Source: an uncultured Clostridia bacterium
GTDB taxonomy: Bacteria > Bacillota > Clostridia > Oscillospirales > Ruminococcaceae
DNA length: 36,851 nt
Assembly: GCA_944382845.1 (NCBI GenBank)
Contig: CALWNN010000056.1
Location: 1 to 36,851, forward strand
Direction of reading: 5' to 3'
Below the pieces are notes generated by a model that was not told where the DNA came from, ran no database searches, and saw nothing but the letters and a program-made list of their open reading frames with translations. Shown piece by piece: positions 1 through 36,851 of this stretch. Position 1 is the stretch's first letter; each line of letters begins with the position of its first letter. The translations under genes were made by a program, and so were the position numbers.

Positions 1-52
1 CTATACTTACAAACTCAAGTTGATTTCTTTCTTTTTTATCCTTTTGCAGCAT
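1..52 (-). CDS. Probable transposase, first 17 codons only (runs off left edge)
   Basis: Only the N-terminus lies in the window, reading MLQKDKKERNQLEFVSI. It starts at an ATG preceded by AAAGGGTGAT on the minus strand. The pattern Lys-rich then ERNQ-hydrophobic-VS resembles the start of IS1182/IS5-group DDE transposases, which usually continue into a 'VP.DHL.RKI' segment that would lie outside the window. An in-frame upstream ATG (at 67) would add five residues, but the spacing to the Shine-Dalgarno favours the start given. A strong extended -10 promoter lies directly upstream. Identification rests on a very short stretch and is tentative. Confidence 0.45.
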   Translation of the reverse strand, partial: MLQKDKKERNQLEFVSI

Positions 53-68
53 TTTTATCACCCTTTTC

Positions 69-77
69 ATTATACCA
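69..77 (-). promoter_or_regulatory. Extended -10 promoter element of the left-edge gene
   Basis: The minus strand reads TGGTATAAT, a consensus extended -10, about 17 bases upstream of the start codon at 52. No good -35 is present, which fits an extended -10 promoter. It sits just after the rarA terminator. Confidence 0.5.
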
Positions 78-87
78 TATTTGACTC

Positions 88-116
88 AAAAAAGCCACCC
101 TTTCGGGCGGCTTTTT
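88..116 (-). terminator. Rho-independent terminator after rarA
   Basis: On the minus strand AAAAAGCC-GCCC, a GAAA loop, then GGGT-GGC are followed by six T. The A-rich 5' flank could also stop plus-strand transcription. A second inverted repeat (127-136 with 143-152) overlaps the rarA stop codon. Confidence 0.85.
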
Positions 117-136
117 CGACAGACTGAAGCTCTGAA

Positions 137-1420
137 CTATTTTTCAGAGCTTTGTTTTTTTCCTTTTACTTTTGTATTATAAGCCAACGCAAGCTGTTCG
201 GTTTTATTAGCGCCGTATGTATAATACACTTTGCCCTTTAGTTCGTCCGGCATATACTGCTGTTCAACATAATGATTGGGATAATCATGGGGATAAATAT
301 AATTCTGCCCTTTTTCCTTTACATCATCGCCGTCGCAGTGTACATTTTGCAGGCATCTCGGAAAACTGCTTGTAATACCCTTCCTCACATCGTCAAGTGC
401 AAGTTTTATCGCCGTGTTTGCGCTATTTGATTTAGGAGCGGTAGCAAGCAGTATAACCGCTTCCGCAATTGGAATCTGCGCTTCGGGAAATCCAAGCTGC
501 AAAGCAGAATCAACACAAGCCTTTGTAATAGCAATAGCCTGAGGATAAGCAAGTCCTATATCTTCACTTGCAATAACAAGAAGTCTGCGACAAATGGAAG
601 GTAAATCTCCTGCCTCAATAAGTCTTGCAGCATAGTGAATTGCCGCATTTTCATCGCTTCCTCTGATTGATTTCTGAAGAGCCGACAGTAAATCGTAATG
701 TTGATCTCCGTCACGGTCGTATCTCATATTGCTTCTCTGGGTTAAAAGCTTGACATTTTCAAGCTTAACAATAAGTGATTCACCGTCGTTATCAGCAGAC
801 AACGCACAAAGTTCAACAGTATTGATTGATTTTCTTACATCTCCTCCGCAGCCTACGGCAATATAATCAACAACTCCGTTTTCAATTTTAAGCTTTAATC
901 CCTGTTCATCTGCAACTATCTGAAATGCTCGTCTGATTGCGGGTTTCATTTCCTCAGCGGAAACAGGCTTGAATTCAAAAACGGTTGAACGACTTAAAAT
1001 CGCATTAAAAACATAAAAATACGGATTTTCAGTTGTTGAGGCAATAAGGGTTATCCGTCCGTTTTCAATATGTTCAAGAAGTGACTGCTGCTGTTTTTTG
1101 TTAAGATACTGAATTTCATCAAGGTAAAGAAGCACACCGTTAAATCCGTCAATGGTATCAGTCTGAGCAATTATATCCTTTATATCGGAAACTGAAGCAG
1201 AAGTTCCGTTCAGCTTACACATTTTAAGATTTGTGTTTTCGGCTATTATTCTTGCAACAGTGGTTTTACCAACCCCTGACGTACCGTAAAATATCATATT
1301 CGGAATTTTTCCGCTTTCAATAATTCTTCTCAAAGGCTTGTCCTTGCCTAAAAGATGACCTTGACCAACTATATCGTCAAGATTTTTAGGACGTATTTTA
1401 TCTGCAAGAGGCTTTGGCAT
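137..1420 (-). CDS. rarA: Replication-associated recombination protein A (RarA/MgsA), AAA+ ATPase
   Basis: The 427-residue product has the usual length and architecture of RarA/MgsA, a clamp-loader-like AAA+ ATPase acting at stalled or collapsed replication forks. Visible motifs are the N-terminal PLADKIRPKNLDDIVGQ region, Walker A GTSGVGKT at residues 46-53, and Walker B LLYLDE ending at D101-E102. The C-terminal half carries the SEDIGLA...P motif typical of the MgsA C-terminal tetramerisation domain, and ends in a short Lys-rich tail. It begins at ATG after an AAGGAG site, 11 bases downstream of the 99-codon gene, so the two are probably cotranscribed. Family identification is secure; the physiological role comes from B. 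subtilis and E. coli homologues. Confidence 0.95.
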   Translation of the reverse strand: MPKPLADKIRPKNLDDIVGQGHLLGKDKPLRRIIESGKIPNMIFYGTSGVGKTTVARIIAENTNLKMCKLNGTSASVSDIKDIIAQTDTIDGFNGVLLYLDEIQYLNKKQQQSLLEHIENGRITLIASTTENPYFYVFNAILSRSTVFEFKPVSAEEMKPAIRRAFQIVADEQGLKLKIENGVVDYIAVGCGGDVRKSINTVELCALSADNDGESLIVKLENVKLLTQRSNMRYDRDGDQHYDLLSALQKSIRGSDENAAIHYAARLIEAGDLPSICRRLLVIASEDIGLAYPQAIAITKACVDSALQLGFPEAQIPIAEAVILLATAPKSNSANTAIKLALDDVRKGITSSFPRCLQNVHCDGDDVKEKGQNYIYPHDYPNHYVEQQYMPDELKGKVYYTYGANKTEQLALAYNTKVKGKKQSSEK

Positions 1421-1431
1421 TTAAATTCTCC

Positions 1432-1731
1432 TTAAATACTATCGGGAATGTTTTTAATTTCCCTGAATTTCCTTGCATATGCGATACTGTTTAATTTCTT
1501 AAGCAGATATTCTTTTCCGATAACAAAAGCGTCTTTGTATTTCAAGCTTCTTCCCGGAGTTATTATTTCCCGGTATATTATAATAGTATCAGAGCCGGCT
1601 TTCAAAATCGTATGATAGTTTCCTATAAAAGTTCCTCTTGTAATTCTTGAGGAAGCAATAAAATCAAAAAGTTCAGCATACTGTTCGGTCGTAACCTCTT
1701 CATCAAGAAATGTAATAAGAATATCTGACAT
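1432..1731 (-). CDS. Hypothetical protein, 99 aa, upstream of rarA
   Basis: I do not recognise this family. The product is small and soluble-looking, with no signal peptide or transmembrane segment. It alternates hydrophobic and polar residues in a way that suggests an alpha/beta fold, and its C-terminal third is basic (GKEYLLKKLNSIAYARKFRE). The start ATG has a good AAGGAG site. It follows the glyA terminator, so it probably has its own promoter or depends on read-through, and it lies 11 bases ahead of rarA, implying one transcript. Strong translation signals and intact frame make it a real gene. Confidence 0.75.
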   Translation of the reverse strand: MSDILITFLDEEVTTEQYAELFDFIASSRITRGTFIGNYHTILKAGSDTIIIYREIITPGRSLKYKDAFVIGKEYLLKKLNSIAYARKFREIKNIPDSI

Positions 1732-1753
1732 AATAATTCTCCTTATCTGAAAT

Positions 1754-1785
1754 CAAAATGCAGCCCCAAAAAATATGAAGCTGCA
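1754..1785 (-). terminator. Terminator after glyA
   Basis: The minus strand forms TGCAGCTTCA paired with TGGGGCTGCA (G-U pairs in the upper stem), with a T-rich loop, followed by TTTT. It separates glyA from the 99-codon gene. Confidence 0.7.
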
Positions 1786-1802
1786 CAGAACTTTATAAAC
1801 AA

Positions 1803-3050
1803 TTATTCATAAAGGGGATATTTATTGCAAATTTCAGTAACCCCTGCTCTGATCTCATCAGCTTTATTTTCAAAATCAGTTGCAGCAAGATAAATATATT
1901 CGGCAATTTTAAGCATATCCTCTTCAACCAGTCCTCTGCTTGTAACAGCAGGAGTGCCAATTCTTACGCCGCTTGTGATAAACGGGCTTTGAGGATCGTT
2001 AGGAATTGCATTTTTGTTTACTGTTATATAAACCTCGTCAAGCTTCTTTTCAAGTTCCTTACCTGTTATGTTAAATGGTTGAAGATCAACAAGCATAAGA
2101 TGATTGTCTGTTCCTCCGGAAACAAGTCTGAATCCCTTTTTAACAAGAGCGTCAGCAAGAGTTTTCGCATTTTTAACAATCTGCTGCTGGTAAGTCTTGA
2201 ATTCAGGCTTTAAAGCCTCGCCAAAACAAACAGCTTTTGAAGCGATAACGTGCATAAGAGGTCCGCCCTGAGTTCCGGGGAAAACAGCCTTGTTTATCTT
2301 CTTTGCAAGTTCCTCATCATTTGTCAGGATAAGTCCTCCTCTTGGTCCTCTCAAAGTCTTGTGAGTTGTAGTTGTTACAACGTCGGCATAAGGAACAGGC
2401 GACATATGAAGTCCTGCGGCAACAAGGCCCGCAATATGTGCCATATCCACCATAAAATAAGCGCCTACCCCTTTGGCGATCTTAGAAAGTTTTTCAAAAT
2501 CAATTGCTCTTGGGTATGCAGAAGCTCCTGCAACAATAAGCTTAGGCTTACTTTCTTTAGCCATTGCTTCAACCTTATCATAGTCGATAGTTTCATCGTT
2601 TCCAAGTCCATAAGAAACAAAATTAAAATATTTACCTGAAATATTTACAGGTGAACCGTGGGTAAGATGTCCTCCGTGCGCAAGACTCATACCCATAATT
2701 GTATCGCCCGGGTTCACAAGAGCAAAATAAACTGCTGTATTGGCCTGTGCGCCTGAATGAGGCTGAACATTTGCATATTTTGCGCCGAAAAGCTTGCACG
2801 CTCTTTCAATAGCAATATTTTCAACAACGTCAACACATTCACAGCCGCCGTAGTATCTTTTTCCGGGATATCCTTCAGCGTATTTATTTGTAAGAACGCT
2901 GCCCATAGCTGCCATAACTGCAGGTGAAACTATGTTTTCACTTGCAATAAGTTCAAGATTTCTTCTCTGTCTTGCAAGTTCAGCCTGCATAGCTTCGCCT
3001 ACCTCTTTATCGTATTTTTCAATAAAACCGATAGTATCTAACATTTCCAT
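1803..3050 (-). CDS. glyA: Serine hydroxymethyltransferase
   Basis: GlyA is a PLP enzyme that interconverts serine and tetrahydrofolate with glycine and 5,10-methylene-THF, the main one-carbon source of the cell. The 415 residues match the family length. Diagnostic segments are LIASEN near residue 35, YPGKRYYGG near 61-69, the SGAQAN motif at 99-104, and the PLP lysine K231 in the [14 protein letters not shown] box. The C-terminal motif [12 protein letters not shown] is intact. The gene is monocistronic: it has its own consensus promoter at 3087-3115 and a terminator. It is divergent from metA, so one-carbon and methionine synthesis genes sit back to back. Confidence 0.97.
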
Positions 3051-3086
3051 AATTTCTTCTCCTATTCATTTAAAAATATTGATTTA

Positions 3087-3115
3087 ATTATATCTCATTT
3101 TTTAAATATTTTCAA
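3087..3115 (-). promoter_or_regulatory. Sigma-A-type promoter of glyA
   Basis: On the minus strand TTGAAA, a 17-base spacer, then TATAAT, about 37 bases upstream of the glyA start and its TAGGAGAAG ribosome site. No riboswitch is obvious between promoter and gene. Confidence 0.75.
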
Positions 3116-3238
3116 GGGGTTTTTTATATTTTATTACATAAATCTCTGAAATTTTTGAACTTCGAGAAAAAATCAGGCAAGGTTTTGGTTAATCACGCAT
3201 CTGATAATTAAAAGTTTATAAAAATAAGATTAAAGCGG

Positions 3239-3267
3239 TTGTAATTATATGAAAATTGTGATATAAT
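3239..3267 (+). promoter_or_regulatory. Sigma-A-type promoter of metA
   Basis: TTGTAA, a 17-base spacer, then TATAAT, about 46 bases before the metA start. The short leader has no room for an S-box (SAM) riboswitch or T-box, so methionine control, if any, is not visible here. Confidence 0.7.
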
Positions 3268-3313
3268 ATAAATTCACGATGTAAGAACATATAATTTAAA
3301 GGTGGGAAAAATC

Positions 3314-4234
3314 ATGCCAATTAAAATACCTGATAATCTGCCGGCATATTCTACACTGGTAAATGAAAATATATTTGTAATACCTAAGGACCGTGCCGAT
3401 CATCAGGATATCCGGGCTTTAAAAATAGCAATTGTTAATCTTATGCCCGACAAGATCACTACAGAAACTCAGCTTTTAAGGCTATTAAGTAATACTCCTC
3501 TTCATGTGGATATTGATCTTGTACAGATGAATCACGTTTCAAAGAACACTCCTCAGGAGCATATGCTTGCGTTTTACAAAGGCTTTAACGAGGTCAGGGA
3601 TAACAAATACGATGGACTTATAATAACCGGAGCCCCTGTTGAACAGATGGACTATTCCGATGTTGACTACTGGAATGAACTTTGCGAGGTATTTGACTGG
3701 TCCAAGACAAACGTCTACTCTACAATTCACATTTGTTGGGGCGCTCAGGCGGCATTATACTACCACTACGGTATTCCGAAGTATCCTCTCAAGGAAAAAA
3801 TGTTCGGAAATTTCAAGCATCATATTAATTTTCCGCAAAGTCTGCTTTTAAGAGGATTTGGCGATGTGTTCCACTGTCCTCATTCAAGACACACCGAAAT
3901 ACAGCACGAAGATATTGATAAAGTCAATGATCTCATAATAGTTGCAGAATCTTATGAAGCCGGCGTACATGTTGTTTCAGACCGGGAAGAAAGACAGTTT
4001 TTCCTTCTTGGTCACTGGGAATACGATCGTGAAACGCTTGCAAAAGAGTATTTCCGCGATGTTGAAAAGGGACTTGATATAAAAGTTCCATTTAATTACT
4101 TCCCTGATAACGACCCTGAGAATATGCCGATATTCAACTGGAGCTGTTCTGCAAATCTTATGTATTCAAACTGGCTGAATTACTGCGTATATCAGAGAAC
4201 TCCATTTGATATAAGTGAAATAGGAAAGGATTAA
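3314..4234 (+). CDS. metA: Homoserine O-acetyltransferase (MetA family)
   Basis: MetA activates homoserine for methionine synthesis. The product (306 aa from the ATG giving [11 protein letters not shown], the conserved family N-terminus) has the nucleophile in HICWGAQAA (C141, equal to E. coli C142) and the His/Glu pair in [14 protein letters not shown] 12 bases upstream is in frame, but it overlaps the AAAGGTGG ribosome site and is unlikely to be used. The residue matching E. coli G111 is E110 (TGAPVEQ). In characterised homologues such as the B. cereus enzyme, Glu here means acetyl-CoA is used, so I predict O-acetylhomoserine rather than O-succinylhomoserine as product. It has its own promoter and terminator. 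Confidence 0.93.
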
Positions 4235-4286
4235 AACAAGTAGAACGGTCGGCTTGACACTTTAAGCTTTGATAATATAATTTTAC

Positions 4287-4320
4287 GCCCTGTTTTCTTA
4301 GCAGATTACAGGGCTTTTTT
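4287..4320 (+). terminator. Terminator after metA
   Basis: GCCCTG, a 16-base loop, CAGGGC and then six T. It separates metA from the following operon. Confidence 0.75.
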
Positions 4321-4381
4321 ACGTCTTTTCGCCTTGAAAGGGTGTTATTTTATTTTTTTCTATTATTTTCACTGAAAACTA

Positions 4382-4410
4382 TTGACAAATATAGATGGCT
4401 ATGTTACACT
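4382..4410 (+). promoter_or_regulatory. Promoter of the secreted-protein/lipoprotein/ABC operon
   Basis: TTGACA, a 17-base spacer, then TACACT in the 354-base gap after metA. The start site would fall near 4418, giving a leader of about 170 bases that contains two very short reading frames, each with a ribosome site, before the first real gene. Confidence 0.6.
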
Positions 4411-4445
4411 ATATATATTAACAATTTTTTCAAAGGAGTTAAGCT

Positions 4446-4460
4446 ATGAGTAACAAATAA
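4446..4460 (+). other. Four-codon leader reading frame (MSNK)
   Basis: ATG-AGT-AAC-AAA-TAA follows a strong AAAGGAG site at a spacing of about seven bases. It could be a translated regulatory mini-ORF or the remnant of a deleted gene. Translation is inferred only from the ribosome site. Confidence 0.35.
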
Positions 4461-4518
4461 ATTGTTTCTTTTACGCTTGATAACTGACAAAAAAATTTTA
4501 GTGGGAGATGATAAAAAT

Positions 4519-4545
4519 ATGGTATTAAGTTTTAAAATTACATAA
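4519..4545 (+). other. Eight-codon leader reading frame (MVLSFKIT)
   Basis: A second short frame in the same leader, preceded by GGGAGATGAT. It ends 43 bases before the ATG of the secreted-protein gene. With the upstream mini-ORF it makes two ribosome-site-bearing short frames in one leader. Confidence 0.3.
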
Positions 4546-4588
4546 GTTATAAAGAGGTCAATTTTAAACTCAAATTGGAGGTAAAATT

Positions 4589-5179
4589 ATGAACAAAAAC
4601 TTTAAAAAAATCTTTTCTTTAGTTACCGCCGTAGTAATGGCAAGCTCAATGATTTCAAGTGTAAGCGCTTATTCAGGTTCTGAAAATGCCAAAAGAAAAG
4701 ACAGAACCTGCACTACCACCTATGGTACCAACTCAGGCACTCACAGCTATACAAATTATTACCAAACCGCAGTAAATGTGGACAAAAATTATTATAAAAT
4801 GGACGGATATGTTAATCTATACAAAACAGCATCATCAAGCAAGACTGTATTTGTACGAGGCAAGCTGCGGACATACTACAGCGGTATATTCACAGCCGAT
4901 GCAACGCTTTATAAAAATCATGTTAACGGTTCCGGTGAAACAGTTGCCCCGTGGACTGCTAATACTGCAGCTATATCATTTGAATCTGTAACATATCCAA
5001 ATGGAAATCCTTACACAATAAAAAATCCCGTACGAAAAACCAACATAAGCAATTATTATTTGGATTGGAATGTAAATAAATCTTCTTCTACCGCAAAAGT
5101 AAGAGTATATTGTTGTCTTGAGGCAGAAAATAGCGACTTAGGAGTTGATTTAGTATCAAGACCGACTCGCGTACTGTAA
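4589..5179 (+). CDS. Secreted protein of unknown function, first gene of ABC operon
   Basis: The 196-residue product has a clear Sec signal peptide: basic MNKNFKKIF, a hydrophobic core, and an SVSA cleavage site near residue 27, with no lipobox and no sortase motif. The mature part of about 170 residues is rich in Tyr, Thr, Ser and Asn with alternating hydrophobics, suggesting a beta-rich domain. It has one early Cys and a Cys-Cys pair (RVYCCLEAE) near the C-terminus. I do not recognise the family. It opens an operon with two lipoproteins and an ABC exporter, and each junction is 18 bases or less. That layout recalls secreted peptide or bacteriocin loci with dedicated ABC immunity (for example lactococcin 972-type), but there is no sequence match I can assert. 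Start chosen at ATG after TTGGAGGT. Confidence 0.85.
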   Translation: MNKNFKKIFSLVTAVVMASSMISSVSAYSGSENAKRKDRTCTTTYGTNSGTHSYTNYYQTAVNVDKNYYKMDGYVNLYKTASSSKTVFVRGKLRTYYSGIFTADATLYKNHVNGSGETVAPWTANTAAISFESVTYPNGNPYTIKNPVRKTNISNYYLDWNVNKSSSTAKVRVYCCLEAENSDLGVDLVSRPTRVL

Positions 5180-5197
5180 ATTTTAGGGAGGTTTCAG

Positions 5198-6358
5198 ATG
5201 AAATCTTATAAGATATTGTGTTTAGCAATCGCCTCTGTTCTCATATATTCCCTATCTTCCTGTAATGACTCAGAAAGTAAGGTATCCGTTAATACGGATA
5301 CCTCTGCTCCCGTATCTACAAACAATCCTTTTGATTCTGATGCTAATTCCACAGATGATTTTGAGGATGAGCTTATTGTTGATGAGAATGGATACAATCA
5401 ATTGGGTGTATTGAACGATACCGATGGTGAATACTCATTACCTGCCAGCGATTTTGAATTAAATAGCTTTTCAGTTGACAACGAATATGACTACAATGGT
5501 GAAGAGATTTCTTTTGAATTTAAAGTTAAGGCATCAGAAAACCCGGACGCTTTTACGATTGCTATTCTTTGTAACGATAGGCTTATTCCATTTTCTGTAG
5601 ACGGTGCAAGTGAAGTAATGTCCGCAAATATTAATGGGTTATCAACTGACAAAACATATATCATTTCCTTTCGTCCATATGGCAAAAAGGGCGAACAGGT
5701 TGCTATAAAACCTCTTTTAATTACTAATACAAGGTATCCTAGTTTTTTTAGAGATTTTAACAGACCGCATCCTTTCCAAGCATATCCTTGGCTATCCGAT
5801 ACAACATACGTTAACATGAACGTTAATGGCGCAGAAGAAGCCGAACCTATCACGCAAATTTATGACGTAATTCCGCTTGAGGAAATAATAGCTGAATATT
5901 ATAAAGAACCCCTAATTATAATTGACGAAGAAGGAAATGAAATATTAGTTAATAGATTTGAATACGAATATGTAACAGCTTTTATAGATATGAACGGCGA
6001 ACCGACTGACGATAATATCCTACTTGCAAATGATGGAGAAAACATAAGATTTGATTATGTATTGTCCGGAAAGCCAAGGAAAGAATTTATTATTTACTGC
6101 TGGTCAAACGAAGGATTTCTTCCTATCTTTGACGGCGAATATCAGACAAAGCTTTATCTTGATGATTTTGAACAGGAAATTAAAATTCCTGTAACTATTA
6201 GTCTTGATGATTATCCAAACATAGAAACTATGAGTTTTTTACTTTTCTATGACTCAAATAACACTGGTATTATAGATAATTACATAAAAGATACATTTGC
6301 AATTTATGACGAGAAAACCATGCAGGAACTTAACGATTGGCTTGAAACGATAGAATAA
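5198..6358 (+). CDS. Putative lipoprotein, paralogue A
   Basis: The 386-residue product starts with a lipoprotein signal peptide ending in a LSSC lipobox (lipid-modified C22), then an acidic, Ser/Asp-rich linker. The rest is predicted extracytoplasmic with no further membrane segment. Two stretches recur in the next gene: the linker (CNDSESK...TSAPVST..NPFDSDANSTDDFE) and the C-terminal NEGFLPIFDGEYQTK plus EKTMQELN.WLETI, whereas the middle is much more diverged. I do not recognise the family; beta-sandwich-like spacing of hydrophobics is only an impression. It sits 18 bases after the secreted-protein gene with an AGGGAGG site. Its place before an ABC exporter suggests a substrate-capture or immunity role, which is inference. 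Confidence 0.85.
   Translation: MKSYKILCLAIASVLIYSLSSCNDSESKVSVNTDTSAPVSTNNPFDSDANSTDDFEDELIVDENGYNQLGVLNDTDGEYSLPASDFELNSFSVDNEYDYNGEEISFEFKVKASENPDAFTIAILCNDRLIPFSVDGASEVMSANINGLSTDKTYIISFRPYGKKGEQVAIKPLLITNTRYPSFFRDFNRPHPFQAYPWLSDTTYVNMNVNGAEEAEPITQIYDVIPLEEIIAEYYKEPLIIIDEEGNEILVNRFEYEYVTAFIDMNGEPTDDNILLANDGENIRFDYVLSGKPRKEFIIYCWSNEGFLPIFDGEYQTKLYLDDFEQEIKIPVTISLDDYPNIETMSFLLFYDSNNTGIIDNYIKDTFAIYDEKTMQELNDWLETIE
5281..5302 (+). repeat. Inverted repeat within the lipoprotein A coding region
   Basis: GGTATCCG, six bases, CGGATACC: a perfect 8-bp stem about 85 bases into the gene, encoding the start of the linker. The same stem with a changed loop occurs in paralogue B. Confidence 0.6.
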
Positions 6359-6369
6359 AGGAGGTTTAA

Positions 6370-7509
6370 ATGAACTTAAAAGTTATATTTCTTTTGGCAT
6401 CAGTGGTTGTGATATTATTTTTATCTGCCTGTAATGACTCAGAAAGTAAGGTATCCGTTAACGCGGATACCTCTGCTCCTGTATCTACAAGCAATCCTTT
6501 TGATTCTGATGCTAATTCCACAGATGATTTTGAAGCAGAACTTATAATGGATGAGGATGGATACGACCAATACGGTATTTTTGGCGGAGATTTACCCGAT
6601 TACTCGATACACTACCTTGATTTTCAAGATAAGACCACTTATGAATATAATGGAGAGGAGCTTTCCCTTGAACTCGAAATATGTAACGGAGACGCTCCGC
6701 TTAGTTATACGTTAGGTCTGATATGCAACGACCGATTAATTCCATTTTCACTTAACGGCGGCGAATATGCTTATTCTTTTAACTCTTACGATAACACCGG
6801 CGACACAAAATTCACCTTTACATTCCATCCATACGGAAAAAAAGGCGAAAGCGTAAAAGTTTTTCCCATGCTGGTAATTGATACCGAATCGCCAAGTTAT
6901 TTTAAAAATTTTGACGTACCGAATCCATTCAGAGCTCTGCCCACAAGTCATGCTACTTTTTATGCGCCTGTTAATATGAACTCGGACGGACCGGAGGAAA
7001 ACACGCCAATAACAGTAAATGATAATATTATTCCTGTTGAGGATAATATATTGGAGGCATATAAAGAACCCGAAAGAACAAGAGATGAATATGGTAATGA
7101 AATTGAAATAAATCGCCTCGAAGAATATTGCCATATATGTATTATTCAAAACGATGGAAGCGCAGGCCCGACAAATCGTATAGTTGCAAACGACGGAGAG
7201 AGAATAAAATTTGACTATGTTTTTTGCGGCAGGCCGAGACAAGAGTATATAATGTACTGCTGGACAAATGAAGGATTTCTTCCTATCTTTGACGGCGAAT
7301 ATCAAACAAAGGTCTGTCTTGACGATTTTAATCAGGAAATTAAAATGACTTTTGATGTAAGCCTTGAGGATTACCCTGATTTAAACAATATCAGATTTAT
7401 TGCTTACGAGCCATCGGGTAATTATATTTATTCATCCGTTTTTTCAGTATTCGACGAGAAAACCATGCAGGAACTTAACGTTTGGCTTGAAACGATAGAC
7501 ATAGATTAA
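6370..7509 (+). CDS. Putative lipoprotein, paralogue B
   Basis: The 379-residue product has a signal peptide ending in LSAC (lipid-modified C21). It shares with paralogue A an almost identical linker after the Cys and a near-identical C-terminal segment, while the central region (about residues 55-300) is much more diverged, with scattered matches such as CNDRLIPFS and PYGKKGE. This mosaic indicates tandem duplication followed by selective divergence or gene conversion at the ends. The start ATG follows AAAGGAGG 11 bases after paralogue A, so the two are coupled. Function unknown. It lies 10 bases before the ABC ATPase gene. Confidence 0.85.
   Translation: MNLKVIFLLASVVVILFLSACNDSESKVSVNADTSAPVSTSNPFDSDANSTDDFEAELIMDEDGYDQYGIFGGDLPDYSIHYLDFQDKTTYEYNGEELSLELEICNGDAPLSYTLGLICNDRLIPFSLNGGEYAYSFNSYDNTGDTKFTFTFHPYGKKGESVKVFPMLVIDTESPSYFKNFDVPNPFRALPTSHATFYAPVNMNSDGPEENTPITVNDNIIPVEDNILEAYKEPERTRDEYGNEIEINRLEEYCHICIIQNDGSAGPTNRIVANDGERIKFDYVFCGRPRQEYIMYCWTNEGFLPIFDGEYQTKVCLDDFNQEIKMTFDVSLEDYPDLNNIRFIAYEPSGNYIYSSVFSVFDEKTMQELNVWLETIDID
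6450..6471 (+). repeat. Inverted repeat within the lipoprotein B coding region
   Basis: GGTATCCG, TTAACG, CGGATACC. It is the same stem as in paralogue A with a changed loop, placed about 80 bases into the gene. Confidence 0.6.
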
Positions 7510-7519
7510 TGGAGAAGAT

Positions 7520-8398
7520 ATGACAAAACTACGATTTGAAAACTTGACAAAAATGTATGGCAAAAAAGCCGCCCTGGACAATTTTTCCTGTGAACTTAAA
7601 GATGGCGTATATGGTCTTTTGGGTCCAAACGGAGCAGGAAAAACCACACTTATAAATATAATTGTTAAGCTTATCTCTCAGACCTCAGGAAAGGTATTTC
7701 TTGATGACAGGGATATTAATTCAATTTCAAACAAATATTTTGATAACATAGGCTTTATGCCCCAATATCCGAGGTTTTACCCAAATTACACCGCAAGACA
7801 GCTCCTTGATTACCTGTGCGCCCTTAAAGGAATAACAGGAAAAAAAGCGGCTGAAAGAATAAATCAGATGTTATCATTTGTAAATCTTTCGGAAGAAGGC
7901 GGAAAAAAAGTCGGAGCTTTTTCAGGAGGTATGAGACAGCGTCTTGCAATTGCCGCGGCAATGTTAAATGATCCGAAAATTCTTATTCTTGACGAACCTA
8001 CCGCCGGACTTGACCCGAAAGAAAGAATCCGCTTCCGCAACATAATTTCAAAGCTAAGCGAAAACAGAATAGTAATTCTTGCAACTCACATTGTAAGCGA
8101 TGTTGAGTATATTGCTAAAGAATGTATAGTCATAAACGAAGGCAGGCTTGTGAAAAAGGACGCTCCCGCAAATCTTATGGCAGAGATAAGGGGAAAAGTC
8201 TGGCTTTGCAATGCAAGGAACGATGAAGAACTTGAAAAGATTATTAAAAACAGAGTGGTGGGTAATATATCCTACAACGAGGAAGGCTGCAGCGCAAGAA
8301 TAATTTGTGATGAAAAGCCGTTTGAGGGCGCTGAAAATTGCTCTCCAAATCTTGAGGACGTATATCTTTCTATTTTTGGAAAGGAAAGTGACCTATGA
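7520..8398 (+). CDS. ABC transporter ATP-binding protein
   Basis: The 292-residue product is a complete nucleotide-binding subunit. Walker A GPNGAGKT lies at residues 35-42, the Q-loop at Q82, the signature FSGGMRQR at 134-141, Walker B LILDEP ending at D158-E159, and the H-loop at H190. The MTKLRFENLTKMYGKKAALD start and the roughly 75-residue C-terminal extension are typical of the BcrA/NatA-type group that works with ABC-2 permeases, often in peptide-antibiotic export or resistance. It starts ten bases after lipoprotein B with a TGGAGA site, and its stop overlaps the next gene's start (ATGA), so it very likely energises the two following membrane proteins. Confidence 0.95.
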   Translation: MTKLRFENLTKMYGKKAALDNFSCELKDGVYGLLGPNGAGKTTLINIIVKLISQTSGKVFLDDRDINSISNKYFDNIGFMPQYPRFYPNYTARQLLDYLCALKGITGKKAAERINQMLSFVNLSEEGGKKVGAFSGGMRQRLAIAAAMLNDPKILILDEPTAGLDPKERIRFRNIISKLSENRIVILATHIVSDVEYIAKECIVINEGRLVKKDAPANLMAEIRGKVWLCNARNDEELEKIIKNRVVGNISYNEEGCSARIICDEKPFEGAENCSPNLEDVYLSIFGKESDL

Positions 8399-9612
8399 GC
8401 TTTGCAAAAATATTAAGATATGAAATAAAGAAAATATTCGGTCAGAAAAGTATCTATTTTATTGCCGCACTTCTAATGGCTATAAGCATTTTCAATATCT
8501 ACAAAACAAGCAATGCCATGGGTTTTTTCTCGCAGGACAGAGAGTCTAACTATGTTTCTCAAGCTCTTATCGGAGAAAAATATTCCATGGAGCTTACCGA
8601 TGAAAATATTGCTAAGTTTATGTCCGATTTAGAAGCGGCACAAGCAGAAACCGGTGCGAATCCAAATGAGAAACCAGATTATGATAAGTATTATACCGGT
8701 TATTCAATGGGCGACTCTAGTTATATGGAAGAAATAAAAAATGAACTTGAAAGAATATATTTTTACAATGATTATGTTGTATCAATACGAAATAAGGCGT
8801 CTAATCTTGCCGAGCAATTCGAAAACGTCAATGACTATCTTTACAGACACAATAAAAAAATATCCGAAATATATTCCGACAGAAAGATAACATCATACGC
8901 ACATACAGAAAATATTCCTATTTATCTTGATTATAAATTTTCTTCTCTTTCAGTTATGATACTTATTCTTCTCGGACTTACAACAAAATTTTGCGGTGAA
9001 CGTGAGATAGGTATGGATCAGACTTTGAAAACCTGTAAATTCGGAAGTGACAAAACAAATGTCGCAAAGCTTCTTTCCGGATATTTCTATGTTCTGGTCG
9101 TAAGTGTTGTCTTTGCCGCTATGGATCTTTTTGTTTTCCAAAGGTGTTATCTGTTTTCAGGATTTTCTCAATATTTATACGCACTTGAAGCTTATGAAGG
9201 AACAACGCTGAATATAAAAATATGGCAGACTATTTTACTTTTGTTTCTTTTAAAGTTTCTTGGTTTTCTGGTGTTTGCAGGAATAATTATGCTCATTTCG
9301 GGCCTTTCAAGATCGTCTGTTGCTACATACGCAATTTCTGCGGCAGTAACCGTAGCTCTTATACTTGTCTCGGTAATAACTCCTCAGGGCGCAGGTGAGT
9401 ACTTAAATCTTTTTAACCCTATAAGACTTATTAATGCACAATCTATGTTTAAAAGCTATCAGACAATTAATTTCTTTAGCTATCCTGTCTTTAAGGCATA
9501 TGCAGCCGTGGCTCTCGGATCATTGCTTTTTATTTTTTGCTCCGTCTTTACACTTTTCGCCGCAAGAAAATACAGGACTGTGAAGCAAAGGAGGGTAAAG
9601 GAAAATGATTAG
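8395..9612 (+). CDS. ABC-2 type permease subunit
   Basis: The 405-residue protein has one membrane segment near residues 20-37 and a large hydrophilic, probably extracytoplasmic loop of about 140 residues. A cluster of five more hydrophobic segments follows (from about residue 184 to the C-terminus), and it ends in a basic tail. The GEREIGMDQTLKT motif after the second membrane segment is typical of ABC-2 permeases. The start overlaps the ATPase stop by four bases, giving translational coupling. The second permease gene overlaps its own end by eight bases, so the two permeases probably form a heterodimer. Confidence 0.85.
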   Translation: MSFAKILRYEIKKIFGQKSIYFIAALLMAISIFNIYKTSNAMGFFSQDRESNYVSQALIGEKYSMELTDENIAKFMSDLEAAQAETGANPNEKPDYDKYYTGYSMGDSSYMEEIKNELERIYFYNDYVVSIRNKASNLAEQFENVNDYLYRHNKKISEIYSDRKITSYAHTENIPIYLDYKFSSLSVMILILLGLTTKFCGEREIGMDQTLKTCKFGSDKTNVAKLLSGYFYVLVVSVVFAAMDLFVFQRCYLFSGFSQYLYALEAYEGTTLNIKIWQTILLLFLLKFLGFLVFAGIIMLISGLSRSSVATYAISAAVTVALILVSVITPQGAGEYLNLFNPIRLINAQSMFKSYQTINFFSYPVFKAYAAVALGSLLFIFCSVFTLFAARKYRTVKQRRVKEND

Positions 9613-11659
9613 GCAGGAATTCTTTAAACTATTTATAAAAAACAAAATGCTTTTTGTTTTCTTTGGAGCAATCATTATTCAATGCCTCTTGTGGAGCAGG
9701 TCGGTTTATGTTCCTCACTATCAGAATTATACCAATCAGATGATCTATGAGGAATACGCTTCTCAGTTCGATTATAAGCTGACATCAGCAGACAAGGAAA
9801 AAATCAGAGAAGACTACTACGATATTATTTTTGCTGAAGACGACTATGAGAAGCTTTTAAATCAATATTCTGCAGGACTTATAGAAAAAGATGAATACGA
9901 TAACCAAATGGTGAGTATTCAAAATAGAATAAGTAAAAAAACAGTACTTAACGATCTATACAACCGCTTTTACAAAGGCAACGAGGATTATCTTGTCATT
10001 GAAAACGGCTGGACCATGTTTATATCGTCCATTGATATAGAAATTTGCACTTTTGCGGCAATTGCGCTTATGGCGATTATTGCAATCAGGTGTGAAAAAG
10101 AAAATAGTATGCTAAGCTACAATCTTACAACCAAAAATGGCAGGTCAAAGCTTGCTTTTGTAAAAATTTCGACTGTAATTATTTATTCTGCGACAATATC
10201 ATTTGTAATGTACTTTTTAAAGCTTTTTATTTACCTTATGAAATTCGGAAGCGGAGGAGGAGGACTTCCATTAATTGCAGTCAACGGATTTTTAAATTCT
10301 TCAACCGATCTTACAACATTTCAGGGAGTCCTGGTTTTATCATTGATAAAAGCAGCAGGGTGTATTTATTTTGCGCTTATCATTCTTGCCATTGCAATCT
10401 TTTCAAAATCAACAGCATTTACTGCAACATCAGCAATTTGCATTTTATTTATTCCATCGTACATTGCTTCAAAAACAGAGGGAGATGAATTCATATATAA
10501 GCTTCCTCTTCCAAACGGTCTTTTTAAAGCAAGAGGATTTCTTATGGGCGATTATGAAAGCAATTTAGAATTATTGCAAATAAACTTCACCTCTTTGACA
10601 TCCAAGCAATTAGCAACAGTCATTTGCCTTGATATTATTATTTTTCTTATCATTACAATTACTATCTTTGCAAAGCTTTCAGGCTTCAGGTTAAGACTCA
10701 TAAAAAAAGCTGTGGCTTTGACATCTGTTTCTATTACTCTTCTATTGAGCGGCTGTGCGCAAAGCGAAGAAATTGTCTTTAAAAAAGATTATTCGGGAAG
10801 ATATATTTATGTTCTTGACTATGTTTATGATAAAGAAGAAAATGAAATTGTTTCAATAACTAAAGACCCGTTTGAATCATCATTTTACATTGGAATATTT
10901 GAAAATACCCTAATTGTTTCTCGCGTGAACAGTAATTTTGATAGAACAGATAACCCCGGATATTATGCTGTTGACCTTGCAACAAGAGAGGAAAAGCTTA
11001 TTTTCAGCCGAGAAAAGATTTACGATTACAGTGGACTTATGGATATTGATGAGATCTACCCTAACGTTCTTTCATTATTTACAAAAATTGATTATGGAAC
11101 TTCGGAAGCAATATATTTTGAAGATGAAAAACTGTGTGCCGTATATTCAAACCGTATTGAGATCGTTGACCTTAACACTAAGAAAAGTAAAACAGTAATG
11201 GAAAACTATCAGGGAACAAACGTAATATATTTTGAAGGTAAGATTTACTATCGTGATAACAGCTATTACATTCACTGCTTTGACCCGGAAAACGGCGATG
11301 ATTCAATTATATTTGACAGTCTCTGCGGACAATTTCACATAACATCCTTCGGAATTATATACAGGGAGTATTCATCCGACAACGTATATCTTTATAAATT
11401 TAACGGAGAAAGCATAAGTCTCCCCGTTAGTTTTCCGGACCTTTTATGTGAAACCTCGGACGGATTTGTAATGATGTTCGGGCCTATGGCTTCTATCTAT
11501 AACAACATTGACGGAACGTTTACACAGATTGAAACGACCTGCCCTGTTTTTTCAGCTGATGATGACGGTATCTACGGAATTGACTTCAGCGATGACGGTC
11601 AGTTTATAGTCAAGCTTGATTACAATGGAAAAGAAATCGAAAGATGTAAAGTTTCATAA
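9605..11659 (+). CDS. ABC-2 permease fused to a lipobox-bearing extracytoplasmic propeller-like domain
   Basis: The 684-residue product has two parts. Residues 1 to about 365 resemble the preceding permease: a membrane segment near 15-30, a charged loop of about 100 residues, a core of further membrane segments, and the last one near residue 350. A basic stretch (RLRLIKK) and another hydrophobic run then end in LLLSGC with Cys at 384, indistinguishable from a lipoprotein signal. The remaining 300 residues are soluble and carry repeated 'YF..GKIYY' and 'VDL.T' blades as in beta-propeller (DUF5050-like) proteins. The frame is continuous, and I see no ribosome site and ATG that would start the second half separately. 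I infer a permease carrying its own external sensor or immunity domain. Confidence 0.75.
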   Translation: MIRQEFFKLFIKNKMLFVFFGAIIIQCLLWSRSVYVPHYQNYTNQMIYEEYASQFDYKLTSADKEKIREDYYDIIFAEDDYEKLLNQYSAGLIEKDEYDNQMVSIQNRISKKTVLNDLYNRFYKGNEDYLVIENGWTMFISSIDIEICTFAAIALMAIIAIRCEKENSMLSYNLTTKNGRSKLAFVKISTVIIYSATISFVMYFLKLFIYLMKFGSGGGGLPLIAVNGFLNSSTDLTTFQGVLVLSLIKAAGCIYFALIILAIAIFSKSTAFTATSAICILFIPSYIASKTEGDEFIYKLPLPNGLFKARGFLMGDYESNLELLQINFTSLTSKQLATVICLDIIIFLIITITIFAKLSGFRLRLIKKAVALTSVSITLLLSGCAQSEEIVFKKDYSGRYIYVLDYVYDKEENEIVSITKDPFESSFYIGIFENTLIVSRVNSNFDRTDNPGYYAVDLATREEKLIFSREKIYDYSGLMDIDEIYPNVLSLFTKIDYGTSEAIYFEDEKLCAVYSNRIEIVDLNTKKSKTVMENYQGTNVIYFEGKIYYRDNSYYIHCFDPENGDDSIIFDSLCGQFHITSFGIIYREYSSDNVYLYKFNGESISLPVSFPDLLCETSDGFVMMFGPMASIYNNIDGTFTQIETTCPVFSADDDGIYGIDFSDDGQFIVKLDYNGKEIERCKVS

Positions 11660-11682
11660 AACAGTATTCTGTATATAATCAA

Positions 11683-11719
11683 AAATAACACGGTGACATT
11701 CAGACACCGTGTTATTTAT
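11683..11719. terminator. Bidirectional terminator between ABC operon and clpX
   Basis: AAATAACACGGTG pairs perfectly with CACCGTGTTATTT across an eight-base loop. Both strands end in T-rich tracts, so it can serve the plus-strand ABC operon and minus-strand clpX. Confidence 0.85.
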
Positions 11720-11731
11720 TTGTCATATTAA

Positions 11732-13006
11732 TTAATTTGACCCTGAAACTTTTGAAACCTTTGCAGTTTTTTTGCTTCGCTCTATTAAAGGCTCTTTGTT
11801 TCCATTAACAACGTCAGCCGTAATTGTTATCGAAACGATTTCCTCGTCTGATGGCGCCTCAAACATAAGCTTCATAAGTGTGTTTTCAAAAACAGACCTC
11901 AATCCTCTTGCACCGGTATTCTGCTTTATTGCCTTTTCAGCAATAGCCTGTTTTGCTTCGTCGGTTATAACAAGTTCAATTCCATCAAGCTTGAAAAGCT
12001 TCTTGTACTGCTTAATAATTGAATTTTTAGGCTCGGAGAGAATTCTGACAAGTGCATCAATATCAAGATTTTCCAGAACCGTGATAACAGGAAGTCTGCC
12101 TACAAGTTCGGGTACGATACCGAATTTTACAAGATCCTCGGGAAGTACCTTTTTGAAGATGTCCTTGTCGTCGTCCTTGGTTTTAAGAGTTCCGCCAAAA
12201 CCTAAAGTAGAGGAATCAGTACGCTTTTGAATGATTTTTTCAAGTCCGTCAAAAGCCCCTCCGCAAATAAACAGAATATTTTTTGTATCAATCTGAATAA
12301 ATTCCTGATGTGGATGTTTTCTTCCACCTTGAGGAGGAACATTAGAAACCGTCCCCTCAATAATCTTGAGAAGTGCCTGCTGAACGCCTTCACCGCTGAC
12401 ATCTCTTGTAATAGAGGTGTTTTCAGATTTTCTGGAAATCTTATCTATTTCATCAATATAGATAATTCCCCTCTGAGCAGCCTCAACGTCATAATCAGCA
12501 GCCTGAATAAGTCTTGTCAAAACGTTCTCAACGTCATCGCCAACGTATCCTGCTTCGGTAAGAGTTGTAGCATCAGCGATTGCAAAAGGTACATTAAGAA
12601 GTCTTGCAAGAGTCTGGGCAAGAAAAGTTTTACCTGTTCCTGTAGGTCCGACAAGCAACACATTGCTTTTTTGGATCTCAACATCATTTTCCTCTTCGGG
12701 AAGATTCATTATTCTCTTATAGTGATTGTAAACCGAAACTGCAAGAGTTATTTTTGCATCGTCCTGACCAATAACATATTCATCAAGAACTGCCTTGATT
12801 TCCTTTGGCTTCATAAGGTTAATTTCACTCTTAGACTGAGCAGGTACAGTTTTCTGAGCAGAAACTACGTTTTGCTGCTCAAGAATATCATAGCAGAAAA
12901 GCACACATTCATCGCAAATATGAACGCTTCCGGCTGAAAACATATTTTTGACTTTGTTTTCAGGTTTTCCGCAGAAATTACATCTTTTAAGTGGTTCGTT
13001 TGGCAT
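11732..13006 (-). CDS. clpX: ATP-dependent Clp protease ATPase subunit ClpX
   Basis: ClpX unfolds tagged proteins and feeds them to ClpP. The 424 residues show the N-terminal C4 zinc domain (C9, C12 and a CDEC pair), Walker A GPTGTGKT, Walker [10 protein letters not shown], the pore region around [15 protein letters not shown], and a ClpP-docking loop reading LGFGG in place of the common IGFG. The C-terminal sensor-2 region with TGARGLR is intact. It lies 14 bases after clpP, forming the usual clpP-clpX transcription unit. Confidence 0.97.
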
Positions 13007-13020
13007 AAACGCATCAATCC

Positions 13021-13608
13021 TTATCTGTTTTTAATTACCTTGTCAATAAGACCGTATTCAAGAGCTTCTTGGGCAGTCATAAAGTTATCTCTTTCTGTAT
13101 CTATAGCGATCTGTTCAATTGGTTTGCCTGTATTTTCGGCAAGTATAGAATTTAACTTATCTCGAGTTCTTACAAGATGATCAGATCTTATTTTAATATC
13201 TGTACACTGACCGCTTAAACCACCTGAAATAAGAGGTTGATGAATCATGATCTCACTGTTTGGAAGAGCAAGTCTTTTACCTTTTGTTCCGCTTGAAAGC
13301 AAGAATGCTCCCATAGAAGCCGCAAGGCCCATACAGATAGTCGAAACGTCGCACTTGATATACTGGATAGTATCGTAAATTGCCATTCCGGCAGTTACAG
13401 AACCTCCTGGACTATTGATATAAAGGTCTATATCCTTTTCAGGATCCTGACCCTCAAGGTAAAGAAGCTGAGCAACAACGAGACTTGCGGTCGTATCGTT
13501 TACCTCGTCTGAGAGCATGATTATTCTGTCATTGAGAAGTCTTGAGAAAATATCGTAGCTTCTCTCTCCGCGGCTTGTCTGTTCAACTACATAAGGTACT
13601 AATGCCAT
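13021..13608 (-). CDS. clpP: ATP-dependent Clp protease proteolytic subunit ClpP
   Basis: This is the serine protease core of the Clp complex. The 195 residues are full length. The catalytic triad is visible as S98 (GLAASMGAF), H123 (MIHQPL) and D174 (TERDNFMT). N-terminal processing before the active form is usual in this family and cannot be judged here. The ATG follows a strong AGGAGG site. A terminator after tig separates the two genes, but the order tig-clpP-clpX is the conserved Firmicutes arrangement. Confidence 0.97.
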
Positions 13609-13667
13609 AATGTTTCCTCCTGTTACACTATTCTACTTTTTATGATAAAATTCTAAACGTGCTATTG

Positions 13668-13698
13668 TAAAATTCGCCCGCAATTAAAGCGAGCGAAT
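13668..13698 (-). terminator. Terminator after tig
   Basis: Minus strand TTCGCTCGC, a seven-base loop, GCGGGCGAA (one T-G pair), then TTTT. It implies that clpPX is at least partly transcribed separately from tig. Confidence 0.75.
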
Positions 13699-13702
13699 AA
13701 AT

Positions 13703-14989
13703 TTATTTACTTTTAGCAACAGCCGAATCCTTAACGATATCAGCTGCCTTTGAAACAGCAATGTCACGCTTGATGTCATCCATGCTGACAAGCTCCTTGA
13801 TCCTGTCAACATCCATGCCATAAGTTTCTGACATCTTCTTGATTTCTTCCTCAGCTTCTTCATCAGAAACTTCTACATTCTCAAGTTCGGCAATCTTTTC
13901 AAGGGCAAGACGAAGCTTTACCTGCTTTTCAGCCTGTTCTCTGTAAGCCTTCTGAACTGACTCAAGAGTCTGATTTGTGAACTGGAGATACATATCAAGA
14001 GAAATTCCCTGTGGAGCAAGTCTCTGTGAAAGATCCTGTATCATCTCGTTAACTCTTCTCTCGTACATTACCTCAGGAACAACCGCTTCCATATTTTCAA
14101 TTACTTTATCAAACACTTCACCCTCGAAGGAGTTCTGAGCTGTCCTTTCAGCAGATTCTTCAAGTCTCTTTTTTATGTCGGCTTTAAGCTCATCAACAGT
14201 ATTGAATTCAGAGGTATCCTTAACAAAATCATCATCAAGCTCAGGAAGTTCTTTAGCCTTGATCTCGTGAAGCTTGATCTTGAATACAACAGGCGCGCCC
14301 TTAAGATCTTCAACGTGATAATCCTCAGGGAATGTAACATTGATATCAAATTCCTCGCCTATAGAATGTCCTGCGATTTGTTCTTCGAATCCGGGAATAA
14401 ACTGTCCGCTTCCAAGAGAAAGTGTAAAGCCTTCAGCTTTTCCGCCTTCAAATGCAACATCGTCCTTGAATCCTTCAAAATCTATAACAACATCATCGCC
14501 CATTTGTGCAGCTCTGTCATCAATGTCGATAATTCTTGTTCCCTTTTCTCTTACCTTAGCGATTTCGCTGTCGATATCCTCGTCAGTGATCTCTCTTACG
14601 TTCTTTTCAGCTTCTATTCCCTTATAATCCTTAACGGTAACCTCCGGCTTAGTTGTACATTTTACTTTAAAAACAACTCCGTTTTCCTTGGAAATTGAAG
14701 TAACGTCAATTTCAGGCTGAGCAACAAGTTCAAGCTTTGCTTCATCAATTGCAGCGCTTGCGTGTTCAGGATAAAGAAGATTCACAGCATCCTCATAGAA
14801 GCAATTCTCGCCGTATTCCTTTTCAATAACCTTTCTTGGCGCTTTTCCCTTTCTGAATCCGGGAACAGAAATTTTGCTTTTTGCTTTAAGATAAGCCTTC
14901 TGAAGTGCGTCTTCAAACTCTTCAGCAGAAACCTCTATCTCCAATTCATAGGTATTAACATCTGTTTTGTTAGTTGCCTTAAGACTCAT
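13703..14989 (-). CDS. tig: Trigger factor, ribosome-associated chaperone and peptidyl-prolyl isomerase
   Basis: Trigger factor binds the ribosome exit site and folds nascent chains. The 428-residue product has the N-terminal ribosome-binding domain with the signature PGFRKGKAPRKVIEKEYG near residues 44-61. It also has the central FKBP-type isomerase domain (about 150-245, with GDDVVIDFEGF and LGSGQFIPGFEEQIAG) and a long helical, acidic C-terminal chaperone domain. The ATG follows TTGGAGGAA, and an appropriately placed promoter lies upstream. It stands directly before clpP, linking folding and proteolysis. Confidence 0.96.
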   Translation of the reverse strand: MSLKATNKTDVNTYELEIEVSAEEFEDALQKAYLKAKSKISVPGFRKGKAPRKVIEKEYGENCFYEDAVNLLYPEHASAAIDEAKLELVAQPEIDVTSISKENGVVFKVKCTTKPEVTVKDYKGIEAEKNVREITDEDIDSEIAKVREKGTRIIDIDDRAAQMGDDVVIDFEGFKDDVAFEGGKAEGFTLSLGSGQFIPGFEEQIAGHSIGEEFDINVTFPEDYHVEDLKGAPVVFKIKLHEIKAKELPELDDDFVKDTSEFNTVDELKADIKKRLEESAERTAQNSFEGEVFDKVIENMEAVVPEVMYERRVNEMIQDLSQRLAPQGISLDMYLQFTNQTLESVQKAYREQAEKQVKLRLALEKIAELENVEVSDEEAEEEIKKMSETYGMDVDRIKELVSMDDIKRDIAVSKAADIVKDSAVAKSK

Positions 14990-15028
14990 TTTTTATTCCT
15001 CCAAAAAATTATATAATGTATCTTTGCT

Positions 15029-15057
15029 ATTATAACATACTTCCGATTATTTTTCCA
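15029..15057 (-). promoter_or_regulatory. Promoter of tig
   Basis: Minus strand TGGAAA, a 17-base spacer, TATAAT with an upstream TG one base before (extended -10). The leader to the tig start is about 35 bases. Confidence 0.6.
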
Positions 15058-15065
15058 GCATTTTT

Positions 15066-15776
15066 TTATAAATTGTCATTTTGCACAAAAGTTGTGATAT
15101 TCATGGGCTTAAACTGTAGAAAATCACTTGAAACAAGTCGATAAGAAATTCCATCAACAATACCGTTTACAGCATAATTACACGCCTTACCATGAAAATG
15201 CCCATAAAAGCACTGCTTTATTCCATATTTGTGTAAAACATCGAGCATTTCTATGTTTTTATTATTATAATAAATGGGCGGATAATGAAGAAATACAACA
15301 GGTTTCAGATTTTCTTTCAATGCAGACTCAATAGATGCAGCAAGCCTGCCGGATTCCCTGTCAAGTACCTTTTTGTCAGCAGGGACATTGGTTTCGTTTA
15401 TCCAGCCCCTCGTTCCGCATATTCCGATATTTTCATAAACGTAATGATTATTGTGCAGAATATTAATAGTATCAAGAGCATTATCTGAAAAGAATTTTTT
15501 CATTTTAGTCATAGAATTCCACCAATAATCATGATTGCCCTTTGAAATTATCTTTCTTCCGGGAAGACTATTCAGAAACTGAAAGTCTTTCAAGGACTCT
15601 TTAAAATTCATCCCCCATGAAATATCGCCGGGAATTACCACTGTATCGTCAGGCCTGATTGCGTTATTCCAGTTCTCTTCAATTCTTTGCATATAATCCT
15701 TCCAGCCGCCAAAAATGTCCATCGGTTTATTCACCGACAATGAAAGATGAAGGTCAGCTATAACAAATAAAGACAA
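15066..15776 (-). CDS. Calcineurin-like metallophosphoesterase
   Basis: The 236-residue product carries all metal-binding blocks of the calcineurin-like phosphoesterase fold: D8-x-H10 at the N-terminus (IADLHLS), PGDISWG, KGNHDYWW and GHFHG near residue 193. It is cytosolic, with no signal peptide. The substrate cannot be predicted; relatives are annotated only as generic phosphohydrolases. The best start is a TTG, seven bases after GGAGGGGA; no ATG lies near enough to compete. It ends just upstream of the tig promoter, and its own promoter would lie in the short divergent gap shared with the DUF1540 gene. Confidence 0.88.
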   Translation of the reverse strand: MSLFVIADLHLSLSVNKPMDIFGGWKDYMQRIEENWNNAIRPDDTVVIPGDISWGMNFKESLKDFQFLNSLPGRKIISKGNHDYWWNSMTKMKKFFSDNALDTINILHNNHYVYENIGICGTRGWINETNVPADKKVLDRESGRLAASIESALKENLKPVVFLHYPPIYYNNKNIEMLDVLHKYGIKQCFYGHFHGKACNYAVNGIVDGISYRLVSSDFLQFKPMNITTFVQNDNL

Positions 15777-15886
15777 ATCGTCCCCTCCGTAAAAAAGTTA
15801 TTTCAAAAAATTTCCGTTATAATTTTCGCTATTTCGTACATAATATTCATACGGGCAAACGTCCGTAAGATAGGAGTGTTTACAAA

Positions 15887-16048
15887 ATGGAAGAAAGAAT
15901 AACTGGAATTAATTGTGACGTAGCAAGCTGCATTTACAACAGAAATTCAAAAGAATGTGTTGCAGGTAAAATCAATGTTTGCTGCAGCTGCAATGACGCA
16001 GACTGCTGCGATGAAACTTGCTGCAAGACATTCAAGGCAAGAGACTAA
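15887..16048 (+). CDS. DUF1540-type small Cys-rich protein
   Basis: This 53-codon gene contains ten cysteines, at residues 10, 15, 24, 32, 33, 35, 40, 41, 45 and 46. The layout C-x4-C-x8-C-x7-CC-x-C-x4-CC-x3-CC, and the opening 'GINCDVASCIYN', match the DUF1540 metal-binding-like proteins common in sporulating Clostridia. Such domains are thought to bind metal, but the function is unknown. A TAGGAG site lies ten bases before the ATG. It stands alone on the plus strand between two minus-strand operons. The short intergenic space upstream has a TATAAT-like element near 15820, but no convincing -35. Confidence 0.85.
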   Translation: MEERITGINCDVASCIYNRNSKECVAGKINVCCSCNDADCCDETCCKTFKARD

Positions 16049-16072
16049 ATTATATTTGTAACAGCAGCAATG

Positions 16073-16093
16073 AGCCGCCGAAAAATGGCGGCT
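16073..16093. other. Short inverted repeat between DUF1540 gene and thrC
   Basis: AGCCGCC, a seven-base loop, then GGCGGCT. The stem is perfect but neither strand has a T-tract after it, so it is at best an imperfect terminator for the two convergent genes. Confidence 0.4.
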
Positions 16094-16110
16094 ACATATT
16101 TAAAGGAAAA

Positions 16111-17607
16111 TCATTTGATGCCAAGAGTTTCAAGAACAAAGTCTTTCATATCGCTTTTTTCAATAGAGCCCTTAAAACGTATCTCCTTATTTTTAAGTTC
16201 TGCAAGAGATGAAGGAACAGGAAGCTTTGTAACTTCCGCAAGTTCTTCAACAAGTCTGAATTCATCAGCATCGGGATCAGATTTTCCGAGAGCGTCAAGA
16301 ACACTGTTTGAAAATTTATACGGAGAAGCAGTTGAAGCAATAATTGTCGTTGTATTATCTCCTGTATTTTTTACATAATCCTCATAGACCTTAACCGCTA
16401 CGGCAGTGTGAGTATCACATATATAAGAATACTTGGTAAATATCTCATTTATACAGGTCTTGGTTTCTTCGTCGTTACAGCAACCTGCGTAAAATTCTTC
16501 CTTTAATATTGCCTTAACGCTGTCCGTAACTTCATATCTTCCCTCGACGGAAAGTTTGGTAAACCATTCTCTGATTTGCATATCGTCCTCGCCGCACAAA
16601 TGATAGAGAAGTCTTTCAAGATTTGATGAAATGAGGATATCCATTGACGGAGAGATAGTTGTGTGGAATTCTCTGTTTCTGTTATAAATTCCTGTTGTTA
16701 AAAATTCGGTAAGAACGTTATTCGCATTTGAAGCACATATAAGCTTATTCACGGGAATACCCATTTTCTTTGCATAATAAGCAGCAAGAATGTTTCCGAA
16801 GTTTCCTGTAGGAACGACAATATTTATCTTGTCCCCCATTGAAATCTTATTTTCAGCAACAAGTCTGGCATATGAAGAAACATAATAGATTATCTGAGGC
16901 GCAAGTCTGCCCCAATTGATAGAATTTGCCGAGGAGAACATATATCCGTTTTCAGAAAGCTTTTCAGCCACCTCTTCGCTTGTGAAAATTTTCTTGACAC
17001 CGTTCTGCGCGTCATCGAAGTTGCCCTTTATGGCGCACACTCCGACATTTTCACCCTCCTGAGTCGTCATCTGTTTTTTCTGCATTGCAGAAACACCATC
17101 CTCAGGATAAAATACAAGTATCTGAGTTCCCGGAACATCTTTAAAGCCTTCAAGAGCCGCCTTGCCTGTGTCACCTGATGTTGCAACAAGAATAACTACC
17201 TTTTTATCAAGATTAATCTTCTTTGTTGATACAGTAAGAAGATAAGGAAGTATCTGCAGCGCCATATCCTTGAAGGCGCAAGTCGGTCCGTGCCACAGCT
17301 CCAGCATATAAGTTCCGTCAAACAGGTGAACAATTTCGGCAATATTTTCAGTATCAAAATTTTTTGTGCTGTAGGCATTATCTACACAATATGAAATTTC
17401 CGCACCGTCAAAATCAGTAAGATATTTTGTAAAAATAAAAGCCGCTCTCTGAGCGTAAGACATTTCTCCCAGCGCCTTTATATCATCAAAAGAAATTGAC
17501 GGAATCTCACTGGGAACAAAAAGTCCTCCGTCCTTTGAGATACCCTGTGCGATAGCCTGAGCAGATGTAACATTTACATTGCTGTTTCTTGTTGACTTGT
17601 AATACAT
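16111..17607 (-). CDS. thrC: Threonine synthase
   Basis: ThrC is a PLP enzyme converting O-phosphohomoserine to threonine. The 498 residues place it with the longer class of bacterial threonine synthases. The N-terminus MYYKSTRN is typical, the PLP lysine is K113 in HGPTCAFKDMALQ, and further PLP-binding blocks are ATSGDTGKAALEGF and VPTGNFGNILAAYYAK. It follows yraN by 21 bases and has no separate promoter that I can see, so it is probably the last gene of the lepB-rbgA-rnhB-yraN transcript. With metA 12 kb away, it marks two fates of homoserine in this window. Confidence 0.96.
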   Translation of the reverse strand: MYYKSTRNSNVNVTSAQAIAQGISKDGGLFVPSEIPSISFDDIKALGEMSYAQRAAFIFTKYLTDFDGAEISYCVDNAYSTKNFDTENIAEIVHLFDGTYMLELWHGPTCAFKDMALQILPYLLTVSTKKINLDKKVVILVATSGDTGKAALEGFKDVPGTQILVFYPEDGVSAMQKKQMTTQEGENVGVCAIKGNFDDAQNGVKKIFTSEEVAEKLSENGYMFSSANSINWGRLAPQIIYYVSSYARLVAENKISMGDKINIVVPTGNFGNILAAYYAKKMGIPVNKLICASNANNVLTEFLTTGIYNRNREFHTTISPSMDILISSNLERLLYHLCGEDDMQIREWFTKLSVEGRYEVTDSVKAILKEEFYAGCCNDEETKTCINEIFTKYSYICDTHTAVAVKVYEDYVKNTGDNTTTIIASTASPYKFSNSVLDALGKSDPDADEFRLVEELAEVTKLPVPSSLAELKNKEIRFKGSIEKSDMKDFVLETLGIK

Positions 17608-17628
17608 AAATTACACCCTTCTTTATAT

Positions 17629-18003
17629 TTATTTACCTGCGTCAAATGCGCCTGCATAATATTTCAAGTTAATTACCTTTGAGTTTTCTTCAGTAAGGAC
17701 TGCCACATCAAAGCGATATGTAAAATCCCCTTTAACAAATCTTTCGATATAACTTTCAGCAGTCTTTATAATATGCTGCTTTTTAACAAAATCAATTGCC
17801 TCTTCACCTGAAACAAGAGCGCCCGGCTTTCTTGTCTTAACTTCAACAAAAGCAATTATATCCTTTTTCATAGCAATTATATCAATTTCTCCGCCTCTTA
17901 TGGTGAAATTTTTTTTAACAATTTCATATCCGTGTCGAATGAGAAATCCGCATACATAATTTTCACCGAAATAACCTATTTCCTTTGGAGAACTCATCGT
18001 CAT
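17629..18003 (-). CDS. yraN: YraN/UPF0102 family nuclease-like protein
   Basis: YraN proteins have a restriction-endonuclease-like fold. Here the conserved GYFGENYVCGFLIRHGYEIVKKNF start, the G-G-E-I-D-I segment and the EVKTRK motif are present, about 124 residues in all. A longer reading is possible (15 more residues, start at 18048), but the ATG at 18003 shares a base with the rnhB stop (TAATG). It also has AAGGTG at the right distance, so I take the shorter form with translational coupling. The rnhB-yraN pairing is conserved in many bacteria. The biochemical role is not established. Confidence 0.9.
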   Translation of the reverse strand: MTMSSPKEIGYFGENYVCGFLIRHGYEIVKKNFTIRGGEIDIIAMKKDIIAFVEVKTRKPGALVSGEEAIDFVKKQHIIKTAESYIERFVKGDFTYRFDVAVLTEENSKVINLKYYAGAFDAGK

Positions 18004-18602
18004 TATTTCAGCACCTTTTTCAGAAAGCTTGGTCTGTGATATGGACAAATACCATACTTTTCAATCATCTCATAGTGAAGCTTTGTTCCGTATCCTTTAT
18101 GCTTTGCAAACTGATACTGAGGGAACTCCTCATCAATTTTTTTCATATATCTGTCTCTTGCTACTTTCGCAAGAATTGAAGCAGCAGCAATTGACTGAGA
18201 TGTAGCATCTCCCTTTATAACTGTAATTGCAGGGCATGAAATAAGCGGAGCTTTGTTTCCGTCAATAAGAGCAACCTGAGGTGTTATGTCAAGCCCCTCA
18301 ACTGCTCGTTTCATTGCAAGCATTGCAGCGTTTAATATATTAAGCTTTTCGATCTCTTCAACTGAAGCTGTTGCAATACAGTAAGCAGCCGACTTTTGGA
18401 TTATTTCATCATATAAAAGATCTCTTTTCTTTTCAGAAAGCTTTTTGCTGTCATTTATGCCCTCAATAATAGTATCCTTGTTAAAAATTACTGCGGCAGC
18501 ATAAACATCCCCTGCAAGAGGACCTCTTCCCGCTTCATCAACACCACAAAAAACATTGTATTCATTTCTCACAGCACAGTCATATTCATAAAGCTCATTC
18601 AT
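18003..18602 (-). CDS. rnhB: Ribonuclease HII
   Basis: RNase HII cleaves at ribonucleotides in DNA duplexes. The 199-residue product has the catalytic acidic pair in GVDEAGRGPLAGDVYAA near residues 20-36, the DGNK motif near residue 113 and a downstream KGDATSQSIAAASILAKVARD block. The start ATG lies three bases after the rbgA stop, so translation is coupled within the rbgA-rnhB-yraN run. Confidence 0.96.
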   Translation of the reverse strand: MNELYEYDCAVRNEYNVFCGVDEAGRGPLAGDVYAAAVIFNKDTIIEGINDSKKLSEKKRDLLYDEIIQKSAAYCIATASVEEIEKLNILNAAMLAMKRAVEGLDITPQVALIDGNKAPLISCPAITVIKGDATSQSIAAASILAKVARDRYMKKIDEEFPQYQFAKHKGYGTKLHYEMIEKYGICPYHRPSFLKKVLK

Positions 18603-18605
18603 ATA

Positions 18606-19502
18606 CTAATTCCCTTCAGGCTTTTCAAGAGAAAGTCTGCCTATCTTTCCGCTTCTGAATTCATCAAGAACAGCCGCCGCCGCTCTCTCAGTATTTATTT
18701 CTCCCCCTGAAGCAAGAAATCCACGTTTTTTTCCTATTCTTTCAAGAAGCTCATACCCTATCACACAGCCCATTGTAAATTCGTCGGTCTCAGGAAGATC
18801 GTCTGTAGAAATCCCATAACGATTTACAATAAGATCATTATAGTTTTCGTTTAAAAATTCAAGAAGACGACAAGCAAGGTACTCTGTGTCCATTATCTGG
18901 TCTTTAACAGCGCCTGTAAAAGCAAGTCTTTCCCCGACAATTTTATCCTCAAACTTCGGCCACAAAACACCAGGCATATCAAGAAGTTCAATTTCTCCTC
19001 CAAGGCTTACCCACTGTTTTCCGAGAGTAACCCCCGGTCTGTCCTCGACCTTAGCACGCTTTGAACCCGCAACTCTGTTAATAAACGAAGATTTACCAAC
19101 ATTAGGGATACCAACTATCATAATCCTTATTGGTCTGCCTGTCATTCCCTTGTTATTCCAGTTTTCTATTTTTTCAGCCATCATAGTTTTAAGCAAAGGA
19201 ATAAATCTATTTACATTTTTTCCGCTTCTGCAATCGGTAGCAAGCGCAGTCTTTCCTTGTTTTTTATAGAACTCTATCCACATAGATGTAATGTTATCAT
19301 CAGCGGCGTCACATTTATTAAGCAGTATAAGTCTTGGTTTTCCACCAACAAGATAATCCATTTCAGGATTACTGCTTGAATATGGTATTCTTGCGTCTCT
19401 TATTTCTACAACAGCGTCAACAAGCTTTAAATTTGACATCATAAGACGTCTTGTTTTTGCCATATGTCCGGGAAACCATTGAATATTTGCAATTTCGCTC
19501 AT
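18606..19502 (-). CDS. rbgA: Ribosome biogenesis GTPase RbgA (YlqF)
   Basis: RbgA is a circularly permuted GTPase needed for late 50S assembly in Firmicutes. The motif order is permuted as expected: NKCD (G4) comes before the P-loop GIPNVGKSS (G1), followed by DMPG (G3). The conserved IQWFPGHMAKT N-terminus fixes the start: the ATG giving MSEIANIQW has AGGAGGG six bases upstream, whereas a start ten codons earlier has none. The product is 298 residues. The order lepB-rbgA-rnhB is typical of Firmicutes, and one mRNA is likely. Confidence 0.95.
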   Translation of the reverse strand: MSEIANIQWFPGHMAKTRRLMMSNLKLVDAVVEIRDARIPYSSSNPEMDYLVGGKPRLILLNKCDAADDNITSMWIEFYKKQGKTALATDCRSGKNVNRFIPLLKTMMAEKIENWNNKGMTGRPIRIMIVGIPNVGKSSFINRVAGSKRAKVEDRPGVTLGKQWVSLGGEIELLDMPGVLWPKFEDKIVGERLAFTGAVKDQIMDTEYLACRLLEFLNENYNDLIVNRYGISTDDLPETDEFTMGCVIGYELLERIGKKRGFLASGGEINTERAAAAVLDEFRSGKIGRLSLEKPEGN

Positions 19503-19539
19503 AATCCCTCCTGAATGACTTTTTTGTATCACACTTTAT

Positions 19540-20124
19540 CTAAATAAATCCCAATTTACCATAGCTTGAAGAGATTCTGAAAAAAACTTTTCCAATCACT
19601 TCATCTTCGGGAATAAATCCTATTTCACGGCTGTCGGTTGAATGATTTCTGTTATCTCCCATAACAAATATGCAGTTGTCAGGCACTGTATATTCATAAC
19701 AGCCAGTAGACTCATTATAATATGTCCGGTCAAAACGTCCGATATCGGTCATGTATTCCTTTAAATAGTTTTCTTCTGCTCTTACGCCGTTTATTGAAAC
19801 AGAATGCTCGTTATAATCAATAACTACCGTATCACCCTCCAAAGCAATAACACGCTTAACAATAGGCTCATTCAAGACTTTGGAATCAATAACCACAATA
19901 TCTCCTTTTTCAGGCGTATACATAATGTGAGCAAGAAAAAGCTTGTCATTATTATAAAGTGTGGAATTCATGGAATTTCCGTCAACAACATATATTCTTG
20001 AAATATATGTAAAAAACAAAATTACAACAAAAACGGACATTATAATGACTTCTGCCCAGTCAAGTACATTGTCAAGTATTTTTTCTGTTAAAAGTCTGAA
20101 CGAGCTTTTATAATTGCTGTGCAA
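19540..20124 (-). CDS. lepB: Signal peptidase I, second of a tandem pair
   Basis: This membrane-anchored type I leader peptidase removes Sec signal peptides. The 194-residue product has one N-terminal membrane segment (about 25-45) followed by the nucleophile S51 in VDGNSM, the general-base K90 in IVKRVIALEGD, and the C-terminal GDNRNHSTDSREIG box. It lies 14 bases after a paralogous signal peptidase and 37 bases before rbgA. The two copies are clearly divergent, so the duplication is not recent. The YYNESTGCYEYTVPDN insert differs from its neighbour and may reflect different substrate preferences. Confidence 0.94.
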   Translation of the reverse strand: MHSNYKSSFRLLTEKILDNVLDWAEVIIMSVFVVILFFTYISRIYVVDGNSMNSTLYNNDKLFLAHIMYTPEKGDIVVIDSKVLNEPIVKRVIALEGDTVVIDYNEHSVSINGVRAEENYLKEYMTDIGRFDRTYYNESTGCYEYTVPDNCIFVMGDNRNHSTDSREIGFIPEDEVIGKVFFRISSSYGKLGFI

Positions 20125-20138
20125 GAGAAATTACCTCC

Positions 20139-20711
20139 TTAAAGGTAAAGCTTAAAAGGAAAAATTCTGAAAATCACTTTTCCGATAATATTGTCAACAG
20201 GAACAAATCCTACCGAAGCGCTTCTGCTGTCTGTGGAGTTATTTCTGTTATCACCAAGCACAAACACACAACCTTCCGGAACAGTTATATATCCATCCTC
20301 ATCTTTTTCGTAATATGTTTCATAATTTTCAACAAGAGTTGTTGCATCTTTTATATAATCCTCTTTTATCGGTCCTGTTCCGTCTATATATATAAATCCG
20401 GTTTCAAAGTCGATTTTCACTCTCTGACCCTCTGTAGCAATAACTCTTTTTACAAGAGTCTTTTCCATAAGGCTTGTTTTATTATTAAAAATAATGATGT
20501 CGCCGTTTTGAGGTTTATAAAAAAGATTTGAAACAATAAGCTTCTGGTTGTTATAAAGAGTCGGTTCCATTGAAGGGCCGTCAACAATAACAAGCTTGCA
20601 CACAAAGGTAAAAATAAGAAGTGCAATAAAACAGTACAAAACAAGAGTTTCTATCCAGTCAAGAGCCTCGTCTATGATATTAATTTTCTTATCGTTTTTT
20701 GACTCGTTCAT
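20139..20711 (-). CDS. lepB: Signal peptidase I, first of a tandem pair
   Basis: The 190-residue product has an N-terminal cytoplasmic stretch, one membrane segment (about 23-42), nucleophile S47 in VDGPSMEPT, base K88 in LVKRVIATEGQ and the GDNRNNSTDSRSA box. I chose the ATG giving MNESKNDKK because it follows CGGAGG. A longer in-frame reading would run 27 codons into the upstream repeat leader and lacks a ribosome site. This is the first gene of the probable lepB-lepB-rbgA-rnhB-yraN-thrC operon. Its leader is repeat copy 1, driven by a consensus promoter. Confidence 0.94.
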   Translation of the reverse strand: MNESKNDKKINIIDEALDWIETLVLYCFIALLIFTFVCKLVIVDGPSMEPTLYNNQKLIVSNLFYKPQNGDIIIFNNKTSLMEKTLVKRVIATEGQRVKIDFETGFIYIDGTGPIKEDYIKDATTLVENYETYYEKDEDGYITVPEGCVFVLGDNRNNSTDSRSASVGFVPVDNIIGKVIFRIFPFKLYL

Positions 20712-20742
20712 TTTCTGCCTCCGTATATATATCAAAAACTTA

Positions 20743-20973
20743 TTTAAATCGGAGTAAAGCCGATTAAGATTGCTTAAAATCAGTTGCAACAATTGTAATT
20801 CGTCATTGTTTAGAGTTTGCTACTCAGGTGGTTTCAAGTTGGGATTCCCGCCTAACGCCCTCAACTGTAATTTTGAACAGAACCCGACGACTTAGGGAAA
20901 AATCTGCCGATCAAGTGGCACGTTTGCAGAATACTCAGCAGGGGTACATCTGAGACATGGTTATATTATATCA
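20743..20973 (-). repeat. Modular leader repeat, copy 1 (diverged), upstream of lepB
   Basis: This copy shares only its ends with copies 2, 3 and 5: the ATCGG-GTAAAGC end next to the lepB ribosome site, and the AATACTC-AGCAGG...GTACATC...GGTTATA end next to the promoter. The interior differs and carries other short inverted repeats. It occupies almost the whole 346-base gap between rplS and lepB and would be transcribed as the lepB leader. Confidence 0.65.
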
Positions 20974-20993
20974 AATTTACAAAGAAAATTCAA
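20965..20993 (-). promoter_or_regulatory. Promoter reading into repeat copy 1 and lepB
   Basis: Minus strand TTGAAT, a 17-base spacer, TATAAT. The transcription start would fall at the edge of the repeat, which makes the repeat a roughly 245-base 5' leader. Confidence 0.7.
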
Positions 20994-21013
20994 GTAATTT
21001 TACTCGTATTATA

Positions 21014-21050
21014 TAAAAAATAAGGAACAAGCCTTGAAAAGCCTGTTCCC
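21014..21050 (-). terminator. Terminator after rplS
   Basis: Minus strand GGAACAGGC, an eight-base loop, GCTTGTTCC followed by TTATTTTTT. It makes rplS monocistronic. Confidence 0.85.
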
Positions 21051-21057
21051 TGAGCAA

Positions 21058-21402
21058 TTATCTGATTGCTTCTTTAACCTTTGCAGCCTTACCAACTCTG
21101 TCTCTGAGATAGTAGAGCTTAGCACGGCGAACACGTCCTGCACGTACAAGTTCAACCTTTTCAACAACAGGTGAATGTACAGGGAATACTCTTTCAATTC
21201 CGCAGCCGTGAGCAACACGTCTTACAGTAAATGTTTCGTTGATACCACCGTGCTTCTTAGCAATAACAGTACCCTCGAAAACCTGAATTCTTGACTTGTC
21301 GCCTTCTTTGATTCTTACGTGTACCTTAACGGTATCACCAATGTTGATCTCAGGAACTTCTTTTTTCATTCCTGACTCTGAAATAAGTTTTAAAGCGTCC
21401 AC
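21058..21402 (-). CDS. rplS: 50S ribosomal protein L19
   Basis: L19 lies at the 30S-50S interface. The 114 residues are full length, with the family hallmarks [20 protein letters not shown], the [10 protein letters not shown] strand and [16 protein letters not shown]. The C-terminus ends in the basic [20 protein letters not shown]. Translation begins at GTG, with CAGGAGG at good spacing; no ATG is available nearby. It has its own promoter, a structured leader of about 135 bases and a terminator. Confidence 0.97.
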
Positions 21403-21409
21403 TTTAAAT

Positions 21410-21540
21410 ACCTCCTGATTTTTCAGACATTCATACGCTTAAACATTCTCAAGCCAGAGGACTATCCATTTAATGTCAGCACTTTTTTGTGCAGTGGCAC
21501 TAACTCTCGTCGCAAAGTCCGACGGTAATTCAAATGCTTA
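21410..21540 (-). promoter_or_regulatory. Candidate L19 leader (autoregulatory mRNA structure)
   Basis: Between promoter and rplS the leader contains a CGTCG/CGACG stem and a GCAC/GTGC stem around an A-rich loop. Two near-identical segments, GTTTAAGCATTTGAAT and GTTTAAGCGTATGAAT, flank the structured part. Firmicutes rplS mRNAs are known to carry an L19-binding leader in this position; I cannot run a covariance model to confirm it. Confidence 0.45.
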
Positions 21541-21543
21541 AAC

Positions 21544-21572
21544 ATTATATCACATATCAGATACAATAGCAA
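21544..21572 (-). promoter_or_regulatory. Promoter of rplS
   Basis: Minus strand TTGCTA, a 17-base spacer, TATAAT, about 140 bases before the GTG start. It lies just past the end of the DUF2344 gene. Confidence 0.65.
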
Positions 21573-21579
21573 TATGGTT

Positions 21580-22299
21580 TTATATAAAATTTTCGCCGTT
21601 TCTGCAAAGAATTTTTGTTCGTTTTGCACTAATATAATTGATATCTATATTATATTTTTCCGAAAACGCATCCAGAAGAGGTGTATAATTAAGATTAAAG
21701 TCGTTGCCTGCGGAAGTAGCAAGCCTTATATTGATTTTTACACCTTCATTTGAAGCTTCAATTCCGAGAAGTTTTACGTATTCCCTGACATCAATTTCCC
21801 TGTGAGTTTCCCTACGGTTTTTCTTAGGCTTAAGTCTTTTCTTTATAATTATTTCGTCTGCGCTAACAAATTCAGAAAAGAATTTAAGAGTTTCTTCCGG
21901 AGGTCTGTCGGTTTTTATAATAATTTCATAATCGGACCTGTAAATATCAAGATGATCGCATACAGGTTCGCCTACAGTTTCAATTCTTATTCCCTCAGGC
22001 ATTACCATATTGAGCCTTGATTTTATTTCTTCATTTTCAAGCTTTTCAAGAAGTGCTACGTCCATAGGTTCAATTTCGCTTTCAACCCCAAGAGAAAGTG
22101 CAAGAGGAAACATGATATACGGATGAGGATTAAAGCCCTGAGTGTACCATATAGGCAATCCTGCTCTTTTAAATGTTCTCTGCATAGCCCTCATTAGGTC
22201 AAGATGAGAGATAAACTTTGCTCTTCCCTTTTTGGAAAAAGTCATTCTATACATATATCTTGTAAGGTTAAGCCCCTGATTTTTTGGCACGTCAGCCAC
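21580..22299 (-). CDS. DUF2344 / TIGR03936-type radical SAM-linked protein
   Basis: The product of about 239 residues contains the YRMTFSKKGRAKFISHLDLMRAMQRTFKRAGLP and QGFNPHP segments that define this family. It is found next to or fused with the TIGR03960 radical SAM protein; the function is not known. I place the start at a GTG that overlaps the upstream gene by eight bases and has GGAGGTG six bases before it. An ATG 33 bases further upstream lies inside the coding sequence of the neighbour and lacks such a site. The overlap suggests coupled translation of two halves of one functional unit. Confidence 0.88.
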   Translation of the reverse strand: MADVPKNQGLNLTRYMYRMTFSKKGRAKFISHLDLMRAMQRTFKRAGLPIWYTQGFNPHPYIMFPLALSLGVESEIEPMDVALLEKLENEEIKSRLNMVMPEGIRIETVGEPVCDHLDIYRSDYEIIIKTDRPPEETLKFFSEFVSADEIIIKKRLKPKKNRRETHREIDVREYVKLLGIEASNEGVKINIRLATSAGNDFNLNYTPLLDAFSEKYNIDINYISAKRTKILCRNGENFI

Positions 22300-24148
22300 A
22301 GTAAACACCTCCGCAGTCTTTTGGAATTCCACATCCTGAGCAACCCTCTTTACAGTTTCTTGTCGTCATTGCTTCGTGCGCCTTTTTATTTTCCCTTACA
22401 AAGAAAGATTTTGAAACAAGATAATCAAGATGATCCCAAGGAAGAATTTCATCATAGCTTCTGAATCTGTTTGCATAAAATTCCGGGTCGATCCCACACT
22501 CATCAAAAGCTTCCTGCCATTTCGGAAAATCAAAATACTCGTCCCAGCTATCAAGCACACAACCCTTTTCCCATGCTCTTAACACAACCTGTCCAACTCT
22601 TCTGTCTCCTCTTGCAAGCACAGCCTCAAGGACGCTTACATCCTGGTTATGATAGCTGAGTTTTATTTTTCTTGAGCTAAGGCTTTCAAGAAGATGCTTT
22701 TGCTTTGCGGAAATTTCTTCTCTTGTTGCTTGAGGTTCAAACTCAAACGGTGTAAAAGGTTTAGGAACAAATGTAGCAGTTGAAATAGATATCTGAATAT
22801 TATTTCCGTTTCTTTTTGACTTGTCTATTGAATAGTAGAGGTCGATTATCTTTTTTCCCAGTTCGGCTATCCCCTCGATATCCTCCATTGTTTCAGTGGG
22901 AAGTCCAAGCATAAAATATAATTTAACCTGAGAATAACCGCCTAAAAACGCAAGCTTACAGGTTTCCATTATTTCTTCTTCCGAGACATTTTTATTGATA
23001 ACATCCCGAAGTCTTTGTGTTCCGGCTTCCGGAGCAAAGGTAAGTCCGCTTTTTCTTATGCGTTGTATCTTTTCAAGAAGCTTTTCACTGAAGTTGTCAA
23101 TTCTGAGAGACGGCAAAGACAGGCTTATATTTTCCTTATCGGTATAGTCAACAAGGTTTTCAAGAAGCATTTCAATTTCTCTGTAGTCGCTTGTGGAAAG
23201 AGAAGAAAGAGAAACCTCTTCATATCCTGTCTGTTCGCAAAGGTATTTTGTCTGACGGGAAATCGTATCTACTTCTTTTTCTCTGAACGGACGGTAGATA
23301 AAACCTGCCTGACAAAACCTGCAACCGCGTATACAGCCTCTCAGAACTTCTACGACTGCTCTGTCGTGAACAATTGAAGTAAAAGGAACAACAAAACTGT
23401 CAGGATAATAGACCTTGTCAAAATCCTTGATAATACGCTTTGTAATTTTTTCAGGAGCTTCCGGTATATTTGGAGTCACAGCTTTTATGGTTCCGTCATC
23501 ATTATAGGAAACATCATAAAATGCGGGAACGTATATCCCTTTTATTTTTGCAGCTTGTCTGAGAAATTCATATTTTTCGGGTCTTTTATCCCTTGCAGGC
23601 TTCATTTTTTCATACAGGGACATCAGTTCAAGATTTACTTCTTCGCCCTCTCCCAAAATAAACAAATCAATAAAATCAGCAAGAGGTTCGGGGTTACAGG
23701 CGCACGGTCCTCCCGCCACAACAACAGGCATATCGTCTGTTCTGTCCTTAGCAAGTACAGGAAGTCCTGCAAGATCAAGCATATTTAGTACGTTAGTATA
23801 TGAAAGCTCATACTGTAAAGTAAAGCCTATAAAATCAAAATCCTTTATAGGGTCAAGGCTTTCAAGTCCGTAAAGTGGGATATTGTTTTCCTGCATTACA
23901 TTTTCAAAATCCTTTTCGGGAGCAAAAACTCTTTCACACCAATAATTTTCCACATTATTTTTCAGACCGTAAAGAATTTTCATGCCAAGGTGTGACATCC
24001 CAACATCGTATGTATCAGGAAAACAAAACGCAAAACGCACATCAACCTTATTCTTGTCCTTGACAACACTTCCTACTTCGCCGCCTATATATCTTGCAGG
24101 TTTCTGGACATTCAGCAATAGCTGCTCGATTTTTTCCTTAAGCTCCAA
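22292..24148 (-). CDS. TIGR03960 family B12-binding-like radical SAM protein
   Basis: The 618-residue protein has an N-terminal cobalamin-binding-like (Rossmann) region and a radical SAM core with the cluster motif CIRGCRFC (C272, C276, C279). A Cys-rich C-terminus follows (CKEGCSGCGIPKDCGG). This architecture is the TIGR03960 family, usually paired with DUF2344. A role in RNA or small-molecule modification has been suggested by annotation only. Translation starts at TTG with GGAGG about nine bases upstream. It is the first gene of a two-gene unit. Confidence 0.93.
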   Translation of the reverse strand: MELKEKIEQLLLNVQKPARYIGGEVGSVVKDKNKVDVRFAFCFPDTYDVGMSHLGMKILYGLKNNVENYWCERVFAPEKDFENVMQENNIPLYGLESLDPIKDFDFIGFTLQYELSYTNVLNMLDLAGLPVLAKDRTDDMPVVVAGGPCACNPEPLADFIDLFILGEGEEVNLELMSLYEKMKPARDKRPEKYEFLRQAAKIKGIYVPAFYDVSYNDDGTIKAVTPNIPEAPEKITKRIIKDFDKVYYPDSFVVPFTSIVHDRAVVEVLRGCIRGCRFCQAGFIYRPFREKEVDTISRQTKYLCEQTGYEEVSLSSLSTSDYREIEMLLENLVDYTDKENISLSLPSLRIDNFSEKLLEKIQRIRKSGLTFAPEAGTQRLRDVINKNVSEEEIMETCKLAFLGGYSQVKLYFMLGLPTETMEDIEGIAELGKKIIDLYYSIDKSKRNGNNIQISISTATFVPKPFTPFEFEPQATREEISAKQKHLLESLSSRKIKLSYHNQDVSVLEAVLARGDRRVGQVVLRAWEKGCVLDSWDEYFDFPKWQEAFDECGIDPEFYANRFRSYDEILPWDHLDYLVSKSFFVRENKKAHEAMTTRNCKEGCSGCGIPKDCGGVYCG

Positions 24149-24205
24149 AATCTTATCCTCCGTTTAATAGAATTTAAACTATTATAACACAAGTAAGCTT
24201 GAATT

Positions 24206-24772
24206 TCAACACAAAAACTCGCAAATTACTATATACACAATAGTTACGCAAAGAGATAGGTTCAGCCCGGAAAACATCATAACAAGAACACATAGACAAA
24301 TAATAAAAAGACTCAGGATTTTTCTTATTTCCTCAACTGTATTTTCTGAGACTCGTGACCTTACCAATACGGTTTTTATTATTTGTCCTCCGTCAAAGTA
24401 TCTGAACGGAAGAAGATTAAAAATTCCAAGTGCAAAGCTTATTGCAAAAAATGTTTTATAGCCGGCATAATAAGCAATTAATCCTGTTAAGAAATTAGCA
24501 ATACAGCCTGCGCTAAAGACAATTATATCTTTCTTGACAGACAAAAGCTTTACATTCGGAACAAGCTTTATGCCTCCTCCGTAAAAAATTATCTTAACGG
24601 GAGGAGTTTTAAATATTATCATAACAAGAATATGACCTGCTTCATGTATCAAACAGCATAAAACAGGCAGAAGTACAGTTAAATTCTCCTCAAAGCAGAA
24701 CATTACTCCGAAAAGGGCAAAAAAACTGAAAGAAAAGCCAAAGGCAACTCCCATGATATTAAATGATATCAT
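24206..24772 (-). CDS. M50 family (site-2/SpoIVFB-like) intramembrane metalloprotease
   Basis: The product of about 188 residues is almost entirely hydrophobic. It carries the zinc motif HEAGH (H43, E44, H47) in the second hydrophobic segment and a downstream NLLPFRYFDGGQI motif, matching the NPDG-type third ligand of site-2 proteases. Length and content resemble SpoIVFB, which processes pro-sigma-K in sporulation. The ATG at 24772 overlaps the stop of the preceding 67-codon gene (ATGA) and has no strong ribosome site, so coupled translation is likely. A longer reading starting at 24817 is less plausible. No CBS domain is present. The nearby SpoVM-like gene supports, but does not prove, a sporulation role. 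Confidence 0.85.
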   Translation of the reverse strand: MISFNIMGVAFGFSFSFFALFGVMFCFEENLTVLLPVLCCLIHEAGHILVMIIFKTPPVKIIFYGGGIKLVPNVKLLSVKKDIIVFSAGCIANFLTGLIAYYAGYKTFFAISFALGIFNLLPFRYFDGGQIIKTVLVRSRVSENTVEEIRKILSLFIICLCVLVMMFSGLNLSLCVTIVYIVICEFLC

Positions 24773-24972
24773 ATCAGACTTTTGAAAAACAAAACAAATC
24801 TGTCGATTATATCGCACATTCTGTTGTTGTCAAATATTGAAAAAATAAGGTTTTCCGCATATTTTAAAAATGCTATAAGCGAGTAAATTGCTCCGGCGAT
24901 AATTGAATTAAGAAAAATAAATTCAAGGCTTGTAATATCTTTTTTATTATAAGTAGAAACATAGCAACTCAT
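24769..24972 (-). CDS. Small membrane protein of unknown function, upstream of M50 protease
   Basis: This 67-residue ORF has a very good TTGGAGGTG site before the ATG, one hydrophobic segment (about residues 17-34, FIFLNSIIAGAIYSLIAF) and a second weakly hydrophobic C-terminal stretch. I do not recognise it. Its stop overlaps the protease start, so the two proteins are made together, and it may be a partner or inhibitor of the protease as BofA and SpoIVFA are for SpoIVFB. That comparison rests on position and size, not on sequence similarity. Confidence 0.7.
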   Translation of the reverse strand: MSCYVSTYNKKDITSLEFIFLNSIIAGAIYSLIAFLKYAENLIFSIFDNNRMCDIIDRFVLFFKSLI

Positions 24973-25027
24973 AACGGCACCTCCAAAAAAGTTACTAAAT
25001 ATTATGAAGGCTCAGATATTTTTAGTA

Positions 25028-25063
25028 CAAAAAATCCGCAAAGGCAAAAACCTCTGCGGATTT
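25028..25063 (-). terminator. Terminator after the SpoVM-like gene
   Basis: Minus strand AAATCCGCAGAGG, a seven-base loop, CCTTTGCGGATTT with a run of six T at its end. It lies four bases past the stop codon of the 27-codon gene. Confidence 0.85.
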
Positions 25064-25067
25064 AATT

Positions 25068-25151
25068 CTATTCCTCTGTTTTCTTTATCTTAAATATCAG
25101 TCTTAATATTCCCGATAAAAATTTAGGACTCTTTACAACTACAATTTTCAT
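25068..25151 (-). CDS. spoVM: SpoVM-like sporulation peptide, 27 aa
   Basis: The peptide (M-K-I-V-V-V-K-S-P-K-F-L-S-G-I-L-R-L-I-F and a KIKKTEE tail) aligns end to end with B. subtilis SpoVM (26 aa). SpoVM is the amphipathic helix that marks the convex forespore membrane and anchors SpoIVA for coat assembly. Shared features are MK at the start, the PKFL.GI.R core with the helix-starting Pro at residue 9, a hydrophobic face, and a charged tail. An ACGGAGGA site precedes the ATG, and a terminator follows directly, so this is a complete monocistronic gene. Its leader is repeat copy 2. Too short for most gene finders; I identified it from the motif and context. Confidence 0.85.
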   Translation of the reverse strand: MKIVVVKSPKFLSGILRLIFKIKKTEE

Positions 25152-25178
25152 ACTAAATTCCTCCGTATTCTTATGTAG

Positions 25179-25452
25179 ATTTAAATCGGAGCAAAGCGTT
25201 GATAAGGATGTCTGCTTTTCAACAGACAGGCTTGATCACGTTGCGACGATTGCAATCTGTCGCTGACTGCAGCAAGCTGCAGATAGGAGCTTTGCTCCTC
25301 AGTTTTTCAGTGGGGGATTAAAACCCCACTGAAAAACTGAATGGAACCCTGCCTTCAATAGGAGGCGAATCATCCCATAGGAGGCGTACCCGCATAATAT
25401 GAGGCAGACCTGCCGAATACTCGGCAGGAGGACATCGGCGACTTATAATACA
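25179..25452 (-). repeat. Modular leader repeat, copy 2, upstream of spoVM
   Basis: A full-length copy of about 270 bases, very similar to copy 3. Read on the minus strand it contains, in order: a conserved GTCGCCGATGT segment; a CCTGCCGA/TCGGCAGG hairpin; further GCCTCC-type units; and a perfect 16-bp stem (CAGTTTTTCAGTGGGG with its complement). After these come GGAGC/GCTCC and CTGCAGC/GCTGCAG hairpins, a conserved CGTCGCAACGTGAT block, a GTCTG/CAGAC hairpin with a GAAA-containing loop, and the GCTTTGCTCCGATTTAAA end. The end lies 13 bases before the spoVM ribosome site. It accounts for most of the 378-base gap. No strong promoter is visible at its upstream edge, only weak TTCAAT/TATAAG hexamers. 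Confidence 0.85.
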
Positions 25453-25529
25453 TATTATTCATTAATTGAAAATTGGTTCTTATTTTTATGGAAATTTAAT
25501 TCTGAATATGATGTAATAAAACTATAAAA

Positions 25530-25871
25530 TTAATTTGCGTATTCAATTACAAGCTTATTTGGAAGGCAAACAATAGGTACGTTTTTGAGCCAACCGGTAT
25601 TAACACAGATATGATCGGGACAATCTGCGTCAAGAATATGGATGTTTCCGTTTTTTATCTCAATAACATTTTTACTTCCGTGATATTCCACTGTAATTAT
25701 ACGGTCATTTTCCTTGCTAAGGTCAATTGTATATATAATCTCGCCGTTTTGTGAAATTATAACCACATTACCCCGATCTCTTCCATGCAGAATAAAAATC
25801 AACGCTATAACAGTTATAACAATTAAAATAACTATAACGGCGACAATTATCCGGCGATTTACTTTATTCAC
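25530..25871 (-). CDS. NusG domain II-containing membrane-anchored protein
   Basis: The 113-residue product has an N-terminal signal anchor (about residues 8-29) and then an extracytoplasmic domain. This carries ILDADCPDHICVNTGWL..VPIVCLPNKLVIEI-type motifs, diagnostic of the NusG_II (DUF) family in which three cysteines are conserved. Such proteins often occur near FMN-binding, Rnf or thiamine-linked lipoproteins, but none is adjacent here. Function unknown. Translation starts at a GTG after an AGGGTGAT stretch. It follows the broken DUF1349 gene by about 100 bases. Confidence 0.85.
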   Translation of the reverse strand: MNKVNRRIIVAVIVILIVITVIALIFILHGRDRGNVVIISQNGEIIYTIDLSKENDRIITVEYHGSKNVIEIKNGNIHILDADCPDHICVNTGWLKNVPIVCLPNKLVIEYAN

Positions 25872-25974
25872 CTGTTTATCACCCTCACCTTCACGTCGGA
25901 ATAAGTACCGTTTGATTTGAAATCATCTTCTATTCTCTCAGGTATTATTCTATTTAATAATCAGCTTTTAAATT

Positions 25975-26581
25975 TCAGTCTTTGTCAGGCTGCTGACCAT
26001 CATGAGCTTTCCACTGGCAATCTGTTATTCTCAAATCAGAAAAAACAGCCCTGAAAGATGAATTTTCAGGAGAACAGGCATAAATCCCGAAAGAAATCTT
26101 TCCTCCGCCTTTATACATATGACATATCCTCATTTGAAAAAAGGTTTCACCATCGTTTGAACATTCAATACAGTAATCGTCTTCCCGTCTGCTGAAACGA
26201 TACCACATTGTTTTTACATCAGAACTGATAGAAGTTGTCGCCCAGTCGGAATAACCATTGTTTGTAACAACGCTTCCCAGATGTTGAAAATTATCATTTT
26301 CATACTCAACAGAAGCCTTAAGCCAATTTTCGCTGTCGAGGTACATAACTATCCCACACTGATCAAACCTTTGATGACTTTCTGAGAAGTCTGTTTTAAC
26401 TATAAAGCTGAAAAACCTTTCTTCTGTATCTATTTGCAGTACGGGGGGCGTTATCGTTTCTGAAATGATAATATGTCCTTTGCCAAAGGTCAGTATGCGG
26501 CTTTGTAACTATCTCTATTCTATCACTTAAAACAACATAGCTTTCCGGTTCACGAGTCCATCGAAAATTACTAAACTCCAT
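25975..26581 (-). pseudogene. DUF1349 (laminin-G-like) protein, split by a one-base frameshift
   Basis: Two adjacent frames together encode one DUF1349 protein of about 201 residues. The first gives MEFSNFRWTREPESY...WQRTYYHFRNDNAP and then goes out of frame. In the next frame the expected continuation VLQIDTEERFFSF...RFDQCGIVMYLDSENWLKASVEYEN appears. The switch falls exactly at a six-G run on the plus strand (26443-26448), where five would restore the frame. This could be a real inactivation, a sequencing error or slippage-based phase variation. The start has GGGGGT upstream and lies just after the flavodoxin-like gene; an alternative ATG is at 26593. DUF1349 proteins are often beta-xylosidase-C-terminal-like with unknown roles. 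Confidence 0.85.
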
Positions 26582-26592
26582 ATTTACCCCCA

Positions 26593-27210
26593 TTAGCGTA
26601 TGAAATGTGTAGGCGTCCAAGGTTCTTTTTCCGGAAGCCCGAACTTTTCCTTGCCAAGAGCGATACACTTCATTAAAAATGTCATGTTTCTTGCAAGAAC
26701 ACGCATTGTCTGCAGTCCCTCTTCGTCCATTTCAGCTTCACCCTTATTTCTTCCATGAATTGAATTCCAGTACTGGCTTGAAGCGATAGGCATATTTGCA
26801 ATTGTAAAGTATTTGTTCAGTTCGTCAAATGTTGCAGAACAGCCACCTCTTCTTGCACACACAACGCTTGCTCCGACCTTCATTGTCTTGTCAAAGTGAG
26901 TACTGTAAAAAAGTCTATCAAGACAGGCAATCAATGTTGCATTCGCAGACGCATAGTAAACAGGGCTTGCAACAACAAGTCCGTCCGCTTCCTCAAAATC
27001 CTTTGCAAGGTCGTTTACAATGTCGTTAAAAACACATTTTCCGGCTTCAAAGCATTTTCCGCAGGCTATACATCCCCTAATGTCTTTATTTCCTATCTGA
27101 ACAATCTTGGCCTCAACATTTTCCTCATCAAATATCTTTTTCATTTCGTTGACTGCAAGAGAAGTATTTCCGTTAATTCTTGGACTTCCGTTAATAATAA
27201 GTACTTTCAT
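26593..27210 (-). CDS. Flavodoxin-family NAD(P)H-dependent oxidoreductase
   Basis: The 205-residue product has the FMN-phosphate motif INGSPRINGNTS near the N-terminus and the VVASPVYYASANA loop typical of the NADPH-dependent FMN reductase/iron-sulfur flavoprotein group. A Cys cluster (GCIACGKCFEAGKC, residues about 48-61) resembles the compact cluster motif of iron-sulfur flavoproteins. The start at MKVLIINGSPR follows CGGGAGG. A longer reading (14 codons more) would run into repeat copy 3. The substrate is not predictable. Its leader is repeat copy 3 with a consensus promoter, and its stop touches a possible start of the DUF1349 gene. Confidence 0.9.
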   Translation of the reverse strand: MKVLIINGSPRINGNTSLAVNEMKKIFDEENVEAKIVQIGNKDIRGCIACGKCFEAGKCVFNDIVNDLAKDFEEADGLVVASPVYYASANATLIACLDRLFYSTHFDKTMKVGASVVCARRGGCSATFDELNKYFTIANMPIASSQYWNSIHGRNKGEAEMDEEGLQTMRVLARNMTFLMKCIALGKEKFGLPEKEPWTPTHFIR

Positions 27211-27232
27211 AAATCTTCCTCCCGAAAAATAT

Positions 27233-27512
27233 TTTAAATCGGAGCAAAGCATTGATAAGGATGTCTGCTTTTCAGCAGACAGGCTTAATCACATTGCGAC
27301 GAAAAGCAATCTGTCGCTGACTGCAGCAAGCTGCAGATAGGAGCTTTGCTCCTCAGTTTTTAAGTGGGGGTCTTAATCCTCCACTGAAAAACTGAGTGGA
27401 ACCCTGCCTCCAATAGGAGGCATATCATCCCATAGGAGGCAGACCCGCCCAATATGAGGCAGACCTGCCGAATACTCGGCAGGTGTACATCGGCGACTTG
27501 GTTATAATGTAT
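27233..27512 (-). repeat. Modular leader repeat, copy 3, upstream of flavodoxin-like gene
   Basis: The most complete copy, about 280 bases, matching copy 2 along nearly its whole length. On the minus strand its hairpins are CCTGCCGA/TCGGCAGG, TGCCTCC/GGAGGCA, a long CAGTTTTT-type stem with two mismatches, GGAGC/GCTCC, CTGCAGC/GCTGCAG, and GTCTGCT-GAAA-AGCAGAC with a GNRA-type loop. It ends 10 bases before the GGGAGG site of the oxidoreductase gene. It fills most of the 393-base gap between that gene and hpr. Confidence 0.85.
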
Positions 27513-27541
27513 ATCATATCACAACTTTTATATGAAATCAA
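27513..27541 (-). promoter_or_regulatory. Promoter reading into repeat copy 3
   Basis: Minus strand TTGATT, a 17-base spacer, TATGAT, ending at the edge of the repeat, so the whole repeat would be transcribed as leader. Confidence 0.65.
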
Positions 27542-27562
27542 CTGTCTTATCACTAACAATTC

Positions 27563-27586
27563 ACCCTGTCCATAAACGGACAGGGT
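27563..27586 (-). terminator. Hairpin after hpr, possible terminator
   Basis: Minus strand ACCCTGTCC, six bases, GGACAGGGT. The stem is perfect, but the following GAATTGTTAG is not a T-tract, so termination may be weak or factor-assisted. Confidence 0.5.
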
Positions 27587-27603
27587 AATGTTTATAAATA
27601 AAA

Positions 27604-27864
27604 TTAAAGATTTTCTTCAAGGAACTCTTTTACCTTTTCAATCGCTGTGTCTTCGTCGTCTCCTTCTGCTTTAACAGTAATAACATCTCCGCATTTAACT
27701 CCCAAGCCCATAAGCATCATAAGCTTTGTAGCTGATGCAGACTTTTCACCTTTTGAAATAGTTACTGTGCTTGAAAACTCTTTACAACACAGCTTAGCAA
27801 GCTGACCTGCCGGTCTTGCGTGTATTCCCACTTCATCCTTAATTGTGTAATCAAATGATTTCAT
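27604..27864 (-). CDS. HPr-family phosphocarrier protein, lacking the Ser46 site
   Basis: HPr passes phosphate from Enzyme I to sugar-specific EIIA. The 86-residue product has the active H15 in GIHARPAG. Around the regulatory site the sequence reads SASATKLMMLMGLG: aligned to B. subtilis HPr (LKSIMGVMSLG), Ser46 is replaced by Lys47, with Thr46 just before. The protein should take part in phosphotransfer but may not be a target of HPr kinase in the classical way. It is 36 bases after treC with a CAGGAGG site, so it is probably made with the trehalose genes. It may be a dedicated carrier or the general HPr of the cell. Confidence 0.93.
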   Translation of the reverse strand: MKSFDYTIKDEVGIHARPAGQLAKLCCKEFSSTVTISKGEKSASATKLMMLMGLGVKCGDVITVKAEGDDEDTAIEKVKEFLEENL

Positions 27865-27900
27865 AACAATACCTCCTGAGTATTTCCATTAAGATCAAAT

Positions 27901-29535
27901 TTATTTTTCATAAACCGCCGCTTCATATGGACGGAGTATTTCATTATTCTGACAATTGCAATCATTATAATTGCAAAGAATCATATCCATACCTTTAAGA
28001 TATTTCGTAAAGTCAGCATGGACTTCGTTTTTTGTCATGTTACAGATGACGACTATTTGTTTTCCGTCAAGAGAACGTTTATAGCAGAAAAGGTCTTCCC
28101 TATCACTATAGAAAAAATCTATGTCACCATCAGAAATAACTTTATTTGTTTTTCTAAGAGCAATAAGCTTTTTAAAATAATTAAATACTGAATTTTCATC
28201 TTTTATTTCATTTTCAGCACATATACCCTTTGAATTTTCCGACAGTCCTATCCAAGGCGTCACTGAAGAAAAGCCTGCATTTTCCCCATTTGTCCATTGC
28301 ATTGGAGTTCTTCCGTTGTCCCTTGAGCGCTGTGAAATAATATAAAGTGCGTCCTGTTCGCTAATTCCCTGACTTTTTAATATTTCAAAATAATTTAAGC
28401 TTTCAACATCCCGATACTGACTTATATTTTTAAAACCTGCGTTTTCAAGTCCAAGCTCTTCTCCCTGATAGATATAAGGCGTCCCCCTCATAAGGTACAT
28501 GAGAGTTGCGAGCATTTTAGCTGACTCTTTGTGAAATTCCTTTGTATCTCCAAAGCGTGAAACAGTTCTCGGCTGGTCATGATTACACCAGAAAAGTGCG
28601 TTCCAACCGTTATTTTCAGCCATTTTAGTCTGCCAGCTTTCAAGGATATCCTTAAGCTTTCTGTAGTCTGTGGGTTGAAGCTTCCACTTATCCCCGTTAA
28701 AATAATCAACTTTCAGGTGATGGAAGCTAAAGGACATATTCAGCTCCTTTTCTTTTGGGTTTGTATAACCAATACAGTTTTCAAGAGAGGTAGAGCTCAT
28801 TTCTCCTACTGTCACAACATCATCAAGTCCTCCGTCACGGTGAAGTTCTTTCAGAAATTCGTGAATCTTAGGCCCATCGGTGTAAAATCTTCTGCCGTCC
28901 CCTATATAGTCGTTTTCAAACTTTTGAGGCTTTGAAACAAGATTTATAACATCAAATCTGAACCCTTTTACACCTTTTCCTTTCCAGAATCTCAGAACAT
29001 TTTTAAGTTCTTCTCTTACCTTTGGATTTTCCCAGTAAAGGTCGGCCTGAGTTTTGTCGAAAAGATGAAGATACCACTTTTTAAGTTCCGGAACATATTC
29101 CCATGCGCTTCCGCCGAATTTAGACTGCCAGTTTGTAGGCGGAGTATCCGGGCTTGAGTCACGGAATATATAATAGTCTATATATTTTTTATCACCGGAA
29201 AGAGCTTTTTTGAACCACTGATGTTCTGTCGAAGTATGGTTAAATACCATATCAAGCATTATACCTATTCCAAGGCTATCCGCTTTTCTTACCATTTCTT
29301 CAAAATCAGTCATAGTTCCGTACATCGGTTCGATGTTCAGGTAATCCGATATATCGTAGCCGTTATCCTTTTGAGGCGAGCAGAAAAAAGGAGTTATCCA
29401 TATCATATCCGCACCAAGCTCTTTTATATAATCAAGCTTCATGGTTATTCCATTTAAATCTCCTATTCCGTCTCCGTTTGAGTCATAAAATGACTTTGGA
29501 TAAATCTGATAAACGGTACTGTTTGTGAAGTTCAT
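27901..29535 (-). CDS. treC: Alpha,alpha-phosphotrehalase (trehalose-6-phosphate hydrolase), GH13
   Basis: TreC hydrolyses trehalose-6-phosphate, formed by PTS uptake, to glucose and glucose-6-phosphate. The 544-residue product has the GH13 blocks in order: NSTVYQIYPKSFYDSNGDGIGDL, DMVFNHTS, the nucleophile region GFRFDVINL, the acid/base VGEMSS, and NHDQPR. Oligo-1,6-glucosidases are close relatives; the neighbouring trehalose-type PTS permease and TreR settle the call. It follows treP by 13 bases with GAGGTT-type spacing and no terminator between. Confidence 0.93.
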   Translation of the reverse strand: MNFTNSTVYQIYPKSFYDSNGDGIGDLNGITMKLDYIKELGADMIWITPFFCSPQKDNGYDISDYLNIEPMYGTMTDFEEMVRKADSLGIGIMLDMVFNHTSTEHQWFKKALSGDKKYIDYYIFRDSSPDTPPTNWQSKFGGSAWEYVPELKKWYLHLFDKTQADLYWENPKVREELKNVLRFWKGKGVKGFRFDVINLVSKPQKFENDYIGDGRRFYTDGPKIHEFLKELHRDGGLDDVVTVGEMSSTSLENCIGYTNPKEKELNMSFSFHHLKVDYFNGDKWKLQPTDYRKLKDILESWQTKMAENNGWNALFWCNHDQPRTVSRFGDTKEFHKESAKMLATLMYLMRGTPYIYQGEELGLENAGFKNISQYRDVESLNYFEILKSQGISEQDALYIISQRSRDNGRTPMQWTNGENAGFSSVTPWIGLSENSKGICAENEIKDENSVFNYFKKLIALRKTNKVISDGDIDFFYSDREDLFCYKRSLDGKQIVVICNMTKNEVHADFTKYLKGMDMILCNYNDCNCQNNEILRPYEAAVYEK

Positions 29536-29548
29536 ATGAAACCTCCTG

Positions 29549-31507
29549 TTAATCCCAAGTTATAATTTTTGTTTCGCCTGATACAGCGTCCATGCCAAAG
29601 TTGAAATGTATATTTTTAGCATTACCCTCATCAGAAACACAGATAACGGTAGTTGTGGGGTGACCGGCAGATTTGATTTTTTCAATTGAAAATCCAATAA
29701 GCTTATCGCCCTTCTTGACTTTATCTCCTGTTGAAACATACATTGTAAATCCATCGCCGTTCATTTCTACTGTATTGATTCCCACATGTATAAGAAGTTC
29801 AAGATCGTTTGAGAGTTTAAGTCCGCAGGCATGGTTGCTTCCGTCCATAACCACTGTTATTTCAGCGTCACACGGAGCAACAATTACTTCATCTGTCGGC
29901 TCAACAGCAATACCGTCTCCCAAAACTTTCTGAGAGAAAACATCATCGGGAACATCTTCAATTGAAATAACCTTTCCTGAAACAGGTGCGTAAATCGCAT
30001 TTTCAATATCTGAATTTTCAGTATTGCTTTCTTCTGATGTTGAGCTTAATGAGGCTGAACTTTCTGTTTCAGGTACTTTCACTGTCTGAGCATTAACAGA
30101 AAGCTTTTTCTTTCCTACGATAATTGTGAGTACAAAAGGAACAACTATTGCAACTGCCATACAAAGGAGAAATATTCCCCAGTATTCTGATTTGATGGAA
30201 AGTATGCCGGGAATACCTCCGACGCCTATACTGAACGCCTCTACTCCAAAGCCCACTGATATTATAGCAGCAATAGAAGAGCCTATCATTCCGCAGATAA
30301 GAGGAAATCCGTATTTTAAGTTTACACCGAAAAGTGCTGGTTCGGTAACTCCAAGATAGCAGGAAATAAAAGCAGGAATATTTATCTGCTTAGCCTGTTC
30401 GTTTTTCCTCTGCAACACTGCCATACCAAGAACGGCAGAGCCCTGAGCAATGTTACTTAATGCGATCATTGGCCAAAGGATAGTTCCTCCATAAGTGGTA
30501 GAAAGAGTGGTATCAATTGCATTTGTCATATGGTGAAGTCCGGTCATAACAACAGGAGCATAAAGAAGTCCGAATAATCCTGCAAAGATAACACCGTAAT
30601 TTGACATGAGTCCATTGTATACAACATTGGCAATGGCGTCGCCGATCTTCCAACCGATAGGTCCTACAACTGTATGAGCAATAATAACAGCCGGAACAAG
30701 TGAGCAGAAAGGAACAACAATCATGCTTACCACAGCAGGAGTTATCTTACGGAAAAATTTTTCGAGATAAACAAGAACAAAGCCGGCCAAAATAGCTGCT
30801 ATTACCTGACCTTGATATCCAATCATCTGAACCTTTGCAAAGCCGAAATCCCAGACCGGAATTTCAGACGCAGGTGTTGACGCAACAGAAAAACCGTTAA
30901 GCAGCTGAGGCGAAACAAGGGTAAGACCTAAAACTATACCTAATATCTGAGTCGTACCCATTTTTTTAGTGATGGACCATACTATACCTACAGGGAGCAA
31001 ATGGAAAACCGCTTCGCCGATAAGCCAGAGAAAGCTATACAGACCTGCCCAGAACTGTGATATATCCGCAAGGCTCTTGGTTCCGTTATCAAAGAAATTT
31101 ATCTCACCGATAATATTTCTGAATCCAAGAATAAGACCGCCACAAATAAGCGCAGGAATAATAGGTGCAAAAATTTCTCCAAGATTGCTCATAAGACGCT
31201 GTATGAAATTCTGATTGCCCTTTGCCGCTTCCTTTGCAGCTTCTTTATTGACCCCTTCAATTCCGGCAACATCAGTAAATTCCTTATAAAACTCTGCAAC
31301 GTCGTTTCCGATAATTACCTGAAACTGTCCTGCCTGAGTAAACGTTCCCTTTACCGAGGCAAGTTCATCAATCTTTTTTGTGTCAGCAAGTTTTGTATCA
31401 CCAAGCACAAATCTCATTCTTGTCATGCAGTGCGTTACTGCACTGATGTTTTTTGCTCCGCCTACAAGTTCAAGAAGCGAAGCTGCATCATTACGATATT
31501 TTCCCAT
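29549..31507 (-). CDS. treP: Trehalose-specific PTS permease EIIBCA
   Basis: This membrane transporter phosphorylates trehalose as it takes it up. The 652-residue product has an N-terminal EIIB domain with phosphorylated C27 in SAVTHCMTRMRF, a central EIIC of about ten membrane segments, then a Ser/Glu-rich linker (SSASLSSTSEESNTENS). A complete EIIA domain follows, with the active H574 in LLIHVGINTVEMNG. Most B. subtilis-type TreP lack the fused EIIA, so this one needs only HPr as donor, consistent with hpr in the same operon. The start is at MGKYRNDAASLLELVGG; a reading 13 codons longer is possible but lacks a proper ribosome site. Confidence 0.92.
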   Translation of the reverse strand: MGKYRNDAASLLELVGGAKNISAVTHCMTRMRFVLGDTKLADTKKIDELASVKGTFTQAGQFQVIIGNDVAEFYKEFTDVAGIEGVNKEAAKEAAKGNQNFIQRLMSNLGEIFAPIIPALICGGLILGFRNIIGEINFFDNGTKSLADISQFWAGLYSFLWLIGEAVFHLLPVGIVWSITKKMGTTQILGIVLGLTLVSPQLLNGFSVASTPASEIPVWDFGFAKVQMIGYQGQVIAAILAGFVLVYLEKFFRKITPAVVSMIVVPFCSLVPAVIIAHTVVGPIGWKIGDAIANVVYNGLMSNYGVIFAGLFGLLYAPVVMTGLHHMTNAIDTTLSTTYGGTILWPMIALSNIAQGSAVLGMAVLQRKNEQAKQINIPAFISCYLGVTEPALFGVNLKYGFPLICGMIGSSIAAIISVGFGVEAFSIGVGGIPGILSIKSEYWGIFLLCMAVAIVVPFVLTIIVGKKKLSVNAQTVKVPETESSASLSSTSEESNTENSDIENAIYAPVSGKVISIEDVPDDVFSQKVLGDGIAVEPTDEVIVAPCDAEITVVMDGSNHACGLKLSNDLELLIHVGINTVEMNGDGFTMYVSTGDKVKKGDKLIGFSIEKIKSAGHPTTTVICVSDEGNAKNIHFNFGMDAVSGETKIITWD

Positions 31508-31627
31508 ACCGCATTCCGTCCTTTCATGTAAAATTAAACGTAACATATAAAACAGAAGCTATTATTAATTATTTGCAATGTCAAGGTAGAATATCAATTT
31601 TAGTTTTCAGCTCTCATCCTTGTTAAT

Positions 31628-31656
31628 ATTATGACTTGTTTAAACAAGTTCGTCAA
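31628..31656 (-). promoter_or_regulatory. treP promoter with TreR operator in the spacer
   Basis: Minus strand TTGACG, a 17-base spacer, CATAAT. The spacer is occupied by the perfect palindrome ACTTGTTTAAACAAGT (31634-31649), so a bound repressor would exclude RNA polymerase. The palindrome matches the other site at treR and resembles the TreR operators of B. subtilis. Confidence 0.8.
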
Positions 31657-31684
31657 GTGCTTTTTTGATTTTCCTAAAAGTTTG

Positions 31685-31738
31685 TTGACAAAGCACAAAA
31701 ATTGTGATATACTATTGTCTAACTTGTATATACAAGTT
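31685..31738 (+). promoter_or_regulatory. treR promoter and downstream TreR operator
   Basis: TTGACA, a 17-base spacer, TATACT (31685-31713), followed by the perfect palindrome AACTTGTATATACAAGTT (31721-31738) at the expected transcription start. This indicates autoregulation. The leader of about 67 bases to the treR start shows nothing else. Confidence 0.85.
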
Positions 31739-31787
31739 CAGCAATCAGTTATACTATCAAAAAACAGTTAATAAAGAAAGTGATATT

Positions 31788-32513
31788 ATGCCAAAAACAA
31801 AATACGATGGAATATACCAAGAGCTTCAAAGCAGAATATTTGACGGAACATATGCATATCAGCAGACAATACCATCGGAGACTATGCTCACAAGCGAATT
31901 TGGCTGTTCAAGAAACACGGTAAGGCGGGCAATTGAAATGTTGTCGTCTGAGGGTTTTGTTCAGTCTGTTCACGGAAAAGGAGTTATTGTAATTTACGAT
32001 GCTGAGAAGCATTCAATTTTTTCCTTGAACAGGATTGAATCATTTACAGAAGCTTCGGTAAGGAATAATCTTGATTATGTTACAAAAGTACTGCTTTTTT
32101 CCGAACTTGAAACAGACGAACGCATAAGCCGAAGGACAGGCTTTCCTGTAGGATGTGAGATATATTACATTCAACGTCTACGTATAATCGACGGGTCACC
32201 TCTTATTATCGACCATAATTATTTCAGAAAAGACATTGTAAAAGGCCTTACAAAAGAAATTGCCAAAGGTTCGATTTACGCTTATATTGAAGGCAAATTA
32301 GGAATCGTAATTACCACTACAAAGCGAGTTATAAGAGTTGAGCCAATTACAGAGCACGACGAGAAATATTTACAGCTTGACGGATGCAACTGTGTTGCTG
32401 CGATAAACAATTCCACATATAACAGCAATGGAGAAATGTTTGAGTTCACCCAATCAAGGCACAGTCCGAAATACTTTGAGTTTCACGAAATATCTCACCG
32501 AAGCAGCATATAA
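31788..32513 (+). CDS. treR: GntR-family trehalose operon repressor TreR
   Basis: The 241-residue protein has an N-terminal GntR winged helix (IYQELQSRIFDGTYAY..TIPSETMLTSEFGCSRNTVRRAIEMLSSEGFVQSVHGKG) and a C-terminal UTRA effector domain with PRY-like strands and the FEFTQSRHSP motif. TreR releases DNA in response to trehalose-6-phosphate in characterised Firmicutes. The ATG giving MPKTKYDGIYQEL is preceded by GAAAGTGAT, a weak site. A longer reading from 31704 would begin inside the promoter and is rejected. It is divergent from treP-treC-hpr, with paired operators between. Confidence 0.92.
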   Translation: MPKTKYDGIYQELQSRIFDGTYAYQQTIPSETMLTSEFGCSRNTVRRAIEMLSSEGFVQSVHGKGVIVIYDAEKHSIFSLNRIESFTEASVRNNLDYVTKVLLFSELETDERISRRTGFPVGCEIYYIQRLRIIDGSPLIIDHNYFRKDIVKGLTKEIAKGSIYAYIEGKLGIVITTTKRVIRVEPITEHDEKYLQLDGCNCVAAINNSTYNSNGEMFEFTQSRHSPKYFEFHEISHRSSI

Positions 32514-32516
32514 TAC

Positions 32517-32555
32517 AAAAACCGGTCTTTTATTACAAAAGATCGGTTTTTTATG
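32517..32555. terminator. Terminator after treR, probably bidirectional
   Basis: ACCG-GTCTTTT, a short loop, AAAAGATCGGT followed by six T on plus. On the minus strand the same hairpin is followed by five T, so it could also end a transcript of repeat copy 4. Confidence 0.8.
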
Positions 32556-32556
32556 C

Positions 32557-32684
32557 TTTATAAATCAGAGCAAAGTTCCTAAGCAGGTTTCATGAGTTGT
32601 TTTTATCAAAGATAAAAAAATAGCTCAATATTCCTAACCCGCCGTATATTCGACATAGGAACATCGGCGAACCGGTTATAAAAT
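32557..32684 (-). repeat. Modular leader repeat, copy 4 (short form, not upstream of a gene)
   Basis: About 128 bases carrying only the two conserved ends: TTATAACC..TTCGCCGATGTTCC and GCTTTGCTC-GATTTATAAA. The middle is replaced by short AT-rich hairpins, and the CCTGCCGA hairpin is degraded. It lies between treR and the SDR gene, which converge, and it is not followed by a ribosome site. Confidence 0.65.
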
Positions 32685-32704
32685 AATACCCTTCTCTGAA
32701 TCAA
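32675..32704 (-). promoter_or_regulatory. Possible promoter of repeat copy 4
   Basis: Minus strand TTGATT, an 18-base spacer, TATAAC, the -10 lying inside the conserved TTATAACC end of the repeat. With the terminator at 32517-32555 it would make a free transcript of roughly 150 bases. Confidence 0.4.
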
Positions 32705-32730
32705 ACACTAAAAAAGCGCATTTATTGAAT

Positions 32731-32762
32731 CTGCTCATGTCAATAATACTTGACATGAGCAG
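32731..32762. terminator. Perfect 13-bp hairpin after the SDR gene, possible terminator
   Basis: CTGCTCATGTCAA, six bases, TTGACATGAGCAG. It is seven bases past the SDR stop. It lacks a T-tract on either strand, so it may instead stabilise the transcript's 3' end. Confidence 0.5.
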
Positions 32763-32769
32763 TATACAT

Positions 32770-33522
32770 TTAATATCCGTATGGGCTGTCAAACTCTGCT
32801 TCTGCTTTTTTTATTGCATCTTCAAGGGTCATGCCTGTAAAATGCGGCGCAGCTAAATATCTTCCGGATTTTTTATCATCGACAAATACGCCGACAATTA
32901 CGCCGGGTATTGCGCTTTCCGGTGCATTCGGAGCGTGAGGCCCGCCCAAGTCTGTCCTGCACCAGCCCGGATCTGTCAGATTAATCATAACGTTTGTACC
33001 CTCTATCTTTGAGCCAAGATCGATAGTAACTTTGTCAAGTGCAGCCTTGCTTGCCGAATATCCTGCTTGTTCCGGCTCAAGACGTATTCCGCTTGTTGTA
33101 TTCACAATGCGTCCGAAGCCTCTTTCGATCATTTTAGGCAGAAAATGATAGCATATCATCATGGGAGCAATTGTGTTTATAAGGAAGCTTTTTTCATAGT
33201 CCTCCACCGGTGTTTTCAGATAATCTGTACGGTATGCGATCTGTACAGCCGCATTATTGAGTACAATGTCTATCTGAGTACCATTATTATCGATCAATTC
33301 AAGCATTTTCTTTACAGCGTCAAGGTCTGAAAGTTCTGCGGCAACTGGGTATACTTCAATTCCGTAAGTCTTTAATTCGTCGACAAGCTTTTCCGTATGC
33401 TTTAACTCTCTGCTTTGCAAAACAAGATTACAACCGTATTCGGCGAGACTTTTAGCCGCAAGATAACCTATTCCTCGGCTCGCTCCGGTTACCAAAGCCC
33501 ATTTTCCTTTAACATCAACCAT
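32770..33522 (-). CDS. SDR family oxidoreductase
   Basis: The 250-residue product is a classical short-chain dehydrogenase. It has the NAD(P)-binding TGASRGIG at residues 12-19, NNAA at 89-92, the catalytic S144 and the Y155-x3-K159 pair in YSASK. The substrate is unknown. The ATG overlaps the end of the epimerase gene by eight bases and has AAAGGAGA upstream. It is the third gene of the operon whose first two encode an iron alcohol dehydrogenase and an extended SDR. Confidence 0.93.
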   Translation of the reverse strand: MVDVKGKWALVTGASRGIGYLAAKSLAEYGCNLVLQSRELKHTEKLVDELKTYGIEVYPVAAELSDLDAVKKMLELIDNNGTQIDIVLNNAAVQIAYRTDYLKTPVEDYEKSFLINTIAPMMICYHFLPKMIERGFGRIVNTTSGIRLEPEQAGYSASKAALDKVTIDLGSKIEGTNVMINLTDPGWCRTDLGGPHAPNAPESAIPGVIVGVFVDDKKSGRYLAAPHFTGMTLEDAIKKAEAEFDSPYGY

Positions 33523-34537
33523 TTTTCAAAATCTCCTTTTTTGTAATTTCAATTGCATCAATTACTTTGTCGCACCAACAGTCAAACTCCGGATCCTCAC
33601 GCTGATATTCAGGATGATCAAGAATATATTGAAGCGTTTTTCTTATGCCCTCGTCAAAACGCACCGTAGCTTTAAAACCGGGAACCGCTCTTTTCAGTTT
33701 ATCGTTGTCAAAAACCACGGAATTTGCCTTGTCGCCGATAAGACTTCCTCTAAAATCATGGTCGCTTACCGCATTAAGAAAATCAGAAGAAATATGATAC
33801 GGATTAAGTTTAACTCCAAGAGCATTTGCAATTGAATGATATATCTGATTCCATGTAAGTGTTTCGTCCGAAGTGATCTGGAACGCCTCGCCTATTGCAT
33901 GGATATTTCCCATAAGACCGACAAAACCTTTAGCAAAATCACTGTTGTGAGTCATCGTCCAAAGAGATGTCCCGTCTCCGTGTATAATTACAGGTTTACC
34001 TTCAAGCATTCGCTTTACTACCTGCCAGCTTCCGTTTCTGCCGTGAACGCCCAGCGGTACGGAACGCTCGTCATAGGTATGGCTGGGACGAATTACCGTC
34101 ACAGGAAAACCGTTTTCCCTGTACATCTTCATAAGAAACTCTTCACAGGCTATCTTGTTTCTTGAATATTCCCAGTACGGATTTGCAAGCGCAGTTCTCT
34201 CGCTTATGACATAATCCGAAACGGGCTTATGATATGCGGATGCAGAACTGATATACATAAACTGATTTGTTTTGCCGTTAAACAGTCTGAAATCCCGCTC
34301 TAACTGTTCGGGAACAAATCCGATAAAATCACATACTGAGTCAAAGGTCATTCCATTAAGCTTTTTTGCAACATCGATCTCGTCATTGATATCTGCACTA
34401 ATCACATGAACGTTCTGCGGAAGTTCTCTTTTCTGCGTTCCGCGATTAAGAAGATAAACCTCCCATTCTTTTTCCGCAAGAAGCTTTGTAATTGCCATGC
34501 TGATAGTACCCGTGCCACCAATCAGTAATGCTTTCAT
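33515..34537 (-). CDS. NAD-dependent epimerase/dehydratase (extended SDR)
   Basis: The 340-residue product has the Rossmann motif GGTGTIS near residues 8-14, the ISSASAYH catalytic Ser region and YSRNK as the Tyr/Lys pair. The C-terminal part resembles sugar-nucleotide or flavonoid-reductase-like extended SDRs; the actual substrate cannot be told. It follows the iron alcohol dehydrogenase by 13 bases with a GAAAGGAAT site. Grouping with two other dehydrogenases suggests a small redox or sugar-modification pathway. Confidence 0.9.
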   Translation of the reverse strand: MKALLIGGTGTISMAITKLLAEKEWEVYLLNRGTQKRELPQNVHVISADINDEIDVAKKLNGMTFDSVCDFIGFVPEQLERDFRLFNGKTNQFMYISSASAYHKPVSDYVISERTALANPYWEYSRNKIACEEFLMKMYRENGFPVTVIRPSHTYDERSVPLGVHGRNGSWQVVKRMLEGKPVIIHGDGTSLWTMTHNSDFAKGFVGLMGNIHAIGEAFQITSDETLTWNQIYHSIANALGVKLNPYHISSDFLNAVSDHDFRGSLIGDKANSVVFDNDKLKRAVPGFKATVRFDEGIRKTLQYILDHPEYQREDPEFDCWCDKVIDAIEITKKEILKNG

Positions 34538-34550
34538 ATTATCATTCCTT

Positions 34551-35732
34551 TCAGATTTCAGTTTTAGCTGCTATGTGGTATATATTTGAAATGTCCTCAG
34601 TTGAAAGCGGTACAAATCCTCCCGTTTTACCATCGCCCAATCCAAACTTTTTAACCAGCTCAGGGATATCTTCTTCCTTTGCACCGAGCTGCTCAAAGTT
34701 TATTGGCATTCCGATATCGAAAAGGAACCTTCTGAATCTGCGGATACCGTTTAACGCCGTGTCCGCAGGATTCACAAAATTCATTTCGCAACCCCAGATA
34801 CGTACAGCCATTTGTGCAAATCTCATCACATTGTGCGAGTATACATATTCCATCCATGCCGGCATAATCACAGCCAGTCCTGCTCCGTGCGCACAATCGT
34901 ACAATCCGGACAGCTCGTGCTCGATAGCGTGGCTGTTCCAGTCCTGACTCCTGCCTACCCCCACTATATCGTTATGAGCTACAGTCCCGGCCCACATTAT
35001 ATTTGCCCTTGCCTGATAATTATGAGGATCGGCAATTACTCGAGGAGTTTCTTTGATCATGGTAAGCAGAACAGCCTCGCACAGACGGTCGGTTATCTCG
35101 ACTTCAGCCGTGTTTGTAAAATAGCGTTCAAAAACATGAGCCATAATATCTGTTGCTCCACAGGCGGTCTGATATGCACTAAGCGTTTCCGTCAGCTCAG
35201 GGTCAAGAATCGAAAACTTTGGGCGCAGTAAATCTGAGCCTGTGCTACGTTTTAGCATACCTTCCTCCTTAGTGATCACCGAGGCTCCAGAACCCTCGCT
35301 GCCTGCCGCTGCGATAGTCAGGACCGTACCAACCGGAACAGCTTTTTCAATTTTAGCTTTGCCAGTGTAAAAATCCCAAAAATTTCCGTCATACAAAGCG
35401 CCTGCTGCGATTGCCTTAGAAGAGTCGATACACGAACCTCCTCCGACTGAAAGTATGAAGTCTATATTCTCTCTGCGGCACAGTTCTATTCCCTCGTATA
35501 CCTTTGTATCACGGGGATTCGGTTTGACTCCTCCCAAAAGTACATATTCGATACCTGATAGATCCAAAGATTTTGTTACTCGTTCAATAAGTCCAGAACG
35601 CACTGCCGAGCCCGAACCGTAATGCACAAGGACCTTAGTGCCTCTGTACTTTTTTACATATTTTCCACATTCAATAACAGTGTTTTTCCCGAATATGAAT
35701 TCTGTCGGACTGTAAAAATGAAAGTTATCCAT
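34551..35732 (-). CDS. Iron-containing (butanol-type) alcohol dehydrogenase
   Basis: The 393-residue protein belongs to the group III iron-dependent alcohol dehydrogenases. Visible are the N-terminal FYSPTEFIFGK stretch, the NAD-binding GGGSCIDSSKAIAAG, and the metal-site histidines in NSHAIEHELSGLYDCAHGAGLAVIMPAWMEY. Relatives are annotated as NADPH-dependent butanol or lactaldehyde dehydrogenases; substrate unknown. I chose the ATG giving MDNFHFYSP, preceded by AGAGGAGT. A start nine codons earlier has no site. It is the first gene of the operon, with its own promoter, and repeat copy 5 lies about 190 bases upstream. Confidence 0.92.
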   Translation of the reverse strand: MDNFHFYSPTEFIFGKNTVIECGKYVKKYRGTKVLVHYGSGSAVRSGLIERVTKSLDLSGIEYVLLGGVKPNPRDTKVYEGIELCRRENIDFILSVGGGSCIDSSKAIAAGALYDGNFWDFYTGKAKIEKAVPVGTVLTIAAAGSEGSGASVITKEEGMLKRSTGSDLLRPKFSILDPELTETLSAYQTACGATDIMAHVFERYFTNTAEVEITDRLCEAVLLTMIKETPRVIADPHNYQARANIMWAGTVAHNDIVGVGRSQDWNSHAIEHELSGLYDCAHGAGLAVIMPAWMEYVYSHNVMRFAQMAVRIWGCEMNFVNPADTALNGIRRFRRFLFDIGMPINFEQLGAKEEDIPELVKKFGLGDGKTGGFVPLSTEDISNIYHIAAKTEI

Positions 35733-35798
35733 AATAATTACTCCTCTTAAACCTTGCAAAATCTGACAGTATATAATAACATTATTTCTGTTTTATTG

Positions 35799-35827
35799 AG
35801 TATACCACAACTTAATTAATTATTCAA
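35799..35827 (-). promoter_or_regulatory. Promoter of the alcohol dehydrogenase operon
   Basis: Minus strand TTGAAT, a 17-base spacer, TATACT, about 67 bases before the start codon. Confidence 0.7.
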
Positions 35828-35923
35828 GTATATAACACTCAAAAAATCGATGCAAAGCTTGTGATATTATCACTTATAAAGCTACAAAATTCATAGTCAT
35901 AAAAGTGCAAATATTTTGTTTAA

Positions 35924-36165
35924 TTTAAATCGGAGCAAAGCGTTGATAATTACATCTATTTCAGAGCTAAACATCTCTTTCAGAGCTAAACATCTCTTTC
36001 AGAGCTAAACATCTCTTTCAGAGCTGTGCTTAATCACGTTGCGACGAAAAAGCAACCTGCCTCCTGTGGGAGACAGACCCGCCTAATAGGAGGCTGACCT
36101 GCTGAATAATCAGCAGGTCAGCCGTTTAGGCAGGGGAACATCGGCGACTTGATTATACTTTACTT
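35924..36165 (-). repeat. Modular leader repeat, copy 5, upstream of alcohol dehydrogenase
   Basis: About 240 bases. The shared ends are near-identical to copies 2 and 3, and the CGTCGCAACGTGAT block is retained. The CCTGCCGA-type hairpin is here a 14-bp stem GGCTGACCTGCTGA/TCAGCAGGTCAGCC. In place of the GTCTG-type hairpin stand four tandem 19-base units. It is further from its gene than copies 1-3 and has a second promoter between. Confidence 0.8.
35951..36026 (-). repeat. Four tandem 19-bp hairpin units inside repeat copy 5
   Basis: Units at 35951-35969, 35970-35988, 35989-36007 and 36008-36026. The second and third are identical on the plus strand (AACATCTCTTTCAGAGCTA). The first differs at two positions, which breaks its small stem. 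The fourth differs in its last base. Units 2-4 each form a four-base-pair CTCT/AGAG hairpin. Confidence 0.9.
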
Positions 36166-36181
36166 AATTTGATTGTGTCAA
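36152..36181 (-). promoter_or_regulatory. Consensus promoter reading into repeat copy 5
   Basis: Minus strand TTGACA, an 18-base spacer, TATAAT. It fully matches the sigma-A consensus hexamers, with the -10 at the edge of the repeat. Confidence 0.75.
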
Positions 36182-36422
36182 GTTTTATTATACAGCATCA
36201 TCCTGAAACATTTCCGTTAGGGCGTTCTTGATCAAAACCTTGCAGACAACTCGATAAAATCATAGGTCGGTAGGAAAACCAATGAAGCCGTATTGAAAGC
36301 AGCAAGTGCCGCCGATAAACGTTTTTAATAGCCAAGAAACCAACGGTATCGTCAACGTTCCTAATATTCGGTGAGAATATTGAAAACAGCCACCCCAACC
36401 ATATTTTCATGTTATGATTGTC
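36182..36422 (-). other. Degenerate sequence, possible remains of a coding region
   Basis: No intact gene is convincing here. Protein-like stretches appear in different minus-strand frames, broken by stops: for example ENMVGVAVFNILTEY in one frame, and VCKVLIKNALTEMFQDDAV in another near the end. A 70-codon open frame (36198-36410) has unusual composition (many Arg, Trp, Ser) and no ribosome site, so I do not accept it. The pattern fits an old pseudogene, but no family can be named. Confidence 0.3.
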
Positions 36423-36851
36423 TTATTCTGTGTTTTTCCAAATTTCCGCAAAATGCTCCCGAACAAACCAACTCATGGAATTGTCCGGAGACTGTTTCAG
36501 ATTGTGTTTTTGAATGGTCTGCTTTAAATCGTCATACACAGATTGCATTTCTATTTCCGATATCGTATCCAACGGTCTGATGCGGAAAAGTCCCTGCTGC
36601 TGATATTCCATTAAGCAGTCGTACAGATCGGAAATCATTGTTACACGGTCAACCTTTACTGCATTCTCACAGACAAAGACTCCGTTAATCTGCGTAGGAT
36701 TTCCTACGTTTGGAATGTCATCGCATTCATACAAATACCCTTGTTTGCCTTTGTAAATATCCGAAAAGGCGTTCTGATAATATTCCGAATAATGGATCGT
36801 CGTGCCGTCCTTATCAAAACCATACGGATAATAGCTAAACGGCTTTGGTAC
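36423..36851 (-). CDS. Hypothetical protein, C-terminal part (runs off right edge)
   Basis: An open frame reaches the window edge, giving at least 142 residues of a longer protein. It is soluble-looking and rich in Tyr, Asp and Gln. Features are an aromatic N-terminal stretch (YYPYGFDKDGTTIHYSEYY), a region resembling a beta-rich domain, and a C-terminal helix ending in WFVREHFAEIWKNTE. I do not recognise the family; size and charge would suit a small cytosolic or immunity-type protein, but nothing supports a function. An internal TTG at 36734 has no ribosome site, so the real start is outside the window. Confidence 0.65.
   Translation of the reverse strand, partial: VPKPFSYYPYGFDKDGTTIHYSEYYQNAFSDIYKGKQGYLYECDDIPNVGNPTQINGVFVCENAVKVDRVTMISDLYDCLMEYQQQGLFRIRPLDTISEIEMQSVYDDLKQTIQKHNLKQSPDNSMSWFVREHFAEIWKNTE

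Follow-up and report, generated by a model that had tools for sequence, protein, structure and literature searches.

A gene-free mobile DNA repeat built from interchangeable hairpins in a Ruminococcaceae bacterium and its relatives

Our analysis describes a mobile DNA repeat that carries no genes, is built from interchangeable hairpins and is present in more than 100 copies in a single uncultured Clostridia bacterium of the Ruminococcaceae. Five copies lie in the window, the whole stretch of 36,851 nucleotides that was analysed (positions 1–36,851 of contig CALWNN010000056.1, assembly GCA_944382845.1), and further copies are scattered through the host genome and through other bacteria of the same order.

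Results

Fixed ends enclose a rebuilt interior

Read along the sense strand, which is the minus strand of the window, TATAA is followed by C(C)-X-ATGTCCCC, a series of tandem hairpins, (X'), further hairpins and a terminal TTTAAA or TTGAA. Allowing up to 3 mismatches, the 3' end, GCTTTGCTCCGATTTAAA, is found five times in the window, each time on the minus strand, against a mean of 0.08 in 100 shuffles. Six window matches to GTCGCCGATGT were found at up to 1 mismatch: it is exact in copies 2, 3 and 5 and has one mismatch in copy 4, and the remaining two matches lie away from the elements, at 6794 and 30638. Copy 1 carries GTCTCAGATGT in its place, which is beyond that limit. These shared ends, together with the parsing of modules, bear out the original prediction of a single family with fixed ends and a variable, swappable hairpin interior, all five copies having one orientation. 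The individual descriptions also hold: copies 2 and 3 were called near-identical, and their common blocks show 89–94% identity, while the diverged copy 1, the short copy 4 and the altered inner modules of copy 5 all reappear in our module comparison (Table 1). The predicted elements are real, but their right edges had been set 4–8 bases too far.

Table 1 Copies of the element in the window, with extents that begin at the first T of TATAA and close with the final A
Copy	Position	Strand	Description
1	20743..20965	minus	diverged; TATAA at 20961-20965, element at 20743-20960; directly upstream of a signal peptidase gene
2	25180..25447	minus	long form with modules H1, H3-H6 and H8; starts TATAAGTCGCC, without the usual CCAA
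3	27233..27506	minus	long form resembling copy 2; followed after about 22 nt by an FMN-reductase gene
4	32559..32680	minus	short form whose central hairpin differs; flanked by convergent genes
5	35924..36157	minus	ends conserved, central modules absent, four 19-nt hairpin units; upstream of an Fe-alcohol dehydrogenase gene

The minus strand around copy 2 (25170-25470) folds at z = -8.7 relative to 100 shuffles. About 28 nt separate the end of this copy from an ATG preceded by GGAGG, both of which are kept in three congeners; no listed ORF of at least 80 aa starts at that conserved ATG.

A search for further copies in the host genome had been proposed as a check, and they are plentiful: the 3' end matches at 156 places and the 5' end at 126, compared with 3 and 1, respectively, in reversed controls. 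We examined 137 host 5' ends, located in about 1.05 of the 2.14 Mb of the genome, and for 108 of them a 3' end follows within 480 bases. These complete copies are 41–452 nt long (87–330 nt in 102 of them) and display 62 detected combinations of modules, whole hairpins being gained and lost between copies. As predicted, the element encodes no protein: no listed window ORF of at least 80 aa lies within a copy, and the 108 complete copies contain no genes, their longest closed ORF measuring 64 aa. Among the 29 5' ends lacking a nearby 3' end, ten run off the end of a contig, so that the element breaks assemblies at 10 of the 137 ends examined. In 18 of the other 19, no further 3' end turns up before the next copy, within 5 kb or as far as the stretch extends; in the last, the next 3' end lies at 1.9 kb, yet the copy itself shows a short TGATTTAAA end. 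With regard to a possible guide sequence pairing with the cleavage sites, as in IS200/IS605 elements, the loop of the central hairpin reads CAAT alongside TTGAA in 22 and TAAT alongside TTAAA in 28 of 54 candidates, with four exceptions (in two of which the script picked up a different hairpin). This count covers the candidates with both features parsed, a minority of 186, and copies that are not independent.

The family is patchily distributed and has moved

A search with covariance model R1 found the family in related genomes: carriers number 20 of 298 in the host's bacterial family and 14 of 295 in a sample of the order, the host being counted in both. It is present in many genera and several bacterial families of one order, patchily even among relatives and in a few genomes as bursts: exact-pattern counts reach 66 in G000, 42 in G128, 53 in G504 and 57 in G614, and are zero in the four congeners. 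Genomic stretches with an exact 3' end were also read singly, and 12 of 16 are elements (three in CAMMVF, five in CALXIQ, and one each in Ruminococcus sp. FC2018, a reindeer Ruminococcus, CASFSH and Monoglobus merdigallinarum). L116 has only an inverted pair of ends, and at L112, L114 and L118, which we rejected as elements, the exact 3' end looks like a chance match.

The site of copy 1 is empty in congeners G002 and G004, and that of copy 2 in G002, G003 and G004. Since these orthologous sites are empty, the family is very probably mobile. G128 and G504 hold near-identical copies with different flanks, and three viral contigs carry copies. Searches of a phage collection with a window copy, with pieces of L275 and L395 and with the whole 14.5 kb of L395 all came back empty, as did those of a plasmid collection with a window copy and a piece of L275.

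A probable TATAA target and no visible duplication

In 17 of the 108 complete host copies, the TAA at the start of the copy closes, in frame, an upstream ORF of at least 80 codons, and lies within TATAA in 13 cases and GATAA or AATAA in four; in the other two frames, ORFs open through in 2 and 5 cases. A stop codon stands at the same place in all six readable congener sites. TATAA itself is present in just two of the six readable empty sites, which counts against its being the target. The share of copies at stops agrees with TATAA sites outside genes being used at random (8/49 versus 90/800, p = 0.26, omitting seven copies without xATAA), and outside the host there is no such excess (5, 7 and 8 of 61 by frame). 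The 5' TATAA looks like a pre-existing target, a reading supported in the host and not by the frame counts elsewhere.

Alternatively, the family could be a classical MITE- or BOX-like repeat that an insertion sequence mobilises through its double-strand transposase (DDE-type). In keeping with this, it is short, gene-free and multi-copy with A/T-rich flanks, and its ends loosely resemble inverted repeats (TATAACC..AAGTCG / TTTAAATCG). Such a repeat should be flanked by target duplications, unless these had decayed or were too short. However, none is visible in the near-identical copies of G128 and G504, and at the best offset the flanks of 77 host copies share 4 nt in 8 and 5 nt in 4, only a low background. 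Moreover, the ends are poorly inverted, and no transposase-bearing version was seen behind the 137 host 5' ends. We therefore consider this explanation improbable.

Strand bias and gene context

Copies lie preferentially on the G-rich strand, in 58/74 of a first host set, 34/49 of a second and 41/61 from other sources, a bias confounded with gene direction, as 495 of 671 called genes are on that strand; it also holds 17 of the 22 copies between divergent or convergent genes. As copies occur in both orientations elsewhere in the host genome, the common orientation of the five window copies follows the direction of replication or of the genes in that stretch.

Copies are found in 5' leaders and in the gaps of operons. 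Another explanation is that the element is a transcribed cis-regulatory leader RNA, akin to an attenuator or riboswitch, which spread by regulating downstream genes and in which X' can pair with X or with the next hairpin. In codirectional gaps, 39 copies run along the genes versus 12 against; 22 of those 39 end 16–60 nt before a called start, and several copies, judged by eye, directly follow promoter-like sites. Against such a role, 7 copies are enclosed by convergent genes and 12 oppose both neighbours, the excess at promoters is weak (34/108 versus a shuffled mean of 22), and the annotated genes that directly follow copies in the window, those for signal peptidase, FMN reductase and Fe-alcohol dehydrogenase, share no function. 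The patchy, bursting distribution and the hypervariable interior likewise speak against it, and together these observations make a regulatory leader a rather remote explanation. Promoter targeting by the element was rejected on the same weak excess.

A compensated helix beside the 5' end

The two strands of the X/X' helix beside the 5' end change together across genera (matched pairing 17.4 versus 13.9 when permuted, sd 0.66, 0/10,000 permutations), with changes compensated between subfamilies. Such a compensated helix would suit a leader RNA; nevertheless, the sense strand folds no better than the antisense strand (better in 35/59, p = 0.19), and G-T do not significantly outnumber A-C mismatches (20 versus 13, p = 0.30). 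Counting against the helix, a full 8-nt X' occurs in only 11 of the 108 host copies; RNAalifold did not predict the helix on alignment A2. An attC-like reading, prompted by AAC..GTT around the helix, was considered as well.

Discussion

On balance, we regard the family as non-autonomous, structured, MITE-like mobile elements that probably move as single-stranded DNA with an enzyme acting in trans, the single-strand mechanism itself being a tentative preference. On this reading, hairpin gain and loss would be a by-product of copying a strongly folded strand, the intergenic placement would result from selection against gene disruption, and effects on downstream genes may be by-products and not the cause of the element. 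A Y1 transposase was rejected as the helper: Y1_Tnp is not enriched in carriers (5/16 versus 7/16 chosen non-carriers, one of which, G002, has a weak copy). In the host, Y1_Tnp has a single match, a fragment interrupted by two stops.

We see some chance, albeit a small one, that the family is a non-autonomous single-strand element (DNA or RNA) of a new class, in which X/X' serves as a subfamily-specific recognition key and a hairpin loop guides the choice of 3' end, and which is moved by a novel enzyme and can travel with phages. Least likely of all is an element carried as RNA and copied into single-stranded DNA of the lagging strand by a reverse transcriptase of group II intron type acting in trans. 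The lack of visible duplication, the 5' target motif, the strand bias and the RNA-like compensated structure would all fit it, but in the searched loci no group II domain reached the Rfam gathering threshold, the single sub-threshold match is in L123, kilobases distant from the element, and the element's ends are presumably unlike those of introns.

The family is abundant in Ruminococcus relatives and other bacteria of the same order, has no Rfam model and keeps a compensated structure. Identifying the enzyme that moves it would tell whether another single-strand transposition system stands beside IS200/IS605, and the rebuilding of hairpins offers a natural record of folded-repeat growth.

In line with the original observation, in which no named RNA or repeat family was recognised, Rfam 15 at gathering and relaxed thresholds placed no family over the element; only neighbours (FMN, tRNA and SRP RNA) exceeded gathering, and sub-threshold matches over the element, such as mir-2062 at 27.3 bits (cut-off 90), fall on a palindromic hairpin. 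Among open-licence PubMed Central papers, no description was found, including by a query with three of the element's own sequences.

IS200/IS605 elements are not known to cause target duplication on insertion. This family and REP/RAYT are described as having recognised end hairpins, a short conserved left flank and a bias for the lagging-strand template (PMC6006769, PMC5371812). Our element has hairpins as they do and no visible duplication, and may resemble them in a short 5' flank, TATAA, and in a strand bias that is confounded with gene direction, but it is one multi-hairpin unit with no Y1 transposase association. The predicted likeness to BOX elements holds for the modular layout, with fixed end modules, variable middle modules and stem-loops. 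BOX, in Streptococcus pneumoniae and S. suis, is described as having terminal inverted repeats and target duplications, with 125 copies in one genome, considered parasitic by the authors (PMC3049150). In contrast, our family has a probable TATAA target, no visible duplication, a strand bias and a range across several families of one order, a distinction drawn from published descriptions of BOX. Prokaryotic MITEs such as RUP, Correia, ERIC and Nezha are short, non-coding, multi-copy, stem-loop-forming and presumably mobilised in trans (PMC3049150, PMC10969869). Our element resembles typical MITEs in these respects, its mobilisation in trans being likewise presumed, but lacks long terminal inverted repeats and visible target duplication, and its interior is rebuilt from interchangeable hairpins. 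It is a new family of an already known kind, with an unusual combination of features.

Five repeats of one family and their abundance in the host genome

The original prediction that the five intergenic repeats form one family holds: all are real and related, with common ends and strings of hairpins. Read on the minus strand of the window, they follow one plan, TATAA, a 5′ end like CCAAGTCGCCGATGT, a series of hairpins and then CGATTTAAA, with the 5′ end diverged in copies 1 and 4 and shortened in copy 2, and with TGATTTATA replacing CGATTTAAA in copy 4. The genome-wide search proposed with that prediction revealed many more copies: in the host genome (2.14 Mb, 93 contigs), the 3′ end matched at 156 places (≤2 mismatches; reversed control 3) and the 5′ end at 126 (≤1 mismatch; reversed control 1). 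A profile search of ten contigs or contig pieces, window included (772 kb total, 748 kb net), detected 80 elements. Together with 40 more stretches (305 kb) picked around known ends, these contigs hold 137 5′ ends, 108 of which have a 3′ end at most 480 bases away. Ten of the other 29 run off a contig end. In 18 of the remaining 19, no 3′ end follows up to the next copy, over 5 kb or as far as the stretch reaches; one has its next 3′ end at 1.9 kb but carries a short TGATTTAAA end of its own. The assembly is broken by the repeat, with copies cut off at the ends of contigs C7, C22, C25, C29, C50, C55, C63, C84 and C85, so host copy counts are lower bounds.

The 108 host copies are 41–452 nt long (102 are 87–330 nt), and the longest closed ORF within them is 64 aa. 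Their conserved region runs from TATAACC to TTTAAA, with A/T-rich flanks. With mismatches allowed, twelve hairpin modules were found in 62 combinations, seven copies having none detected, and some hairpin units form tandem arrays (a 19-nt unit up to five times). Although the end sequences AAGTCG and CGATTT are able to pair, the two arms hardly vary, so this pairing provides no covariation evidence. In some subfamilies (loci L264-L281, L287 and L396) the 3′ part consists of a hairpin unit, TGACGGGGC..GCCCCTTATTGAA; this unit also stands after a complete element in L287 and is perhaps a repeat in its own right.

Elements of the family and other features
Feature	Location	Strand	Observation
Element 1	window 20743-20965	minus	
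Element 2	window 25180-25447	minus	
Element 3	window 27233-27506	minus	
Element 4	window 32559-32680	minus	
Element 5	window 35924-36157	minus	
Adjacent ORFs (386 + 379 aa)	window 5198-7509		Direct repeats of 78-90% identity in both, hence look like a tandem gene duplication
Peptidase M50 match	window 24206-25151		Start with GGAGG at ~25151 kept in three congeners, yet listed ORF begins only at 24817; gene may be frame-shifted in the host or mis-assembled
Head-to-head copies	G128 C10 6392-6434		One TATA in common
Outward-facing 3′ ends	host C7 19205-19329		~125 nt apart
Y1 transposase match	host C31 251-484		Sole match in host; fragment with two stop codons
Antisense copy	L214 ~1501-1930		Between promoter-like site and T-box-like leader (leader below gathering)

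Distribution and the X/X′ helix across genera

A covariance model, R1, built from 17 sequences, had matches in 20 of 298 genomes from the host's family. In an order-wide sample 14 of 295 genomes matched (seven from the host's family, host included, and seven across four other families), and in a phylum-wide sample 8 of 299 did, namely the host and seven weak matches. Of these seven weak loci, four have TATAAC..ATGTCCCCC in common; the other three belong to a distinct though similar repeat. At most about nine candidates were scored per genome under strict filters, so that copy numbers from these scans, including the one or two weak copies in each of the congeners G002-G004, are lower bounds. 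The exact pattern TATAACN{3,12}ATGTCCCC is present in 34 of 397 family genomes, with 66, 42, 53 and 57 matches in four, 8–14 in three and 1–4 in the rest, where single matches may be chance because a reversed control also scores singly. Copies also lie on three viral contigs, one of them truncated. A related-looking repeat with a TTTATCC start and a GGTGGGGGTAGAGTCCCCCACC-type hairpin was seen in more distant bacteria (L397, L399, L402), in L399 upstream of a tRNA gene and an SRP RNA gene.

Compact copies of other genera have the same layout, with hairpin types GCC..GGC and TTTCAGTGGGGG..CCCCCACTGAAA. Here, X, the sequence beside the 5′ end, and its downstream partner X′ differ jointly between genera (for example, GTCGCCGA/TCGGCGAC, GGCAAG/CTTGCC, AACAAGTGCA/TGCACTTGTT, AATAAATGTA/TGCATTTATT, CAGACG/CGTCTG and GCTGCCGA/TCGGCAGC). 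For the 17 of 30 chosen representatives parsed by script (the other 13 failed a pattern), the mean pairing score was 17.4 for matched against 13.9 (sd 0.66) for permuted partners, with none of 10,000 permutations as high; taken singly, the own partner outscores all 16 others in six of 17. RNAalifold on an alignment of copies (A2) gave 24 pairs, seven with changes on both sides, and no pair in the X/X′ helix. Full X′ occurs in only 11 of the 108 host copies (GCGAC in 50), which implies that the helix is unnecessary for copy persistence in the host. The GGCAAG type recurs in genera g1, g3, g6 and g16, which suggests transfer among them.

Empty sites and TATAA as the probable target

Element 1 is absent from congeners G002 and G004, and element 2 from G002, G003 and G004, with neighbouring genes kept. 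In 17 of the 108 host copies an upstream ORF of at least 80 codons ends, in frame, on the starting TAA, compared with two and five ORFs entering through the other two frames. A joined-flank search gave congener loci for five at-stop sites; 18 loci were aligned, of which six were readable across the junction. The stop codon is identically placed in all six, with TATAA in two, TTTAA in two, TGTAA in one and a TGA stop in one. We therefore take TATAA to be the target rather than part of the element, although copies from outside the host give no such frame excess (5, 7 and 8 of 61 copies by frame). The single TATA common to the G128 pair is what insertion without target duplication would give, and the outward-facing ends in host C7 are possibly an end-to-end inverted derivative.

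Orientation and possible mechanism

Orientation context, with genes called by a simple ORF script, was usable for 74 of the 80 host elements. In codirectional gene gaps, 39 copies run along the genes and 12 are opposed. By local GC skew, the G-rich strand carries 58 of the 74, including 17 of 22 between divergent or convergent genes; where the adjacent genes are on the strand opposite to the G-rich one, four copies follow the genes and five oppose them. The G-rich strand also carries 34 of 49 copies in a second host set and 41 of 61 in other sources (relatives, named genomes and viral contigs). Orientation thus agrees with replication direction no less well than with transcription, the two being not fully separated.

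Jointly, the lack of visible duplication, fixed 5′ flank, folded strand and strand bias recall single-strand transposition. IS200/IS605 elements are described with such a strand bias (PMC5371812). Counting against single-strand transposition, the Y1_Tnp domain is not enriched in carrier genomes. A correspondence between hairpin loop and 3′ end is a lead only, since copies share descent.

Relation to known repeats

This is a genuine, large, mobile repeat family. It matched nothing in the Rfam copy used, and literature searches found no published description of it. It belongs with the small interspersed repeats, and none of the families compared combines all of its features.
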